Positions 1 to 64,000 of a stretch of 64,000 nt of DNA are shown in pieces. A program made the position numbers and the translations under genes. The stretch is from Pseudomonadota bacterium (lineage in GTDB: Bacteria > Pseudomonadota > Gammaproteobacteria > Burkholderiales > Burkholderiaceae_C): positions 147,508 to 211,507 of the forward strand of contig JAIUPH010000033.1 of assembly GCA_020161065.1 (NCBI GenBank), given 5' to 3'. The notes beneath the pieces are model-generated. The model made no database searches, was not told the DNA's origin, and saw only the letters and a list, made by a program, of their open reading frames with translations. The stretch's first letter is position 1. Every line of letters begins with the position of its first letter.

Positions 1-436
1 CCTTCTTCTCGAAATGCGCGCCAAAGAAGCTGTGGTGGTCAACGTGCTCGTGGAAGGCCTGCGGCGTCAGCACGGCAGAGAACACCGGCACGTCGTGCTC
101 GAGCTGCACGCGCATCAGCGCGTCGATCACCGCGTGCGCCACGTAGTCGTGGCGGTAGATGCCGCCGTCCACCACCAGCGCGCAGGCCACGATGGCGTCG
201 TGCGCGCCGGCGCGCGCCAGGCGCTGCGCGTGCAGCGGGATCTCGAAGGCGCCGGGCACCTCGTGGCAGTCCACCTGGTCGGCGCCGACGCCGTGGCGCT
301 GCAGCTCCTGCAGCAGCGCGTCGCGGGCGCGGTGGACGATCTCGCGGTGCCAGTTGGCGCAGACCACCGCAATGCGCAGCGGCCGGCCGCGGGCGGTGTG
401 CGCCGCGGCGAAGGGCAGGGGAGTGATCTGATTCAT
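1..436 (-). CDS. ribH: 6,7-dimethyl-8-ribityllumazine synthase, type II (3' end outside window)
   Basis: Lumazine synthase joins 5-amino-6-ribitylamino-uracil and 3,4-dihydroxy-2-butanone 4-phosphate in the penultimate step of riboflavin synthesis in the cytoplasm. The reading frame from ATG 436 gives about 145 residues before the window edge, against roughly 158 for the family, so only the tail is missing. Visible landmarks are the CANWHREI segment near residue 25, the VPGAFEIP loop, the GGIYRHDYVAHAV stretch and VPVFSAVLTPQ. The HDYVAHAV form and the C-terminal FHEH region resemble the RibH2 (Brucella-type) branch more than the usual RibH1. An FMN riboswitch precedes it with no other gene between, so expression should fall when FMN is high. 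Confidence 0.93.
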   Translation of the reverse strand, partial: MNQITPLPFAAAHTARGRPLRIAVVCANWHREIVHRARDALLQELQRHGVGADQVDCHEVPGAFEIPLHAQRLARAGAHDAIVACALVVDGGIYRHDYVAHAVIDALMRVQLEHDVPVFSAVLTPQAFHEHVDHHSFFGAHFEKK

Positions 437-524
437 GGTTTCCTCGAAGGTTGGAGAACGCACAAATCAGGGCGCGCGCCGGCACGCGCCGCCCTCCACG
501 AATGGAAGGCGGCCGCGCGCCGAT

Positions 525-682
525 GCGTTTCTCTTTCATCCGGACTGTGACCGTCGGCCCTGGCATCGCACCAGGTCTGCTGACCTCCGATGGCCAAGGG
601 ACAACCGGAGCGCTCGCGGGCTCCCGCGGACCGAAGACCGCGGATACCGCCGGTGGGGACTTCCACCCCGCCCTGAGAACGC
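525..682 (-). promoter_or_regulatory. FMN riboswitch (RFN element) controlling ribH
   Basis: Read on the minus strand, the conserved RFN blocks occur in order: TCAGGGCGGGGTGGAAGTCC, CCCACCGGCGGTA, GTCAGCAGACCTGG, GCCGACGGTCACAGTCCGG and ATGAAAGAGAA, with the variable arm between the second and third blocks. This is the full aptamer of the FMN-binding riboswitch. It lies about 90 bases before the ribH start and must act on that gene. Known RFN elements switch off transcription or translation when FMN binds. I did not resolve the expression platform in the GC-rich 437-524 stretch. The remainder of the gap (683-742) should carry the divergent promoters of ribH and the acetoacetyl-CoA synthetase gene. 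Confidence 0.96.
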
Positions 683-742
683 ATGCCGCCGGCAACAGCG
701 CCGGCGACCGCGGCATTGTAGGAAGTTCGATACTCCGCCCCC

Positions 743-2788
743 ATGACCGAGCCCGCCCAGCCCGCAACCGCCCAACCGCTGTGGACACCCAGCCCGCAGC
801 GCCGCGCCGCCGCCGTGATCACCGCGTTCGAAGCCTGGCTGCAGCGCGAGCGCGGGCTGGCCTTCGACGGCTACGAGCCGCTTTGGCAGTGGTCGGTCGA
901 CGAGCCCGAGGCTTTCTGGGGCGCGGTGCTGGAGTTCTTCGAGCTGCCCTTCGATCCGCCGCCGCAGCGCATGTGCAGCGGCAGCCGCATGCCCGACGTG
1001 CAGTGGTTCCCCGGCGCGCGGGTCAACCTCGTGCAACAGGTGCTGCGCCACGCGGCGCGGCCGGGCCCGGCGATCGTCTACGAGAGCGAGGCCGGCGGCA
1101 GCGGCGAGTGGTCGTGGCCCGAGCTGCTGCGCCAGGTGGCGGCCGTCGCCCAGGTGCTGCGCGATTGCGGCGTGCAGCCCGGCGACCGCGTGGTCGGCTA
1201 CCTGCCGAACATTCCGCAGACGGTGGCCGCCTTCCTGGCGGCGGCCAGCCTGGGCGCCGTGTGGTCGCTGTGCGCGCCCGACATGGGGCCGCTCAGCGTG
1301 GGCGACCGGTTTCGGCAGATCACGCCCAAGCTGCTGATCGCGGTGGACGGCTACCGCTTCGGCGGCAAGCCCTTCGACCGCCGCGCGGCGTTGGACGAAA
1401 TCCTGGCCGGCCTGCCCAGCGTGCAGGCGGTGTTGTGGCTCGGCCACCTCGACGCGCAGGCCGAAGCGCCGCCGCAGGCGCAGGCGCGGCGCTGCGTGGC
1501 CTGGCCCGCAAGTTCGGCGGATGCGGCGGCCGCCAATCTGCAGCCGTTGCCGCTGCCGGCCGACCATCCGCTGTGGATCCTGTACTCGTCGGGCACCACG
1601 GGGCTGCCCAAGCCCATCGTGCACGGGCATGGCGGCATCCTCGCCAACGGCATGGTCAACATGGTGCTGCACAACGACCTGCACCCCGGCGACCGCGTGC
1701 TGTGGGCCGTCAACACCTCGTGGATGGTGTGGAACGCGCACGTGCTCAGCCTGCTGGGCGGCGCCACGCTGGTGCTGTACGACGGCAGCGTCACCGGCGC
1801 CGGCGCGCAGCCCGACTGGGGCCATTTGTGGAAGCTGGCCGGCCGCACGCGGGTGCAGTATTTCGGCGCCGGCGCCGCCATCCACCAGGCGGCGCTGAAG
1901 GCCGGCATCGTGCCGCGCGAACTGGCCGACTTGAGCGCGCTGCAGACCGTGGGCGCCACCGGCTCGCCGCTGGCACCCGAGGCCTGCCGCTGGCTGTACG
2001 AGGCGGTCAAGCCCGAGCTGTGGCTGAACGTGGTGTCCGGCGGCACCGACCTCGCCGGTGGCTTCCTGGTCGGCCTGCCGACGCTGCCGGTCTACCTGGG
2101 CGAGATGCAGTGCCGCACGCTGGGTGCCGCGGTGCAGGCCTGGAACGACGAAGGACGGCCGGTGGTCGACGAGGTGGGCGAACTGGTCTGCACGCGGCCG
2201 CTGCCGTCGATGCCGCTGTACTTCTGGGGCGACGCCGACGGCAGCCGCTACCGCGACAGCTACTTCGACACCTTCAGCGACGCCGACGGCAACCCCGTCT
2301 GGCGCCATGGCGACTGGCTGCGCCTGGTGCCGCGGCCGCAAGCCGTGGGCGGCGTGATCTACGGCCGGTCGGATGCCACCATCAACCGCCAGGGCGTGCG
2401 CATGGGGACGGCCGAGCTGTACCGCGTGGTCGAGCAGATCGACGAGGTGCTGGACAGCCTGGTGGTCGACCTGGAGTACCTGGGCCGGCCGTCGTGGATG
2501 GCGCTGTTCGTGCAGTTGCGCGGCGACCAGGTGCTGGACGAGGCGCTGGCGGCGCGCATCAAGCAGGCGCTGCGCCAGGACCTGTCGGCCCGCCACGTGC
2601 CCGACGAGATCGTGCCCGTGGCCGCGATCCCGCGCACCATCACCGGCAAGAAGCTGGAGCTGCCGATCAAGAAGCTGCTGCTCGGCCAGCCGCTGGACAA
2701 AGTGGTCAAGCGCGACGCGCTGGCGCAGCCGGAAAGCATCGACTGGTTCGTCGACTTCGCGCGGGGCTATTTGCAGCGCGGGCGTTGA
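743..2788 (+). CDS. aacS: acetoacetyl-CoA synthetase (acetoacetate--CoA ligase)
   Basis: This ANL-superfamily enzyme activates acetoacetate with ATP and CoA, usually for ketone-body use or for recycling acetoacetate from polyhydroxybutyrate. The 681-residue length is slightly above the usual 650-660. The N-terminal PLWTPSPQRR motif is characteristic of AacS. The phosphate-binding loop YSSGTTGLPKPIVHGHGG starts at Y281, SGGTDLAGGF and TLPVYLGEMQ match the AacS acyl pocket region, and the C-terminal ITGKKLELPIKK carries the catalytic lysine near residue 636. The ATG at 743 is the first in-frame start after the divergent ribH regulatory region. No partner thiolase or dehydrogenase lies nearby, so it appears to be a single-gene unit. 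Confidence 0.93.
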   Translation: MTEPAQPATAQPLWTPSPQRRAAAVITAFEAWLQRERGLAFDGYEPLWQWSVDEPEAFWGAVLEFFELPFDPPPQRMCSGSRMPDVQWFPGARVNLVQQVLRHAARPGPAIVYESEAGGSGEWSWPELLRQVAAVAQVLRDCGVQPGDRVVGYLPNIPQTVAAFLAAASLGAVWSLCAPDMGPLSVGDRFRQITPKLLIAVDGYRFGGKPFDRRAALDEILAGLPSVQAVLWLGHLDAQAEAPPQAQARRCVAWPASSADAAAANLQPLPLPADHPLWILYSSGTTGLPKPIVHGHGGILANGMVNMVLHNDLHPGDRVLWAVNTSWMVWNAHVLSLLGGATLVLYDGSVTGAGAQPDWGHLWKLAGRTRVQYFGAGAAIHQAALKAGIVPRELADLSALQTVGATGSPLAPEACRWLYEAVKPELWLNVVSGGTDLAGGFLVGLPTLPVYLGEMQCRTLGAAVQAWNDEGRPVVDEVGELVCTRPLPSMPLYFWGDADGSRYRDSYFDTFSDADGNPVWRHGDWLRLVPRPQAVGGVIYGRSDATINRQGVRMGTAELYRVVEQIDEVLDSLVVDLEYLGRPSWMALFVQLRGDQVLDEALAARIKQALRQDLSARHVPDEIVPVAAIPRTITGKKLELPIKKLLLGQPLDKVVKRDALAQPESIDWFVDFARGYLQRGR

Positions 2789-2915
2789 AGACGCAAGCGC
2801 CCGCGCTGAAGGGTTGCGTCCCAGGCAGCATCGCGTTCGTGCGTTCGTGAATACGGCCGCCGGCGGCGGTTGGGCGCCCCCTGCGCGGTGGTGCCAATAG
2901 TGGTACCGTTCGCGA

Positions 2916-3167
2916 GTGGCGAATGTGCCTGAAATCATCGAGCGCATGCGACACGCGCCGGCTGCGGTGCGCTTCGCGGACCTGCAGCGGGTGTGCGAGC
3001 ACTACTTCGGCGCGGCTCGCCAGCGTGGCACCAGCCATGCGATCTACAAGACGCCGTGGCCGGGCGATCCGCGCGTGAACATCCAGAACGACAAGGGCCG
3101 CGCCAAGGCCTATCAAGTGCGGCAGGTGTTGCAGGCCATCGACAAGCTGGAAGGAATGCAACGATGA
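2916..3167 (+). CDS. hicA: HicA-family toxin (predicted mRNA interferase)
   Basis: This 83-residue protein has the small double-stranded-RNA-binding-like fold of HicA toxins, which cleave mRNA. A DLQRV helix is followed by YFGAARQRGTSHAIYKTP, where H41 corresponds to the catalytic histidine of the family, and then by a basic region and the C-terminal helix VRQVLQAIDKLE. It is a little longer than the classical 60-residue HicA. The start chosen is GTG 2916; no ATG is available further upstream without running into the AT-poor spacer. The gene overlaps the following antitoxin gene by four bases (ATGA), the usual translational coupling of such pairs. Two GTGGTRCC direct repeats just upstream (near 2888-2908) could be the operator. 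Confidence 0.8.
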   Translation: MANVPEIIERMRHAPAAVRFADLQRVCEHYFGAARQRGTSHAIYKTPWPGDPRVNIQNDKGRAKAYQVRQVLQAIDKLEGMQR

Positions 3168-3490
3168 ACGTCGACCATTACACCTATCGCGTCACCTGGT
3201 CTGCCGAAGACGGCGAGCACATCGGGCTGTGCGCGGAGTTCCCGTCGCTGTCGTGGCTGGCGACCACGCCGCAGGATGCGCTGGCAGGCATTCGCGACAC
3301 GGTGGCTGCCGTCGTGGCGGACCTGCAGGCCGGCGGCGAGGCGGTGCCGGTGCCCATTGCCGAGCGGCACTACAGCGGCGAGTTCCGCGTGCGCATTCCG
3401 CCCGAGCAACACCGCCGGCTGGCGCTGCAGGCCAGCGAGCAGGGCGTCAGCCTGAACCGGCTGGTCAGCGCCAAGCTGGCGGCGACCTGA
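3164..3490 (+). CDS. hicB: HicB-family antitoxin
   Basis: This 108-residue antitoxin is predicted to bind and neutralise the adjacent HicA. The N-terminal half (YTYRVTWSAEDGEHIGLCAEFPSLSWLA, broken here only by the family fold) is the degenerate RNase-H-like HicB domain, with the typical pattern of a beta hairpin, a GLCAEFPSL core and an alanine-rich helix. The C-terminal half (FRVRIPPEQHRRLALQASEQ, then GVSLNRLVSAKLA) is a ribbon-helix-helix DNA-binding segment that would repress the operon. ATG 3164 overlaps the hicA stop codon. The pair ends two bases before a convergent DUF779 gene. Such pairs commonly stabilise chromosomal segments or respond to stress. Confidence 0.84.
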   Translation: MNVDHYTYRVTWSAEDGEHIGLCAEFPSLSWLATTPQDALAGIRDTVAAVVADLQAGGEAVPVPIAERHYSGEFRVRIPPEQHRRLALQASEQGVSLNRLVSAKLAAT

Positions 3491-3492
3491 GG

Positions 3493-3903
3493 TCATGCGG
3501 ACGGTTCCGCCGCCCCGCGCGGCGGCCCGTCCGGCTGCTGCTGCGCCAGCGCGGCCGACTCGTCGTCGCTGAACAGCCGCGAACGGGTGAGGAAGCGCAC
3601 CCCCTCGCGGCCTTCCAGCGAGAACATGCCGCCGCGGCCGGGTACCACGTCGATGATCAGCTGCGTGTGCTGCCAGTACTCGAACTGCGGCCCGCTGATG
3701 TAGAACGGCGCGCCGCCGATGCGGCCGAGCAGCCGGTCGTGGTCGCCGACCATGAACTCGTTGCGCGGAAAGCACATCGGCGCGCTGCCGTCGCAGCAGC
3801 CGCCCGACTGGTGGAAGAGCACGAGCCCGTGCTCCGCCGACAGCCGGGCGATAAGGGCCAGCGCCGCCTCGGTGGCGGTCACGCGTAGCACGGGCGCGGT
3901 CAC
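3493..3903 (-). CDS. DUF779 domain protein, partner of aldehyde dehydrogenase
   Basis: This 136-residue cytoplasmic protein belongs to DUF779. Its conserved cysteine cluster HQSGGCCDGSAPMCF near residues 30-45 and the later FEYWQHTQLIIDV segment are the family signature. Members are almost always encoded directly after AldB/ExaC-type aldehyde dehydrogenases under AcoR- or EutR-like control, and the same arrangement is seen here, with the dehydrogenase stop only 18 bases upstream. No enzymatic activity is established for the family; the cysteine and histidine pattern suggests metal or substrate binding, which is inference. It would be co-transcribed from the sigma-54 promoter at 5498-5512. Confidence 0.85.
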   Translation of the reverse strand: MTAPVLRVTATEAALALIARLSAEHGLVLFHQSGGCCDGSAPMCFPRNEFMVGDHDRLLGRIGGAPFYISGPQFEYWQHTQLIIDVVPGRGGMFSLEGREGVRFLTRSRLFSDDESAALAQQQPDGPPRGAAEPSA

Positions 3904-3921
3904 GAGCGCGGCTCCACCCGC

Positions 3922-5442
<1,521 letters not shown>

Positions 5443-5497
5443 GTCTTCTCCTGAGGGTTGAGGGCGCCATCACCTGTGCCGCCGCCGCTGAGGCGTC

Positions 5498-5512
5498 GCA
5501 ACCGGCGCGCCA
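5498..5512 (-). promoter_or_regulatory. sigma-54 (-24/-12) promoter of the aldehyde dehydrogenase operon
   Basis: On the minus strand the sequence TGGCGCGCCGGTTGC matches the RpoN consensus TGGCACG-N4-TTGC at every fixed position except one (A to G in the -24 half), with exact GG/GC spacing. The start point would fall about 44 bases before the dehydrogenase ATG at 5442. The neighbouring activator gene and its dyad sites 75-165 bases upstream make this assignment strong. Confidence 0.88.
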
Positions 5513-5586
5513 GCGGGCGTCGGTGGATTCCCGGGTACGATGCCGCCGCCCGCCGGGGCCGTGGCGACCAGCGATTTCCCCGTGCG

Positions 5587-5662
5587 GGTTCGACATATCC
5601 GTCAGAATATGTCGACCCGTGTCGCGGCGCCGTGTCGCGACAGCTGTCGCAAAGCGCGACAG
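5587..5662 (+). promoter_or_regulatory. dyad activator sites (predicted AcoR-like UAS)
   Basis: Three inverted repeats cluster in the divergent gap. CGACATAT and ATATGTCG (5591-5614) flank an 8-base spacer. TGTCGCGACA is a perfect 10-bp palindrome at 5633-5642. CTGTCGC-aaagc-GCGACAG (5644-5662) is a perfect 7-bp dyad. TGTCGC/GCGACA half-sites are the kind of element bound by AcoR-family activators. The sites lie upstream of the minus-strand sigma-54 promoter and directly before the activator gene itself, so they could both activate the dehydrogenase operon and affect the regulator's own expression. Confidence 0.72.
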
Positions 5663-5687
5663 GCCGCCGCCGCAGGAGACAAACGAC

Positions 5688-7559
<1,872 letters not shown>

Positions 7560-7591
7560 GCGGGCGCCGCCGGCGCCGCTCGTGGTCGGCC

Positions 7592-7861
7592 CTAGCGCGT
7601 GAACCGCAGCGCGGACCGCTCGCGCGCGCGCTGCGCCTCGGCCTCGCGGTTCTTCGGCGGCGCCGCGGTGACCAGCCCGGCGATGAGTTCGCGCGCCGCC
7701 TCGGCCACCTGCTCGACGGCGCGCTCGAAGGCCTGCTCGTTGGCCTTGGACGGCAGGTTGAAGCCGCTGAGCTTGCGCACGAACTGCAGCGACGCGTCGC
7801 GGATCTCCAATTCGGTGGCCGGCGGCTCGAAGTTGAACAGCGTTCTGATGTTTCTGCACAT
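7592..7861 (-). CDS. DUF2277 domain protein
   Basis: This 89-residue protein starts MCRNIRTLFNFEPPAT, which is the hallmark of DUF2277, a small family whose members almost always begin with a CRNI(K/R)TLxNF segment. The rest is helical (DASLQFVRKLSGFNLPSKANEQAF and following), ending in a basic tail. Its function is unknown; the fold resembles a small helical bundle of DNA-binding size, but I see no recognised DNA-binding motif. It ends 32 bases from the convergent activator gene and starts 33 bases after the YciI-like gene on the same strand, so the two may share a transcript. Confidence 0.85.
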   Translation of the reverse strand: MCRNIRTLFNFEPPATELEIRDASLQFVRKLSGFNLPSKANEQAFERAVEQVAEAARELIAGLVTAAPPKNREAEAQRARERSALRFTR

Positions 7862-7894
7862 GATGGCGGCAGCCTCGGTCGTTGCCAGCGGGCG

Positions 7895-8308
7895 CTACTT
7901 GCGCATGCCGATCATCCAGGGCCGTACCTCGGCGCGCAGCAAGCCGGCGCGCACGGAGGGGTCGGCCAGCGCGAAAGCCTTGATCTCGTCTTCGGAAAGG
8001 CCGGCCGCGGGAATCATCATGCCGCCGCCGGCGGCGTCGAGGTAAGGCCCGCCGAAGTCCAGCTTGCCGGCGGCGTGGAGCTGGCGGTAGTGATCGATGT
8101 GCGCCTGCACGCCCGCCTGCTCGAACAGGTTCTTCGTGCGGTCCCAGCTCGGGCCCGGGGCGTGGATGACGACGTAGCGCACGTCGCGCGCGGGCGCTGG
8201 CGTGCTCGCGGCACCACCAGCACCCGCGGCACCCGCGCCGCCCTGGGCCGACGCTGACGTGGCCATGGCCAGAAGCAAGGCCTTGGCGGCCAGACGCAGG
8301 ATGTTCAT
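7895..8308 (-). CDS. YciI-like protein with N-terminal signal peptide
   Basis: This 137-residue protein has a clear signal peptide (MNILRLAAKALLLAMATSASA, cleavage about residue 21), then a low-complexity Gly/Ala linker and a YciI-type ferredoxin-like domain from about residue 42: RYVVIHAPGPSW, then HIDHYRQLHAAGKLDFGGPY and a final VRPWMIGM. Cytoplasmic YciI domains are small dimeric proteins related to muconolactone isomerase and usually keep a His/Asp pair; here H71 and D73 sit in the HIDHY helix. Export of this domain is unusual and points to a periplasmic role that the sequence does not specify. It is probably transcribed with the DUF2277 gene downstream. Confidence 0.75.
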   Translation of the reverse strand: MNILRLAAKALLLAMATSASAQGGAGAAGAGGAASTPAPARDVRYVVIHAPGPSWDRTKNLFEQAGVQAHIDHYRQLHAAGKLDFGGPYLDAAGGGMMIPAAGLSEDEIKAFALADPSVRAGLLRAEVRPWMIGMRK

Positions 8309-8396
8309 GGAGGGTGGCTCGACGGTCGTGGCAAGGCAGGCGGCCGGACACGGCGTGCCCGGCCGGCCCGCATGTTATGCCGCTGGCGGCCGCGCG

Positions 8397-9731
8397 CTAC
8401 CCGTGCCGCAGACAAGGCCCGCCGCAGCCGCAGGCCGGCGGCGGCGGCGGCACCGGCGGCCGCGCCCAGGCGGCCACGGCGGCGGCGAAGCTGGCCACGC
8501 TGGCCGTGCGCAGCGGCAGGAAGGGCACCGATTGGCGCAGGCAGGCGCGCTTGAGCGCCAGCGCCGAATCGTGGTCGATGCAGTCGACCGGAAACGCCAC
8601 CAGCGAGGCGCGCGCCAGCGCCGCGGCCAGCAGGCCCTTGCGCTCTTCGATCCCGCCGTCGTGGCGCTGGAATTCGCCGCCGTGGCGCAGCACGAGGTCG
8701 CGGATCGCCGCGCTGGAACTGGGCCGGCCGCCGACGTAGAGCAGCGCGCGGCCGTGCAAGGCCTCGGCCAGGGCCTGGGCTAGCGCCGGGGCGGTGCCGT
8801 CGTCGCCATCGGCGCTGCGCGAATGCAGCGCCGCCTCCGACGCCGCCAGCTCGCGCGCCAGTTCGGCGGCCTGGTTCAGCGCGGCGGCCCGCTCGGCTTC
8901 GAGCCGCTCGACCTCGGCGGCCAGCGCGCGCACGCGGCTTTCGGCTTCCTCGCGGCGGCGCGTCTGCAGCGCCACGCTGCGCGCCAGGCCGTCGTAGGCG
9001 GCTTCGTTGGCGGCGGGCAGCGCGGCGGCGGCGTGGGCTAACTGCAATTCCAAATGGCTGCAGCGCTGCTCGGCGGCAGCGCGCGCGGCGCGGTCTTGCT
9101 CGCGTTCGTCCTGCAGCCGGGCGATCTTCTCCTGCTGCGCATCGGCGCGGTCCTTCAGCTCGCCGTTTTCTTTCGACAGCGCCGCCAGGCGGCGGATGTC
9201 GGCACGGTTGGCCGCGCCCACCAGGTGCGACAGCATGTGCACGTCGCCGAAGGCGCGCTGGCGCAGCTCGGGCGTCGCGCGGCGGTGCGTCAGCAAGGCC
9301 CAGTAGGCGGCCGGCACTTCGCCGGCGGCCAGCGCCTGCTGCCACAAGCGGCCCAGCGCCTGGGCATCGCGCGCCGTGGCGAAGCGGGCCACGCCGCTGT
9401 CGTGCCGGCGGTCCAGCGCCTTGTGCAGCGCGCGCGCCACCTCGGCGTCGAGCGAGGCCAGGCGCACCGCCTCGTGGTGCACGTCGAGGTCGCTCAAGCC
9501 CTCGACGCCGATGAAGCGCGCCATCAGCTTGCGCAGCTCGGCGGTGGACAGGCAGGTGCCGATGATCGAGCAGTGCAGGTGCGCGTCCATGTCGCGCAGG
9601 CGCAGCCGCGCGGCCGAGGCTTCGGCCGCCGGCGCCACGGCGGCCGGCTCGTCGTTGAACGGGATGACGGTCTCGCCCACCCAGGTGGCGGCGGCCGGCA
9701 GCAAGGCGGGACGAAACGGCGGGTGCTCCAT
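8397..9731 (-). CDS. DUF2325 protein with long coiled coil
   Basis: This is a 444-residue cytoplasmic protein of unknown function. Residues 40-170 form a helical N-terminal region (DAHLHCSIIGTCLSTAELRK is a recognisable conserved start of this group). Residues about 180-315 are a strongly charged coiled coil rich in Ala, Glu and Arg. Residues about 330-430 form the DUF2325 domain: LLYVGGRPSSSAAIRDLV, FQRHDGG, then ASLVAFPVDCIDHDSAL, a Rossmann-like fold with conserved His and Asp. The last residues ACGCGGPCLRHG carry three cysteines. The start at 9731 is chosen because GAGGG lies ten bases before it; an in-frame ATG at 9779 is an alternative. It stands alone between two unrelated units. Confidence 0.78.
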   Translation of the reverse strand: MEHPPFRPALLPAAATWVGETVIPFNDEPAAVAPAAEASAARLRLRDMDAHLHCSIIGTCLSTAELRKLMARFIGVEGLSDLDVHHEAVRLASLDAEVARALHKALDRRHDSGVARFATARDAQALGRLWQQALAAGEVPAAYWALLTHRRATPELRQRAFGDVHMLSHLVGAANRADIRRLAALSKENGELKDRADAQQEKIARLQDEREQDRAARAAAEQRCSHLELQLAHAAAALPAANEAAYDGLARSVALQTRRREEAESRVRALAAEVERLEAERAAALNQAAELARELAASEAALHSRSADGDDGTAPALAQALAEALHGRALLYVGGRPSSSAAIRDLVLRHGGEFQRHDGGIEERKGLLAAALARASLVAFPVDCIDHDSALALKRACLRQSVPFLPLRTASVASFAAAVAAWARPPVPPPPPACGCGGPCLRHG

Positions 9732-9868
9732 GGACTGCACGCCCTCGATGTGTTCCGGCGAATATATCGCAAGACCCATCGATGCGGGCGGCGCGGCCCG
9801 GCCCAGGCCGGCCATCAGCGTGGCCATCGCGGCCTTCGCGGCCTTTGCGGCCGCGGCAGGCGCCGGCC

Positions 9869-10903
9869 TTACTCGAAGTCCAGCAGCACCTTCATCGCCT
9901 GCGAGCGGTCGGCCGCCAGCGCGAAGGCGCGGCCGGCGTCGCGGTAGGGCAGCGTGGCCGAGACCAGCGGCTTGACGTCGACCAGCCCCTTGTTCAGCAG
10001 CTCCACCGCGACCGCGAACTCCTCGTGGAAGCGGAAGGCGCCGCGCAGGTCGAACTCCTTGGCGACGATGGCGTTGACGGGCAGCGTCATCTCGCCGCCC
10101 AGCCCCACCTGCACGATGATGCCGCGCGGGCGCAGCGCGTCGAAGGCGCCGACCAGCGCGCGCTGGTTGCCGCTGGCCTCGAACAGCACGTCGAAGCTGC
10201 CTTTGTCGGCCGTGTACGGCGCCAGGCCGTCGGGCCGCGCCGCGACGTTGATCGCTTCGTCGGCGCCGACCTTCAGCGCGGCGCGCAGCGCGAAGTCGCC
10301 GACGTCGGTGGCGGTGATGTGCGCCGCGCCGGCGCGCCGCGCGGCGATGACGATCAGCGCGCCGATCGGCCCGCAGCCGGTGACCAGCACGCGCCGGCCG
10401 AGCAGCGGGCCGGCGCGCTGCACCGCGTGCAGCGCCACCGACAGCGGCTCGGCCAGCGCGCCCTCGGCATCGCTGACCGATGCGGCCAGCTTGTGCGCCT
10501 GCGCGGCCTCGCAAACGATGCGCTGGCGGAACGCGCCCTGCACGTGCGGCGTGCGCATCGCGCTGCCGTAGTAGCGCATGTCCAGGCAATGGTTCTGCAG
10601 GCCTTGCTGGCAGTAGCGGCAGTGGCCGCAGGGCCGGCTGGGGCTGATGGCCACGCGGTCGCCGGGCGCGAAGCCGGCCACGTGCGCGCCCACCGCCTCC
10701 ACGGTGCCGGCGATCTCGTGGCCCAGCACCATCGGCTCCCGCACGCGCACTGTGCCGAAGCCGCCGTGCTGGTAGTAATGCAGGTCCGAGCCGCAGATGC
10801 CGCCGAAGCGCACGCGCGCCTGCAACTGGCCGGGGCCGAGCGGCGGCGTCTCGACGTCTTCGATGCGCAGGTCGCCGGCGGCGTGGATGATCAAGGCTTG
10901 CAT
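9869..10903 (-). CDS. idnD: zinc-dependent L-idonate 5-dehydrogenase
   Basis: This 344-residue medium-chain dehydrogenase is predicted to oxidise L-idonate to 5-ketogluconate with NAD(P). The catalytic zinc site is represented by GGICGSDLHYY and GHEIAG, the structural zinc site by PCGHCRYCQQGLQNHC with four cysteines, and the cofactor fold by VLVTGCGPIGALIVIAARRAGA. HGGFGTVRVREPMVLGHE is typical of IdnD. The gene follows an IdnO-type gluconate 5-dehydrogenase gene by 20 bases and is the last gene of a four-gene operon with a gluconokinase-like protein and a 2-hydroxyacid dehydrogenase, the classical idonate/gluconate route. The operon is driven from the promoter at 13335-13400. Confidence 0.88.
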   Translation of the reverse strand: MQALIIHAAGDLRIEDVETPPLGPGQLQARVRFGGICGSDLHYYQHGGFGTVRVREPMVLGHEIAGTVEAVGAHVAGFAPGDRVAISPSRPCGHCRYCQQGLQNHCLDMRYYGSAMRTPHVQGAFRQRIVCEAAQAHKLAASVSDAEGALAEPLSVALHAVQRAGPLLGRRVLVTGCGPIGALIVIAARRAGAAHITATDVGDFALRAALKVGADEAINVAARPDGLAPYTADKGSFDVLFEASGNQRALVGAFDALRPRGIIVQVGLGGEMTLPVNAIVAKEFDLRGAFRFHEEFAVAVELLNKGLVDVKPLVSATLPYRDAGRAFALAADRSQAMKVLLDFE

Positions 10904-10923
10904 GGCGGCCTTCGGAGCTGAAA

Positions 10924-11700
10924 TTAAAGCGTGGCGGTCACGCCGCCGTCGACGTACAGCACGTGGCCGTTGACGAAGTTGGACGCATCGCTGGCCAGGA
11001 ACACGGCGGCGCCGATCAGGTCGTCGACATCGCCCCAGCGGCGCGACGGCGTGCGCCCCACCAGCCAGCGCGTGAACTCTTCGTTCTTGACCAGCGCCTC
11101 GGTCAGCTCGGTCTCGAAGTAGCCCGGGCCCAGGCCGTTGACCTGCAAGCCGTGCGGGCCCCAGTCGATGGCCATGCCCTTGGTGAGCATCTTCACCGCG
11201 CCCTTGCTGGCGGCGTAGGGCGCGATGCTCGGGCGGCCCAGCTCGCTTTGCACCGAGCACACGTTGATGATCTTGCCGCGCCGGCGCGGGATCATCGCGC
11301 GCGCCACCGCCTGGCCGACGTAGAACACGCTGTCGAGGTTGGTCTGCATCAGCTCGCGCCATTGCGCGCGCGGAAAGTCCTCCAGCGGCGCGCGGCGCTG
11401 CACGCCGGCGTTGTTGACGAGGATGTCGATGGCGCCGACCTCGGCTTCCAGCCGCAAGACGGCGGCGTCCACGGCCTCGGCGTCGGTCACGTCGAAGGCG
11501 GCGGTGACGACCGTGGCGCCCTGGTCGCGCAGCCGCGCCGCGGCTTCGTGCAGCTTGCCGGCGTCGCGGCCGTTGACGATGACCTTGGCGCCGGCCGCGG
11601 CCAGCCCGCGCGCCAGCGTGTGGCCGATGCCGGCGCTGGAGCCGGTGACCAGCGCGACGCGGCCGCTGAGGTCGAAGAGCGATTGGATCTGGGGGTTCAT
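10924..11700 (-). CDS. idnO: gluconate 5-dehydrogenase (SDR family)
   Basis: This 258-residue short-chain dehydrogenase is predicted to interconvert D-gluconate and 5-ketogluconate. It has the cofactor motif TGSSAGIGHTLA near residue 20, NNAGVQRRAPLEDF, and the active-site pair with YAASKG. The opening FDLSGRVALVTG and the SVQSELGRPSIAPYAASKGAVKMLTKGMA stretch are characteristic of IdnO/Ga5DH. It overlaps the upstream gluconokinase-like gene by four bases and precedes idnD by 20 bases, so the enzymes act together: idonate to 5-ketogluconate to gluconate, then phosphorylation. Confidence 0.9.
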   Translation of the reverse strand: MNPQIQSLFDLSGRVALVTGSSAGIGHTLARGLAAAGAKVIVNGRDAGKLHEAAARLRDQGATVVTAAFDVTDAEAVDAAVLRLEAEVGAIDILVNNAGVQRRAPLEDFPRAQWRELMQTNLDSVFYVGQAVARAMIPRRRGKIINVCSVQSELGRPSIAPYAASKGAVKMLTKGMAIDWGPHGLQVNGLGPGYFETELTEALVKNEEFTRWLVGRTPSRRWGDVDDLIGAAVFLASDASNFVNGHVLYVDGGVTATL

Positions 11701-12215
11701 GAGGCCTCTCGAAGATCGTGCATGCCGCGCAGCCAGCGCAGCACCTGCCGCACCTGGTCGGGCAGCGCATCATGCGCCGCCAGCGTCAGCACGTGGGGCT
11801 CGCCGGGGGGCGGCTCCAATGCCTCGAACTGGCTGCGCACCAGTTCGGGCGGGAACACGTGCCCGGGCCGGGCGGAGACGCGCGCATGCGACTGCTCGAC
11901 CGTGATGTCGATGAACACCGTGCGCAGCGCCGGCACCGCGGTGCGCAGCCGCTCGCGGTAGCGGCGCTTCAGCGCCGAGCAGCTCAGCACCGCGGCGCCC
12001 GGCTCGCCCGCCAGCAGGTCGCCCAGCCGGCCCAGCCAGGGCTCGCGGTCGGCGTCCTGCAAGGCGATGCCGCGGCGCATCTTGTCGCGGCTTTGCGGCA
12101 GGTGATGGTCGTCGCCTTCGATCAGCACCGCGCCCAGCGCGCGCGCCAGCTCGCCGGCCAGCGTGGAATTGCCGCAGCCGGCCACGCCCATCACCAGCAG
12201 CTTGGTGCCGCTCAC
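11697..12215 (-). CDS. gluconokinase-like protein with altered Walker A motif
   Basis: This 172-residue protein matches the GntK/IdnK family, which phosphorylates gluconate to 6-phosphogluconate. Family features are the P-loop region MGVAGCGNSTLAGELA, EGDDHHLPQSRDKMRRGIAL, the CSALKRRYRERLR segment and the C-terminal RPGHVFPPELVRSQFEALE. The P-loop lysine is replaced: position 16 is encoded AAT (Asn) where GKS or GKT is expected, although all other motifs are kept. This lysine normally contacts the ATP phosphates, so activity may be poor or absent unless the base is a sequencing or assembly error. GTG 12215 is chosen because it falls two bases after the stop of the upstream gene (translational coupling); it also overlaps idnO by four bases. 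Confidence 0.85.
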   Translation of the reverse strand: MSGTKLLVMGVAGCGNSTLAGELARALGAVLIEGDDHHLPQSRDKMRRGIALQDADREPWLGRLGDLLAGEPGAAVLSCSALKRRYRERLRTAVPALRTVFIDITVEQSHARVSARPGHVFPPELVRSQFEALEPPPGEPHVLTLAAHDALPDQVRQVLRWLRGMHDLREAS

Positions 12216-12216
12216 C

Positions 12217-13305
12217 TCAGTACCGCCCGGCCGTTCCGAAGGACCTGAGCGTCCCAGGACCCGCAGGGCTCCCTGCTGGGACCGGGGCAGCGAGCGAAGC
12301 GAGCGTGGGGGCTCCATTCAGCACCTCGGGGTTGACGGGCGTGGGCGGGCTGCCGGCCTCGGGGCCGTGGCCCAGCGCGGCGATGAGGTTGCGCGCGGCC
12401 AGCGCCGCCATCGCGTGCCGCGCCGGCAGCGAGGCGCTGCCGATGTGCGGCGTGAGAACGACGTTAGGCAGGTCGAGCAAGGCCGGATGGACGGCCGGCT
12501 CGCCTTCGAAGACGTCCAGCCCCGCAGCAGCGATGGTGCCGCGGCGCAAGGCCTCGGCCAGCGCCGCGTCGTCGACGATGCCGCCGCGCGCGATGTTGGT
12601 CAGCGTGGCCGTTGGCTTCATCTGCCGCAGCTCGGCCGCGCCGATGGCGTGGTGCGCGGCCGGCGAATACGGCAGCACCAGCACCAGGTGGTCGGCCTCG
12701 CGCAGCAGCGTGGCCTTGTCGACATAACGGGCGTTGACCGCGGCTTCGGCGTCGGCCTGCAGCCGCGAGCGGTTGTGGTAGATCACCCGCATCCCGAAGC
12801 CCAGGGCGCCGCGCCGCGCGATGGCCTGGCCGATGCGGCCCATGCCCAGGATGGCCAGGGTCGCGCCGTGCACGTCGGCACCGGCAAAGTGGTCGTGGAT
12901 GCCGGTCTTGGTCCACTCGCCGTGGCGCAGCGCGCGCTCGGCTTCGCCCAAGCGACGCGCCGCGGCCATCATCAGCGCGAAGCCGAGGTCGGCGGTGGTC
13001 TCGGTCAGCACCTCGGGCGTGTTGGTCACCAGCACGCGGCGCGCCGTGCAGGCCGCCACGTCGATGTGGTTGATGCCCACGCCGACATTGCAGACGGCGC
13101 GCAACTGCGGGCAGGCGTCCAGCAGCGCGGCGTCGATGCGCTCGCTGCCCGTGCTCATCACGCCGGCCTTGCCTTGCAGGCGGCGCACCAGCTCGGCCGC
13201 GGGCCAGATTTCGTCGGCCGGGTTGTCGTCGACCGCGAAGTGCTGGCGCAGGCGGCCGGGAATGTCGGCGAAGGTGGAGCGCGTGATCAGGATCGGTTCG
13301 GGCAT
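12217..13305 (-). CDS. D-2-hydroxyacid dehydrogenase (GhrB / 2-ketogluconate reductase type)
   Basis: This NAD(P)-dependent D-isomer-specific 2-hydroxyacid dehydrogenase has 362 residues. Its cofactor-binding motif is LAILGMGRIGQAIARR, and the catalytic Arg, Glu and His are in NIARGGIVDD, GLDVFEGEP and LTPHIGSAS. The family includes glyoxylate/hydroxypyruvate reductases and 2-ketogluconate reductases; the neighbouring gluconate genes favour the latter. Homologues are about 315-330 residues. Here the last 30 or so residues (after VNPEVL) are encoded by a palindromic repeat at 12230-12316 and look like an accidental extension. It is the first gene of the four-gene idonate/gluconate operon and lies just after the Nac-type promoter at 13335-13400. 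Confidence 0.88.
   Translation of the reverse strand: MPEPILITRSTFADIPGRLRQHFAVDDNPADEIWPAAELVRRLQGKAGVMSTGSERIDAALLDACPQLRAVCNVGVGINHIDVAACTARRVLVTNTPEVLTETTADLGFALMMAAARRLGEAERALRHGEWTKTGIHDHFAGADVHGATLAILGMGRIGQAIARRGALGFGMRVIYHNRSRLQADAEAAVNARYVDKATLLREADHLVLVLPYSPAAHHAIGAAELRQMKPTATLTNIARGGIVDDAALAEALRRGTIAAAGLDVFEGEPAVHPALLDLPNVVLTPHIGSASLPARHAMAALAARNLIAALGHGPEAGSPPTPVNPEVLNGAPTLASLAAPVPAGSPAGPGTLRSFGTAGRY
12230..12316. repeat. palindromic dispersed repeat read into a coding region
   Basis: The segment contains a hairpin GTCCCAG...CTGGGAC with an inner GCAGGG/CCCTGC stem (12251-12282), followed by GCGAGCGAAGCGAGCG and GTGGGGGCTCC. From memory, GCGAGCGAAGCGAGCG next to a G-run is a common intergenic repeat in Burkholderiales genomes. 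Here it lies in frame at the 3' end of the hydroxyacid dehydrogenase gene and supplies its last 30 codons up to the TGA. Confidence 0.6.
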
Positions 13306-13334
13306 GGCGGGCGTGGCGCGGCAAACGTGGGCGC

Positions 13335-13400
13335 ACTCTAGGTGCGGCCGCCGCTTCGGGCCAAGACGAATTCGCTCTGTGGCGATACGCGCGGCTTATG
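13335..13400 (-). promoter_or_regulatory. Nac-type LysR operator and sigma-70 promoter A
   Basis: Minus-strand promoter of the 2-hydroxyacid dehydrogenase/gluconate operon. CATAAG, TATCG (together CATA-N9-TAT), CAGAG and CGTCTTGG are in order. The octamer runs into -35 TTGGCC, followed by an 18-base spacer and -10 TAGAGT (13335-13340). The predicted start site leaves a leader of about 23 bases before ATG 13305. Four other promoters in the window have exactly the same layout and spacing. Confidence 0.82.
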
Positions 13401-13439
13401 GCGCCCGTGGCGGGCGGCGCCGTGGCGGGGCGCGGCGTG

Positions 13440-14363
13440 TCAGTCGTCGTCGAGCGGCCGGCCGTCGGGCGCCAGTTCGGCCACCAGCTCCAGCACGATG
13501 GCGCGCACCGCCTGGGCCGGCTCCGACAGCGCCGGCCGGTCGGACGTGCACAGCACCAGCGGCACCTCGATGCTGGGGTCGACGATGCGGCAAAGGCGCG
13601 CCTGCACGGCGGCCGCCACCGCCTGCGCGGCCGACGCCGGCAGCACCGTGGCGCCCACGCCGTTGCCGACGGCCGCCGACAGCGTGGCCGCCGACTCGAT
13701 CTCGGCCACCACGCGCGGCACCATCTGCTGGCCGGCGAAGGCCTCGTCGACGTAGCGCCGCAGGTAGTTGTGCGAACGCGGCAGCAGCAGTTCGATGTCG
13801 CGCAGTTCGGCCAGGCGCACCGGGTCGCGGCCGCCCAGCAAAGCCGCGGGGGCGACCAGCACCAGTTCCTCGGTCAGCAAGGGCTCGAAGCTCAGGCCTT
13901 GCACCAGGCTGCGGCCGCCGTAGAGCACGGCCATGTCCATGCGCCCATTGCCGACCAGCTCGCACAGCGTCGAGCCGAGGCTTTCGTTGAGATACAGCAC
14001 CACCTCGGGGTGGCGCGAGCGCACGGCCTTGAGCAGCGGCAGCGCCAGCGCCGAGGCCGCCGTGCCCGAGGCCAGCCCCACCGAGACCTGGCCCGTCAGC
14101 GCGCGGCCCGAAGCCCGCACGTCGGCGCGCGCTTGTTCCACCTGGCGCAGGATCTGCTGCGCATGGCGGTACAGCACGCGCCCGGCCTCGGTCGGGCTGA
14201 CGCCGCGGCTGGTGCGCAGCAGCAGCTGCTGGCCGAACTCGCCTTCCAGCGTGGCGATCTGCTGGCTGAGCGCCGGCTGCGCGATGTGCAGCACCTCGGC
14301 GGCCTGCGTCAGGCTGCCGACGTCGACGATCTTGATGAAGTACTTCAGGCGCCTGAGGTTCAC
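13440..14363 (-). CDS. Nac-like LysR-family transcriptional regulator
   Basis: This 307-residue LysR protein has an N-terminal winged helix-turn-helix (NLRRLKYFIKIVDVGSLTQA, AEVLHIAQPALSQQIATLEG) and a C-terminal effector-binding domain. The opening and the TEAGRVLYRHAQQILRQVEQAR linker helix are very close to Nac, the nitrogen assimilation control protein, and to the LysR at 31918-32856. GTG 14363 is preferred because it aligns with the GTG-started paralogue; a start further upstream would add a non-conserved Ala/Ser-rich tail. It is divergent from a second LysR gene and downstream of promoter A. It is one of the candidates to bind the five Nac-type sites in this window. Confidence 0.9.
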   Translation of the reverse strand: MNLRRLKYFIKIVDVGSLTQAAEVLHIAQPALSQQIATLEGEFGQQLLLRTSRGVSPTEAGRVLYRHAQQILRQVEQARADVRASGRALTGQVSVGLASGTAASALALPLLKAVRSRHPEVVLYLNESLGSTLCELVGNGRMDMAVLYGGRSLVQGLSFEPLLTEELVLVAPAALLGGRDPVRLAELRDIELLLPRSHNYLRRYVDEAFAGQQMVPRVVAEIESAATLSAAVGNGVGATVLPASAAQAVAAAVQARLCRIVDPSIEVPLVLCTSDRPALSEPAQAVRAIVLELVAELAPDGRPLDDD

Positions 14364-14452
14364 GGCGGGGCTCGGTGCGATGCCGGCGGCGGACGCCGGA
14401 TTCGAGCCGCCATTGTGGGCCGGCCCCAGCGGCACTCGCCGACAATCGCCCG

Positions 14453-15409
14453 ATGTCGGTCAACTTCAAGACGCTGCGCAGCTTCGTCGCCGCGGTCGAC
14501 GCCAGCAGCCTGTCGGCGGCGGCGGCCCGGCTGCAGCTGGCGCAGCCGGCGCTCAGCCACCAGATCGCCTCGCTGGAGAAGCACTTCCGCCAGCGCCTGC
14601 TGCTGCGCTCGAATGCCGGCGTCACGCCCACCGCGGCGGGGCACGAGCTGTACCGCCATGCCACGCTGCTGCTGCAGCAGCTGGAGCAGGCCGAGCGCGA
14701 CGTGGCCGGCCGCGGCAGCAGCCTGGCGGGCACGGTGTCGGTCGGGCTGGCGACCTACAGCACCACCTCGATCCTGTCGACGCCCTTGCTGCAGGCGGTG
14801 CGCGAGAAGTACCCCGAGGTGCAGCTCTTCATCAACGACAACTTCGGCCTCGTGCTCAGCGAGATGGTGATGGCCGGCCGCATGGACATGGCGCTGATCT
14901 ATGCGCCGACCCGCATCAAGGGCGTGGCGCTGCAGCCGATGCTGGTCGAACAGCTGTTCCTGATCGCCCCGCCCGACACCGTGCTGCCCGCCGGCTGCGA
15001 CGAGTCGGTCGCGCTCGCACAGCTCGCCGGCATGAACCTGCTGCTGCCCGGGCGCACGCACTACCTGCGGCGCCTGGTCGACGCCGCCTTCGCGCAGGCG
15101 CGGCTGACGCCGCGCGTGGCGGCCGAGATCGAGTCGGCCGCCACGCTGCGCGAGGCGATCGAATCGGGCCTCGGCGCCACGGTGCTGCCCTGGGCGCTGG
15201 CGGCCAGCTTCAGCGGCCGCGCGCCGCCGGTGGTGCGCCGCGTGGTCGAGCCCGAACTGCAGACGACGGTGTCGCTGTGCGTCTCCGACCACCTGAGCCT
15301 GACGCCGGCGGCGCAGGCCGTGAAGGCCGAGCTGGCGCAGGTGGTGGCGGCTTTCGTCGGCTCGGGCCACTGCGTGGGCACGCGGCTGCCGCCGCCGGTG
15401 CCCGCCTGA
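14453..15409 (+). CDS. Nac/CynR-like LysR-family transcriptional regulator
   Basis: This 318-residue LysR regulator has the DNA-binding helix-turn-helix in FKTLRSFVAAVDASSLSAAA and LQLAQPALSHQIASLEKHF, and an effector domain with VSVGLATYSTTS and GLGATVLPWALA. It is related to, but clearly more distant from, the two LRRLKYF-type proteins nearby. ATG 14453 is chosen because it directly precedes the conserved domain. It is transcribed divergently from the Nac-like gene at 13440-14363, with 89 bases between them and no copy of the 40-bp operator. It ends one base before the convergent aldolase gene, so its natural target could be the nine-gene operon that ends there; that is inference. Confidence 0.88.
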   Translation: MSVNFKTLRSFVAAVDASSLSAAAARLQLAQPALSHQIASLEKHFRQRLLLRSNAGVTPTAAGHELYRHATLLLQQLEQAERDVAGRGSSLAGTVSVGLATYSTTSILSTPLLQAVREKYPEVQLFINDNFGLVLSEMVMAGRMDMALIYAPTRIKGVALQPMLVEQLFLIAPPDTVLPAGCDESVALAQLAGMNLLLPGRTHYLRRLVDAAFAQARLTPRVAAEIESAATLREAIESGLGATVLPWALAASFSGRAPPVVRRVVEPELQTTVSLCVSDHLSLTPAAQAVKAELAQVVAAFVGSGHCVGTRLPPPVPA

Positions 15410-15410
15410 A

Positions 15411-16115
15411 TCAGCGCGCCGGCTGCGACAGCTGGCGCATCAGCTGCACGCCGTCGGCGACGAAGGGGTCGGCGTGGTAGTAGATGAGCTGCGCGCCCTG
15501 CGCCACCAGGTGCGCCACGTCCTGCTTCACCGCCAGCGTGCCGGCCAGTCTGCCGGCCGCGCGAATGCGCCGCAGCGTGTCGTCCACCATGTCCAGCACC
15601 GCCTGCGCGCGGCGGCCGCCGGGGGGCACGTTGGGCGAGTGGCCCATCGATTGCGACAGGTCGCCGGGGCCGACGAAGAACACGTCGATGCCGTCCACCG
15701 CCAGGATGGCGTCGAGGTTGGACACCGCCTCCACCGATTCGACCATGCCGACCAGCAGCCGGTTCGCGTGGTCGTCGGGCACGGCATAGCGGAAGTGATG
15801 CACGACCTCGCGCGCGATGGCGGCGGTGTGGATCAGCGGCACCATCAGGCCGTCGGCGCCGGCATTCAGGCAGCGCGTGATCATCGAGCGCTCCTGGTTC
15901 TGCGGCCGCACGATGCCGAAGCCGCCGGCATGGCGCGCGGCCTTGGCCATGTGGTGGATGTCTTCGAAGCCGGGCAGGCCGTGCTCGCAGTCGATGAACA
16001 CCGCGTCGGCGCCGGATCGCACCAGCTTTTCGCACAGCGTCGCCGAGACGTGGTTGGGGTTGACCATCAGCACGCTCGCGCCGCCGGCCAGCCGGTCTTT
16101 CAAGGTCTTGCTCAT
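15411..16115 (-). CDS. HpcH/HpaI-type class II aldolase
   Basis: This 234-residue TIM-barrel enzyme belongs to the HpcH/HpaI/2-dehydro-3-deoxyglucarate aldolase group, which splits 2-keto-4-hydroxy acids to pyruvate and an aldehyde with a divalent metal. Conserved features are DAVFIDCEHG (near residue 40), RPQNQE (substrate Arg), GADGLMVPLI, LLVGMVESVEAV with the metal-binding Glu, and VFFVGPGDLSQSMG with the metal-binding Asp. It is the last gene of the long minus-strand operon and follows an SDR gene by seven bases, so it may cleave the product made by the hydantoinase-like and SDR enzymes encoded upstream. Confidence 0.88.
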   Translation of the reverse strand: MSKTLKDRLAGGASVLMVNPNHVSATLCEKLVRSGADAVFIDCEHGLPGFEDIHHMAKAARHAGGFGIVRPQNQERSMITRCLNAGADGLMVPLIHTAAIAREVVHHFRYAVPDDHANRLLVGMVESVEAVSNLDAILAVDGIDVFFVGPGDLSQSMGHSPNVPPGGRRAQAVLDMVDDTLRRIRAAGRLAGTLAVKQDVAHLVAQGAQLIYYHADPFVADGVQLMRQLSQPAR

Positions 16116-16122
16116 AACGGGT

Positions 16123-16923
16123 TCACTTGGGTTTGCCGGGCCAGCCGTCGGGGGCGCCCAGCCAGCGGCTGATCTCGCCGTCCGGCCCCTGGTCGCGGGC
16201 GAAGGTGGGGCTGATGACCAGTTGCTCGATGGTCGTGCGCGCCGGCAGCGTGCAGACCAGCGCGATGGCGCGCGCCACGTCGTCGGGGTCGACCATGCGC
16301 TCGCGCTCTTCGGCCGTCGGCGGCCGCACGCGCGTGTCCATGATGGGCGTGTTCACCTCGCCCGGCAGGATGGTTGTCGAGCGGATGTTCTGGTTGCGGA
16401 AGGTGGCGTGCACAAAGCTCATCAGGTTGCTCACCGCCGCCTTGGCCGCGCCATAGGGCGCGCCGCCCAGCAGGCCCGGCCGCAGCGCCGCCAGCGACGA
16501 CACCGTGACCACCGTGCCGCCGCCCTTGGCCAGCATGGCCGGCAGCACGGCCTGGATCAGCACGTAGACGGCGTTCAGGTTGACGGCGAGGGTGGCGTCC
16601 CAGTCGTCGGCGTCGACCCACAGCAGGTTGCGCACGCGGCTGGACGCGCCGGCGTTGTTGACCAGGATGTCCACCGGGCCGAGGTCGCGCTCGATGCCGT
16701 GCACCAGCGCGCGCAGCGCGTCGCGGTCTTCCAGGTGCGCGGGCCGCGCCCAGGCCTGGCCGCCGCCGGCGCGGACCTCGGCGGCCACCGCCTCCAGCGG
16801 CGCCGGCCGGCGGCCGGTGACGACCACGCGCGCGCCTTCGGCTGCCAGCCGCAGCGCCGTGGCACGGCCGATGCCGGTGCCGCCGCCGGTGACCAGCGCC
16901 ACCTGTCCGTCGAGCGCGGCCAT
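16123..16923 (-). CDS. short-chain dehydrogenase/reductase
   Basis: This 266-residue classical SDR has the cofactor motif TGGGTGIGRATALRL at residues 12-26, the NNAGASSRVRNLL segment, catalytic Ser in VTVSSLAALRPG and the YGAAKAAVSN active-site Tyr/Lys. R34-type residues after the second strand (VVVTGRRPAPL) suggest NADP preference. The C-terminal region (TIEQLVISPTFARDQG) resembles a subgroup of SDRs found beside amino acid and hydroxy acid degradation genes. The ATG is five bases after the hyuB stop codon, so it is translationally coupled within the liv-hyu operon. Its substrate is unknown. Confidence 0.85.
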   Translation of the reverse strand: MAALDGQVALVTGGGTGIGRATALRLAAEGARVVVTGRRPAPLEAVAAEVRAGGGQAWARPAHLEDRDALRALVHGIERDLGPVDILVNNAGASSRVRNLLWVDADDWDATLAVNLNAVYVLIQAVLPAMLAKGGGTVVTVSSLAALRPGLLGGAPYGAAKAAVSNLMSFVHATFRNQNIRSTTILPGEVNTPIMDTRVRPPTAEERERMVDPDDVARAIALVCTLPARTTIEQLVISPTFARDQGPDGEISRWLGAPDGWPGKPK

Positions 16924-16927
16924 CGCC

Positions 16928-18577
16928 TCAGGCTCCCGTCCAGCCGTACACGGCCTGCGCCTGCTGCGCGCTCACCAGGCCCTGGCGGAGGTCGTTCTCG
17001 ACCAGTTCGCGCGGGCGCTGCAGCGGGTTGCCCCAGCCGCCGCCGCCGGGCAGTTCCAGCTCCAGCCGGTCGCCTGGGTTGAGCGTCAGCTTGCCTTTCG
17101 GGAACACCGTCTCGCCGTTCAGCCGCACCGCGCCGCGCGTGCCGTCGTGGCCGCCGACGACGCCGAAGCACGGGTGCTTGACGCGTTCGGTGGACAGGTA
17201 GACGTTCATCGGCCGGTCCGACAGGTTGCGCAGAACGCCGCGCTGCCCCAGGCCGCCGCGGTACTTGCCGGCGCCGCCGGAATCGGGGATCAGCTCCTTG
17301 CGCTCGGTCAGCACCGGCACCGCCAGCTCGTACATCTCGATCGGCGTGACCTTGCAGTTGGACGGAAAGCTCAAGGTGTCCAGCCCGTCCAGCGTCGAGC
17401 GGCCGCCTTGCCCGCCGTGGAAGTTTTGCGCGCTGCCGTAGGCGCGGCCGTCGGCGGTGTGGCCCTGGCAGTTGATGCCCCAGATCGGCGCCCCGCCGCT
17501 GTCGCCCTTCACGCGGTCGGGCACCACGCCTTGCAGCGCGCGGAAGATCAGGCTCGGGATCACGTGGCCGACCAGGTTGCGCGCGGCGCCCGCGGCATGC
17601 GGGTGCGGGTTGAGGATGGTGCCGAGCGGCGCGTCGTCGGTGATCGGCAGCATGCAGCCTTCGTTGTTCGGCGTGTCGGGGTCGAGCAGGCACTTCAGCG
17701 CATACACCGTGTGCGCCACGCGGTAGTGCGGCACCACGTTGATGCCGCGCGCCACCTCGGGCGAGGTGCCGGCGTAGTCGACGTGGATGGCGTCGCCGCG
17801 CACCTGCACGTCCACGCACAGCTTGACGTCACTCTCGAAGCCGTCGATCGTCACCTCGGCCTTGTAGCTGCCTGGCGGCCAGGCGGCGATGGCCTTGCGC
17901 ATGTGCGCTTCGGATCGGCCGTGGATCGCCCGGCCCAGCGCCTGCACGTCGTCGAGGCCGTACTCGTCCATGAAGCGCGACAGCTCCCGGCTCATCACCT
18001 CGTTGGCGGCCACCATGCTCTGGATGTCGCCGCGCACCTCAGCCGGCAGGCGCACGCTGGCCTCGATGACCGCGAAGACGTCGGCATTCGGCACGCCGGC
18101 CTTGTACAGCTTCAACATCGGGATGCGGATGCCTTCCTCGAACATGTCGGTCGAGTCGGGGCTTTGCGGGCGGCCGCCGATGTCGGGCAGGTGCGCAATG
18201 CTGCCGGCGTAGGCGACGATGCGGCCGCCGCGGAAGATCGGCGTCAGCATCACCATGTCGGGCAGGTGGCCGGTGCCGATGGCCGGGTCGTTGGTGGCCA
18301 GCACGTCGCCGGGCTGCAGCGTCGCCGGCGGGAAGGCCGGCAGGAAGTGGTTCTGCGCCGCCATCGGCAGCGAGGTGATGAACACCGGGATCGACCAGGT
18401 GCACTGCGCCAGCGCGCGGCCTTCGGCGTCGAGCAGCACGGTCACGTAGTCGTGGTTCTCGCGCACGATGGGCGAGAACGCGGTGCGGCCGAGCGCCGAA
18501 TCGGCCTGGTCGGCGATGAAGACCAGGCGGTCCCACATCACCTGCAGCGTGATGGGGTCGTCGAAGTCGACGGTCAT
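16928..18577 (-). CDS. hydantoinase B / oxoprolinase family subunit
   Basis: This 549-residue protein is the HyuB-type subunit of ATP-dependent hydantoinases, 5-oxoprolinases and acetone or acetophenone carboxylases. The opening DPITLQVMWDRLVFIADQ, the SIPVFITSLP and GDVLATNDPAIGTGHLPDM stretches, and the glycine-rich PGGGGWGNP near the C-terminus are family marks. It overlaps the hyuA gene by four bases, as usual for the two subunits. The substrate cannot be told from the sequence; the liv-type transporter and the aldolase in the same operon suggest an imported cyclic amide or amino-acid derivative. The length is typical for HyuB (500-590). Confidence 0.9.
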   Translation of the reverse strand: MTVDFDDPITLQVMWDRLVFIADQADSALGRTAFSPIVRENHDYVTVLLDAEGRALAQCTWSIPVFITSLPMAAQNHFLPAFPPATLQPGDVLATNDPAIGTGHLPDMVMLTPIFRGGRIVAYAGSIAHLPDIGGRPQSPDSTDMFEEGIRIPMLKLYKAGVPNADVFAVIEASVRLPAEVRGDIQSMVAANEVMSRELSRFMDEYGLDDVQALGRAIHGRSEAHMRKAIAAWPPGSYKAEVTIDGFESDVKLCVDVQVRGDAIHVDYAGTSPEVARGINVVPHYRVAHTVYALKCLLDPDTPNNEGCMLPITDDAPLGTILNPHPHAAGAARNLVGHVIPSLIFRALQGVVPDRVKGDSGGAPIWGINCQGHTADGRAYGSAQNFHGGQGGRSTLDGLDTLSFPSNCKVTPIEMYELAVPVLTERKELIPDSGGAGKYRGGLGQRGVLRNLSDRPMNVYLSTERVKHPCFGVVGGHDGTRGAVRLNGETVFPKGKLTLNPGDRLELELPGGGGWGNPLQRPRELVENDLRQGLVSAQQAQAVYGWTGA

Positions 18578-20670
18578 GGCTTTGCCTCCAGCAGCATGAT
18601 GAGGTTGAAGCGGGCGTCCAGCGAGGCGCTGGCGCCGGGGCCCACGACCACCGTCGACTCGCGCTGTTCGACGATGGCCGGGCCCTGCACCACGACGCCG
18701 GGCGCCAGCGCGTAGTGGTCGTAGACGGGGGTGTCGACGAAGCCGCCGGCCTCGGCGAAGAACACCGGGCGGCTGCCCTTGCGGGGGTTGCGAACGGCTT
18801 GCGCCCGGCCGCGCATGCTGGCGACCGAGACCTCGTCCTTCGGGCCGCTGGCGCGCACGCGCCAGGTGATGACCTCGGCATCGGTGCCCGACACGTTGCG
18901 CCCGTACAGCCGCACGTAGGCATCGTGGAAGCGCTGCAGCAGCTCGTCCAGGAAGGCGCGATCGCCGGGGTCGCCCGCCGGCAGCGCGACCGAGATCTCG
19001 TGGCCCTGACCGACGTGGCGCATGTCGACGGTGTAGCTGACGCCGATCGCCGCCGGCGCCACGCCGCTGGCGGCCACCACCTCGCGCCCTTGCGCGGCCA
19101 GCGTGGCCAGCAGGGCTTGCACCTGCGCGGCGTTCCAGCGCGAGACGGCCATCGGCGCGCTGGTGGCCAGGTCGGCCGCCACCGGCGCGCCGAGCAGGCC
19201 GATGGCCGAGGTGACGCCGGCGCCCAGCGGGCAGATCACCTTGCGGATGCCGAGCTTGCGCGCCACGCCGTACGCATGCACCGGGCCGGCGCCGCCGAAG
19301 GCGATGAGCGGCAGCGCGCGCGGGTCGACGCCGCTGTCGGTGGCCTGCATCGCGGCAGCCTCGGCCATGCTCTCGTTGACCATGTCGTGGATGCCGAAGG
19401 CGCAGCGCTCGGCCGAGATGCCCAGCTCGTCGGCCAGCCGCGCCATCGCGCGCACCGCGGCGCTGCGGTCGAGCGCGAAGTCGCCGCCGAGGAACGAGTG
19501 TTCGTTCAAGTAACCCAGCAGCAGATCGGCATCGGTCACCGTCGGCTCGCTGCCGCCGCGGCCATAGCAGGCCGGCCCCGGCGCCGCCGCCGCGCTGCGC
19601 GGGCCCACCTGCAGCGTGCCCAGCCGCGTGCGCGAGGCGATGCTGCCGCCGCCGGCGCCGATCTCGATCATGTGGATCGACTGGATCTTCAGCGGAAAGC
19701 CGCTGCCCTTGCGGAAGCGTTCGTGGCGCGCCACCTCCAGCTCGTTGGCGATCTGCGGCTGCCCGTCGGGGATCAGGCACAGCTTGGCGGTGGTGCCGCC
19801 CATGTCGAACGACAGCACGCTGGCCTCGCCGGCGGCGCCGGCGTAGCCCGCCGCCGCCACCGCGCCGGCGGCCGGCCCCGATTCGATCAGCCGCACCGGC
19901 GTGCGCGCGGCGCTGGCGCTGGGCACCACGCCGCCGCTGGAGGTCATCCACAGCAGCTGGCCGGCCACGCCGCGCGCGCCCAGCTCGCGTTCCAGGTGGT
20001 CCACGTGCTGCACCATCATCGGCCGCGTGTAGGCGTTGGCCACGGTGGTGGAGGCGCGGTCGTACTCGCGCACCTCGGGGCAGACGCTGGACGACAGCGA
20101 GACCGAGACCCCCGGCGCCCATTCGGCCAGCAGCTCGGCGATGCGCTGCTCGTGCTGCGGGTACTTGTAGGCGTGCAGCAGGCACACCGCCACCGAGCGG
20201 ATGCCTTGCGCGACGAGCTGCGCGGCCACTGCGCGGACCGAGGCCTCGTCGAGCGGCGTCACCACCTCGCCGCCGGCGCTGATGCGCTCCACCACGCCGA
20301 AGCAGCGGTCGCGCGGCACCAGCGGCTCGGGGTACTGGATGCGCAGGTCGTACAAGTCGTAGCGGCCTTCGGTGCGGATGCGCAGCATGTCCTGGAAGCC
20401 GTCGGTCGTGATGAACGCGGTGCTGACGCCCTTGCGCTCCAGTACGGCGTTGGTCACCACGGTGGTGGCGCCCAGGATCTGCAGCGCGCCTTCGCCGGCG
20501 CGCGCGGCCTGGCCGCGACGCACCTTGGCCAGGATCTCGTCGATGCCCTGCAGCACGGCGCGCGCCGGCGCGTCGGGCGTGCTCAGCACCTTGTGCAGCA
20601 CGATGCTGCCGTCGTCGTCGGAGAAGGCGAAGTCGGTGAACGTGCCGCCGGTGTCGAAGGCGAGTTTCAT
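18574..20670 (-). CDS. hydantoinase A / oxoprolinase family subunit
   Basis: This 698-residue HyuA-type protein has the actin-like ATPase fold with the phosphate loop FDTGGTFTDF at residues 5-14. A second phosphate motif SFDMGGTTAKLCL is near residue 295, and ALPLIAFGGAGPVHAYG is near residue 430. With HyuB it would hydrolyse or carboxylate a cyclic amide or ketone at the cost of ATP. The length (about 690) is usual. It starts 19 bases after the LivF stop codon and overlaps hyuB by four bases. Being placed directly behind a complete branched-chain type ABC transporter implies that the imported compound is the substrate of this enzyme. Confidence 0.9.
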   Translation of the reverse strand: MKLAFDTGGTFTDFAFSDDDGSIVLHKVLSTPDAPARAVLQGIDEILAKVRRGQAARAGEGALQILGATTVVTNAVLERKGVSTAFITTDGFQDMLRIRTEGRYDLYDLRIQYPEPLVPRDRCFGVVERISAGGEVVTPLDEASVRAVAAQLVAQGIRSVAVCLLHAYKYPQHEQRIAELLAEWAPGVSVSLSSSVCPEVREYDRASTTVANAYTRPMMVQHVDHLERELGARGVAGQLLWMTSSGGVVPSASAARTPVRLIESGPAAGAVAAAGYAGAAGEASVLSFDMGGTTAKLCLIPDGQPQIANELEVARHERFRKGSGFPLKIQSIHMIEIGAGGGSIASRTRLGTLQVGPRSAAAAPGPACYGRGGSEPTVTDADLLLGYLNEHSFLGGDFALDRSAAVRAMARLADELGISAERCAFGIHDMVNESMAEAAAMQATDSGVDPRALPLIAFGGAGPVHAYGVARKLGIRKVICPLGAGVTSAIGLLGAPVAADLATSAPMAVSRWNAAQVQALLATLAAQGREVVAASGVAPAAIGVSYTVDMRHVGQGHEISVALPAGDPGDRAFLDELLQRFHDAYVRLYGRNVSGTDAEVITWRVRASGPKDEVSVASMRGRAQAVRNPRKGSRPVFFAEAGGFVDTPVYDHYALAPGVVVQGPAIVEQRESTVVVGPGASASLDARFNLIMLLEAKP

Positions 20671-20688
20671 GCTCGAAGAGGTCCTTGG

Positions 20689-21441
20689 TCAGTGGATGCC
20701 GTGCGGCGTGCCGGCGGCGGCGCGTTCCTGCACGCGGCCGGTCATGAACAGCTCGCCCAGGTCGGCGTGGCTCACGTCGCCGGCGGGGCTGTCCCAGATC
20801 ACCTTGCCCAGGCGCAGCACGACGGCGCGCTCGGCGGCCTCAATCGCCTTGCGGGTGTTCTGCTCGACCAGCAAGATGGTGCGGCCGCCCTGGTGCAGGC
20901 GCTTGAGTTCGTTGAAGACCAGCGTGATGGCCTGCGGCGACAAGCCGACCGAAGGCTCGTCGACGAGCAGGATCTGCGGCCGCCGCAGCACGGCCATCGC
21001 CATCTCCAGCAGTTGCTGCTCGCCGCCCGACAGGTTGCCGGCGAATTCGTGGCGGCGCTTGTGCAGGATCGGGAACAGCTCGTAGACGTAGCGGCGCTCG
21101 CCTTCGATGTCGCCGTCCTTCAGCGTGTAGGCGGCCATCTCCAGGTTCTCGTCGACCGACATCGTGGGGAAGTTGCAGCGCCCCTGCGGCACGTAGCCGA
21201 AGCCCTGCGACAGGAAATCGCGCGGCTTCGCGCCGGCGATCTCGCGGCCCTGCCAGGTGATCGTGCCGCCCTTGTGCGTGGTCATGCCGTACAGCGTTTT
21301 CAGCAGCGTCGACTTGCCGGCGCCGTTGGGCCCGAGCAGCGCGACGAACTCGCCGTGCTTCACGGTCAGGCTCACGTCGTGCAGGATGTCCAGGTGGCCG
21401 TAGCCGGCGCGCAGCTGGTGGATGACGAGTTCAGCCGCCAA
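20689..21441 (-). CDS. livF: branched-chain amino acid-type ABC transporter ATPase (LivF)
   Basis: This 250-residue ATPase energises uptake by the LivHM permeases. Walker A GPNGAGKST is at about residue 38, the signature is LSGGEQQLLEMAMA, and Walker B is ILLVDEPSVGLSP; NTRKAIEAAERAVVLRLGKV is the LivF switch region. The start is TTG 21441, overlapping the livG stop by eleven bases, because no ATG lies before the conserved ELVIHQLRAGYG strand. It is followed by hyuA in the same operon. Confidence 0.92.
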   Translation of the reverse strand: MAAELVIHQLRAGYGHLDILHDVSLTVKHGEFVALLGPNGAGKSTLLKTLYGMTTHKGGTITWQGREIAGAKPRDFLSQGFGYVPQGRCNFPTMSVDENLEMAAYTLKDGDIEGERRYVYELFPILHKRRHEFAGNLSGGEQQLLEMAMAVLRRPQILLVDEPSVGLSPQAITLVFNELKRLHQGGRTILLVEQNTRKAIEAAERAVVLRLGKVIWDSPAGDVSHADLGELFMTGRVQERAAAGTPHGIH

Positions 21442-22207
21442 GGTAGGCCTCCACCACTTGAGGGTTGCGCACGATGGCCGCGGGCGTGTCGTCGGCCAGC
21501 TTCTGGCCCTGGTGCAGCACGATCACGCGGTGGCTCAGGTTCATCAGCACGTCGGTGTTGTGCTCGATGATCAGGAAGGTGATGCCGAACTGGCGGTTGG
21601 CCGATTCGATGCACTGGATCACGCGCTCGATCAGGATCGGGTTGATGCCGGCCAGCGGCTCGTCGAGCAGCACGATCTCGGGCTCGGGCATCAGCATCGA
21701 CGCGAACTGCAGCAGCTTCTGCTGGCCGCCGGACAGGTTGCCCGCCGGCAGGTGCGCCACGCGCGAGAGGCCCGACACCTCGATCAACTCGCGCGCGCGT
21801 TCGCGCAGCGCCGCCACGCGCCGGCGCGAGGCGCGGCCGATCGAGAAGGTCGACGCCACGCCCGGAAAGCGCGCCATCTGGCCGGCCAGCACGAGGTTCT
21901 CCTCGCAGTCCATGGTCGGGAAGACCACGGTCTTCTGGAAGCTGCGCAGCAGCCGGCCTTCGCGGGCGATGCGGTTCATCGCCCAGCCGGTGATGTCGGT
22001 GCCCTTGAGCACGACGCGCCCGCCGTCGCTCTTCTGCAGACCGGTGCAGCAGTCGAACAGCGTTGACTTGCCTGAACCGTTGGGCCCGATGAGGCCGCAG
22101 ACCTCGCCGCGCGCGACCTCGAGGTCCACGCCCTGCAGCGCCGGCACGCCGCCGTAGTTCTTTCGCAGGCCCTGCACGCGCAGGATGGGTTCTGCCGCCG
22201 CGTTCAT
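21431..22207 (-). CDS. livG: branched-chain amino acid-type ABC transporter ATPase (LivG)
   Basis: This 258-residue ATPase is the second energising subunit. Walker A is GPNGSGKSTLFDC, the signature LSGGQQKLLQFA, and Walker B EIVLLDEPLAGINP; the insert between them is the longer helical region typical of LivG (FQKTVVFPTMDCEENL). ATG 22207 overlaps the livM stop by four bases. It would form a heterodimer with LivF on the cytoplasmic face of LivH/LivM. Confidence 0.92.
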   Translation of the reverse strand: MNAAAEPILRVQGLRKNYGGVPALQGVDLEVARGEVCGLIGPNGSGKSTLFDCCTGLQKSDGGRVVLKGTDITGWAMNRIAREGRLLRSFQKTVVFPTMDCEENLVLAGQMARFPGVASTFSIGRASRRRVAALRERARELIEVSGLSRVAHLPAGNLSGGQQKLLQFASMLMPEPEIVLLDEPLAGINPILIERVIQCIESANRQFGITFLIIEHNTDVLMNLSHRVIVLHQGQKLADDTPAAIVRNPQVVEAYLGG

Positions 22208-23196
22208 GCCTTGCGCCCCAGCCGCGCCAGCCATTCGGTGCCGCGCTCGACCAGCGGCGCCAGGCCCTGCGGGAACATGAACACCAGCAGCAGCAGCACG
22301 AAGCCGTAAATGATGAGCCGCAGCTCCGGCGTGATGCGCAGCGCCTCGGTGACCGCCACGAACAGGAAGCTGCCGATGATGGCGCCCGGCACCCGGCCGA
22401 CGCCGCCGCCCAGCACGATGATGAGGATGGTGTTCGAGTAGTACATCTGGAACACCAGCGGGCTGACGACGGTCTCGTAGTGCGCGTACAGGCTGCCGCC
22501 GAGGCCGGCGAAGGCCGCGCTGAGCATGAAGACGACCAGCTTGTAGGTCCAGGTCGGGATGCCCAGCGACTCGGCCAGCGTCTCGTTGTCGCGGATGGCC
22601 ACCATGCAGCGCCCGGCGGGCGAGCGGATCAGCGCGATGAAGGCCAGCATCGCCAGCACCGCCACCGCCAGGATCAGGTAGAAATACTGCGGGATCTGGC
22701 TGATCACGATGTCGCCGATGCGCGGCCGCGCCAGGCCCGATAGCCCCATGTCGCCGCGGGTCAGGTCGGTCCAGTTCTTGGCCACCGTCTGCGCGATGAC
22801 GACGAAGCCCAGCGTGCACATCACGAACGAGGTGGCGCGCAGCCGCAGCGCCGGAATGCCCAGCGGCAGCGCGATCAGCGCCGCCACGGCGGCCGCCGCG
22901 AACAGGTTGACGACGAAGGGCGTGCCGAAGTGCATCGCCAACAGCGCCGAGGTGTAGGCGCCCAGCCCGAAGAAGACGCCTTGCGCCAGCGACAGCATGC
23001 CGGTGTAGCCGAGGATCAGGTTCAGCCCGTGCGCCGGCAGCAGGAAGATCATCGCGATGATCAGCGCGTGCAGGTAGTAGTTGCCCAGGAACAGCGGCGC
23101 CAGCGCCAGCGCGGCCAACGCCAGCGCGGCGGTGCCCCAGCGCACGGCGGGCAGCCGCGGCGGCGGCGCGTGCGGGGTGTCGAGCGTGACGGACAT
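22204..23196 (-). CDS. livM: branched-chain amino acid-type ABC transporter permease (LivM)
   Basis: This 330-residue inner-membrane protein has about eight to ten hydrophobic segments and the LivM signature AHGLNLILGYTGMLSLAQG near residue 70, followed by FFGLGAYTSALLA. The cytoplasmic coupling loop VAIRDNETLAESLGI is near residue 215. ATG 23196 is chosen over longer options because the preceding stretch lacks permease character. It lies 11 bases after the livH stop codon. Confidence 0.92.
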   Translation of the reverse strand: MSVTLDTPHAPPPRLPAVRWGTAALALAALALAPLFLGNYYLHALIIAMIFLLPAHGLNLILGYTGMLSLAQGVFFGLGAYTSALLAMHFGTPFVVNLFAAAAVAALIALPLGIPALRLRATSFVMCTLGFVVIAQTVAKNWTDLTRGDMGLSGLARPRIGDIVISQIPQYFYLILAVAVLAMLAFIALIRSPAGRCMVAIRDNETLAESLGIPTWTYKLVVFMLSAAFAGLGGSLYAHYETVVSPLVFQMYYSNTILIIVLGGGVGRVPGAIIGSFLFVAVTEALRITPELRLIIYGFVLLLLVFMFPQGLAPLVERGTEWLARLGRKA

Positions 23197-23207
23197 GGTG
23201 GACGCTT

Positions 23208-24080
23208 TCAAAACCGGGCCTTTTGGGTGAACAGGCCGTGCGGCCGGAACATCAGCATCAGCAGCAGCGCCACGAAGCCGACCGAATCGCGGTACTGCAG
23301 CCCGATCAGGCCGGAGACCAGCGCCTCCACCACGCCGAGCAGGATGCCGGCGATCAGCGTGCCGCGCACGTTGCCCATGCCGCCCATCACGATCACCGCG
23401 AAGGTCTTGAGCGTGATCGACTCGCCCATGCCGCCGTAGACGCTGACGTTGACCGGCGCGGTGAGCACGCCCGACAGCGCGGCCAGCGCCGTGCCCAGCA
23501 GGAAAGTGCGGCGCACGACCGATTCGACGTCGATGCCGTTGACGTGGCAGCACTCGATGTTCTGCGACACGGCGCGGATGGCCTTGCCCATGCGCGTCTT
23601 GCGCACCATCCATTCGAGGCCGGCGAAGACCGCCAGCGCGGTGACGACCAGCACGATGCGCTGCTGCGCCATGCCGAAGCTGCCGATCTGCACCGGCTCG
23701 ATCCAGCCGCCTTCGAACACCTTGTAGCCGCCGCCGAAGGCCAGGATCACCGCGTTCTGCAGGATCAGCGAGACGCCGATGGTGGCCAGCACGCCGGCCT
23801 GGAACGGCGCGCCCACCAGGCGCTGCATGACCAGGCGGCCGATGAGCGCGGCGATCAGCGCCGCGATGGCCACGCCGGCGACGATGGACACGGCATACGG
23901 CGCGTCGAGCTTGGAGATCACCAGCCAGGCGCCGAAGGTGCCGAGCATGTAGTACTCGCCGTGAGCGAAGTTGATGGCCCGCAGCACGCCGAAGATCATC
24001 GTCATGCCGGCGGCCACCAGCGCGTACATCGAGCCGGTGATCACGCCGTTGACGATCTGCTCGAGGATGAAGCTGCCCAT
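23208..24080 (-). CDS. livH: branched-chain amino acid-type ABC transporter permease (LivH)
   Basis: This 290-residue permease has about eight membrane segments. MYALVAAGMTMIFGVLRAIN near residue 18 and FAHGEYYMLG are typical of LivH, and AVSQNIECCHVNGIDVESV is the coupling loop. It pairs with LivM to form the membrane channel. The gene is 32 bases downstream of the binding protein gene and shares its operon. Confidence 0.92.
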   Translation of the reverse strand: MGSFILEQIVNGVITGSMYALVAAGMTMIFGVLRAINFAHGEYYMLGTFGAWLVISKLDAPYAVSIVAGVAIAALIAALIGRLVMQRLVGAPFQAGVLATIGVSLILQNAVILAFGGGYKVFEGGWIEPVQIGSFGMAQQRIVLVVTALAVFAGLEWMVRKTRMGKAIRAVSQNIECCHVNGIDVESVVRRTFLLGTALAALSGVLTAPVNVSVYGGMGESITLKTFAVIVMGGMGNVRGTLIAGILLGVVEALVSGLIGLQYRDSVGFVALLLMLMFRPHGLFTQKARF

Positions 24081-24112
24081 GGCGGTGCCGTCCTGCGCGG
24101 TGCTTCAGGCCG

Positions 24113-25300
24113 TCACTTGGGGTAGTCGACCTTGACGGCGATGGCGCTGCGGATCACCGGCTTGCCGTCGGCCACTTCCAGCAGCACCATCGGCAGCACG
24201 GCCTGGTGGTGGTCGTCGAAGGTGACCGGGCCCATCGCGCTGTCGTACTTGATCTTGGCCAGCGCGTTGCGCACGTCCTCGGGCTTCAGGCTGGCGGCCG
24301 CCTTGATGGCCGCGGCGACGAGGTGCGTGGTCTCCCAGTGCGTGTAGGCGTGGTTGTTGGGCATCTCGCCGCCGTAGGCCTTCTTGTAGTCGTCGACGAA
24401 CTTCTGGCTGCGCGCGCTGGTCCACTCGGGCAGCCAGGCGGCCGCCTCGATCGAGCCGTTCAGCACCGACGGCGCCGCGGCGATGGTCTTGGCGGTGTTG
24501 AACTCGCCGTTGCCGACCAGCACCACCTTGCCGGCCAGGCCCATCTCCAGCATCTGGCGCGCGACGATGGGCGTCGTGTCGGCCTGGCCGTACATCAGGA
24601 TGGCCTGCGCGCCCGAGTTGCGGATCTTGCTGAGCACCGGGCGGAAGTCGGTCTCCGAGTCCTTGTAGTAGTCCTCGCTCAGGATCTTGGCGTCGGGGTA
24701 GCGCGGCAGGTATTTCTTGGTGAAGTTGATGGCGCCGCGGCCGTAGTCGCTGTCCACCGACAGCACGGCGAAGGTCTTCAGGCCGCGGTTCTTGACCGCG
24801 TGCTCCAGCACGATGGCGGCGCGGCCCTCGTCGGTGGGGTAGTTGCGGAAGGTCCACTTGAAGCCGCCGACGCCCGCCTTGTAGGTGATCATCGGGTTCG
24901 ACGACGCGGCGTTGACGAGCAGCACGCCCGCTTCCTCGGCCAGCGGCTGCATCGCGAGCGTGACCGAACTGCAAATGTCGCCGATGATGATGGGCAGCTT
25001 GTCGAAGCTGATCATGCGCTTGGTGGCCGACACCCCTTCGGCCGGCACGCACTGGCTGTCGCCGCTGACGAACTCCAGCTTGCGGCCCTGCACCCCGCCG
25101 GCGGCATTGATCTCCTTGGCCGCCAGGTTGGCGCCCTTGTTGGCGAAGGCGCCGTAGCGCGCGTTGGCGCCGCTCAAGGGGCTGACGAGGCCGATCTTGT
25201 AGACCTCCTGCGCCGTGGCCGGCAGCGCCGTCATCGCCGTCAGCGCGGCCGCGCCGCAGGCCGCGAGCAGGGCGCGCCGAACAATCGTTCTGGTGGACAT
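24113..25300 (-). CDS. livK: branched-chain amino acid-type ABC transporter substrate-binding protein
   Basis: This 395-residue periplasmic binding protein (type I fold) has a signal peptide (STRTIVRRALLAACGAAALT, then ALPATAQ, cleavage about residue 31) and the mature start EVYKIGLVSPLSGANARYG. The family accepts branched-chain amino acids, amides, urea or aromatic compounds; the cysteines in SGDSQCVPAEG and GDICSS are a feature of the LivK group used for non-classical ligands. ATG 25300 with the signal peptide is the sensible start. It is the first gene of a nine-gene operon (livKHMGF-hyuAB-SDR-aldolase). Its upstream region has a small dyad TCAAG-gat-CTTGA (25389-25401) but no copy of the 40-bp operator seen elsewhere. 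Confidence 0.9.
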   Translation of the reverse strand: MSTRTIVRRALLAACGAAALTAMTALPATAQEVYKIGLVSPLSGANARYGAFANKGANLAAKEINAAGGVQGRKLEFVSGDSQCVPAEGVSATKRMISFDKLPIIIGDICSSVTLAMQPLAEEAGVLLVNAASSNPMITYKAGVGGFKWTFRNYPTDEGRAAIVLEHAVKNRGLKTFAVLSVDSDYGRGAINFTKKYLPRYPDAKILSEDYYKDSETDFRPVLSKIRNSGAQAILMYGQADTTPIVARQMLEMGLAGKVVLVGNGEFNTAKTIAAAPSVLNGSIEAAAWLPEWTSARSQKFVDDYKKAYGGEMPNNHAYTHWETTHLVAAAIKAAASLKPEDVRNALAKIKYDSAMGPVTFDDHHQAVLPMVLLEVADGKPVIRSAIAVKVDYPK

Positions 25301-25442
25301 CGAGGACTCCGGGGCTTGGGGTGGAAGAGGTGAAACGATCATAGGAAGGCGGTTGTTCGCCGACCAATACGAGTTGCGCTTCGAGGTATCAAGGATCTTG
25401 ATTGCGGGTTTACCCCGGCCGTGGTGGACGCCTTGGCGGCCG

Positions 25443-26651
25443 TCAATCGGCCAGGCGGGCGATGGCCGCGGCCATGCGGCGGCAGGCTTCCTCGATCACG
25501 TCGATGCCGGTCGCGATCGACAGCCGCAGGTACGGCGACAGGCCGTAGCAGGTGCCGGCGATCGCCGCGACGCGGGCGTCTTCCAGCAGGAACAGTGAGA
25601 CGTCCAGGTCGGTGGTTAGCTGCCGGCCGGCGGCGGTGCGCCGGCCGATCAGCCCGCCGCAGTGGACGAAGAGATAGAACGCGCCTTCCGGGGCGCTGCA
25701 GCGCAGGCCGGGGATGGCGTTGACGAGCGCCAGCGCGCGGTCGCGCCGCGCCCGGTAGGTGGCCACCCAGTCCGGCAGGAAGTCCATGCCGCCCTGCAGC
25801 GCGGCCAGCGCCGCGGCCTGGCTGACCGAGCAGGCGCAACTCGTCGACTGCGACTGGATCATGTCCATCGCCGCGATCAGCGCCGCCGGGCCGGCGGCAT
25901 AGCCGATGCGCCAGCCCGTCATCGCATAGGTCTTGGACACGCCGTTGACGACCAGGGTGCGCGCGAGCAGCGCCGGCTCGATCGCCGCGAGGTGCGGGCT
26001 TTCGGGCGCGCCGAAGCGGATGTGCTCGTAGATGTCGTCGGTCAGCACCGCCACCTGCGGGTGGCGCAGCAGCACGTCGGCCAGTGCGCGAAGCTGGGCG
26101 GCGCCGTAGGCCGCGCCGGTGGGGTTGCTGGGCGAATTGAGGATCAGCCAACGCGTGCGCGGCGTGATCGCCGCCTCCAGCGCGGCGGCCGTCAACAGGA
26201 AGCCATCGGACTCGGCGCAGGGCACGATCACCGGCTCGCCGCCGCAGGCCAGCACCATGTCGGGGTACGACACCCAGTAGGGCGCCGGGATGATGACCTC
26301 GCTGCCCGCTTCGACCGTGACCGACAGCGCGTTGAAGATGGCGTGCTTGGCGCCGACGGTGACGATGATCTGCCCGGGCGCGTAGGCGAGGCCGTTCTCG
26401 CGCTGCAGCTTGGCCGCGACCGCCTGGCGCAGCGCCAGCGTGCCGGCGGTCTGCGTGTAGCGCGTCTGGCCGCCTTCGATGGCCTCGATGGCCGCGCGGC
26501 GGATCGGCGCCGGCGTGTCGAAGTCGGGTTCGCCGACCAGCAGGCTGACGATGTCGCGCCCTTCGCGGCGCAGTTCGGCCAGGCGGTCGGTGGCCGCGCT
26601 GCTGGGTGAAGGCTTGACGCGCCGCAGGCGCGCGGCGATGGCAATGCTCAA
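25443..26651 (-). CDS. pyridoxal-phosphate aminotransferase, class I (paralogue 1)
   Basis: This 402-residue fold-type I aminotransferase belongs to the aspartate-aminotransferase-like group. LVGEPDFDTPAPIRRAA is the N-terminal arm, the PYWVSYPDM loop stacks on the cofactor, NSPSNPTGAAY is the conserved Asn/Pro motif, and VNGVSKTYAMTGWRIGY contains the Schiff-base lysine and the nearby Arg. It is clearly homologous along its length to the enzyme at 30573-31781, with the same length. The start TTG 26651 is supported by GAGGAG nine bases upstream; no in-frame ATG is available. Transcription should start at promoter B (26689-26754). The amino donor and acceptor cannot be inferred. Confidence 0.9.
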   Translation of the reverse strand: MSIAIAARLRRVKPSPSSAATDRLAELRREGRDIVSLLVGEPDFDTPAPIRRAAIEAIEGGQTRYTQTAGTLALRQAVAAKLQRENGLAYAPGQIIVTVGAKHAIFNALSVTVEAGSEVIIPAPYWVSYPDMVLACGGEPVIVPCAESDGFLLTAAALEAAITPRTRWLILNSPSNPTGAAYGAAQLRALADVLLRHPQVAVLTDDIYEHIRFGAPESPHLAAIEPALLARTLVVNGVSKTYAMTGWRIGYAAGPAALIAAMDMIQSQSTSCACSVSQAAALAALQGGMDFLPDWVATYRARRDRALALVNAIPGLRCSAPEGAFYLFVHCGGLIGRRTAAGRQLTTDLDVSLFLLEDARVAAIAGTCYGLSPYLRLSIATGIDVIEEACRRMAAAIARLAD

Positions 26652-26688
26652 GGGCGGCTCCTCGCGGGGGTGGTTCGGGACGGCGCGA

Positions 26689-26754
26689 AACTTACGCGCA
26701 GCCCCCGCGAGGTGCCAAGACGGCTTCTGTCTGGCCGCATAGCGCGGCGTTATG
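26689..26754 (-). promoter_or_regulatory. Nac-type LysR operator and sigma-70 promoter B
   Basis: Minus-strand promoter of the first aminotransferase gene. CATAAC and CTATG (CATA-N9-TAT), CAGAC, then CGTCTTGG running into -35 TTGGCA; the 18-base spacer is followed by -10 TAAGTT (26689-26694). Spacing of every element equals that of the other four copies. Confidence 0.82.
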
Positions 26755-26857
26755 GCGGGCGGCGGGGCGCTTGCCCAAGCACAGCGGCGAGGACCTTCCG
26801 GCCGGATCGCCTGATGGCGCGAGCAAGGTGAACTGGCAGCGTGCGAGCGGGCCCCGG

Positions 26858-27085
26858 TCAGGCGTCGTCGCCGAGGGCGTCGAGCAGTGCCTTGTTGCTT
26901 AGCGGGTCGACGCCCTTCGCCAAGCCGCCACGACCCTTGAATGCCGGCAGGTGAACAGGACCGCGACTGGCTGCATCGGTCGTCGCGCGCAGGCGCAACT
27001 GCAGACCCTCCTCGATCAAGCGAGTCAGGCTGGTCCGCTGACGGACGGCCAGCGCCTGGAAGGCCAGCGCCGACGCCAGCGGCAT
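26858..27085 (-). CDS. orphan VapB-type (DUF2191) antitoxin, N-terminus eroded
   Basis: The 75-residue frame carries the C-terminal two thirds of a ribbon-helix-helix antitoxin: ALAVRQRTSLTRLIEEGLQL is the second DNA-binding helix pair, and GRGGLAKGVDPLSNKALLDA is the toxin-binding tail typical of DUF2191/VapB proteins. The expected N-terminal beta strand (MRTTLxID...) is not visible, and the frame continues upstream without a start codon, so the gene seems damaged at its 5' end. No PIN-domain toxin gene follows; the downstream 200 bases hold only the aminotransferase promoter. It is most likely a decayed remnant of a VapBC pair, although translation from ATG 27085 is possible. Confidence 0.5.
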   Translation of the reverse strand: MPLASALAFQALAVRQRTSLTRLIEEGLQLRLRATTDAASRGPVHLPAFKGRGGLAKGVDPLSNKALLDALGDDA

Positions 27086-27173
27086 GCCGTTGTCGCGGTT
27101 GATCCGGCGCTCGAGCGCGGTGCTCCGCGCCCACGGCTCGTCCCCGGACCGCGCTTTGCGTATGACCGCAACG

Positions 27174-27641
27174 TCACCGCGACGGCTGCTTCGACAGCGG
27201 CGCTTGCGCCCGCGGCTGCAGCCACGGCTCGCCCGGATGGCGGACGTAGCGTGCCCAGACGTAGCGCCAGGGCATCACGAGGTAGACCAAGACGATGCCG
27301 ATGCACTCGGTGAACAGCACGTATTGCTCGGGCGTCATGCGGCCCCCCAGCCAGGCCGGCAGGATGATGAGCACGATCGCCACGGTCTTCCACAAGACCT
27401 CGAGCAGCATGATCGGCAGCATCTGCAGCGGGTACTTCAGGCCCAGCACGCTGAGCAAGGCCAGCGCGGCCAGCATCGACTTGGCGGCGACGCGCGGTGC
27501 CGGCCAAGGGCCGATCTCGAACAGCACCTGTTGCCAGACGAAGAAGCCCATGACGCCGGCCATCAGCAGGTAGGCCAGGCGCAGCAGGTGGATGCGCCAC
27601 ATCGCGACGGGTGGCAGTTCGAGTCGTTGATCGGAGCCCAT
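27174..27641 (-). CDS. conserved hypothetical inner-membrane protein
   Basis: This 155-residue protein has four hydrophobic helices (roughly residues 21-40, 53-70, 78-102 and 114-134), a charged N-terminus and a basic cytoplasmic-looking tail rich in Pro and Arg. I do not recognise the family. It starts at ATG 27641 and is divergent from the LytS-like sensor kinase gene at 28015, with a 373-base gap. The position beside a membrane sensor suggests, but does not show, a link with that two-component system. Confidence 0.7.
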   Translation of the reverse strand: MGSDQRLELPPVAMWRIHLLRLAYLLMAGVMGFFVWQQVLFEIGPWPAPRVAAKSMLAALALLSVLGLKYPLQMLPIMLLEVLWKTVAIVLIILPAWLGGRMTPEQYVLFTECIGIVLVYLVMPWRYVWARYVRHPGEPWLQPRAQAPLSKQPSR

Positions 27642-28014
27642 GGTGTTGGATGCCTGCAAGTTGGTCGTGACCGCGCTCGGCGCCGTTGCCGATGCCTTGG
27701 GCAGCGACTGTGCCGATCGTGAGCGCCGGCGCCAAGCGGGCGACCGACGAGCGACGGCGATGGCGGCTCGGGCGACGACGGGCATCGACGAAATGCGCCG
27801 AACGGCGCGCGGCGGCGCGGCGGCGCGCGGCGGCGTGCGCCGGCGTTCGGCAACGCGCGCTGGGCTGCGCTGTCCGCAACGCGCTTCGTCGCCGCGGGGC
27901 GCCGCTTGGCGGTCCGCCAGCGTCTCCCGTCGCGATGGGGCGATGGCCGGGCCAAGCGGCGCGCTACAGTGCGCAGCCGTTTCAGCGCTCGCCGCTTCAG
28001 CACCCCGCCGGACC
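27642..28014. other. 373-base divergent intergenic region, no gene recognised
   Basis: Very GC-rich and full of GCGGCG-type runs, with open frames on both strands but no start with a ribosome-binding site and no recognisable protein. It must hold the promoters of the membrane protein (minus) and the sensor kinase (plus). GCTACAGT near 27962-27969 is a possible -10 for the kinase. Confidence 0.5.
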
Positions 28015-29109
28015 GTGACTTCCGCCATCGATCTTCGCGCGCCGGGCCCATCCGATTGGCGCCATCTGGTGTCGTGGCCGCGGCTGCGCTTGTGGCTCGT
28101 TGTCAGCGTGCTGTGGGCGCTGGCGCGCACGCTCACGTCCGAGACCGCGCTCTCGGTGTGGCTGATCCGTTGCGGCCTGATCGTCGCGCTGGCGGTGCTG
28201 CTCTATGGCCTGCTGGACCAGTGGCCGCGCCGCCTGCCCGCGTGGGCGCCGCGCTGGATCCTGCAGCTCACGGCCGTGGTGGTGATGATGCCGCCGGCCG
28301 TCTACCTGAGCTACGCCGTCACCACCGGCACGCTGGACGTCTTGTCGCTGGGATCCGGGTATCTCGAAGGTTTGGCCATCACCAGCTTCATGGGCATTCT
28401 GCTGGGGCCGTGGATCGCGCTGGGCGCGCTGCTGCGTCGCAGCGAAGCCTTCGCGCGCGAGCAGGCGCTGGCCTTCCAGTTGCGCGGCAGTGAACTGGAG
28501 CGCAAGGCGCTCGACGCGCGGCTGAAGCTCTTGCAGGCGCACGTCGAGCCGCACTTTCTGTTCAACACGCTGGCCAACATCCGTGCGCTGGTGCGCAAGT
28601 CCGGCTCGGCCGATGCGGCGGCCATGCTCGACAGCCTGATCACCTACCTGCGCGCGGCGGTGCCCCGGCTCGACGGCCAGCAACCGACGCTGGCGCAAGA
28701 AGCGCAGACCGTGGGCGCCTACCTCGAACTGATGCGCATGCGCATGCCGGACCGGCTGCGCTACACGGTGACCATCGAGCCGGCCGCGCTGGCGCTGCAT
28801 TGCCCGCCGATGCTGCTGCTCACGCTGGTCGAGAACGCCATCAAGCACGGCATCGACCCCAGCGAGACCGGCGGCACGGTCGACGTGCAGGTGGCGCTGT
28901 GCGCGCAGCGGGTGCAGGTGCGCGTGGCCGACAGCGGCCTGGGCCTGCAGCCACGGCCGGCCGGCGGCAGCGGCACGGGCCTGGCCAACCTGCGCGAACG
29001 GCTGGCGCTGGCCTTCGGTGACGAGGCCCACGTCAGGCTGACGGCCGCGCAACCCCGCGGCACGGTGGCCGAGGCCGAGTTCCCGGCGCGCCGCGCGGAG
29101 GCCAGGTGA
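28015..29109 (+). CDS. LytS/AlgZ-type sensor histidine kinase
   Basis: This 364-residue histidine kinase has four predicted membrane helices in the first 135 residues (for example LWLVVSVLWALARTLT and LEGLAITSFMGILLGPWIAL), then a short coiled linker and the His-kinase domain HVEPHFLFNTLANIRALVR, with H180 as the phosphorylated residue. The ATPase domain shows LVENAIKHGIDP (N box) and DSGLGLQPRPAGGSGTGLANLRERL (G boxes). This layout is that of the HPK8/LytS-AlgZ class, which pairs with LytTR regulators. GTG 28015 is the first start that gives a full first membrane helix. Its stop overlaps the ATG of the response regulator. The signal is unknown. Confidence 0.9.
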   Translation: MTSAIDLRAPGPSDWRHLVSWPRLRLWLVVSVLWALARTLTSETALSVWLIRCGLIVALAVLLYGLLDQWPRRLPAWAPRWILQLTAVVVMMPPAVYLSYAVTTGTLDVLSLGSGYLEGLAITSFMGILLGPWIALGALLRRSEAFAREQALAFQLRGSELERKALDARLKLLQAHVEPHFLFNTLANIRALVRKSGSADAAAMLDSLITYLRAAVPRLDGQQPTLAQEAQTVGAYLELMRMRMPDRLRYTVTIEPAALALHCPPMLLLTLVENAIKHGIDPSETGGTVDVQVALCAQRVQVRVADSGLGLQPRPAGGSGTGLANLRERLALAFGDEAHVRLTAAQPRGTVAEAEFPARRAEAR

Positions 29110-29882
29110 TGCCTTCGGCGCTGATTGCCGACGACGAGCCCCGGCTGCGCGAGGAGTTGGCCGAGTTGCTGGCCACGGCCTGGCCCGAACTGCAGGTCGT
29201 GGCGCTGGCCCGCAACGGCCGCGAGGCCGTCGAGCAGTTCGAGCGCCTGCGGCCCACCATCTGCTTCCTCGACGTGCACATGCCGGCGATGAGCGGCATC
29301 GAAGCGGCGCGCCACATCGGCCGGCGCGCCCACCTGGTGTTCGTGACGGCTTTCGAGCGCTACGCCGTGCAGGCCTTCGCGCAGGGCGTGCTCGACTACC
29401 TGGTGAAGCCGGTGGACGCGCAGCGCCTGGCCGAGACCGTGGCGCGGCTGCAGGAGCGCATCGGCTCGGCAACGGCGCTGCCGCACGGCGACGACATGCT
29501 GCTGCAGCTGGCGCAACGGCTGCAGCAGGATCAGCGGCCGCCGCCGCTGCGCTGGATTCGCGCGCAGGTGGGGCAGGCGCTGCGCCTCATTCCGGTGGAC
29601 CGGGTCGATTACCTGCAGTCCGACAGCAAGTACACCTTGGTGGCCTGGCGCAACGACGAGGGCGCCGCCAGCGAAGCCGTCGTCAGGCTGCCGTTGAAAG
29701 ACCTGCTGCCCCAGCTCGACCCCGAGCAGTTCGTGCAGGTGCACCGCTCGGCGATCGTCAACCTCGCGTCGATCAGCCACGTGGTGCGCGGCGCCAACGA
29801 GACGGCCGACGTCCACCTGAAAGGCCGCGCCGAGGTGCTGCGCGCCAGCCGCAGCTTCAACCACCACTTCCGGCAGATGTGA
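29109..29882 (+). CDS. LytTR-family response regulator
   Basis: This 257-residue regulator has a receiver domain (residues 1-120) with D8/D9, phosphoacceptor D55 in CFLDVHMP, the conserved Thr in VFVTAFERYA and Lys in YLVKPVDAQ. A short linker leads to a LytTR DNA-binding domain (about residues 150-255) with DYLQSDSKYTLVAW and FVQVHRSAIVNLASI. LytTR domains bind direct repeats and often control membrane or cell-surface genes. ATG 29109 overlaps the kinase stop codon by one base, so the two are one operon. Confidence 0.93.
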   Translation: MPSALIADDEPRLREELAELLATAWPELQVVALARNGREAVEQFERLRPTICFLDVHMPAMSGIEAARHIGRRAHLVFVTAFERYAVQAFAQGVLDYLVKPVDAQRLAETVARLQERIGSATALPHGDDMLLQLAQRLQQDQRPPPLRWIRAQVGQALRLIPVDRVDYLQSDSKYTLVAWRNDEGAASEAVVRLPLKDLLPQLDPEQFVQVHRSAIVNLASISHVVRGANETADVHLKGRAEVLRASRSFNHHFRQM

Positions 29883-29897
29883 GGCTGCCCGCGGCCT

Positions 29898-30554
29898 TCA
29901 GTTGTTGCAGCGCGCTTCCAGCGCGTCGATGAACGAACGGTCCCAGCGGCCTTCTTCCATCGCCTGGATCGTGCGCGCCTCGGCTTCCAGCACGCCGCGG
30001 GCCTTGGCGATCAGCGTGGCGGCTTCGGCGGGCGGGAAGGCCAGCAGGCCGTCCTGGTCGCCGAGCACGATGTCGCCGGGGTTGACGACCATGCCGCCGA
30101 CCTGGATCGTTACGTTGATGTCACCGGGCCCGTCCTTGTACGGCCCGCGGTGGGTGACGCCGCGCGCGTAGACCGGGAAGTCGCGGTTGCGGATCTCGGC
30201 CACGTCGCGGATGGCGCCGTCGATCACCACGCCGGCCACGCCGATCTTCGCGGCGTAGAACGTGAGGATGCCGCCGACCACCGCATTGGCAAGGTCGCCG
30301 CCGGCGTCGACCAGCAGCACGTCGCCGGGGCGGCAGAACTCCAGCGCGCGCAGGTAGGTGAGGTTGTCGCCGCCGCGCGAGCGCGCCGTCACCGCGGTGC
30401 CGGCCATCGTCAGCCGCTGCGGGCGGTGGTAGGGCTGCAGACCGATGGTGCCCACGCTGCGGTGCAGGTTGTCGCTGATGGCGGCCAGCGGCAGCTCGCG
30501 CAGCGCGGCGATCAGCGTTTCGTCGGCCTGCGGCGCCGAAGGGTTCTTGCGCAT
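29898..30554 (-). CDS. RraA-like protein (4-hydroxy-4-methyl-2-oxoglutarate aldolase family)
   Basis: This 218-residue protein belongs to the RraA / HMG aldolase family, whose aldolase members cleave 4-hydroxy-2-oxo acids or decarboxylate oxaloacetate with a divalent metal. Conserved segments are ISDNLHRSVGTIG, GTAVTARSRGGDN, GDVLLVDAGGDLANAVVGGI (metal-site Gly/Asp region) and GVVIDGAIRDVAEI with the catalytic Arg-Asp pair. It lacks the extra features of RraA proper and fits the aldolase branch. It starts 18 bases after the second aminotransferase gene, in the same direction, and should be co-transcribed from promoter C, so it probably works on the 2-oxo acid formed by that enzyme. Confidence 0.87.
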   Translation of the reverse strand: MRKNPSAPQADETLIAALRELPLAAISDNLHRSVGTIGLQPYHRPQRLTMAGTAVTARSRGGDNLTYLRALEFCRPGDVLLVDAGGDLANAVVGGILTFYAAKIGVAGVVIDGAIRDVAEIRNRDFPVYARGVTHRGPYKDGPGDINVTIQVGGMVVNPGDIVLGDQDGLLAFPPAEAATLIAKARGVLEAEARTIQAMEEGRWDRSFIDALEARCNN

Positions 30555-30572
30555 GGCGTCGACCTTTCTTCT

Positions 30573-31781
30573 TCAGTCCAGCGCGGCCGCCGCGCGCGCG
30601 ATGCGGCGGCAGCCTTCGTCGAGGTTCTCGATCGAGGTGGCGATCGAGAGGCGGAAGTACGGCGACAGCCCGTAGGCGCTGCCGGCCACCACGGCCACGC
30701 CCACGCTTTCCAGCAGGTGCATCACCACGTCGGCGTCGCTGGCCAGCGGCTTGCCTTCGGCGGTGGTGCGGCCGATCAGGCCGGCGCAGTTGACGTACAG
30801 GTAGAAGGCGCCGTCGGGGCTGCGGCACGACAGGCCGGGGATGGCGTTGATCTGCGCCAGCGTGCGGTCGCGCCGCTGCTTGTAGATGGCCACGCTCTCG
30901 GCGACGAAACCCTGGTCGCCGTTCAGCGCCGCGGCCGCCGCCGCCTGGCTGACCGAGCAGCAGTTGCCGGTGGACTGCGACAGCATGGTGTCCAGCGCCT
31001 GCACGATGTCGCGCGGGCCGGCCACCCAGCCGATGCGCCAGCCCGTCATCGCATAGGTCTTGGAGACGCCGTTGACGGCCAGCGTGCGCTCGCGCAGCTC
31101 GGGCGCCACGTTCAGCAGGTGCACGGTGCGCTGGCCGTCGTAGCGGATGTGCTCGTAGATGTCGTCGGTCATCACCAGCACCTGCGGGTGGCGCAGCAGC
31201 ACGTCGGCCAGCGCGCGGTACTCGGCCGCGGTGTAGCTGGCGCCGGTGGGGTTGCTGGGCGAGTTCAGCAGCAGCCAGCGCGTGCGCGGCGTGATCGCGG
31301 CCTGCAGCTGCGCCGGCGTCAGCTTGAAGCCGGCCGCTTCGGGGCAGGGCACGGTGACGGGCTTGCCGTCGCTGGCCAGCACCATGTCGGGGTACGACAC
31401 CCAGTAGGGCGCGGGGATGATGACCTCGTCGCCCGGCTCCAGCGTGACCTGCAGCGCGCTGAAGATCGCGCTCTTGGCGCCGCTGGTGACGATGATTTCG
31501 TTGGCCGCGTAGGTCAGCCCGTTCTCGCGCTGCAGCTTGGCGACGATGGCCTGGCGCAGGTCGACGGTGCCGGCCATCAGCGTGTAGCGCGTGGCGCCGC
31601 GGTCCATGGCCTCGGCGGCGGCGCGGCGGATGTGCGCCGGCGTGTCGAAGTCGGGCTCGCCGACGACGAGGTTGACGATCGACTGGCCCTGGCGGCGCAA
31701 CTCGTTGGCACGGTCGGCGGCCGAGGTGCTGGGCGAAGGCTTGATGCGGCGGACGCGGTCGGCGATGCGGGGGCTGCTCAC
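30573..31781 (-). CDS. pyridoxal-phosphate aminotransferase, class I (paralogue 2)
   Basis: This 402-residue aminotransferase is a full-length paralogue of the one at 25443-26651. It has VVGEPDFDTPAHIRRAA, APYWVSYPDM, LNSPSNPTGASY and NGVSKTYAMTGWRIGW with the cofactor-binding lysine. GTG 31781 is used because the conserved domain begins right after it and no ATG fits. It heads a two-gene unit with the RraA-like aldolase gene and lies behind promoter C, divergent from the Nac-like regulator at 31918. It could deaminate an amino acid whose oxo-acid is then split by the aldolase. Confidence 0.9.
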   Translation of the reverse strand: MSSPRIADRVRRIKPSPSTSAADRANELRRQGQSIVNLVVGEPDFDTPAHIRRAAAEAMDRGATRYTLMAGTVDLRQAIVAKLQRENGLTYAANEIIVTSGAKSAIFSALQVTLEPGDEVIIPAPYWVSYPDMVLASDGKPVTVPCPEAAGFKLTPAQLQAAITPRTRWLLLNSPSNPTGASYTAAEYRALADVLLRHPQVLVMTDDIYEHIRYDGQRTVHLLNVAPELRERTLAVNGVSKTYAMTGWRIGWVAGPRDIVQALDTMLSQSTGNCCSVSQAAAAAALNGDQGFVAESVAIYKQRRDRTLAQINAIPGLSCRSPDGAFYLYVNCAGLIGRTTAEGKPLASDADVVMHLLESVGVAVVAGSAYGLSPYFRLSIATSIENLDEGCRRIARAAAALD

Positions 31782-31829
31782 GGGCGGGACCTCGGGGGGG
31801 TGGAGTGGGGCTCGGCGGCCGATGCGCGA

Positions 31830-31895
31830 ACGGTAGGCCGCCCGGCGCGCGAAGGCCAAGACGAGATTGGTCTGTCTCGATAGGCGATGCTTATG
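31830..31895 (-). promoter_or_regulatory. Nac-type LysR operator and sigma-70 promoter C
   Basis: Minus-strand promoter of the second aminotransferase gene, in the divergent gap to the Nac-like lysR gene. CATAAG and CTATCG (CATA-N9-TAT), CAGAC and CGTCTTGG are followed by -35 TTGGCC, an 18-base spacer and -10 TACCGT (31830-31835). The CATA end lies only 23 bases before the GTG of the LysR gene at 31918, so binding could also repress that gene. Confidence 0.83.
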
Positions 31896-31917
31896 ACGCC
31901 GGAGTAGACTGCCCCGC

Positions 31918-32856
31918 GTGAACCTGCGCCGCCTGAAGTACTTCGTCAAGATCGTCGATATCGGCAGCCTGACGCAGGCGGCCGACGTGCTGCACATCGC
32001 GCAGCCGGCGCTGAGCCAGCAGCTCGCCACGCTGGAAGGCGAGGTGCGCCAGCAGTTGCTGACGCGCACCAAGCGCGGCGTCACGCCCACCGAGGCCGGC
32101 AAGGTGCTGTACCGCCACGCGCAGCTGATCCTGCGCCAGTGCGACCAGGCGCGCGTCGACATGGAAGCCGCCGGCCGCGGCCTTTCGGGCGCCGTGGCGG
32201 TGGGCCTGGCGCCGGGCACCGCGGCCGCCGGCCTGGCGCTGCCGCTGCTGCGCACCGTGCGCGCGCGCCACCCCGGCGTGCTGCTGTACCTGAACGAGAC
32301 CTACGGCAGCACGCTGTCGGAACTGGTGATGAACGGCCGCATGGACCTCGCCGTGCTGTACGGCGGCCGCGTGCAGGTGCACGGCCTGCAGTTCCTGCCG
32401 TTGCTGAAGGAGCCGCTGTACGTGGTGGGCCCGGCCAACCTGCCGGCGCCGCCCGACGCGGTGCCGCTGCAGCGCCTGGCCGAGATGGACTTGTTCCTGG
32501 CGCGGCCCTACAACGTGGTGCGCAAGATGGTCGACGAGGCCTTCGCCGGCATCGGCGCCGCGCCGCGCGTGGTGGCCGAGATCGAGTCGGCCAGCACGCT
32601 CACCGCGGTGATCGCCGACGGCCTGGGCGCCACCATCCTGCCCGAGTCGATGGCGCGCACCGTGGTCGCCTCGTGCAACGCCTGGCAGAGCCGCATCGTC
32701 GAGCCGGCCATCGAGGCGCCGCTGGCGCTGTGCCAGTCCGACCACCTGCCGCTGACCGAGCCGGCGCAGGCCGTCAAGGACATCCTGCTGGAGCTGGTGG
32801 CCACGCTGCCGGGCAGCCTGATCGCGCCCGACGAGGTGCGTCTGGCGGTGTCATAA
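31918..32856 (+). CDS. Nac-like LysR-family transcriptional regulator
   Basis: This 312-residue regulator is the closest in the window to Nac of enteric bacteria: NLRRLKYFVKIVDIGSLTQA, then ADVLHIAQPALSQQLATLEG, RTKRGVTPTEAGKVLYRHAQ and GAVAVGLAPGTAA follow Nac almost residue by residue. The N-terminal winged helix-turn-helix is followed by the linker helix and a two-lobed effector domain (GLGATILPESMA). GTG 31918 starts exactly at the conserved N-terminus. It sits between promoter C (divergent) and promoter D, whose CATA box overlaps this gene's stop codon, which makes it the first candidate for the factor that reads the five sites. Whether it senses nitrogen, as Nac does through its expression, or a ligand is unknown. 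Confidence 0.92.
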   Translation: MNLRRLKYFVKIVDIGSLTQAADVLHIAQPALSQQLATLEGEVRQQLLTRTKRGVTPTEAGKVLYRHAQLILRQCDQARVDMEAAGRGLSGAVAVGLAPGTAAAGLALPLLRTVRARHPGVLLYLNETYGSTLSELVMNGRMDLAVLYGGRVQVHGLQFLPLLKEPLYVVGPANLPAPPDAVPLQRLAEMDLFLARPYNVVRKMVDEAFAGIGAAPRVVAEIESASTLTAVIADGLGATILPESMARTVVASCNAWQSRIVEPAIEAPLALCQSDHLPLTEPAQAVKDILLELVATLPGSLIAPDEVRLAVS

Positions 32857-32917
32857 GTCGGCCTTATCGGGGCACAGCCAAACCGTCTTGGTCGGCGGCG
32901 GGCTTCGCGGCTAACTT
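32852..32917 (+). promoter_or_regulatory. Nac-type LysR operator and sigma-70 promoter D
   Basis: Plus-strand promoter of the biotin carboxylase/Pxp operon. CATAAG overlaps the TAA of the lysR gene; then TTATCG (CATA-N9-TAT), CACAG and CGTCTTGG, -35 TTGGTC, an 18-base spacer and -10 TAACTT (32912-32917). Only eight bases separate the -10 from ATG 32926, so the messenger would be leaderless or nearly so. Confidence 0.82.
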
Positions 32918-32925
32918 TCGCGGCC

Positions 32926-33414
32926 ATGGATGCGCCGCAGATCAAGGCTTTCATCGACGCGATGGCGTCGTCGGACCTCGCCGAGATGGAGGTCAGCCAC
33001 GAGGGCTGGACGCTGCGGCTGGTGCGGCGGCCTGAAGCGGGCGCGGCCGCTGCGCGGCCGGAGGCCGGCGCGGCCGCTGTGCGGCCCGCGGCGGCAGCGC
33101 CGGCGCGCCGTGCAACGGCAACGGTCGCGCCCGTCACACCCGCGGCGCCCGCCACCGCCACGCCCGCCACCGCCACGCCGGCCAACGACCTGAGCGCCCC
33201 GATGTTCGGCGTGCTGCACTGGCAGCCGTCGCCCGGCGCCGCGCCTTTCGTCGCCGCCGGGCAGGCGGTGCGCGCGGGGCAGACGCTGTGCGTGATCGAG
33301 GCGATGAAGATCTTCAACGAAGTGGCGGCCGACCGCGACGGCATCGTCGACGCGCTGCTGGCCACGGGCGGCGCCGAGGTCGAAGCCGGCCAGCCGCTGC
33401 TGCGCTACCGCTGA
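32926..33414 (+). CDS. biotin carboxyl carrier protein, AccB-like
   Basis: This 162-residue carrier has an N-terminal AccB-like helix region (residues 1-35), a flexible Ala/Pro/Thr-rich linker that includes a duplicated EAGAAAxRP unit, and a C-terminal biotinyl domain. Lys128 in [10 protein letters not shown] is the biotin attachment site. It would shuttle carboxyl groups from the biotin carboxylase encoded next to a carboxyltransferase. The ATG lies eight bases after the predicted -10 of promoter D and has no evident Shine-Dalgarno sequence. The gene order BCCP-BC-PxpB-PxpC-BCCP'-PxpA suggests a dedicated carboxylase rather than the acetyl-CoA carboxylase of fatty acid synthesis. Confidence 0.9.
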
Positions 33415-33427
33415 GGGCCGACGCGCG

Positions 33428-34771
33428 ATGTTCGACACCGTGCTCATCGCCAACCGCGGCGAGATCGCCTTGCGCATCCTGCGCGCCTGCCGCGGGCTGG
33501 AGCTGAAGGTCGTCGCCGTCTATTCCGAAGCCGACCGCGACGCGCCGCACGTGCGCCTGGCCGACCAGGCGCTGTGCATCGGCCCGGCGGCGCCGGCGCG
33601 CAGCTACCTGAACCAGGCGGCCATCCTGGCGGCGGCCGCGGTCAGCGGCGCGCAGGCCATCCACCCGGGCTACGGCTTCCTGTCGGAGAACGCCGGCTTC
33701 GTGCAGCGCGTGGCCGATGCCGGGCTCGTCTTCATCGGCCCCAGCGCCGAGTGCATCCGCACCATGGGCGACAAGGTGGCCGCCAAGCGCGCGATGCGCG
33801 CCGCCGGCGTGCCTTGCGTGCCGGGCCCCGACGGCAGCCTGCCCGACGATGCGGCCGCCGTGCAGGCCATCGCGCGCGAAATCGGCTACCCAGTGATCGT
33901 CAAGGCCGCCGGCGGCGGCGGCGGCCGCGGCATGCGCGTGGTGCGCGACGAAGCCGCGCTGGCCGAGGCGCTGGCGCTGACGCGCGAGGAAGCGCGCCGC
34001 GCCTTCGGCAACCCCGAGGTCTACATCGAGAAGTTCCTGCTGCACCCGCGGCACGTGGAGATCCAGGTGCTGGCCGATGCCCATGGCCAGGCGCTGTGGC
34101 TGGGCAGCCGCGACTGTTCGCTGCAGCGCCGCCACCAGAAGGTGCTGGAAGAAGCGCCGGCACCCGGCATCGCGCCGGCGGCGCTGGCCGCGGTGGGTGA
34201 ACGCTGCGCCGAGGCCTGCCGCCGCATCGGCTACTGCGGCGTCGGCACCTTCGAGTTCCTGTACGAAGACGGCGCCTTCTTCTTCATCGAGATGAACACG
34301 CGGCTGCAGGTCGAGCACCCGGTGACCGAGATGACCACCGGCATCGACATCGTGCAACAGCAGCTTCGCGTCGCGCGCGGCGAGCCGCTGGCGCTGACGC
34401 AAGCGCAGGTCGATTGCCGCGGCCATGCCTTCGAATGCCGCATCAACGCCGAGCATCCCGAGACCTTCGCGCCGTCGCCCGGCCGCATCAGCGAATGGCG
34501 GCTGCCCGGCGGCTTCGGCGTGCGCGTCGACAGCCACGCAGCCGCCGGCTACCAGGTGCCGCCGTACTACGACTCGATGATCGGCAAGCTGGTGGTGCAC
34601 GGCGCCACGCGCGCCGATGCGCTGGCCCGCTTGCGGCTGGCGCTGGACGAAATGCACGTCGGCGGCATCGCCACCAACCTGGCGCTGCACCGGCGCCTGG
34701 TGCGCGACGGCGACTTCGCCGCCGGCGGCGTCGACATTCACCATCTCGAACGTTGGCTGGCTGCAGTATGA
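33428..34771 (+). CDS. biotin carboxylase subunit, AccC-like
   Basis: This 447-residue ATP-grasp enzyme carboxylates biotin using bicarbonate and ATP. It has the N-terminal [19 protein letters not shown], the [10 protein letters not shown] motif, the ATP loop [13 protein letters not shown], the [11 protein letters not shown] segment and the catalytic [14 protein letters not shown]. The length is that of stand-alone AccC. It follows its carrier protein gene by 13 bases and overlaps the PxpB gene by four, so all are produced together. In urea carboxylase the same biotin carboxylase domain is fused to AHS1/AHS2 (PxpB/PxpC-like) domains, which is the reason to suspect a functional complex here. 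Confidence 0.93.
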
Positions 34772-35433
34772 GCGGCATGAACGAGCAGCCGTCGATCAGC
34801 CGCCTGGGCACGCGCGCGCTGCTGTTCGAGGCGCCGGGCGAGACCACGCTGGCCACGCAGCAGCGCATCTGGTCGCTGGCGCGCGAGGCCGAGACCTGGC
34901 CCGAGGTGCGCGAAGCCGTGCCCGGCATGAACAACCTCATGCTGTGCTGGCGCCGCGCGCCGCAGCGCTGCGACGCCATCGAGGCGCGGCTGCACGCCGC
35001 CTGGGCCGCCGCGCGGCCGCTGGCGCTGCAAGGCCGCGTGGTCGAACTCGACGTGGTCTACGGCGGTGACGGCGGCCCGCACCTGGCCGACGTGGTGGCG
35101 CACACCGGGCTGGCCATCGACGAGATCGTCGAGCGCCACAGCGCGCCGGTCTACCCCGTCTACGCGCTCGGCAGCCACCCCGGCTATTGCTACCTGGGCG
35201 GCATGGACCCGCGCATCGCCACGCCGCGGCGCCCGGTGCCGGTGCTGCGCATTCCCGGCGGCGCGGTGTCGATCGGCGGCGCGCAGACCGGCGTCTCGGC
35301 GTCCGACGGCCCCAGCGGCTGGAACACCATCGGCTGCACCGCGATGAGCTTCTTCGACCCGCAGCGCGACCCGCCGGCGCTGCTGGCGCCGGGCGACAGC
35401 CTGCGCTTTCGCGTCAAGCAGGTGATCCGGTGA
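34768..35433 (+). CDS. pxpB: PxpB / KipI / AHS1-family subunit
   Basis: This 221-residue protein is the AHS1 (allophanate hydrolase subunit 1) domain, present in 5-oxoprolinase PxpB, KipI and urea carboxylase. It shows [43 protein letters not shown] and the highly conserved [19 protein letters not shown] near residues 135-153. With PxpC it forms a heteromer that acts on 5-oxoproline or serves as a carboxyltransferase on urea-like amides. ATG 34768 overlaps the biotin carboxylase stop (ATGA), and the gene overlaps pxpC by four bases. Confidence 0.92.
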
Positions 35434-36425
35434 TCGAAGTGCTCGCCACCGGCGCGCTGGCCACGGTGCAGGACCTGGGCCGCGAAGGCGCGCTGCGCTG
35501 GGGCGTGGGCAGCGCCGGCGCGATGGACCCGCTGGCGCTGGCCGCCGGCAACCTGCTGCTGGGCAACGCCGACGATGCCGCCGGCATCGAGCTGCCGGTG
35601 CTGCCGTTTCGCGTGCGCTTCCAGCGCGACGGCGGCTTCGCCGTCACCGGCGCCGATGTCGACGCCCGGCTCGACGGCCGCCCGCTGCTGCCCTGGACCG
35701 CGCAGCGCGCGCGCGCCGGCCAGGAGCTGCTGCTCAATCTGCCGCGCCGCGGCGCCACCTGGCCCGCGAGCCGCGCCTACCTGTGCCTGGCCGGCGGCGT
35801 GGACGTGCCGCGGCTGCTGGGCTCGCGCAGCACGCAGATGCGCGGCGCCTTCGGCGGCTTCGAAGGCCGCGCGCTGCGCGCGGGTGACGTGTTGGTTGCG
35901 GGTGCTGCCTCGGCTGAAGAATTCTTGGAGGGCGTGGGTCTGGTGCCGCCGGCGCTGGCGATGCCGCTGCTGGCCGATGGTTTGCCGGCCTTGCGCGTGC
36001 TGCCGGCCGCCGAATACGCGGCCTACACCGCGGCTTCGCGCGCCGCCTTCTGGGCCGAGCCCTGGAAGATCAGCGCGCAGAGCGACCGCTACGGCTACCG
36101 CCTGCAAGGCCCGCCGCTGCAGCCGCTGGCGCCGCTGGAAATGCGCTCGCACGGCATCGTGCCCGGCGTGATCCAGGTGCCGCCGGGCGGCCAGCCCATC
36201 GTGCAGATGCGCGACGCGCAGCCCTCGGGCGGCTACCCCAAGCTGGGCACGGTGATCGAGGCCGACCTCTGGCGGCTGGGGCAGGCGCCGGTCGGCAGCC
36301 GCGTGCGCTTCGTCGAATGCGATTGGAACGGCGCGCTGGCCGCGCTGGCGCAGGTGGACCATTGGCTGGCGGAGGCGCGGCGCTGGCTGGGGCTGCAGCG
36401 CGGGGCAGGGGGCATCGCGCCATGA
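35430..36425 (+). CDS. pxpC: PxpC / KipA / AHS2-family subunit
   Basis: This 331-residue protein is the AHS2 domain partner of PxpB. Family marks are [19 protein letters not shown] at the start, the GVGSAGAMDPLALAAGN loop, LGSRSTQMRGAFGGFEGR, and the C-terminal SQSDRYGYRL-like AQSDRYGYRLQGP and EMRSHGIVPGVIQVPPGGQP motifs that line the carboxyltransferase-type active site. GTG 35430 overlaps the pxpB stop codon, and the gene overlaps the next one by four bases, so expression is tightly coupled. Confidence 0.92.
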   Translation: MIEVLATGALATVQDLGREGALRWGVGSAGAMDPLALAAGNLLLGNADDAAGIELPVLPFRVRFQRDGGFAVTGADVDARLDGRPLLPWTAQRARAGQELLLNLPRRGATWPASRAYLCLAGGVDVPRLLGSRSTQMRGAFGGFEGRALRAGDVLVAGAASAEEFLEGVGLVPPALAMPLLADGLPALRVLPAAEYAAYTAASRAAFWAEPWKISAQSDRYGYRLQGPPLQPLAPLEMRSHGIVPGVIQVPPGGQPIVQMRDAQPSGGYPKLGTVIEADLWRLGQAPVGSRVRFVECDWNGALAALAQVDHWLAEARRWLGLQRGAGGIAP

Positions 36426-36895
36426 CGAGCGCCATGACGCCCGACGACATCGCCCGCCTCGCCGGCTGGCTGCGCGACAGCGGCATCGGCCTGCTGGAAC
36501 TGCGCGGCCCGGGCACCGCGCTGCGGCTGCGGCAGGGCGCCGGCGGCATCACGGCGGAGACCATCGCGCCGGCCGAACTTGAAGCGCACGCTCAAGCGCA
36601 CGATGAAGCGCACGCCGAACCCCACGCCGAAGCGCAGCCCGAAGCGCCGCTGATCGTCAGCGCCCCCTCGGTCGGCGTCTTCCTGCACCGCCACCCGCTG
36701 CGCGCCGACGACCTGGCCGCGCCGGGCACGGCCGTCGCCGCCGGCCAGGTGCTGGGGCTGCTGCAGATCGGCCCGCTGCTGCTGCCGGTGGCGGCGCCGG
36801 CGGCGGCGCTGCTGCAAGATCGCCTCGCGCCGCACGGCGCGGCGGTCGGCTACGGCACGCCGCTGGCGGCGCTGCAACCCATCGACCCGAACTGA
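36422..36895 (+). CDS. degenerate biotinyl/lipoyl-domain protein without the biotin lysine
   Basis: This 157-residue protein has the layout of a second carrier protein: an N-terminal helical region (DDIARLAGWLRDSGIGLLEL), a linker with alternating His, Ala and Glu (AHAQAHDEAHAEPHAEAQ), and a C-terminal biotinyl-type beta barrel (APSVGVFLHRHPL, VAAGQVLGLLQIGPLLLPVA, VGYGTPLAALQP). Where a carrier has EAMK, this sequence reads QIGP, so it cannot be biotinylated or lipoylated at the usual hairpin. The fold seems intact, and the gene is coupled by ATGA overlap to pxpC, so it is probably a structural or regulatory subunit and not a decayed gene. Confidence 0.82.
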   Translation: MTSAMTPDDIARLAGWLRDSGIGLLELRGPGTALRLRQGAGGITAETIAPAELEAHAQAHDEAHAEPHAEAQPEAPLIVSAPSVGVFLHRHPLRADDLAAPGTAVAAGQVLGLLQIGPLLLPVAAPAAALLQDRLAPHGAAVGYGTPLAALQPIDPN

Positions 36896-36907
36896 GGACC
36901 TCGCCGG

Positions 36908-37675
36908 ATGGACATCGACCTCAACGCCGACCTCGGCGAAGGCTACGGCCCCTGGCGCATGGGCGACGACGAAGGGCTGCTGCAGGTGCTGTCGTCGGCC
37001 AACGTGGCCTGCGGCTTCCACGCCGGCGACCCGCTGATCATGCAGCGCACGGTGCGCCGCGCCGGGCAGCTCGGCGTCGACATCGGCGCCCACGTCGGCT
37101 ACCCCGACCGCCAGGGCTTCGGCCGCCGCGCCATGCACGTCGAGCCCGACGAGCTGGCCGCGATGGTGACCTACCAGCTCGGCGCGCTGGCCGGCATCGC
37201 GCGTGCCGCCGGTCAGCGCATGACGCACATGAGCTTTCACGGCGCGCTCGGCAACCTGGTGGCCGCCGACGCCGGCCTGGCCGCGGTGCTGGTGGGCGCG
37301 GTGGCGGCATTCGACCCGACGCTGATCGTCAGCTCGTCGCCCAGCGCGGCGATCGAAGGCGCCGCGGCGGCGCAGGGGCTGCGCGTGGCCACCACCTTCC
37401 TGGCCGACCGCGCCTGCGACGCGCAAGGCCTGCTCGTCCCGCGCAAGCTGCCGGGCGCGGTGATCCACGACGAGGCCGAGCTGCTGGCCCGCGTGCGCCG
37501 GCTGCTGCGCGAAGGCACCGTGCTCAGCCACGACGGTCAGGCCATCGCGCTGCGGCCGCGCTCCATCCTCGTGCATGGCGACACGCCGGGCGCGCTGGCG
37601 CTGGCGCGCGCGGTGCGGCGCGAGATCGAAGCCGCCGGCGCGCGCGTGCTGCCGATCTCGCGGCAATGGGCCTGA
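36908..37675 (+). CDS. pxpA: 5-oxoprolinase subunit A (LamB/YcsF family)
   Basis: This 255-residue protein is PxpA, which with PxpBC hydrolyses 5-oxoproline to glutamate using ATP. The opening DIDLNADLGEGYGPW, NVACGFHAGDPLIMQRTV, GAHVGYPDRQGFGRR and the C-terminal SILVHGDTPGALALA are all diagnostic. It is the last gene of the operon from promoter D and begins 12 bases after the degenerate carrier gene. Its presence shows that the operon handles a lactam of the 5-oxoproline type; the extra biotin carboxylase genes raise the possibility of a carboxylation step. Confidence 0.93.
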   Translation: MDIDLNADLGEGYGPWRMGDDEGLLQVLSSANVACGFHAGDPLIMQRTVRRAGQLGVDIGAHVGYPDRQGFGRRAMHVEPDELAAMVTYQLGALAGIARAAGQRMTHMSFHGALGNLVAADAGLAAVLVGAVAAFDPTLIVSSSPSAAIEGAAAAQGLRVATTFLADRACDAQGLLVPRKLPGAVIHDEAELLARVRRLLREGTVLSHDGQAIALRPRSILVHGDTPGALALARAVRREIEAAGARVLPISRQWA

Positions 37676-37691
37676 ACAGGGTTGACCCTGA

Positions 37692-37757
37692 CATACGAGC
37701 CCCTTATCGCTCCAGACCCAATCCGTCTTGGCGCCGCGCCAGCCCGGCCGATAGATT
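37692..37757 (+). promoter_or_regulatory. Nac-type LysR operator and sigma-70 promoter E
   Basis: Plus-strand promoter of the SDR/amino acid ABC operon. CATACG and TTATCG (CATA-N9-TAT), CAGAC and CGTCTTGG, -35 TTGGCG, an 18-base spacer and -10 TAGATT (37752-37757). The start site would fall about 15 bases before ATG 37779. Confidence 0.83.
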
Positions 37758-37778
37758 GAGCACACCGAGGAACCCCGC

Positions 37779-38525
37779 ATGCCCTTCGCCGACTACCAAA
37801 CCGCACTCGTCACCGGCGCCTCGTCGGGCATCGGCGCCGCGGTCGTCGAGCGGCTGTGCGCCGAGGGCCTGCAGGTGCACGCGCTGGCCCGCAACGCGCA
37901 GGCGCTGGCCGCGCTGGCCGAGCGCACCGGCTGCATCGCGCATGCGCTGGACGTGACCGACCTCGCCGGCCTCACCGCGCTGACGCGCGCCGTGCCTTTC
38001 GACGTGCTGGTCAACAACGCCGGCGTCGACCGGCCGAAGAAGTTTCTCGACGCCGATGCGGAAGACATCGAGCTGCTGGTCGACGTCAACCTGCGCGCCG
38101 TGCTGCACTTGTGCCGGCTGGTGGTGCCGGGCATGGTGGCGCGCGACCGCGGCCACGTGATCAACATCAGCTCCATCGCCGCGGCCTACAACTTCGGCGG
38201 CAACTCCACCTACCACGCCACCAAGGCGGCGGTGAGCATGCTGTCGCGCCAGTTGCGCATCGACGCCTTCGGCCGCCGCGTGCGCGTCACCGAAGTCTGC
38301 CCGGGCCGCGTGGCCACCGACATCTTCGCCCACGTGCACGGCGACTCGGCCGCGATCCGCGAGAAGTTCATCGACGGCTTCGAGCTGCCGCAGGCCGCCG
38401 ACATCGCCGATGCCATCGCCTTCGCCATCGCCGCGCCGGTGGCCGTGAACATCGGCCACCTGGAAATCACGCCCACGCTGCAGGTGCCGGGCGGGCTGCA
38501 GACCACGCGGCCGGGCCAGGCCTGA
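37779..38525 (+). CDS. short-chain dehydrogenase, YdfG-like
   Basis: This 248-residue SDR has TGASSGIGAAVVERL at residues 13-27, NNAGVDRPKKFLDA, ISSIAAAYNFGGNSTYHATKAAVSML with the catalytic Ser, Tyr and Lys, and CPGRVATDIF. It most resembles YdfG-type enzymes, which oxidise 3-hydroxy acids such as L-allo-threonine or serine with NADP. A consensus ribosome-binding site (GAGGA) precedes the ATG. It is the first gene of a five-gene unit with a complete polar amino acid ABC transporter, suggesting that the transporter imports its substrate, perhaps a hydroxy amino acid. Confidence 0.88.
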   Translation: MPFADYQTALVTGASSGIGAAVVERLCAEGLQVHALARNAQALAALAERTGCIAHALDVTDLAGLTALTRAVPFDVLVNNAGVDRPKKFLDADAEDIELLVDVNLRAVLHLCRLVVPGMVARDRGHVINISSIAAAYNFGGNSTYHATKAAVSMLSRQLRIDAFGRRVRVTEVCPGRVATDIFAHVHGDSAAIREKFIDGFELPQAADIADAIAFAIAAPVAVNIGHLEITPTLQVPGGLQTTRPGQA

Positions 38526-38538
38526 CGAAGGCGCCGCG

Positions 38539-39240
38539 ATGAAAGGCTTCGACCTCTTCGCGCTGTTCGCGAACCCCGAGTTCGTGACGATGCTGTGGAG
38601 CGGCGTCAAGCTGACGCTGGTGGTCGCGCTGGCCTCGTGGCTGCTGGCGATGACGCTGGCCGTGGTGCTGCTGGCGGTGCGCCTGACGCCCAGCGCCCTG
38701 GCGCGGCGCGCCGTGCAGGCCTACGTGTCCTACCACCGCAACGTGCCCACGCTGGTGCAGCTGATGCTGTGGTACTTCGGCATCGCCAGCCTGCTGCCCG
38801 GCGCGCTGCAGGGCTGGCTGGCCGAGCACAACGCCGAGGCGGTGTTCGCCGTCATCGGCCTCGGCCTGTGCCAGGCGGCCTACTTCAGCGAAGACCTGCG
38901 CTCGGGCCTGCGCGCCGTGCCGGCGGGCCAGGCCGAAGCGGCGCGCGCGCTGGGCCACGGCTACCTGGGCGCGCTGCGCCACGTGCTGATGCCGCAGGCC
39001 GTGCGCAACGCGATGCCGGCGCTGGTCAACCACACGGTGTCGCTGTTCAAGAACAGCAGCCTGGCGATGGCCATCGGCGTGGCCGAGCTGACGCATGCGG
39101 TGAAAGAGATCGAGAACCAGAGCTTCCGCACCTTCGAGACCTACCTGATCGCGACGCTGCTGTACCTCGGCTTCTCGCTGCTCATCATGGCCGGCGGCAC
39201 GCTGCTGGAACGGCGCAGCCGCATCGCGGGGGCGAGGTAG
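38539..39240 (+). CDS. polar amino acid ABC transporter permease 1
   Basis: This 233-residue inner-membrane permease is of the HisM/GltJ type. It has about five membrane helices, the first at [20 protein letters not shown], and the EAA coupling loop [22 protein letters not shown] near residues 133-155. [17 protein letters not shown] is the typical segment after the second helix. It is 13 bases downstream of the SDR gene and pairs with the permease encoded next. Confidence 0.92.
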
Positions 39241-39243
39241 GCC

Positions 39244-40002
39244 ATGGGCTCGGTGATCGACATCGTCCGCGACAACTGGCTGCTGCTGCTGATCGGCCAG
39301 TACCCCAACGGGCCGCTGGGCGGCATCGCCTGCACGCTGATCTTGTCGGTGCTGGGCATCGTGCTGGCCTTTCCCTTGAGCGTGCTGCTGGCGCTCGCGC
39401 GCATCTCGCCTTGGCGCTGGCTGTCGTGGCCGGCCACGGCGCTGATCTACGTGGCGCGCGGCGTGCCGCTGCTGATGCTGATCCTGTGGGTCTACTTCCT
39501 GGTGCCGCTGCTCATCGGCCACAACGTCTCGGGCTTCGTCACGATGCTGGTGACGCTGGTGCTGTACGAAGGCGCCTACCTGGCCGAGGTGGTGCGCGCC
39601 GGCATCGAGGCGCTGCCCAAGGGCCAGATGGAAGCCTCGCGTGCGCTGGGCCACAGCTACCTGGGCGCGATGCGGCGCGTCATCCTGCCGCAGGCGCTGT
39701 TCAACATGCTGCCCAGCATGCTCAGCCAGTTCGTCTCGACCATCAAGGAGACGACGCTGGGCTACGTGATCAACGTGCCCGAGCTCACCTTCGCGGCCAA
39801 CCAGATCAACAACCGGCTGCTGACCCAGCCGTTCCAGGTGTTCTTCATCCTGGCGGTCATCTACTTCGTCGTCTGCTGGACGCTGACCTGGGCCGCCACG
39901 CAGCTGGAGCGGCGCATCGAGGCCAAGCGCGCCGGCACCGCGGCCGGGCGCGCGGCGGGCCGCGCGCCCGTTGCCACGCCGACGCTGGCCGCCGAGCCCT
40001 GA
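39244..40002 (+). CDS. polar amino acid ABC transporter permease 2
   Basis: This 252-residue permease is the partner of the previous protein. Membrane segments include [40 protein letters not shown] is the conserved post-helix motif and [20 protein letters not shown] the EAA loop. The C-terminus is an Ala/Arg/Pro-rich cytoplasmic tail of about 30 residues. The start lies three bases after the stop of the first permease gene. Confidence 0.92.
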
Positions 40003-40019
40003 ACCGAAAGAGGCCACCG

Positions 40020-40754
40020 ATGATCACCTTCAACCAGGTCAACAAGTGGTACGGCGAGTACCGCGCGCTCAGCGACATCAACGCCGAGGTCAAGCGCGGC
40101 GAGGTGGTCGTCGTCTGCGGGCCGTCGGGGTCCGGCAAGTCGACGCTGATCCGCACCGTCAACCGGCTGGAGGAAATCAAGTCGGGCCAGGTCACGATCG
40201 ACGGCCACGACATCCACGCGCCGATGAGCAGCGCGCAGCTCAACCGCATGCGCAGCCGCATCGGCTTCGTGTTCCAGAGCTTCAACCTCTTTCCGCACCT
40301 GTCGGCGCTGGAAAACGTGATGCTCTCGCCGATCCACGTCGCCGGCGTGCGGCGCGCCGAGGCGCGCGACAAGGCGATGAAGCTGCTCGACCGCGTCGGC
40401 CTGGCGGCCAAGGCGGGCTCGTATCCGGGGCAGCTGTCCGGCGGCCAGCAGCAGCGCGTGGCGATCGCCCGCGCGCTGGCGATGGAGCCGCCGGCGATGC
40501 TGTTCGACGAGCCGACCAGCGCGCTCGACCCCGAGATGGTGGGCGAGGTGCTGGCCGTGATGCGCAGCCTGGCCGCCGACGGCATGACCATGATGTGCGT
40601 GACGCACGAGATGAACTTCGCCCGCGAGGTGGCCGACCGCGTGTGGTTCATGGATGCCGGCTGCATCCTGGAGTCGTCAGACCCCGAGGCCTTCTTCCGC
40701 CACGCGCAGCACCCGCGCGCGCAGCGCTTCCTGTCCGACCTGCGTTCCCACTAG
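40020..40754 (+). CDS. polar amino acid ABC transporter ATPase (GlnQ type)
   Basis: This 244-residue ATPase has Walker [19 protein letters not shown], the Q loop [18 protein letters not shown], signature [16 protein letters not shown], Walker [21 protein letters not shown] and the switch histidine in [16 protein letters not shown]. These are the marks of GlnQ/GltL proteins that energise glutamine, glutamate or histidine importers. It is the fourth gene of the operon from promoter E. Confidence 0.94.
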
Positions 40755-40776
40755 CCCGATCCGAGGAGATCTCACC

Positions 40777-41616
40777 ATGTTCAAGCGTCGCTCCCTTTCC
40801 CTCGTCGCCGCCGCGTGCCTGGGCGGCATCGCCTGCGCCGCGCAGGCCGACCAGCTGCAGGACATCCTGCAGCGCAAGGAACTGCGCTGCGGCACCTTTG
40901 CCGACGTGCCGCCGTTCGCCGCGCCCGACCCCAAGACGCGCGAGATGGTCGGCTTCGACGTCGACCTGTGCGGCGCCATCGCCAAGCGCTGGGGCGTGGC
41001 GGCCAAGGTCACGCCGCTGTCGGTGGAAGCGCGCGTGCCCGAGGTGAAGATGGGCCGCGTCGACATCACGGTGGCCAACCTCGCCTACACGCTGGGCCGC
41101 GCCGAGCAGATCCAGTTCAGCGACCCCTACTACCTGGCCAAGGAGATGCTGGCGGTGAAGGCCAGCGACAGCGCCAACAGCAAGGCCGACTACAAGGGCA
41201 AGCGGCTGGCGTCGACCAAGGGCTCGACCTCGGAGCTGTCGATCAAGATGAACGGCTCGGAACCGGTGACCTTCCAGGACACCGGCTCGGCTTACATGGC
41301 GGTGCAACAGAACAAGGCGCTGGGCATGGTGGCCAATACGATGACCATCACCAAGCTCGTCAACCAGTCGAAGACCGGCGGCATCGAGCTGAAGATGATC
41401 CCCGAGCCGATGGCCTTCCAGCCGATCGGCATCGGCATGAAGAAGGACGAGCCGGCGCTGCTGGCCAAGGTCAACGCCACGCTGCTGGAACTGGACAAGA
41501 GCGGCGAGATCAACCAGATCTGGGCCAAGTGGCTGGGCCCCAACACCGAGTTCAAGATGACGCGCGACGACAAGGTGGTGCCGCTGTCGGAATTGAAGTT
41601 CACGCCGCTGCCTTGA
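40777..41616 (+). CDS. polar amino acid ABC transporter substrate-binding protein
   Basis: This 279-residue periplasmic protein of the SBP_bac_3 family has a signal peptide (residues 1-24, cleavage after AAQA) and mature segments LRCGTFADVPPFAAPD, MVGFDVDLCGAIAKRWG, GRVDITVANLAYTLGRAEQI and FSDPYYLAKE. Arg and Asp residues in these loops normally hold the alpha-amino and carboxyl groups of the ligand. GAGGAG precedes the ATG at 40777. The ligand is predicted to be a polar amino acid or a derivative, possibly linked with the oxoproline and hydroxy-acid enzymes encoded around it. Confidence 0.92.
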   Translation: MFKRRSLSLVAAACLGGIACAAQADQLQDILQRKELRCGTFADVPPFAAPDPKTREMVGFDVDLCGAIAKRWGVAAKVTPLSVEARVPEVKMGRVDITVANLAYTLGRAEQIQFSDPYYLAKEMLAVKASDSANSKADYKGKRLASTKGSTSELSIKMNGSEPVTFQDTGSAYMAVQQNKALGMVANTMTITKLVNQSKTGGIELKMIPEPMAFQPIGIGMKKDEPALLAKVNATLLELDKSGEINQIWAKWLGPNTEFKMTRDDKVVPLSELKFTPLP

Positions 41617-41662
41617 GCGGGCGCTTCGGCGGCCGGCCGCGCGCGGTGCCGCAAGGCGCGCC

Positions 41663-42226
41663 TCAGGCCGCGTCGGCCGCGCCCGGCGCCGGATCCAGCG
41701 TCTTCAGCGCTTCGAGCAGCAGCTCGATCCAGTAGCGCTCGTAGCGGAGGCCGGCTTGCAGCACCAGGCGCCGCAGCGCCGCGGCGCGGTCGTCCGCCGC
41801 CGGCGGCGCCTCGCGGCGCTCCATCGCCTGGTAGCGCGCCAGCATGTCCTGGTGCAGTTGCAGCCGCTGGCGCACGTCCTTGGCCAGCCCGGCGGGGCCG
41901 ACCGCGGCGTCGGCCCACAGGCGCACCATCAGCTCGTCGCGCAGCGGTGCCGGCTGGCCGCCGAGCGCGATCCAGCGCTTCAACTCCTTGCGGCCGGCGG
42001 GCAGCAGTCGGTAGGCGCGCTTGCGGCCGCGGGTGGATTCCTCGGGCAGCGATTCGATCCAGCCGGCTTCGGCCATGCGCGCCAGCTCGCGGTAGATCTG
42101 CTGGTGCGTGGCATGCCAGAAGTAGCCGATCGAGCGGTCGAAGCGCCCGGCCAGGTCAGAGCCCGAGCCGGGCCGTTCGGCCAGCGAGGTGAGCAGTGCG
42201 TGCGGCAGCGACATGGGCCTTTCCAT
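41663..42226 (-). CDS. PadR-family transcriptional repressor
   Basis: This 187-residue PadR protein (subfamily with a C-terminal AsnC-like/Vir-type helical domain) has an N-terminal winged helix-turn-helix: MSLPHALLTSLAERPGSGSD, then HATHQQIYRELARMAEAGWI and the wing ESTRGRKRAYRL. The rest is a long helical dimerisation region. ATG 42226 is the first start; ATG 42214 (the usual MSLPHALL start of the family) is equally possible. It is divergent from the fadH-like gene, and two palindromes GCAAC-N2-GTTGC lie between them. PadR proteins of this class release DNA when a phenolic acid or similar ligand binds. Confidence 0.9.
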   Translation of the reverse strand: MERPMSLPHALLTSLAERPGSGSDLAGRFDRSIGYFWHATHQQIYRELARMAEAGWIESLPEESTRGRKRAYRLLPAGRKELKRWIALGGQPAPLRDELMVRLWADAAVGPAGLAKDVRQRLQLHQDMLARYQAMERREAPPAADDRAAALRRLVLQAGLRYERYWIELLLEALKTLDPAPGAADAA

Positions 42227-42279
42227 GCAAGGTCCGCCCCGGGGCGGGCGAACCTAGGGTTTGCACGATGATAGTGTCT

Positions 42280-44358
<2,079 letters not shown>

Positions 44359-44397
44359 ACGCGGCGCCCATTCGATTCACTTCAACGAAAGCCGACC

Positions 44398-44838
44398 ATG
44401 TCCCCTTTGCCCACCCAAGTGCACCCGGCCGCCACCCGATCGCTCGAAGCCTGGCATGCCATGGTCGCCCGCGGCGACCTCGGCGAGCTCGAAGCCATCG
44501 TCCACCCCGACGCCGTGTTCCGCTCGCCGATGGCGATCAACGCCTACCGGCCGCGCCCGGCGCTGCTGCTGGCGCTGCGGACCGTGGTGACGATCTTCAA
44601 GAACTTCACCTACCACCGCCAACTGGCCAGCGCCGACGGCCTGAGCGTGGTGCTGGAGTTCAGCGCCCTGGTCAACGACAAGCAGATCAAGGGCATCGAC
44701 CTGATCCGCTTCGACGACGAGGGCCGCATCGTCGAGTTCGAAGTGATGGTGCGGCCCTTGAACGGCCTGCAGGAACTGGGCGCCGAGATGGGCGCGCGCC
44801 TGGGGCAGACGCTGCCGGCATTCAAGTTCAAGGCTTGA
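44398..44838 (+). CDS. SnoaL/NTF2-like protein
   Basis: This 146-residue protein has the cone-shaped NTF2 fold: a helix pair TRSLEAWHAMVARGDLGELE, then IVHPDAVFRSPMAINAYR, a buried ASADGLSVVLEFSALVND strand pair and IDLIRFDDEGRIVEFEVMVRP. Members include polyketide cyclases, dehydratases and isomerases; D52-type and H50-type pocket residues cannot be assigned with confidence. The start codon follows the fadH-like gene by 39 bases in the same direction, so it is probably part of the PadR-controlled unit and acts on the same substrate. Confidence 0.85.
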   Translation: MSPLPTQVHPAATRSLEAWHAMVARGDLGELEAIVHPDAVFRSPMAINAYRPRPALLLALRTVVTIFKNFTYHRQLASADGLSVVLEFSALVNDKQIKGIDLIRFDDEGRIVEFEVMVRPLNGLQELGAEMGARLGQTLPAFKFKA

Positions 44839-44883
44839 CGGGCGCCGGCGGGGAACTGACGCAGTCAACCGGCCTGGAGACCA

Positions 44884-46086
44884 TCACCGGCAGCGTTCGC
44901 TCTTCGGAATGCCGCAGGAAATGGCCGTCGCCACCGCCGCGTTGTCCATGTAGGACGTGTGTGCCGTGTCGGGCCGCTCCAAGAAGCCCAGGTAGGTGGT
45001 CTTGTTCGAGACCAGGACGTCGGCCACGTCGACCTCCGCGCTCTTGTACCTGGACGGCAGCAGCCGGTACGACAGCAGGTCGTTGGGGTCGGTGAAAGCG
45101 ACGACGGTCAAGCGTGCGGCCGCGCCGCTGATGGCGACGATGGCGCTGTCGTTCTTCCGGACGCGTGCGCGTTCGGCCGCGAACAGCTCCAGCGAATCCG
45201 GCTTGCGTGCGATGCCGCCCTTGGTGTCCCCCGTCGGCTTCACGATCTCCGGCGGGCCTGGTGACGGAATCGTCTGGTCGGCCAGTCCGAGGATGGGCAG
45301 TTGGTTCGCGTTCATGTACACGTGGCCGACGCGCAAAGCGGCGGCTCGTGCCGCCGGCGGCGATTTTGCTTGCAGCATCTCGTGCAGCGCATCGAACGAA
45401 ATCTTGCTGCCCAGGCTGTCGCTGACCAGGACGATCGGCGCGTTCGGCGGCGCGTCGCGCAGCGCCATCGAGAAGGCGTCGATCATGGCCTGGCGAATGA
45501 CCCCGCGGCTTTCGCCCTGGTACGCCATGGCATCGGCCAGGCAGTCGTTGAGCAGGATGTCCTTCAGCTTGCCGTTGAGCGTCGCCCGCTTGGGTTTGCA
45601 GGTCGCGTCGCGGGCGCAGTCGGTCGGCTCGTCCGTGTTGTCGTAGAGCAGTTGCTGCTTCAGCGGCGCCGTCAGCGGCGACCAGACGACACCGGCCATA
45701 CGCAGCTTGCGGCCAGCGATCTCCGCGTCGCCGTACACCAGCTTGACGGCGGGCTTGCCGTCGGCGGTTGCCATCAAGGCCGTTTCTTCACGGGTCTGCA
45801 GCGCGATATTGGCGTCCAGCGCGCGGACCAGGCGCTGCATCGCCCCCTCGGCCCAGTCCTTGTCTTTCGTGCACATGCCGTGAACCAATAGAACGTGCAG
45901 CGGCTCCTTGCCCGGCATGTCGGCGAGCCCGGTGACCGCCACCGAGCTCTTCACGACCACGGGCGGAGCGTAAGGGGTGGCGCAAGCGCCCAAGGCCACG
46001 CAGGCCGCGGCCACGAGAAGTCTGGCGTTCACGAGACCTCGCGGAAACAGCGTCCGGCGCGGTGCGTCGATCGATTGCTGCGGCAC
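44884..46086 (-). CDS. predicted lipoprotein with alpha/beta-hydrolase-like fold
   Basis: This 400-residue protein begins with a lipoprotein signal whose lipobox LGAC puts the lipidated cysteine at residue 35. The mature part shows an alpha/beta-hydrolase-like layout: PLHVLLVHGMCTKDKDWAEG resembles the oxyanion-hole strand and loop, and IVLVSDSLGSKISFDAL resembles a nucleophile elbow, with Ser at S-D-S-L-G. Cysteine pairs around residues 155-180 (DCARDATC) could form disulfides. I do not recognise a named family. GTG 46086 is preceded by AGGAGG at an ideal distance, which decides the start. It is convergent with the SnoaL-like gene and divergent from the hydrolase gene at 46399. Confidence 0.7.
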   Translation of the reverse strand: MPQQSIDAPRRTLFPRGLVNARLLVAAACVALGACATPYAPPVVVKSSVAVTGLADMPGKEPLHVLLVHGMCTKDKDWAEGAMQRLVRALDANIALQTREETALMATADGKPAVKLVYGDAEIAGRKLRMAGVVWSPLTAPLKQQLLYDNTDEPTDCARDATCKPKRATLNGKLKDILLNDCLADAMAYQGESRGVIRQAMIDAFSMALRDAPPNAPIVLVSDSLGSKISFDALHEMLQAKSPPAARAAALRVGHVYMNANQLPILGLADQTIPSPGPPEIVKPTGDTKGGIARKPDSLELFAAERARVRKNDSAIVAISGAAARLTVVAFTDPNDLLSYRLLPSRYKSAEVDVADVLVSNKTTYLGFLERPDTAHTSYMDNAAVATAISCGIPKSERCR

Positions 46087-46398
46087 GGCTTCCTCCTGAT
46101 CTGCCCGATTGGCCGGGCTGCTGCCGATTGGAGCGATCGGCGGCGCCGCTGTCCATCCATCGCAACGTTGATGGCCCGACGACTTGAACGGCGCACGCTG
46201 CACATTGCCGGCGACCCGGCGAAGACAGGTCGCGTGCGGCGCAAAGGGTGGACGGCTGGCGCGCGCCTGCGTATACAAGTTGTAGACTTCTGGCGGGGAT
46301 CCGCTTGCCGCGGGCCCCTCATGTCGACTCGCCGTCACACCGCACGCCATGTCCCTTGCTCGCATCCGCAAATCCGCAGGGCGGAAGAGAGTCGCCCC
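46087..46398. other. 312-base divergent intergenic region with one GntR-type operator
   Basis: Between the lipoprotein gene (minus) and the hydrolase gene (plus). It contains the 17-bp site at 46271-46287; otherwise I see no gene, repeat or terminator. An ATG at 46321, in frame with the hydrolase gene, could give a longer N-terminus of 26 residues. Confidence 0.55.
46271..46287 (+). promoter_or_regulatory. GntR-type operator 1 (GTATACA-AGT-TGTAGAC)
   Basis: Seventeen-base site with two GTMKAC boxes (GTATAC and GTAGAC) one helical turn apart. It is the only such site before the hydrolase gene at 46399. It matches the five other copies in the 46-62 kb locus. Confidence 0.75.
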
Positions 46399-47346
46399 GT
46401 GACCGCCACCGAAGTGCCGGTCTACGACGCCGGCTTCCTGCCGGAAGCCGACGGCCACGCCGTGTGGTTCGAGCAGTCGGGCCGGCCCGACGGCGTGCCG
46501 GTCGTCTACCTGCACGGGGGGCCGGGCATGGGGCTGGAAAGCCATGTGCGATCGCAGTTCGACCCGGCCTTCTTCCGGCTCATGCAGTTCGACCAGCGCG
46601 GCTGCGGGCGCTCGCGGCCGTTCGGCGCCCTGCAGGCCAACACCACCTGGCACCTGGTGGACGACATCGAGCGCCTGCGCCGGCACCTGGGCATTGCCGA
46701 CTGGTGGGTGTACGGCCAGTCGTGGGGCTGCGCGCTGGCGCTGGCGTACGCACAGCGCCACCCGGCCGCCGTGCGCGGGCTGCTGCTGCAGGGCGTGTAC
46801 CTGGGCACCGCGGCCGAGACGGCGTGGATCGTCGACGGCTGGCGCCAGACCTACCCGGAGGCCTGGGCGGTCATGGCCGCCGCGCTGGCGCTGGAAGAAC
46901 CGGCGCGGCTGCACGCCCGCGTCGCCGAACGGCTGCAGCACCCCGACCCGGCGGTGCAGCGCGCCGCGGTGATGGCGCTGACGCGCTTCGAGCTCACCTG
47001 CTGCTACCTGCGGCCCGACCCGGCCCGGGTCGAGGCGCTGCTGGACTACGACTTCTGCCGCGCCAACACGCTGATCAACCTGCACTACCACGCCGCGCGC
47101 TTCTGGCTCGAACCCGAGCAGTTGCTGCGTGACCTGCCGCGCATCACGCAACTGCCGCTGACCGTGATCAACGGCCGCCACGACGTCGTCACGCCGATGG
47201 GCGTGGCCTGGCGGCTGCTGCAGCGCTGGCCCGGCGCCGAGCTGGTGGTGGTGGACGGCGCCGGCCACGCCACCGACGAACCGGCCAACGTGCAGGCCGT
47301 GACGGCGACGATGGACCGCCTGCGCGACCGCCTGCAGGGCGGCTAG
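46399..47346 (+). CDS. alpha/beta hydrolase, proline iminopeptidase family
   Basis: This 315-residue protein has HGGPGMG at residues 39-45, the nucleophile elbow YGQSWGCALALAYAQ with S108, the acid residue in INGRHDVVTP and the histidine in DGAGHATDEP. These are the marks of the prolyl aminopeptidase (peptidase S33) branch of alpha/beta hydrolases, which removes N-terminal proline or hydrolyses small amides and esters. GTG 46399 is favoured because GAAGAGAG precedes it and the length then equals that of the family; ATG 46321 is an alternative. An operator of the local GntR set precedes it, so the true substrate is probably an intermediate of this pathway and not a general peptide. Confidence 0.87.
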   Translation: MTATEVPVYDAGFLPEADGHAVWFEQSGRPDGVPVVYLHGGPGMGLESHVRSQFDPAFFRLMQFDQRGCGRSRPFGALQANTTWHLVDDIERLRRHLGIADWWVYGQSWGCALALAYAQRHPAAVRGLLLQGVYLGTAAETAWIVDGWRQTYPEAWAVMAAALALEEPARLHARVAERLQHPDPAVQRAAVMALTRFELTCCYLRPDPARVEALLDYDFCRANTLINLHYHAARFWLEPEQLLRDLPRITQLPLTVINGRHDVVTPMGVAWRLLQRWPGAELVVVDGAGHATDEPANVQAVTATMDRLRDRLQGG

Positions 47347-47349
47347 CGC

Positions 47350-47898
47350 TCAGCCCGGCTGGTACAGCCGGCGGCCGCTGCTGCGCTCGTAGCCCAGGCC
47401 TTGCGAAGGGATCTGCACCAGTTCGAGCTGCAGGCCCCAGGGCGCCAGGAAGTACAGCCAGCCCAGGCCCTCGAAAGGCCCGCCGATGGAACGGTTGACC
47501 TGGCCGCACAACCGCACGCCGCCGGCCTGCAGGCGTGCCGCGGCAGCGTCGATGTCGTCGACCTGGAAGGCGATGTGGTGGCCGCCGTTGTCGACGTTGC
47601 GCACCGGGTCGGCGCGCTGGTCGACGGCGCGGTACTCGAACAGTTCGAGCAGCGCGCCCGCCGCGCAGCGCAGCATGCCGAGCTTGACCAGCACGGTGCC
47701 GGCGTCGACCTGGTGGGCCTGCGCGCTCGACGCGCCCAGCGTGAACGGCCCTTCGCAGAACAGCAGCTCGCAGCCGAGGTGCTCGACGAAGAAGGTCACC
47801 GCCTGCACCATGTCGGGCACGGTGAGGCCGACGTGTTGCACGCCGCGCGGTACGGTGGCGGGGGCAGGGGCGGAACGCGGGTTCGACATGGCGCGCAT
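47350..47898 (-). CDS. VOC-superfamily (glyoxalase-like) protein
   Basis: This 182-residue protein has two beta-alpha-beta-beta-beta repeats: GVQHVGLTVPDMVQAVTFFV...GTVLVKLGML and GGHHIAFQVDDIDAAAARLQ...GLQLELVQIP. Metal ligands are likely H20 and E82 of the first half and H105 and the final strand Glu in the second. VOC proteins include lyases, dioxygenases, epimerases and isomerases; the function cannot be told. ATG 47898 has GGAG upstream; ATG 47889 is possible. The gene shares the divergent operator at 47924-47940 with the flavoprotein gene and is convergent with the hydrolase gene. Confidence 0.85.
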   Translation of the reverse strand: MRAMSNPRSAPAPATVPRGVQHVGLTVPDMVQAVTFFVEHLGCELLFCEGPFTLGASSAQAHQVDAGTVLVKLGMLRCAAGALLELFEYRAVDQRADPVRNVDNGGHHIAFQVDDIDAAAARLQAGGVRLCGQVNRSIGGPFEGLGWLYFLAPWGLQLELVQIPSQGLGYERSSGRRLYQPG

Positions 47899-47923
47899 GG
47901 CGGGCTCCCTGGCGAATTACTGT

Positions 47924-47940
47924 GTCGACATATTGTAGAC
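47924..47940 (+). promoter_or_regulatory. GntR-type operator 2 (GTCGACA-TAT-TGTAGAC)
   Basis: Seventeen-base site in the 49-base divergent gap between the VOC gene (minus, start 47898) and the flavoprotein gene (plus, start 47948). It ends seven bases before the flavoprotein ATG. TAGACT at its right end is a plausible -10, which would make the flavoprotein messenger leaderless. Confidence 0.8.
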
Positions 47941-47947
47941 TAAAGGC

Positions 47948-49657
47948 ATGGCCGCAAGCGCTTTTTCACCGCCCGCCGACGTCATCGTGCTGGGCTCCGG
48001 GATCGGCGGCCTGGTGGCCGCGCTCAGCGCCGCGGTGGCCGGGCTGCGGGTGGTGGTGCTGGAGAAATCGGCGCTGGTCGGCGGCACCACGGCGCATTCG
48101 GAAGCGATGGTGTGGGTGCCGTGCAGCGCCCAGGCGCGCGCGGCCGGCGTGAGCGACAGTCGCGACGCTGCGCTGACCTACCTGCGCGCCGCCGCCGGCG
48201 CGCAGGCGCGCGAGGCGACGGCGCGCGCCTTCGTCGAGCACGCCGCCAGCGCGCTGGCCTTCGTCGAGCAGCACAGCGCCGCGCGCTGGACGCTCACCAC
48301 CGCCTCGATCGACTACCTGCCCGATCTGCCCGGCGCCACGCGCGGCGCGCGCGCGCTCACGCCGCAGCCGTTCGACGGCCGGCGGCTGGGCGCGCCGTTC
48401 GCGCGGCTGCGCGCCCCGCTGTCGACCACGATGATCCTCGGCGGCCTCGCCATCGCCAGCGACGACCTGCCGCACTACTACCGCGTGGGGCGCTCGCTGC
48501 GCTCGACGGCGGTGGTGGCGTCTCGCGTGCTGCGTTATGTGGGTGACCGGCTGCGCGGCTACCCACGCGGCACCGCGCTCGGCGGCGGCAACGGCGTGCT
48601 GGCCGCCTTGCTGCTGGCGCTGCAGGAGCGCGGCGTGCCGGTCCTCACGCAGGCGCGCGCCACCGCGCTGCTGCGCCACGGCGGCCGCGTCGACGGCGTG
48701 CGCTGGACCGACGCCGCCGGCCGCGTGGCCGACTGGCCCTGCCGGCGCGGCGTGGTGCTGGCCACCGGCGGCTTTCCGTTCAGCGCCGAACTGCAGCGCC
48801 GCCACTACCCGCACGTGGCGGCGGGGCAGGGCCACCATTCGCTGTCGGCCGAGACGAACACCGGCGACGGCATCGCGATGGCGCTGGCCGCGGGCGCCGT
48901 GCTGGAAACCGACGTGCAGCAGCCGGCGGCCTGGGCGCCGGCCTCGCTGGTGCCCACGCCGCGCGGCGTGGTGCCGTTCCCGCACTTCGGCGACCGCGCC
49001 AAGCCGGGGGTGATTGCGGTCGACCGGCGCGGCCGGCGCTTCGTCAGCGAGGCGACGACCTATCACCTGTTCGTGCCGGCGCTGCTGCGCGCCTGCAGCG
49101 GCGATCGCCAGGCCGAGGCCTGGCTGATCGCCGACCACCGCGCGCAGCGCCGCTACGGGCTGGGCGTGGCGCCGCCGTTTCCGGGCCGGCTGCAGCCGCA
49201 TCTGCGCAGCGGCTACCTGCTGCGCGACGACACGCTGGCCGGGCTGGCGGCGCGGCTGGGCATCGACGCCGCGGGGCTGCAGCAGACCGTCGACGACTTC
49301 AACCGCCATGCCGAGCGCGGCGAAGACCCGGCCTTCCACAAGGGCCGCAGCGACTACGACCGCAGCCAGGGCGACGCCGGCCATGCGCCCAACCCCTGCG
49401 TGGCGCCGCTGCGCCAGGGGCCGTACTACGCGGTGCGCATCGTGCCGGGCGACCTGGGCACCTTCATCGGGCTGCGCGCCGACGCCCACGCGCGCGTGCT
49501 GGGTGCCGGCGGCGAGCCGATCGAAGGCCTGTACGCGGTGGGCACCGAGATGGCCAGCGCGATGGGCGGCAGCTACCCCGGCGCCGGCATCACGGTGGGC
49601 GGCGCCATCACCTTCGCTTACCTGGCCGGCCGCCACCTCGCCGGCCTGGCGCCGTGA
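47948..49657 (+). CDS. FAD-dependent dehydrogenase (fumarate reductase / 3-ketosteroid dehydrogenase family)
   Basis: This 569-residue flavoprotein begins with the Rossmann motif DVIVLGSGIGGLVAALSAAV at residues 11-30, followed by VVVLEKSALVGGTTAHSEAMVWVP. The C-terminal nucleotide-binding block is EPIEGLYAVGTEMASAMGGS and YPGAGITVGGAITFAYLAGR. The family includes 3-ketosteroid dehydrogenases, fumarate reductases and related alkene-forming or alkene-reducing enzymes; the absence of a signal peptide suggests a cytoplasmic role. Its neighbours (VOC, SDR, EthD) suggest a ring- or enone-modifying step. The 3' end overlaps the convergent SDR gene by 50 bases. Confidence 0.9.
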   Translation: MAASAFSPPADVIVLGSGIGGLVAALSAAVAGLRVVVLEKSALVGGTTAHSEAMVWVPCSAQARAAGVSDSRDAALTYLRAAAGAQAREATARAFVEHAASALAFVEQHSAARWTLTTASIDYLPDLPGATRGARALTPQPFDGRRLGAPFARLRAPLSTTMILGGLAIASDDLPHYYRVGRSLRSTAVVASRVLRYVGDRLRGYPRGTALGGGNGVLAALLLALQERGVPVLTQARATALLRHGGRVDGVRWTDAAGRVADWPCRRGVVLATGGFPFSAELQRRHYPHVAAGQGHHSLSAETNTGDGIAMALAAGAVLETDVQQPAAWAPASLVPTPRGVVPFPHFGDRAKPGVIAVDRRGRRFVSEATTYHLFVPALLRACSGDRQAEAWLIADHRAQRRYGLGVAPPFPGRLQPHLRSGYLLRDDTLAGLAARLGIDAAGLQQTVDDFNRHAERGEDPAFHKGRSDYDRSQGDAGHAPNPCVAPLRQGPYYAVRIVPGDLGTFIGLRADAHARVLGAGGEPIEGLYAVGTEMASAMGGSYPGAGITVGGAITFAYLAGRHLAGLAP

Positions 49658-50501
49658 GTGGCGCGGGCGGCGCCGGCAGCGTCCGGTCCAGCCGCGCCAG
49701 CACCTCGTCCTTCAGCGTGCCGATGTAGGCCAGGCCGTTGGCCATCAGGCCGCCGTCCAGCGTCAGCGCCTGGCCGGTCATGTAGGTGGCGTGGCTCAGC
49801 GTCCAGATCGCCTCGGCCACCTCGGCGGGCGTGCAGAAGCGGCCGGCGGGAATGCGCTCGTGGTAGTGGCGCAGGATTTCGGGCCGCGCCCGGTTGCCCG
49901 ACATGCCCTGGCTCTGCGCCGCCACCACGCCCGGGGCCACCGCGTTGACCTGCACGTTGAACGGCGCCAGTTCCACCGCCAGCGTCTGCACCAGCGCATG
50001 CTGGGCACCCTTGCTGACGTTGTACAGCGGCTCCTGCGCCCAGGCCTGGTAGGCCGCGACCGAGGTGACGACGACGATGCGCCCGGCGCCGGCGCCGCGC
50101 ATGCGCAGCGCCGCTTCCTGCGCGCAGAACAGCGTGCCGCGCACGTTGACGCCCATCACGCGGTCGACCTCGTCGGGCTGCACCTCCAGCAGGTGGTGGG
50201 TCTGGCCGATCGCGGCGGCGCAGACCAGCACGTCGGGCGCGCGCCCTTCGAAGAACTCGTCGGCCTCGGCGAAGGCGGCGCGGATGGCTGGCACGTCGAG
50301 CAGGTCGACCGCGACGAAGCGCGTGCGCGGGTGGCGCCGGCCCGGCGGCGGCAGCCGGTCGAGGTTGACCACCCGGCTGCCGTCGGCCAGGAAGCGCGCG
50401 ACGATCTCGCGGCCGATGCCGCCGGAGCCGCCGGTGACGACGACGCTGCGCGGGACGGCGCAGCGCGGGACCACACGGCGCGGGGCTTTGCGCGCGGCCA
50501 T
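49608..50501 (-). CDS. short-chain dehydrogenase/reductase
   Basis: This 297-residue SDR has VVVTGGSGGIGREIVARFLA near residue 20, VCAAAIGQTHHL, VTSVAAYQAWAQEPLYNVSKGAQHAL with the catalytic Ser, Tyr and Lys, and VNAVAPGVVAAQSQGM. After the usual C-terminus (LTLDGGLMANGLAYIGTLKD) it runs on about 30 residues in a basic Pro/Arg tail that overlaps the 3' end of the flavoprotein gene. It is the last gene of the four-gene operon starting with the TonB receptor, two bases after the EthD-like gene. Confidence 0.87.
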   Translation of the reverse strand: MAARKAPRRVVPRCAVPRSVVVTGGSGGIGREIVARFLADGSRVVNLDRLPPPGRRHPRTRFVAVDLLDVPAIRAAFAEADEFFEGRAPDVLVCAAAIGQTHHLLEVQPDEVDRVMGVNVRGTLFCAQEAALRMRGAGAGRIVVVTSVAAYQAWAQEPLYNVSKGAQHALVQTLAVELAPFNVQVNAVAPGVVAAQSQGMSGNRARPEILRHYHERIPAGRFCTPAEVAEAIWTLSHATYMTGQALTLDGGLMANGLAYIGTLKDEVLARLDRTLPAPPAPLTAPGRRGGGRPGKRR

Positions 50502-50503
50502 GG

Positions 50504-50851
50504 TCAGGGCAGGACGGGCATCTCGTGTTCCTCCACCACCAGGCGTTCGAAGCGGCTGGTGTGGGCGAGCGTGTCGCCGCGCGTCGGCCGGTCGCCGCGC
50601 TGGTAGACGGCGTTGTAGTCCTCCACGCTGTCGAACCACTGTTCGGCGATGCCGTCCCAGGGGCTGTCGGTGCCCGGGCGGCCGGCCGCGAACGGTGCAT
50701 CGTCGGCAACGCGCACGTCGACCTTGTAGCGCCTGAGGAAGGGCCGCTGGTCGGCCGCGATGTCGGCCGCATGCTGCTCCAGCCACCAGCGGCGGAACTC
50801 GGCCAGGCTCAGGTGCTCGGCGCGTTTGAGGAACCACATGACCTTGATCAT
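50504..50851 (-). CDS. EthD-domain protein
   Basis: This 115-residue protein is a ferredoxin-like EthD domain: IKVMWFLKRAEHLSLAEFRR, WWLEQHAADIAADQRPFLRR and the C-terminal EQWFDSVEDYNAVY then HTSRFERLVVEEHEM. EthD proteins are small dimeric barrels associated with cytochrome P450 systems, polyketide-type dehydratases and natural-product degradation. The start ATG 50851 opens the first beta strand. It lies between the CocE-like hydrolase gene and an SDR gene in one operon. Confidence 0.83.
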   Translation of the reverse strand: MIKVMWFLKRAEHLSLAEFRRWWLEQHAADIAADQRPFLRRYKVDVRVADDAPFAAGRPGTDSPWDGIAEQWFDSVEDYNAVYQRGDRPTRGDTLAHTSRFERLVVEEHEMPVLP

Positions 50852-50912
50852 CGTGCCATTGCTTTCGTGTCGTTGATGGTGAGAGGTGTCTATCCAGGGC
50901 GCTTGGCGGCGC

Positions 50913-52646
50913 TCAGTCGCCCGGCGGCTCGGGCAGGCACGGCAGCAGCAGGCACGAGGCCGCGCCGGCCTCGTGCAGCACCTGCAGGTGCGCCACGCGC
51001 GGGCGCATGACGTCGTCGGCCACCGGCGCGCCGGTGCCGGGGTTGGGCGCACAGCGCGGCCACGCGCTGCAGGCGATCGACAGGCGCAGGCAGTGGCCCG
51101 GCCCGAAGGCGTGGCCGATGGCGTCGAGGTTCAGCAGCAGTTGCGCCGGCACGCCGGGCTGCAGCATGACTTCGCACTCGAAGCCTTCGCGCCAGCGCGC
51201 CTGCAGCTGCCCGCTGTCGCGCGAGCCGAGCCGCTGCGCGCGGCCGTCCGGGGCCACGTCTTCCAGGCGGCAGAAGAAGTCGGCGTCGGGCACGTCGGCG
51301 CGCACGTGCAGGGCCAGGCGCACCGTGCCCAGCACCGTCAAGGCCTGCGGCAACGGGTCGGATTGGTAGACCAGCACGTCGGGCCGGTCGATCAGCGCGG
51401 CGTGGTCGGCCATCGCCGAGACGGTGCCCGGCGCCGCGCCGGGCAGGTCGGCCAGGCTGCCGGGCACCGGACGACAGGGGTCGTGCACGCACTGGTCGGG
51501 CGGCTCGTCGTGCGGGGCCTGCCAGGCCAGCCGGCCGTCGCCTTGCAGGCCGGTGGCGCGGCCGGCGCTGCGCAGGAACAGCGGCCGCTGCTGCACCGTG
51601 GGCGGCGGGAAGCGCTGGGCATCCAGCCAGCGGTGGCTGCCGGTGAGGTAGACCTGCACCGGCGGCTGCTCGAAGCGGCCTTGGCCTTTCAGGTGCGCAT
51701 CGAGGAAGGCGCGCGTGATCGCCAGCCCCGAGCGAAAGGCCTGCGGCGGCAAGGTGGCGCTGCCCACGCGGTCCAGCGGGCGCGCGCTGCGGAAGTCGAT
51801 GCCGCCGTCGGAGCAGCCGACATGGTCCCAGGGGCCGACGATCAGGTGCACGTTGGCGGGCTCGGCGGCGGCCGCGCGCAGCCCGCGGTCGTGCGCCAGC
51901 GTGCCGCGCAGCGTGCCGTCGAACCAGCCGCTGAAGGCCAGCACCGGCACGCCGATGCGCGCGTAATCGGCGGCGCTGAAGTGGAAGGGCCGCCAGTAGG
52001 CGGCGTCGCTGGGCGGGTGGTCGAGGAATTCGCGGAACAGCGCCGAAGGCCGCCCCAGCGCCGCCTGGTCCAGCGTGCGCAACGGCCGGTGGCCGCGCAG
52101 CGCCGGCCAGTCGATCGCCGGCGGGTGCGGCAGCGGCGAACCCTTCAGCACCGAGGGCCACGTCAACGCCCAGGTCTGGTGGAAGATGCCGCCGTCGTAG
52201 ACGACGTCGTCGACGCCCCAGGCCGTGGCGTTGGCCACCAGCGCCCGCAGGGCCGGCGGCTGCAGCCGCGCCACCAGCCAGGCGTTGGTGCCGCTGTACG
52301 ACGCGCCGCGCAGCGCCACGCGGCCGTCGCACCAGGGCTGGCGCGAGACCCAGGTGATGACGTCGAAGCCGTCTTCGGCGTCGCCGACGAAGAACGCGAA
52401 GCGGCCGCCGGAGTCGCCGGTGCCGCGGCAGTCGACGGTGACCGGCACGTAGCCGTGGCCCACCCAGTACGACGCCTCGCCGCTGAAGTTGATGCAGTCG
52501 CGGCCGCGGCCGTAGGGCGTGAGCTCGATGATCGCCGGGCCCGGCGGCGCGCCGTCGCCGACGAAGGCATCGGCGACCAGCTCGACCCCGTCGCGCAGCG
52601 GAATGCGCAGCGCGGCCAGCTCTTTGACGTCGCTGCCGGTGGCCAT
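50913..52646 (-). CDS. CocE/NonD-family serine hydrolase (acylase/esterase)
   Basis: This 577-residue enzyme has an alpha/beta-hydrolase domain with TPYGRGRDCINF and GYVPVTVDCRGTGDSGGRFAFF, nucleophile S116 in LRGASYSGTNAWLVA, the Asp in FSGWFDGTLRGTL and the His in VGPWDHVGCSDGG. A C-terminal jelly-roll domain follows (residues about 370-577), as in cocaine esterase CocE and X-Pro dipeptidyl peptidases. No signal peptide is seen. It would hydrolyse an ester or amide of the imported compound. The gene follows the TonB receptor gene by 32 bases, with AGGA before its ATG. Confidence 0.9.
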   Translation of the reverse strand: MATGSDVKELAALRIPLRDGVELVADAFVGDGAPPGPAIIELTPYGRGRDCINFSGEASYWVGHGYVPVTVDCRGTGDSGGRFAFFVGDAEDGFDVITWVSRQPWCDGRVALRGASYSGTNAWLVARLQPPALRALVANATAWGVDDVVYDGGIFHQTWALTWPSVLKGSPLPHPPAIDWPALRGHRPLRTLDQAALGRPSALFREFLDHPPSDAAYWRPFHFSAADYARIGVPVLAFSGWFDGTLRGTLAHDRGLRAAAAEPANVHLIVGPWDHVGCSDGGIDFRSARPLDRVGSATLPPQAFRSGLAITRAFLDAHLKGQGRFEQPPVQVYLTGSHRWLDAQRFPPPTVQQRPLFLRSAGRATGLQGDGRLAWQAPHDEPPDQCVHDPCRPVPGSLADLPGAAPGTVSAMADHAALIDRPDVLVYQSDPLPQALTVLGTVRLALHVRADVPDADFFCRLEDVAPDGRAQRLGSRDSGQLQARWREGFECEVMLQPGVPAQLLLNLDAIGHAFGPGHCLRLSIACSAWPRCAPNPGTGAPVADDVMRPRVAHLQVLHEAGAASCLLLPCLPEPPGD

Positions 52647-52678
52647 GGTCACAGGTCCTGGAGCGGGCGCCCCGCGCT

Positions 52679-54916
52679 TCAGAAGCGCAGGCCCGCGCCC
52701 ACCCGTACCGTGCGCGGCGCGCCGGGCGTCGCGAAGGCGCGCGGGCTGCTGCTGGGCTGGGCGTAGGTGACGTACTCCTTGCCCGTCACGTTGTTGACCG
52801 CGAAGAACACGCGCCAGTGGCCGCCCGGCGCATCCCAGTTGGCGTTGAGGTTGAACAGATCCACCGCGCCTTGCTCGTGGTGGTTGGCGAGGTCGAAGTA
52901 CACCTTGTCCTTGTGGTTGGCCTCGACGTTGAGCCCGAGCTTGCCGCCGGCCAGGTTGGTGCGGTAGCCGAGCGCCAGCGCCGCGCTCACCCGCGGCGCG
53001 TAGGTCGGCTTGTTGCCGACCGCCACGCCGATCGCGATTGGCCCGACCTCGGTGATCTTGCCTTCGGAGTAGTTCAGCGAGGCGTCCAGGCGCCAGTGGG
53101 CGTCGGGCACCCAGGCGCCGTTGAGGTCCAGCCCCTGCGTCACGGTCTTGCCGAGGTTGCCTTCGATGATGCGCAAGGTCACCGGGTCGGAGGTGAAGAC
53201 CAGCATATCCTTGTAGACGTTGTGATAGTAGGCGGCGTTCAGCAGCAGCCGGCCGCCGAGCAGCGAGTTCTTGGTGCCGAGTTCCACCGAGTCCAGCGTC
53301 TCGGGCTTGAGCTTGGAAAGCCCGAAGGTGCCCGGGCCGCCGAACAACTGGTCGATGCCGTTGTCGATGCCCACCAGGCCGCCCACCGCGCCGGAGCGGA
53401 AGCCCCGCGCCGCACGCACGTAGGCATGCGTCTGCTTGCTGAGCTGCCACTTCAGCGTGAGATCGCCCGAAGCGCCGTTCCAGGTGAACTTGCGGGTATC
53501 CGCGCTGCGGCAGAACAGGGCACCGCCGCCGGTCTCGCTGCACAGCGGGATGGTGCCGCTGGGCGGCACGACGCCCCAGACTTCGTTCTGCGACTGCTCT
53601 TTCGTCTCGCTGTTGTAGCGCAGGCCGAGTGCCACCGACACGGCGGGCACCGGCTTCCACTCGACGGTGCCGAACACGGCGCGCGCGCTGCCGTCCTGCC
53701 ACAGGCGCAGGTCGTCGTAGCCGGTGACGCCGTCGGCGAACGACGAGGCCGTGTCGTCGTTCTTGCGGTTCTCCTTGACCTTGGTGCCGGTGAAGTAGAC
53801 GCCGGCGCGCCAGTCGATGGTGTTGTCGCCCGACGAGGCCAGGCTGAATTCCTGCGACCAGGCCTTGCTCTCCTGGTAGCCGAGGGATGCCAGGCCGATC
53901 GGCGGCACGGCGCGGTTCAGCTCGGTGTCGAACTTGACGTCCAGGCTGTAGGTGGTCCAGCCGGTGATCGAGCGCAAGCTCAGGTCGCCGAGCGCGGCGG
54001 TCAGCTTCAGCGCGAGGTTGGTGTCCTTGCGGTGCGAGTATTCGTTGGTGTCGACCGCGGTCTGGTAGAAGCCGATGCCTTGCGTCAGTGCGGCGGCGTC
54101 GTCCAGGCGCTTGGGCCGGCGGGCGGGCAGCGAATCGTCCTTGGACACCTGCAGCGTCAGGTCGGCCTGCACGGCGCCCCACAGGCCGGCATAGCGCAGG
54201 CGGCCGGCGGTGAAGTCGTCGTTGCCGGCCGTGCGGCCGTCGAGCACGTTCTTCACGTAGCCGTCGCCGCGCGCGCCGTACAGCGCAAAGCGCAGGCCTT
54301 GCGCTTCGTTCAGCGGCACGTTCAGCACGCCTTCGACGGTGGTCGTGTTGAACGACGAGCGCGACACCTGGGCACCGCCGCCGAAGGTCTTCGCCGGCGC
54401 GTTGGAGACGATGTCGACCACGCCGGCCACCGCGTTGCGGCCGTACAGGCTGCCTTGCGGGCCGAACAGCGTCTCGACGCGCGCGACGTCGAACAGCCGC
54501 CCCAGCGCGGCGCCCGATTGCGGCACGTAGATGCCGTCCAGGTGCACGGCCACCGCCGCTTCGTCGCCGGTGTAGCCGCGGATGCTGGAGGCGCCGCGGA
54601 TGCCGATCGACGCCCCGTCGAAGCCCTTGTCGCCCAGCACCAGGCCCGGGATCTTGTATTCGATGCCGCGCACGTCGTTGACGCCGGCGGCCGCCAGGTC
54701 GGCGCCCGACAGGACGCTCACCGTGGCCGGCACGTCCTGCACCACTTCGAGCTTCTTGCGCACCGAGGTGACGGTGACCGTCTGTGCGTCGCCGCCATCG
54801 GACTGCGCCAGCACCGGCGGCAGCGCACAGGCCAGGCAGGCGGCCAGGGCGACGGCGCGCGGCGGCAACGGTCGCCCGTGCAGGGTCATCGAATCGGCAA
54901 GGGGATGGATGGGCAT
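52679..54916 (-). CDS. TonB-dependent outer-membrane receptor
   Basis: This 745-residue receptor has a signal peptide (cleavage about residue 38, after ALPPVLAQ) and a plug domain with VTVTSVRKKLEVVQDVPATV, SVLSGADLAAAGVND, GIEYKIPGLVLGD, GIRGASSIRGYTGDEAAVAV and VETLFGPQGSLYGRNAVAGV. A long beta barrel ends in VRVGAGLRF, with the C-terminal aromatic residue recognised by the outer-membrane insertion machinery. The type is common for polyphenol, carbohydrate or other bulky nutrients in Proteobacteria; no siderophore signature is evident. ATG 54916 is preferred over GTG 54922 because GGAG is well placed before it. Operator 3 lies 28 bases upstream. It heads an operon of receptor, CocE-like hydrolase, EthD and SDR. 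Confidence 0.92.
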   Translation of the reverse strand: MPIHPLADSMTLHGRPLPPRAVALAACLACALPPVLAQSDGGDAQTVTVTSVRKKLEVVQDVPATVSVLSGADLAAAGVNDVRGIEYKIPGLVLGDKGFDGASIGIRGASSIRGYTGDEAAVAVHLDGIYVPQSGAALGRLFDVARVETLFGPQGSLYGRNAVAGVVDIVSNAPAKTFGGGAQVSRSSFNTTTVEGVLNVPLNEAQGLRFALYGARGDGYVKNVLDGRTAGNDDFTAGRLRYAGLWGAVQADLTLQVSKDDSLPARRPKRLDDAAALTQGIGFYQTAVDTNEYSHRKDTNLALKLTAALGDLSLRSITGWTTYSLDVKFDTELNRAVPPIGLASLGYQESKAWSQEFSLASSGDNTIDWRAGVYFTGTKVKENRKNDDTASSFADGVTGYDDLRLWQDGSARAVFGTVEWKPVPAVSVALGLRYNSETKEQSQNEVWGVVPPSGTIPLCSETGGGALFCRSADTRKFTWNGASGDLTLKWQLSKQTHAYVRAARGFRSGAVGGLVGIDNGIDQLFGGPGTFGLSKLKPETLDSVELGTKNSLLGGRLLLNAAYYHNVYKDMLVFTSDPVTLRIIEGNLGKTVTQGLDLNGAWVPDAHWRLDASLNYSEGKITEVGPIAIGVAVGNKPTYAPRVSAALALGYRTNLAGGKLGLNVEANHKDKVYFDLANHHEQGAVDLFNLNANWDAPGGHWRVFFAVNNVTGKEYVTYAQPSSSPRAFATPGAPRTVRVGAGLRF

Positions 54917-54944
54917 CTTCACTCCGGTCGGTGGCGAAATTCAA

Positions 54945-54961
54945 GTCTACAACGTGTATGC
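54945..54961 (-). promoter_or_regulatory. GntR-type operator 3 (GTCTACA-ACG-TGTATGC)
   Basis: Seventeen-base site before the TonB receptor operon, 28 bases from its start codon. On the minus strand it ends TTGTAGACTTG, like sites 1 and 2. Confidence 0.8.
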
Positions 54962-55048
54962 AAGATAAGCGATAGGGGCTTGCCTGCCCCGAGAAAAAGC
55001 CGCCCGCCGCCGCGTGGACGCCGCCCGCCGGACGGCCGGCGAGATCTT

Positions 55049-55065
55049 GTATATGGTCTGTCTAC
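55049..55065 (+). promoter_or_regulatory. GntR-type operator 4 (GTATATG-GTC-TGTCTAC)
   Basis: Seventeen-base site with one weak box (GTATAT) and one good box (GTCTAC), 18 bases before the alpha-mannosidase ATG. It is in the same divergent gap as operator 3, 88 bases away. Confidence 0.65.
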
Positions 55066-55082
55066 GGTTACGATGCGTCGCG

Positions 55083-58000
55083 ATGACGCTGCTGAGCTAT
55101 CACCCGCTGGCCGAGCGCGCGCGCCAGGTGCGCCGGCGCCTGCTGCCGCGCGTGGAGCGCGACCGCCGCCCGCTGGCCGACCTGTGCGTGGCCGACGGCC
55201 CGCGCGAGTGCCTGGCGCCGCACACCGCCTGGCGCGCGGTGCAGCCCGGCATCACGCGCCACCCGCGCTTCAGCGCGGCCTGCCTGCGCGGCCGCTTCAC
55301 GGTGCCGGCCGATTGGCCCGCCGGCGCCAGCCTGGCGGTGTCGGTCGAGCTGGCGCCCGAAGACCCGGGCTTTCGCTTCGAGGCGCTGGCCTGGTTGGAC
55401 GGCCACGCGCTGGTCGGCATCAACCCCATGCACCCGCGTGCGCTGCTGCCCGCGGCGGTGCACGACGCTCAGCCGCACGAACTGCTGCTCGACGGCTGGA
55501 CCGGCGTGCGCGCGCTGTGGAACGGCGCCGATGGTGGTGGTGACGTCGGTGGTGGCGATGGCGATGGCCACATCGTGCTCGGCGGCGTCCACCTGAGTTG
55601 GCTGGATCCCGCGTTGCAAAGCCTGTGTACCGCGCTGGCCACGGTTGCCGACGCGCTGCTGGCGTCGAGCCCGCAAGCGCCGGCACACCACCAGGTGGCG
55701 GCCCGCCTGGCGCAGGCGCTGGCGGCATTGGACGAACGCGAGCAGGACCCGGCCGGCTTCGCCGATGCCGCCGCGCGGGCGCTGGCGCTGCTGAACCAGC
55801 CGCACGCGGGCGATGCCGCGCCGGCCGCCGCCACCGTGCACGCCGTCGGCCATGGCCACCTGGACCTGGCCTGGCTGTGGACGCTGGCCGAGACGCCGCG
55901 CAAGGCCGAGCGCACCTTCTTCATCGCGCTGGACCTGCTGCGCCGGCATGCCGGCTACCACTTCCTGCAGAGCCAGCCGCTGCTGTACGAGCAGGTGCTG
56001 CAACGGCATCCGCAGATCGAAGGCGAGCTCCGCCAGCGCATCGCCGAGGGCCGATGGGAAGCCACCGGCGGCATGTACGTCGAACCGGACACCAACATGC
56101 CGTCGGGCGAGTCGCTGGTGCGCCAGCTGGTACTGGGCCGGCGCAGCCTGCGGCGGCTGGCCGGCGAACGGGAATCACGGGTGCTGTGGCTGCCCGACAC
56201 CTTCGGCTTCAGCTGGGCGCTGCCGCAGTTGATGGCGCTGGCCGGCCTGCGCTGGATGTTCACGATCAAGCCGAGCTGGAACGAGATCAACCGGCTGCCC
56301 GCCGACACCTTCTGGTGGCGCGGCGTGGACGGCACGCGTGTGCTGGTGCACGTGGGCACCACGCCGTACCCGACGAGCAGCGGCGACCTGCGCGTCAACA
56401 ACTACAGCGCGCAGATGACCGCGGCCGAGCTGCGCGACACCGTGGCCGGCGGCCAAGACCCGTCGCAGGCCGACTTCCTGATGGCCTATGGCCACGGCGA
56501 CGGCGGCGGCGGCCCCACGCCCGAGATGCTGGACGCCGCCGACACGCTGCAATCGCTGCCCGGCCTGCCGCGCCTGCACTTGAGCCGCGCCGATGACTTC
56601 TTCCGCCGCATCGAGGCCGAGCGCGGCGGCGCGCTGACGACCTGGGACGACGAGATCTACGCCGAGTTCCACCGCGGCGTGCTGACGACCCAGGGCCGCA
56701 CCAAGCGCGCGCACCGCCGCGCGGAAGCGGTGCTGCACCTCGCCGAATGGCTGTCGGCGCTGGCCGGCGAGTTGGAGCCCGACTTCCCGTATCCGCACGC
56801 CGCGCTGCTGCAGGCGTGGAAGCGGCTGTGCACGGTGCAGTTCCACGACATCCTGCCGGGCTCGAGCATCGGCGAGGTCTACGACGACGCGCTGCGCGAC
56901 CTCGGCAGCGTGATTGCAGATGCCGACGGCCTGGCCGCCGCCGCGCAGGCGGTGATCGTCGCGCACTGGGGCGACGTGGTGGTCAACGCGGCGCCGTACG
57001 GCCGCTGCGATCTGGCGCGCGATCACGCGGGTGACAGCGCGTCTGACAGCACGTCTGACCCCGCGTCCGACCCCGCGGCCGACCGCTGGCTCGCCGCGCC
57101 CACGGCGGCCGGCTGGCCCGCCCATGCGCTGGTGCCGATCGCCTGCGCGCGCGCGCAGCCGCCGGCCGACGACGGCGGCCTGGCCATCACGGCGCGCCAG
57201 GTCGCGAACCGCTTCCTGTGCGCCGTGTTCGGCGACGACGGCAACCTGCTGCGGCTGTTCGACAAGGTGCGCGGCCGCGACGCGCTGGCGGCCGGCGAAG
57301 CGGCCAACGTCTTCCAGGCCTTTGCCGACCGGCCGCTGTACTGCGACGCCTGGGACATCGACGACCCGCACGGCCAGCCGTTCGAGACCTGCGACCCGGC
57401 GGCGCAGTTCGAGATCGCCGAGCAAGGCCCGTGGCGGGTGGTGCTGCGCATCACCCGGCACCTGCGCGGCAGCGTGATCACGCAATGCGTGACGCTGACG
57501 CACGACGATGCCCGGCTCGACTTCGAGACCCGCGTCGACTGGCACGAGCGGCACACGCTGCTGAAGGTGGCGTTCCCGCTCGCCGTGCTGGCGCGCGAGG
57601 CGCTGTATGAGATCCAGTGGGCGCACATCGCCAGGCCCACGCACCGCAACACCTCGTGGGACCGCGCGCGCTACGAAGGGCCGCTGCAGCGCTGGGTGGA
57701 CCTGAGCGAGCCCGGCTTCGGCGTCGCCCTGCTCAACGACGGCCGGCACGGCGCCGACGTGAACGGCCACGTGATGCGGCTGTCGCTGCTGCGCGGGCCG
57801 ACCTTCCCGGATCCGCAGGCCGATCAGGGCGAGCACCACTTCACCTACAGCCTGCTGTGCCACGACGGCGTTGCGCCAGCGCACGCCAACGCGCACGCCA
57901 GTGCGCTGAACCTGCCGCTGCGCGTGTGCCGGGCGGCGGGCGCCGCGCCGGCGCGAACGCCGCTGCGCGCACCGCTGGCCTTTCTGGCGCTGGACGTCGC

Positions 58001-58265
58001 GCACGCCGAAGTGGCCACCGTCAAGCGCGCCGACGACGACGGTGCGCTGGTCGTGCGCGTGGTGGAACGCCAGGGCCGCCGCGGGCCCGTCACGCTGTCG
58101 GCCTTCAGGCCCATCGCCGCGGCCTGGGTGACGGACCTGCTGGAGGAATCGCCGGCGCCGGCGCGGGTCGACAACGGCCGCGCGCAGCTCGAACTGGGGC
58201 CGTTCCAGGTGCTGACCTTGCGCCTTGTGCTGCAGGCGCCCGAGGGCCGCCGCAGGGCAGGGTAG
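55083..58265 (+). CDS. GH38-family alpha-mannosidase
   Basis: This 1060-residue glycosidase has an N-terminal beta-rich region (1-245), the catalytic domain with AVGHGHLDLAWLWTLAETPR (zinc ligands H259 and D261), nucleophile D372 in LWLPDTFGFSWALPQ, the MAYGHGDGGGGPTPEML segment and H588 in VQFHDILPGSSIGEVYDDAL. C-terminal beta-sandwich domains with TRVDWHERHTLLKVAFP and YEIQWAHIARPTHRNTSWD follow. It would remove alpha-linked mannose by a retaining mechanism. There is no signal peptide, so it acts in the cytoplasm. Two low-complexity inserts are present, GGGDVGGGDGDG near residue 160 and a Ser/Asp repeat near residue 650. Operator 4 lies upstream and the gntR gene is 86 bases downstream. Confidence 0.93.
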   Translation: MTLLSYHPLAERARQVRRRLLPRVERDRRPLADLCVADGPRECLAPHTAWRAVQPGITRHPRFSAACLRGRFTVPADWPAGASLAVSVELAPEDPGFRFEALAWLDGHALVGINPMHPRALLPAAVHDAQPHELLLDGWTGVRALWNGADGGGDVGGGDGDGHIVLGGVHLSWLDPALQSLCTALATVADALLASSPQAPAHHQVAARLAQALAALDEREQDPAGFADAAARALALLNQPHAGDAAPAAATVHAVGHGHLDLAWLWTLAETPRKAERTFFIALDLLRRHAGYHFLQSQPLLYEQVLQRHPQIEGELRQRIAEGRWEATGGMYVEPDTNMPSGESLVRQLVLGRRSLRRLAGERESRVLWLPDTFGFSWALPQLMALAGLRWMFTIKPSWNEINRLPADTFWWRGVDGTRVLVHVGTTPYPTSSGDLRVNNYSAQMTAAELRDTVAGGQDPSQADFLMAYGHGDGGGGPTPEMLDAADTLQSLPGLPRLHLSRADDFFRRIEAERGGALTTWDDEIYAEFHRGVLTTQGRTKRAHRRAEAVLHLAEWLSALAGELEPDFPYPHAALLQAWKRLCTVQFHDILPGSSIGEVYDDALRDLGSVIADADGLAAAAQAVIVAHWGDVVVNAAPYGRCDLARDHAGDSASDSTSDPASDPAADRWLAAPTAAGWPAHALVPIACARAQPPADDGGLAITARQVANRFLCAVFGDDGNLLRLFDKVRGRDALAAGEAANVFQAFADRPLYCDAWDIDDPHGQPFETCDPAAQFEIAEQGPWRVVLRITRHLRGSVITQCVTLTHDDARLDFETRVDWHERHTLLKVAFPLAVLAREALYEIQWAHIARPTHRNTSWDRARYEGPLQRWVDLSEPGFGVALLNDGRHGADVNGHVMRLSLLRGPTFPDPQADQGEHHFTYSLLCHDGVAPAHANAHASALNLPLRVCRAAGAAPARTPLRAPLAFLALDVAHAEVATVKRADDDGALVVRVVERQGRRGPVTLSAFRPIAAAWVTDLLEESPAPARVDNGRAQLELGPFQVLTLRLVLQAPEGRRRAG

Positions 58266-58270
58266 CAAGG

Positions 58271-58300
58271 CATGGAAGCAGGACATGGAAGCAGGACATG
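58271..58300. repeat. 13-bp tandem repeat before gntR
   Basis: CATGGAAGCAGGA occurs twice in a row (58271-58283 and 58284-58296), followed by a partial third copy CATGGAGCAG. Each copy carries an ATG and a GCAGGA that could act as a weak ribosome-binding site. Because the unit is 13 bp, loss or gain of one copy would move the reading frame of any longer N-terminus. Confidence 0.7.
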
Positions 58301-58351
58301 GAGCAGCAGGCCACCGCTAAACTGACATTCAACGCCAATGGGGGCGCCGAC

Positions 58352-59104
58352 ATGCCGACGAAGAAGACCACGACCACCCGCACCACCACCCGCCGTGCAG
58401 CCCCCGAGCCGGCGACCACGCGCGCGCGCGGCACCGGCGCAGCGGTGGTCTACGAGGCGCTGCGCGACGACATCCTGAACCTGAAGATCGCGCCGGGCAC
58501 GCTGCTCGACGAGATCGAACTGGGCCGCCGCTTCCAGCTGTCGCGCTCGCCGGTGCGCGAGGCGCTGATCCGGCTGTCGGCCGAGGGGCTGATCCAGACC
58601 CAGGCCAACCGCAGCCCGCTGGTCACGCCCTTCGACATCGCGCAGGTGCCGGGCTTCCTCGACGCGATGGAGCTGATGTACCGCGTGACCTCGCGGCTGG
58701 CGGCGATGAACCGCACGCCGGTGAACCTGCGCGAGATCGTCGTCAAGGCGCGCCAGCTCGAGCGCGGCTACAAGGACAAGGAAGTGGTCGTGCAGATGCG
58801 CGAGAACCGCGCCTTCCACATGGCCGTGGCCGAAGCGGGCGGCAATCCGGTGTACACGGCCTGGCTCGGCGTGCTGCTCGACCAGGGGCAGCGCCTGTTC
58901 CGGCTGTGCGCGTTCTTCGAAGGCGACAAGTCGGTGCGGGCCGATTTCTCGGAGCACCACGCCATCGTCGCCGCCGTGGAGGCGCAGGACGCCCTGGCCG
59001 CCGAGCAGGCCGGCGTGCGCGACCTCGACATCCTGCGCAACCGGCTGATGCGCGAATTCGGCGCCCGGCCGACCGGGTCGATGCAACTGCGCTCAAGCCG
59101 CTGA
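58352..59104 (+). CDS. GntR-family regulator, FadR/FCD subfamily
   Basis: This 250-residue regulator has a Thr/Arg/Ala-rich N-terminal tail (about 30 residues), a winged helix-turn-helix (VYEALRDDILNLKIAPGTLL, ELGRRFQLSRSPVREALIRL) and an all-helical FCD effector domain with RENRAFHMAVAEAGGNPVYT and FSEHHAIVAAVEAQD, where the His and Asp residues typically bind a metal next to the ligand. FadR-type proteins recognise GTM-N0-1-KAC boxes, which are exactly the boxes found six times in this locus. ATG 58352 has GGGGG upstream; ATG 58298 would add 18 residues. It is probably the pathway repressor and may be transcribed with the mannosidase gene. Confidence 0.92.
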   Translation: MPTKKTTTTRTTTRRAAPEPATTRARGTGAAVVYEALRDDILNLKIAPGTLLDEIELGRRFQLSRSPVREALIRLSAEGLIQTQANRSPLVTPFDIAQVPGFLDAMELMYRVTSRLAAMNRTPVNLREIVVKARQLERGYKDKEVVVQMRENRAFHMAVAEAGGNPVYTAWLGVLLDQGQRLFRLCAFFEGDKSVRADFSEHHAIVAAVEAQDALAAEQAGVRDLDILRNRLMREFGARPTGSMQLRSSR

Positions 59105-60367
59105 AGCGGCCGGCAGCGCAGGCCGGTCGGCCGCCGTGCGCGCCTTGAGCTTGAGCGCCAGCAGCGCCAGCAGCGGGCACAGCAGCACGGCGGCGGCCGC
59201 CATCCAGGCCACCGCGGCGAGCCCGGCCCAGGCCGTGGCCATCGTCACGACGCCCGCCAGCCCGGCCGACACCGCCGCGCGCAGCGGTTGCGTGGCCACC
59301 AGCAGGCGGCCGACCGGGTCGACGCGCGCCGTCAAGGCCAGCAGGTACGGCAGCATGAAGCTCCAGACGATGCTGAACACCGACATCGCCACCCAGTAGC
59401 CGGCCAGCCCGAACTGCGGGAACAGCAGCAGCAACGCCGCCGCCGCGCCGGCGACCGACGCCGCGCTGATCGGCAGCAGCAGGCCGAGGCGGTCGCCCAG
59501 CCACGAGACGAACAGCGAGGCCGGCACGCCGACCGCCGTCGTCACCGCGAGGATGGTGCCGATGGTCTGCGCATCGATGCCGCGCGCGTTGCCGAAGCGT
59601 TCTGAATAACCGAAGAAGTCAGTGGTGTAGAAGCTGAACGCGATGGTGCACAACACCGCCGGCACGGCGGCCGCCCAGGGAATCGGCGGCACCGCGGGCG
59701 CGGGCGTGGCGGCCGCGTCGCTGCCGGCGGCCGGCGCCGCGCTGGGGGCGTAGCGGGGCAGCCGGGCGGCCAGCAGCGCCACCAGCGCGCCGCCGCCGGC
59801 CAGCGTCCATTGCAGCCCGTTGAAGCCCAGCCGCGCGGCCAACTGCGGCACGACGAACAGGCCCACCGCCTGCGTCAGCGCCTGGAAGGTGGAGTACCAG
59901 CCGTAGCTCTTCGCCGGGTTCGGCGTGAAGCCCAGGTAGACCATGCCGAGCACGGTGACGGTGCCGACCGCCGCCGCGTTCAGCGCCCGCAGCGCGAAGA
60001 ACAACGGCAGTTGCGTGACGACGCTGGTGGCCAGCTCGACGGCCATCATGATCAGCCCGCAAGCCACCAGCACCTGGCGCCGGTCCAGCCGCTTCAGGTA
60101 GATCGTCAGCCAGGTGCCGACCACGAAGCCCATCGCCGCGTTGGCGGTGTTCATCGTCCCGAATGCCACGATGTCCCAGCCGCGCACGTGCGAGACGGCG
60201 GCCCACCAGACCGGCATCGTCAGCGCCGACAGCGTGCCGACGATGATCATCGCCTGCACGCGCAGCACGTAGGCCAGGCCGCCGAAGGCCGCCGGCGCGG
60301 CCCGGGCGCTGTCGCCGCCGCTACTGTCGCCGCTACTGCCGCCGCCGCTGCGGATGTCGTCGTTCAA
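59093..60367 (-). CDS. major facilitator superfamily transporter
   Basis: This 424-residue protein has about 12 hydrophobic helices in two six-helix halves separated by a Pro/Ala-rich cytoplasmic loop (APSAAPAAGSDAAATPAPAV near residue 200). GLNLRR-type signatures are absent; FGTMNTANAAMGFVVGTWLT, KRLDRRQVLVACGL (the loop between helices 2 and 3) and FVSWLGDRLGLLLPISA are consistent with an MFS sugar or organic-acid carrier. TTG 60367 is chosen because AAGGAG stands five bases before it; ATG 60406 is possible. The gene overlaps the gntR 3' end by 12 bases (convergent) and lies behind operator 5. It likely carries the receptor's substrate across the inner membrane. Confidence 0.85.
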   Translation of the reverse strand: MNDDIRSGGGSSGDSSGGDSARAAPAAFGGLAYVLRVQAMIIVGTLSALTMPVWWAAVSHVRGWDIVAFGTMNTANAAMGFVVGTWLTIYLKRLDRRQVLVACGLIMMAVELATSVVTQLPLFFALRALNAAAVGTVTVLGMVYLGFTPNPAKSYGWYSTFQALTQAVGLFVVPQLAARLGFNGLQWTLAGGGALVALLAARLPRYAPSAAPAAGSDAAATPAPAVPPIPWAAAVPAVLCTIAFSFYTTDFFGYSERFGNARGIDAQTIGTILAVTTAVGVPASLFVSWLGDRLGLLLPISAASVAGAAAALLLLFPQFGLAGYWVAMSVFSIVWSFMLPYLLALTARVDPVGRLLVATQPLRAAVSAGLAGVVTMATAWAGLAAVAWMAAAAVLLCPLLALLALKLKARTAADRPALPAASAA

Positions 60368-60424
60368 GAGGGCTCCTTGCGCGGGGCGTCCAACGCCGTC
60401 CAGCATCCCGCCCCGCGCCCGGCA

Positions 60425-60441
60425 GAATACATCATGTCGAC
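60425..60441 (-). promoter_or_regulatory. GntR-type operator 5 (GAATACA-TCA-TGTCGAC)
   Basis: Seventeen-base site that overlaps the stop codon of the serine hydrolase gene and lies 58 bases before the MFS start. It suggests that the MFS gene has its own regulated promoter inside the end of the previous gene. Confidence 0.65.
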
Positions 60442-61703
60442 AGAAAAGCGCGGTCAACGTCGGCGCGCAGCGCCGCGTAGACGCGCTGCTCGGCGAGGAA
60501 GGCCGGCACCTCGGGCCGCCGCCAGCCGAGCACGCTCATCAAGCCGCACAGCACGATGCCGCTGGCCGGATCGGCGCTGAAGAAGCCGCCGCCCGCGCCG
60601 GCGGCCTGCAGCGTGCCCGGGTTGACCGGCGAGCCGAGCACGGCGGGCTCGTCCAGCCGGTACAGGCCGCCGCCGCAGTATCCAAGCGCCGTCGGGTGGC
60701 CGCCGGCCGCCGGCACCTGGTGATGCAGCGGCGTGACCGCCAACGCACGGCTGCGCGGGCCGAGCAGCGCGCCCGGTGCGTTGGTGGCCACCGCCATCAC
60801 CGCCTGCGCGAAACGGTGCAGGTCGGCCAAGCTGCCGACCAGGCCGCCGCCGCCCGACTGCAGCGCCGGCGGCTGCGTCACGTCCCATACCAGCGGCCCG
60901 GGCGCGGCCGCCTCGGCGCGCCCGCCGGCGCCCGACTGCCACAGCGCCGCCAGCCGCGGCGCCTGCGCCGGCGTCACGTGGAAGCCGGTGTCGTGCATGC
61001 CCAGCGGCGCGAGCACGCGTTGCCGCAAGGCATCGCCGAAAGGCTGGCCGCACAGGCGTTCGACGACGGCGCCCTGCAGGTCGTGCGCAATGCTGTAGTG
61101 GAAGCGCTGCCCCGGCTGCGCCACCAGCGGCAGCGCGGCCGCCCGGCCGACCAGGCGGGCCAGCGGCTGTTGGAAGTCGAGCACCCGCCGCCGCGCATAC
61201 AAGGCATCCACCGGATGCGGCGGCGGCGTCGCGATGCCATATGCGAAGCCGGCGCGGTGCCCGAGCAGGTCTTGCACGGTGGGCGGCCGCTGCAGCGGCT
61301 CGGTCGCGAGGGCGCTGATCGCAGCGCGGTCATCGGCCACCGCCACGCGCAGGTCGGCGAGTTCGGGCAGGTGGCGCGCCAGTGGGTCGCCAGGCTGCCA
61401 GCGGCCTTCGTCGTGCAAGGTCAGCAGCGCAAACGACGTCACCGGCTTGCTCAGCGAATACCAGCGAAACGGCGTCTCGGCGTCGACCGCCGGCGTCGAG
61501 GCAGCGCCGCTGCCGCCGTGGCACGTCACGCGCACCTCGCGGCCGTGCCGGGCGATCAGCAGCGCAATCGCGGGCAACGCGCCGTCGTCGTGCATCCGCG
61601 CCAGGTCGCGATCGAGCAAATCGAGCGCGCGGCCGTCGAAGCCGGCCGCCTCGGGGCTCGACCAGGGGGCCACGATTGTCGACTGACTGTATGCAGATTG
61701 CAT
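60432..61703 (-). CDS. serine hydrolase of the beta-lactamase/esterase (class C) family
   Basis: This 423-residue enzyme has the SxxK motif FRWYSLSKPVTSFA with S83 and K86, the YSIAHDLQGAVVERL segment that supplies the second-motif Tyr, and a C-terminal GAGGGFFSADP in place of the usual KTG-type motif, as in EstB-like esterases. No signal peptide is seen, so a cytoplasmic esterase acting on an imported ester is more likely than a penicillin-binding role. ATG 61703 gives the longest sensible start; GTG 61673, just after operator 6, is an alternative, and neither has a strong ribosome-binding site. It precedes the MFS gene by 64 bases in the same direction. Confidence 0.84.
   Translation of the reverse strand: MQSAYSQSTIVAPWSSPEAAGFDGRALDLLDRDLARMHDDGALPAIALLIARHGREVRVTCHGGSGAASTPAVDAETPFRWYSLSKPVTSFALLTLHDEGRWQPGDPLARHLPELADLRVAVADDRAAISALATEPLQRPPTVQDLLGHRAGFAYGIATPPPHPVDALYARRRVLDFQQPLARLVGRAAALPLVAQPGQRFHYSIAHDLQGAVVERLCGQPFGDALRQRVLAPLGMHDTGFHVTPAQAPRLAALWQSGAGGRAEAAAPGPLVWDVTQPPALQSGGGGLVGSLADLHRFAQAVMAVATNAPGALLGPRSRALAVTPLHHQVPAAGGHPTALGYCGGGLYRLDEPAVLGSPVNPGTLQAAGAGGGFFSADPASGIVLCGLMSVLGWRRPEVPAFLAEQRVYAALRADVDRAFLST
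61678..61694 (-). promoter_or_regulatory. GntR-type operator 6 (GTCGACT-GAC-TGTATGC)
   Basis: Seventeen-base site at the 5' end of the serine hydrolase gene, either within its first codons (start 61703) or four bases before GTG 61673. The close spacing to the start codon is like that of operator 2. Confidence 0.7.
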
Positions 61704-61832
61704 CGCGCCATTGTTGCACTGGCGGCGCCGACGAAGCGGTATGGGAGACGCCGCGCCCAGCGGTCGACGCGGGCCGGTCGTCGGCAGTGGCAACGCCATG
61801 GCGAACACGAAACGTGGAGCGCGTTCACCAAC

Positions 61833-61863
61833 AAAAAAGGCCTTGCATCGCTGCAAGGCCTTG
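61833..61863 (-). terminator. rho-independent terminator of the original tRNA-Asn gene
   Basis: On the minus strand AAGGCCTTGC-agcgat-GCAAGGCCTT forms a perfect ten-base stem followed by a run of T residues. It lies 18 bases after the tRNA-Asn 3' end and would end its transcript. It can also stop transcription entering the catabolic locus from the right. Confidence 0.88.
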
Positions 61864-61880
61864 ATTCGCTTCGAGTTTTT

Positions 61881-61925
61881 TGGCTCCCCGACCTGGGCTC
61901 GAACCAGGGACCTACGGATTAACAG
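61881..61925 (-). other. tRNA-Asn(GTT) 3' fragment: attachment site of an integrated element
   Basis: On the minus strand the 45 bases from the anticodon loop CTGTTAA (anticodon GTT) through TCCGTAGGTCCCTGG, TTCGAGCCCAGG and TCGGGGAGCCA are the 3' half of a tRNA-Asn gene with its CCA. The expected 5' half (TCCCCGATAGCTCAG...) is missing; the sequence diverges exactly at the anticodon loop. Such 3' fragments are left at one end of islands inserted by tyrosine recombinases; the intact tRNA gene is expected at the far end, to the right of this window. The next 174 bases (61926-62099) hold no gene that I can see. Confidence 0.85.
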
Positions 61926-62099
61926 CCGAAAATCGCAGCTTGCCTCTGACTGGTGAGTAGCGCTAAGTGGTTGATTAAACTGGGTTTCCCTCTCGACTTG
62001 ATTCGATCAGCTTCGACCTGATTCTACTCGGCGCTGTGGCAAAAACGTGCCAACCGCTGAACCACTCGCGTGCAACCTTGGTGCCGAGGCGCGTACCGT

Positions 62100-63038
62100 T
62101 CAGGAGGATGACTCGTCCTGCGCTGGCCGAATCCACAGGAGTCTTACGGGCGTGCCTGGCAGCGGCTCCGTCACATCGCCCACATCTTCCAAGACGATCT
62201 CGCCCGTGTCATCGTCATCCCACTCGACCGCGATCAATTCCAGGGTTTGCGCGCTCAATGCCTTCAGGCTCTCTGACAGATTGGCGCATTGCGGTTCAAC
62301 CCGAGGTATGTCGGCAAACCCCAATAGATCCGCCTCTTGCACGCTGACCACACTGGCCGCTTGGGCTCCATCAGCCAGCGCGGCCCGAAGCGATGTCATC
62401 AAGTCAATGAACTGCTCGACCGAACTTCGGTACGGCCGGTCATCGTGAGTGCCAGGCACCGGGTCTGACGGTCGGTAGGGAATCTCGAAGTACTCGGTCT
62501 GCGCAAGAGCCTCCAGCAGATCGTCGGTGGCGCGCAAAGCCGAAGTGACTTCCTCAGAAACAGCTTTGAGCCTAGATCGAAGCCTGTCGCGCTCCTCAAC
62601 GCGACGATCCTTGGCTTCGAAATGCGCCAATTGCCAAGATCTGAGGTTGCGGTCGACCTTCTGCGAATCTAGCTCTACGCCCGAGTGGGATTCGATGAGC
62701 AGATTGCCGATGATTTGCAACAGCCGCGAGCCACCGCTGCTCAACTTCAGCAGTGGATAGTCCTCATGCGTGATCTGCCCGTTTGCAACGGCCTCGTGGG
62801 CAACGCGGGCGAGTACTTCGTCGCTGAGCACCTTCCTGCCACGCGTCAACTTCAGCCAATAGTCGCCCATGGCCGAGCTGCTGTCACTATCGACTACTCG
62901 ATAGATCTCTTGGAGGTCCTGTCCGGCCTCTCCCTTCGTCTGGCCATCCATGCGCTTGCGCAGCAGAAGAGTTGTCAAGATCTGCGACGCAGCTTGCTTA
63001 CCTGCCTTGACTTCAGCCGGACGTGCAACGTTTCCCAT
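62100..63038 (-). CDS. hypothetical protein of the integrated element
   Basis: This 312-residue protein is soluble, acidic and mostly helical, with a probable coiled coil around residues 135-185 (HFEAKDRRVEERDRLRSRLK). The N-terminal 100 residues (GEAGQDLQEIYRVVDSDSSS, YWLKLTRGRKVLSDEVLARV) resemble a small DNA-binding or nuclease-accessory domain, but I cannot name a family. The codon use is clearly less GC-rich than that of the genes to the left. It is the first gene inside the att boundary and is transcribed towards it. It may be an accessory or defence gene of the element; this is not shown. Confidence 0.65.
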   Translation of the reverse strand: MGNVARPAEVKAGKQAASQILTTLLLRKRMDGQTKGEAGQDLQEIYRVVDSDSSSAMGDYWLKLTRGRKVLSDEVLARVAHEAVANGQITHEDYPLLKLSSGGSRLLQIIGNLLIESHSGVELDSQKVDRNLRSWQLAHFEAKDRRVEERDRLRSRLKAVSEEVTSALRATDDLLEALAQTEYFEIPYRPSDPVPGTHDDRPYRSSVEQFIDLMTSLRAALADGAQAASVVSVQEADLLGFADIPRVEPQCANLSESLKALSAQTLELIAVEWDDDDTGEIVLEDVGDVTEPLPGTPVRLLWIRPAQDESSS

Positions 63039-63276
63039 GACTCTCTTCGAATGCCGATGATCGTGTTTGTCTCAAGTCTACGGCCGCATATCCAATAACA
63101 CGTCGGTCTGATTCAGAAAGATTTGCGCTCACCGCTCGTTTCATCGGAACGACGAAGCGCCGCAGAAAAGTTGTATGTGCCCCATCTCTCCGCTGCTAGC
63201 CGACATCGGAAGCCCCGGATGCGAGACCTGAAATGGCACAGCGCGGGCGCCTATTCAGGTCTTGGTTGGCTCAGGT

Positions 63277-63298
63277 GGTGCTCAGTAGGCTGAGCACC
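63277..63298. promoter_or_regulatory. inverted repeat, possible operator of the small HTH gene
   Basis: GGTGCTCAG-tagg-CTGAGCACC is a perfect nine-base dyad with a four-base loop, ending 22 bases before ATG 63321. It could be the operator of the DNA-binding protein encoded next. The rest of the 63039-63320 gap shows no gene. Confidence 0.55.
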
Positions 63299-63320
63299 TC
63301 CCAAGTCAGCAGAGGTGTCC

Positions 63321-63647
63321 ATGACTCAAAAGCAGAAGCCCGACTACGCCAAGGTGCGCAAAGACCTTGCCAGCTACGACGATGACCAATTGATTGGCCC
63401 AGTCGAACTTGCCGCGCTGCTGGCAACCACAGCCGGCATGATCTATCGATACCTCTACGCAAATCCGACAGCTTTGCCACCGAACGTGGCCGGGTTTGGA
63501 CGTAAGCGAGTGTGGCGCCTGGGTTCATGCCGAGATTGGCTGCGCCAACTCGCAGGATCGGATTCAGCGCAGACCGCAAGATTGCCTTCGAGTAAACGGA
63601 TCGGCAGACCTCGAACGACCGACGCAACTCACACACCAACCAGGTAG
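63321..63647 (+). CDS. small helix-turn-helix DNA-binding protein (AlpA/excisionase-like)
   Basis: This 108-residue basic protein carries a MerR/AlpA-type winged helix region: IGPVELAALLATTAGMIYRY is the helix-turn-helix, followed by LPPNVAGFGRKRVWRLGSCRDWL, the wing and second helix typical of phage- and island-encoded AlpA or excisionase proteins. The C-terminal 30 residues are basic and flexible. ATG 63321 is chosen because AGAGG lies seven bases before it. Its place next to an att site in AT-richer DNA suggests a role in excision or in regulating the element. Confidence 0.72.
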   Translation: MTQKQKPDYAKVRKDLASYDDDQLIGPVELAALLATTAGMIYRYLYANPTALPPNVAGFGRKRVWRLGSCRDWLRQLAGSDSAQTARLPSSKRIGRPRTTDATHTPTR

Positions 63648-63651
63648 AGCG

Positions 63652-64000
63652 GTGAAAGACGCAGTCGCTTCGGTGCTGCGACCGGAGGAGCATGCGTCGC
63701 TGATACATGGCAGCAGCGAGTCGAAGGTCATCATCTGGACGCCAGGCAAAGAGCCGCACTGGCGCACGCGCAAGGCAAGCCTCGCGATCGACCTGCTCGC
63801 AGCGGAGGCCAGCGCCGAAGATGTGTACTTCAGCGTCAATCAGTTCCACGGTCGACGGCCCCCCCGCGGCAGAATAGTTGTCGCCCCGATAGGACTTGGC
63901 TCCTGTGGAGTTGAAGTCTTTAAGGATGGTGGTGGGAGGCTGTGGAGCTTGTGGTCGAAGGCCGGCGCGGTGGGCAATGCGACAGCGTTGTCCACGGCAA
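63652..64000 (+). CDS. hypothetical protein, possibly replication-related (cut by window edge)
   Basis: The frame from GTG 63652 is open to the end of the window (116 codons). It reads KDAVASVLRPEEHASLIHGS, SESKVIIWTPGKEPHWRTRK, ASLAIDLLAAEASAEDVYFS and VNQFHGRR, then a Gly/Arg-rich stretch. The VYFSVNQFHG segment reminds me of the beta strand that precedes the conserved Asp motif in replication initiator or primase-like proteins of integrated elements, but this is weak. A run of seven C residues near 63857 is a place where a frameshift could exist. The gene follows the small HTH gene by four bases. Confidence 0.45.
   Translation, partial: MKDAVASVLRPEEHASLIHGSSESKVIIWTPGKEPHWRTRKASLAIDLLAAEASAEDVYFSVNQFHGRRPPRGRIVVAPIGLGSCGVEVFKDGGGRLWSLWSKAGAVGNATALSTA

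Follow-up and report, generated by a model that had tools for sequence, protein, structure and literature searches.

Five promoter sites of one 40-bp design mark a probable pathway-specific regulon of a Nac-related LysR protein

The question raised by this locus is whether five copies of one 40-bp element, spanning 24.4 kb and all lying inside the window (the whole stretch of 64,000 nucleotides analysed here), belong to a single regulon, and what kind of regulator would serve them. An earlier note, which called them Nac-type promoters, had located five 40-mers that are all read in the window sequence where it put them. M1 (13361..13400, minus strand; -10 ending at 13335) is the putative operator/promoter of ghrB-gntK-gno-idnD, and M2 (26715..26754, minus; -10 ending at 26689) that of the aminotransferase AT_A2 and the row of Liv-type ABC and HyuAB genes. 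M3 (31856..31895, minus; -10 ending at 31830), putatively serving AT_A1-RraA, lies between AT_A1 and the divergent lysR2, while M4 (32852..32891, plus; -10 ending at 32917), putatively serving the BCCP-BC-PxpBC-PxpA operon, has the lysR2 stop codon TAA (32854-32856) inside it. M5 (37692..37731, plus; -10 ending at 37757) is the putative operator/promoter of an operon for an SDR and an ABC transporter.

All five copies follow the same plan, with 19 of the 40 positions invariant rather than the 18 first counted, in which A29 had been missed; within the -10 element, T61, A62 and T66 never vary either. A T-N11-A palindrome, in the form ATA-N9-TAT, stands upstream in every site (consensus CATAAG-N5-CTTAT), and a second, weaker box (CAnAg ... 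GTCTTGG) lies over the -35 element, with which it shares TTGGNN. The centres of the two boxes are 21 bp apart in 5/5 sites, which places them in helical phase. The promoter plan TTGGNN, 18 bp, TAnnnT likewise holds in all five, and three copies have AGAC-N7-GTCT in full, as had been proposed.

The genes behind these sites form a presumably catabolic set, in which several enzyme names rest on matches under NCBIfam cut-offs. Behind M1, on the minus strand, are ghrB (12217..13305), a 2-hydroxyacid dehydrogenase of the glyoxylate reductase/GhrB-like type, gntK (11697..12212, start inferred), a GntK/IdnK-type gluconokinase above the TIGR01313 cut-off, gno (10924..11700), a gluconate 5-dehydrogenase-like SDR, and idnD (9869..10903), L-idonate 5-dehydrogenase-like with PRK09880 as its best NCBIfam match; ghrB, gno and idnD have Pfam support with NCBIfam scores below cut-off. 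Behind M2, also on the minus strand, the class I/II aminotransferase AT_A2 (25443..26651, TTG start inferred; PRK06107 above cut-off, Pfam) is followed by a Liv-type ABC transporter occupying 20689..25342 as a whole, with a binding protein (24113-25342), permeases (within 22204-23613 and 23208-24080) and ATPases (20689-21441 and within 21431-22819) whose open reading frame limits overlap. HyuA (18574..20670; PF01968, PF05378, PF19278) and HyuB (16928..18559, start inferred; PF02538), hydantoinase A and B/oxoprolinase proteins, are both encoded, which gives the two components of a Hyu-type ATP-dependent lactamase, together with the SDR oxidoreductase sdr2 (16123..16923) and an HpaI/KDG-type aldolase (15411..16115), the last two below cut-offs. 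Behind M3, on the minus strand, lie AT_A1 (30573..31781, GTG start inferred), a second class I/II aminotransferase above the PRK06107 cut-off and with a Pfam match, and an RraA-like aldolase family protein (29898..30554; PRK06201 above cut-off, PF03737). The motif D-x20-R-D marks true aldolases, and this protein lacks it.

On the plus strand, M4 precedes a BCCP with the AMK motif (32926..33414; TIGR00531 at 108.7 bits, below the cut-off of 115.2), an AccC-like biotin carboxylase, BC (33428..34771; TIGR00514 above cut-off), PxpB (CT_C_D, 34768..35433; PF02682) and PxpC (CT_A_B, 35430..36425; PF02626, TIGR00724 above cut-off, with the PxpC equivalog NF045499 below it at 294.7 of 500). A second BCCP-like protein (36434..36895, start inferred) has a weak BCCP match far below cut-off, no AMK biotin motif and no Pfam match. 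PxpA (LamB/YcsF, 36908..37675), the sole homologue found in its own genome at E <= 1e-20, completes a PxpA, PxpB and PxpC set in the window. With BC and BCCP encoded alongside, the PxpABC 5-oxoprolinase may be a biotin-assisted variant. Behind M5, an SDR oxidoreductase (37779..38525) and a polar amino acid-type ABC transporter (38539..41616 as a whole, plus) follow, the latter with permeases at 38539-39240 and 39244-40002, an ATPase in the 3' part of the frame 38595-40754 and a binding protein ending at 41616.

By using a variable-gap pattern, the 6.29 Mb assembly (98.73% complete, 41 contigs) yielded 5 matches against 0 for reversed-pattern controls, and at up to 3 mismatches in 18 positions the same five sites alone, again with 0 reversed controls. 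The base-composition expectation is about 5e-6, for a pattern itself built from the same five sites; the independent test therefore lies in other genomes, where the pattern holds. Loss of the 40-mer from orthologous genes in sister species, which the earlier note named as grounds for refutation, is not what is seen; these genes keep it, and so do genes far beyond them: sites precede orthologues in genomes G006 (four, with M2 at 0 mismatches before the orthologous gene), G012 (three) and G016 (one). Among the best 80 of 496 confirmed relatives, picked by their LysR homologue from alpha-, beta- and gammaproteobacteria (two of these loci, L022 and L024, appear to be G006 and G012 again), 239 sites were found at up to 4 mismatches, compared with 8 in the reversed control; at 0, 1, 2, 3 and 4 mismatches the counts are 118, 86, 20, 11 and 4, against 0, 0, 0, 1 and 7. 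Rahnella has four sites, each with 4 mismatches. Homologues of the same three genes stand downstream of 220 of the 239 sites (AT_A1 77, BCCP 74, SDR 69), and the exact set of these three recurs in 59/80 loci. The five sites mark one regulon, which is present in other proteobacteria too. The system is sparse: in a sample of the order, only 1 of 399 genomes, the organism's own, matched at up to 1 mismatch.

Five similar copies within 24.4 kb might suggest a repeat element, or a single promoter segment that was duplicated recently. This idea is scarcely credible given that the copies differ at their free positions and their flanks are unlike, that counterparts of M3, M4 and M5 precede the same genes in other genera, and that similarity between orthologous sites falls off outside the 40-mer and the -10. 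In 10-bp bins, information per base is 1.08-1.61 bits within the 40-mer and 0.63-0.73 at the -10, compared with 0.03-0.36 upstream, 0.19-0.53 from the site to the -10 and 0.03-0.24 beyond it, so that the flanking DNA, the -10 excepted, is poorly conserved. A conserved sigma-70 promoter with generic LysR architecture and no single regulon behind it is a very unlikely reading as well. A similar plan (for example CATGCC-N5-GGTAT ... CAGTCTAAAAGCGTCTTGG) does occur before muconate cycloisomerase genes that have a BenM/CatM-like LysR gene running divergently, but that sibling has another first palindrome and 1-2 mismatches. Moreover, 233 of the 239 sites in the best 80 of 496 loci precede homologues of window genes, although these loci were chosen by LysR, and in a family sample of 299 genomes the five with at least 2 sites, among them the organism's own, coincide exactly with the genomes that have a LysR of at least 70% identity. 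G016 and G554 have one good site each, and a close LysR2 was found in neither; in G016 the site falls close to one edge of a contig of 5,957 bases, and the G554 assembly comprises 850 contigs at 76% completeness.

The scope proposed for the regulon (gluconate/idonate genes, both aminotransferases, the RraA-like protein, the biotin carboxylase/Pxp operon and the amino acid ABC operon) is borne out. The gluconate/idonate genes belong to it because in six loci (L027, L074, L075, L078, L083 and L091) homologues of AT_A1-RraA-ghrB-gntK-gno-idnD form one row under one motif, behind the aminotransferase; in addition, a separate motif serves gno in L058 (0 mismatches) and in L050 and L055 (2 each). 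Against this stands G006, where no counterpart of M1 was found beside LysR1. A second lactam-opening module, of the Hyu type, is linked: three Variovorax loci have the Hyu module next to the Pxp one, and pTiAF3.44 carries the row Liv-AT-nac-like-HyuAB-SDR-aldolase-SDR-gluconokinase-2-hydroxyacid dehydrogenase-idnD, in which motif-like sites precede HyuA (2 mismatches) and the Liv binding protein (3). The nac-like LysR of that plasmid is closest to LysR3 (47%), not to LysR2.

Three LysR proteins are at hand in the window, two of them where the earlier note had placed them: LysR2 (31918..32856, plus), Nac-like, at 488.7 bits in NF008410 (cut-off 309), and its paralogue LysR1 (13440..14363, minus; 65% identical), at 435.3 bits. 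LysR3 (14468..15409, plus, start inferred; Pfam HTH_1 and LysR_substrate) is more distant, and its gene is oriented divergently to that of LysR1. LysR2 is the probable activator, and LysR1 or LysR3 may share its sites. A division of labour, with LysR1 or LysR3 at M1/M2, LysR2 at M3-M5 and the shared site owed to the common descent of the regulators, is a serious possibility, if on balance a doubtful one. LysR1 and LysR2 have 56/66 DNA-binding residues in common, whereas LysR3 shares just 35/66 with LysR2. The LysR1/LysR3 pair adjoins HyuAB-sdr2-hpaI in three Variovorax loci and is retained in G006, on the same contig as the Hyu genes, and Hyu-module genes in G006 and pTiAF3.44 (LysR nearest LysR3) have motif-like sites. 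Nevertheless, M1/M2 and M3-M5 do not differ clearly in sequence, and no LysR1-type match is listed in the six loci with M1 genes behind AT_A1 beside LysR2.

As to Nac itself, the naming of these promoters and proteins was half right. The DNA-binding domain is that of Nac, with 56/66 residues of LysR2 (52/66 of LysR1) identical to E. coli Nac, but the sensor half agrees at only 97/238 in LysR2, the regulon is local and the box is a common LysR one. The sequence ATA-N9-TAT is the Nac consensus, enteric nac is transcribed from an NtrC/sigma-54 promoter, and Nac is active without a small-molecule inducer. Alone, this box does not point to Nac, as had been assumed, because available passages of the literature report the same ATA-N9-TAT box for another LysR protein, BhbR1 (PMC12016517), and give CTATA-n9-TATAG as general to the LysR family (PMC5002191). 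A true Nac regulon, with LysR2/LysR1 made under NtrC and sigma-54 and operons answering nitrogen shortage without inducer, is the alternative. Both LysR1 and LysR2 exceed the NCBIfam NAC cut-off, which among 14 control genomes is exceeded in E. coli alone, and sigma-54-like elements (at least 9/11) stand upstream of 24/80 lysR2 homologues in the best 80 of 496 loci, compared with 60/1600 shuffles; 18 of the 24 are in Variovorax loci, and the rest include both Pseudomonas loci. In the window, however, the 250 bp searched upstream of lysR2 hold no Nac-style sigma-54 element, the best score being 8/11 at -234, inside the aminotransferase gene (lysR1, 7/11; E. coli nac as control, 10/11 at -71). 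Across the 80 loci, NtrC-like sites are not in excess overall, L088 (11/12) and L066 (10/12) notwithstanding. A scattered genome-wide Nac regulon was not seen either, the 40-mer at up to 3 mismatches giving only the five window sites. As all sites fall within 24.4 kb and no sigma-54 element is near lysR2, the regulon does not resemble one of nitrogen control, and a true Nac regulon is improbable. In their records, 15 of the 20 homologues listed are named nac, enteric Nac among them; in seven plasmid regions outside E. coli, every nac-labelled gene lies among pxp or hyu genes with an aminotransferase.

Of the closest known systems, Nac of E. coli and Klebsiella has a closely similar DNA-binding domain, an ATA-N9-TAT-type upstream box and a name that records give to many of the homologues; unlike nac, lysR2 sits inside the cluster it apparently controls. 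Activators of the BenM/CatM/BhbR1 kind also have a T-N11-A palindrome upstream and a weaker box over the -35 (BhbR1, accessible text of PMC12016517), whereas the window has several promoters of one 40-bp form. The catB-type muconate cycloisomerase promoters come near in plan and in their divergent BenM/CatM-like regulator, yet carry ATGCC/ATACC-N5-GGTAT in place of ATAAG-N5-CTTAT and serve other genes. The Corynebacterium glutamicum PxpR/pxpTABC system, as described in the available part of its report (PMC13274462), likewise couples regulated uptake to PxpABC-dependent opening of 5-oxoproline, but PxpR is a GntR-type repressor and the window's regulator of LysR type; relative to pxpTABC, so far as that text describes it, the window adds biotin carboxylase, carrier proteins, aminotransferases and a sugar-acid branch. 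Its authors state that, as far as they knew, nobody had previously studied how bacteria regulate 5-oxoproline metabolism (PMC13274462, same part). The pTiAF3.44 row is a Hyu version of the window cluster with a nac-like LysR, and can be likened to the presumed opine catabolic region with lactamase/hydantoinase genes that excerpts of PMC8554961 describe on Ti plasmids. No description of such a regulon was found in the literature searched.

In conclusion, the five sites are very likely the promoters of one pathway-specific LysR-type regulon with LysR2 as its predicted activator. A LysR2 tetramer would place one dimer at the upstream palindrome and the other at the second box overlapping the -35 and, on sensing a pathway intermediate, would activate the sigma-70-type promoter TTGGNN-18-TAnnnT; binding by LysR2 (perhaps LysR1 or LysR3), activation by that binding and the existence of an inducer are inferred. 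The gene set unites uptake systems, two lactam-opening machineries (BCCP-BC-PxpABC and HyuAB), two aminotransferases, aldolase-family proteins (RraA-like, and HpaI-like by linkage), SDR oxidoreductases and the gluconate/idonate branch. Tentatively, and at somewhat less than even chances, these genes may break down a lactam, or compounds able to cyclise into lactams resembling 5-oxoproline; the route would pass through the amino acid formed by ring opening, the corresponding 2-oxo acid and intermediates of sugar-acid type. A bolder proposal, and an unlikely one, is that the Nac-related LysR lineage controls one unrecognised pathway for a lactam substrate, built twice from unrelated parts, and that enteric nac is derived from it. 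The BCCP-BC-PxpABC and HyuAB versions would each come with a separate regulator, transporter, aminotransferase, SDR and aldolase-family protein, and would both feed the common ghrB-gntK-gno-idnD branch. As substrate one would expect a lactam from plants or galls that bears a sugar part or a polyol chain, for example an Amadori/opine-type 5-oxoproline conjugate, and enteric nac would be such a regulator turned to general nitrogen control.

What the regulon offers is a sharp tag, 40 bp long, by which genes of an uncharacterised pathway can be recognised; a porin, the gluconate/idonate genes and two unrelated machines for lactam opening are connected with that pathway through it. A LysR operator has remained almost constant from alpha- to beta- and gammaproteobacteria despite operon splits and gene swaps, and regulator-operator co-evolution thereby becomes testable. 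In essence, a Nac-related protein probably switches on genes for the import and breakdown of lactams, which are ring-shaped amino acid compounds, and many proteins recorded as "nitrogen assimilation transcriptional regulator NAC" may in fact be pathway regulators of lactam catabolism.

The five 66-bp plans that the earlier note had interpreted as shared Nac-type promoters of a hidden regulon are all present as described. Their 40-bp operator/promoter sites lie at 13361..13400 (M1), 26715..26754 (M2) and 31856..31895 (M3) on the reverse strand, and at 32852..32891 (M4) and 37692..37731 (M5) on the forward strand, in a window with a G+C content of 71%. Across the five 40-mers 19 positions are invariant, where the earlier note counted 18, and a further three are invariant in the -10. 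In the 6.29 Mb of the window's own assembly (G000), the 18-position fixed pattern matches at these five sites only, even at up to three mismatches, and the reversed pattern, used as a control for chance matches, matches nowhere. An origin of the copies by repeat or duplication was rejected, as similarity drops outside the 40-mer and the -10 element. In M4, the TAA stop codon of the regulator gene lysR2 (32854-32856) falls within the CATAAG box. Each site combines a strong palindrome with a second box, which lies 21 bp further along and spans the -35, and with a sigma-70-type -10 at a fixed distance. Judged from sequence, it is built like the operators that LysR tetramers bind: a LysR tetramer would occupy the palindrome and the second box over the -35, with a pathway intermediate as the presumed inducer. 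Our main reading, in which we have considerable confidence, is that the five sites are the promoters of one pathway-specific LysR-type regulon.

The earlier note had made its case depend on conservation before orthologous genes, and such conservation was found. The motif, at no more than two mismatches, was present in seven of 100 relatives' genomes, the own genome included, and precedes orthologues of window genes at four sites in G006, three in G012 and one in G016. Genomes G001, G037 and G099 have one two-mismatch site each, in a sample where the reversed control gave four matches; the G037 site resembles a catB-type sibling plan. When genome contigs were searched with a profile of the LysR alignment, 496 relatives were confirmed; the best 80 of them form a locus set of 1.47 Mb in total (L022 and L024 are apparently G006 and G012 again). 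Here, the motif was counted 118, 86, 20, 11 and 4 times at 0, 1, 2, 3 and 4 mismatches, and the reversed control gave 0, 0, 0, 1 and 7 matches. Behind these 239 sites stand homologues of AT_A1, the aminotransferase behind M3 (77), of BCCP from the BCCP-BC-PxpBC-PxpA operon behind M4 (74), of SDR from the SDR-ABC transporter operon behind M5 (69), of other window genes (13), or none of these (6). The combination found most often in a locus was AT_A1, BCCP and SDR (59 of 80), with some loci truncated by contig ends.

The 221 gene-assigned sites with 0-2 mismatches gave the consensus CATAAG-N5-CtTATc-N4-CA.Agc.Aa.ccGTCTTgGc, with TA.c.T lying 18 bases 3' of TTGGNN. Information content was computed after dropping 200-bp stretches at least 75% alike, which left 58 AT_A1, 48 BCCP and 48 SDR sites. 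By bin, it reached 1.08-1.61 bits per base in the 40-mer, 0.03-0.36 upstream, 0.19-0.53 from the site to the -10, 0.63-0.73 in the -10 and 0.03-0.24 past it, a profile that is a phylogenetic footprint of the predicted operator plus promoter.

In wider samples the system was found to be sparse, since only the own genome among 399 of the order carried the motif at no more than one mismatch. At up to two mismatches, a match was found in 20 of 299 genomes of the family, and those with at least two sites (G000, G597, G609, G642 and G671) are exactly the five that have a LysR at least 70% identical. The incomplete genome G554 has a single exact site, before BCCP, and a best LysR of only 46%. The remaining 14 show one match each at 1-2 mismatches, in a sample where the reversed control gave seven, and the catB-type sibling plan was seen in five of them. 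The LysR2 homologue of G597 (C7:24686-25558) has one in-frame TAG, possibly a pseudogene or an assembly error, yet this genome retains three motif sites.

The probable activator LysR2 (31918..32856, forward strand) is placed between M3 and M4, and its homologue stands between the AT_A1 and BCCP sites in most of the loci listed. LysR2 is 52% identical to E. coli Nac overall, matching it at 56 of 66 positions of the DNA-binding domain and at 97 of 238 elsewhere. Its paralogue LysR1 (13440..14363, reverse strand) shares with it 56 of 66 DNA-binding residues and 144 of 241 in the remainder, and the more distant LysR3 (14468..15409, forward strand) 35 of 66 and 100 of 238. By these domain-wise identities, LysR1 and LysR2 resemble Nac in their DNA-reading domain but not in their sensing domain, so that the label "Nac-type" stands for the former and fails for the latter. 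The recognition consensus of Nac is ATA-N9-TAT. ATA-N9-TAT is, however, a common LysR box: it is reported for BhbR1, together with a putative weaker box over the -35, in PMC12016517, and PMC5002191 gives a LysR-family box CTATA-n9-TATAG.

The reading of the sites as a true Nac regulon under nitrogen control is weakened by scans for sigma-54 and NtrC elements. The E. coli nac control scored 10/11 and 11/12, respectively, and lysR2 in the window has no comparable elements, the best being a sigma-54 score of 8/11 far upstream and an NtrC-like site of 7/12. Upstream of lysR2 homologues, sigma-54 scores of at least 9/11 occurred in 24 of 80 loci against 60 of 1600 shuffles, and 18 of those 24 are Variovorax. 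Elements scoring 9-10/11 start 26-51 bp upstream of the homologue in L043, L045, L052, L066, L088, L097, L099 and L101, among others; they are found mainly in Variovorax, also in Pseudomonas and Herbaspirillum, and none is close to lysR2 in the window. NtrC-like sites showed no overall excess across the 80 loci; L088 and L066 nevertheless score 11 and 10 of 12. Nitrogen control of lysR2 is therefore possible in some relatives and unsupported in the window. A class-wide search for the NAC family matched one of 274 genomes, the own one. The database name "Nac" for the regulator is misleading.

Among the matches listed, of 217 records, Nac-like LysR genes (41-82% identity) lie on plasmids of Rhizobium, Agrobacterium, Bradyrhizobium and others; the plasmid regions L147, L148 and L149 contain pxp genes and an aminotransferase, with one site each at 1-2 mismatches. 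In a LysR tree built by a quick method, where E. coli Nac sits on a long branch and its placement is unsure, alpha- and betaproteobacteria are intermixed, which would fit horizontal transfer. A two-component pair (27640-29882) separates the M2 and M3 units. Its response regulator, which is BtsR/LytR-like, is not favoured as binder of the motif, since neither it nor the histidine kinase was matched in the 80 loci, where the motif is present.

Turning to the target genes, M1 seemed the weakest member because it was not found beside LysR1 in G006. Gene order supports the place that the earlier note gave the gluconate/idonate genes in the regulon, as a single motif heads the row AT_A1-RraA-ghrB-gntK-gno-idnD in six loci (L027, L074, L075, L078, L083 and L091). 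In the window this row is split, and about 18.5 kb separates AT_A1-RraA, headed by M3, from ghrB-gntK-gno-idnD, headed by M1. An own motif precedes gno in L058 (0 mismatches), L050 and L055 (2 mismatches each); at 55% identity or more, at least one of ghrB, gntK, gno and idnD is found in 30 of 80 loci and all four in 6.

M2 heads a second aminotransferase (AT_A2), a Liv-type transporter and HyuAB, and is kept in G006 together with the gene row behind it. In Variovorax L052, L060 and L072, a Hyu-sdr2-hpaI-LysR3-LysR1 block adjoins RraA-AT_A1-motif-LysR2, and these appear to be two versions of one putative pathway. Homologues of AT_A2, the Liv-type transporter and HyuAB on the Agrobacterium larrymoorei plasmid pTiAF3.44 cluster with a nac-like LysR, an SDR, an HpaI-type aldolase, a gluconokinase, a 2-hydroxyacid dehydrogenase and an idonate dehydrogenase, with motif-like sites before HyuA (2 mismatches) and the Liv binding protein (3 mismatches). 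The regulator of this cluster is nearest to LysR3 (47%), which slightly lowers our confidence in the main reading. For Ti plasmids, a presumed opine region with lactamase/hydantoinase genes is noted in PMC8554961, and PMC4231840 describes the Amadori compound deoxyfructosyl-glutamine from tumours of chrysopine-type strains. Further targets are binding proteins of Liv type (L031) and TRAP type (L100), at three mismatches each, and a porin gene about 300 bp past the site in Cupriavidus L083, where the match is exact, and in Ralstonia L078, where it has three mismatches.

Read from family names only, several of them resting on NCBIfam matches below their own cut-offs, the pathway may comprise uptake, oxidation, lactam opening, transamination, aldol-type cleavage and a sugar-acid branch. 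True aldolases carry a D-x20-R-D motif, which is absent from the RraA-like protein (29898-30554). In the Pxp operon, a second BCCP-like protein (36434-36895) is without the [AVSG]MK biotin-attachment motif, has a homologue in 65 of 80 loci and is perhaps a structural subunit. The ORF at 39971-40615, named abcA, is in the wrong frame and was left out of the counts.

A similar 40-bp plan, with a divergent LysR gene, precedes muconate cycloisomerase genes in L112, L113, L114, L115 and L122. Its first box is of the ATACC/ATGCC type and its end is GTCTTGG, as in the window motif, but GTGTTGG in L115. The enzyme family was confirmed in L113, L114 and L115 (TIGR02534 above cut-off), and the divergent LysR, examined in L113, best matches BenM and CatM, below their cut-offs. 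According to PMC13274462, PxpR is a GntR-type regulator and, to its authors' knowledge, bacterial regulation of 5-oxoproline metabolism was previously unstudied. Among the papers listed in literature searches, which covered few subscription papers, none described this regulon or its gene set, and such an absence is weak evidence. Overall, the observation behind the earlier note is confirmed and its interpretation supported in part: the predicted regulon is new and well defined, and it belongs to a kind already known.
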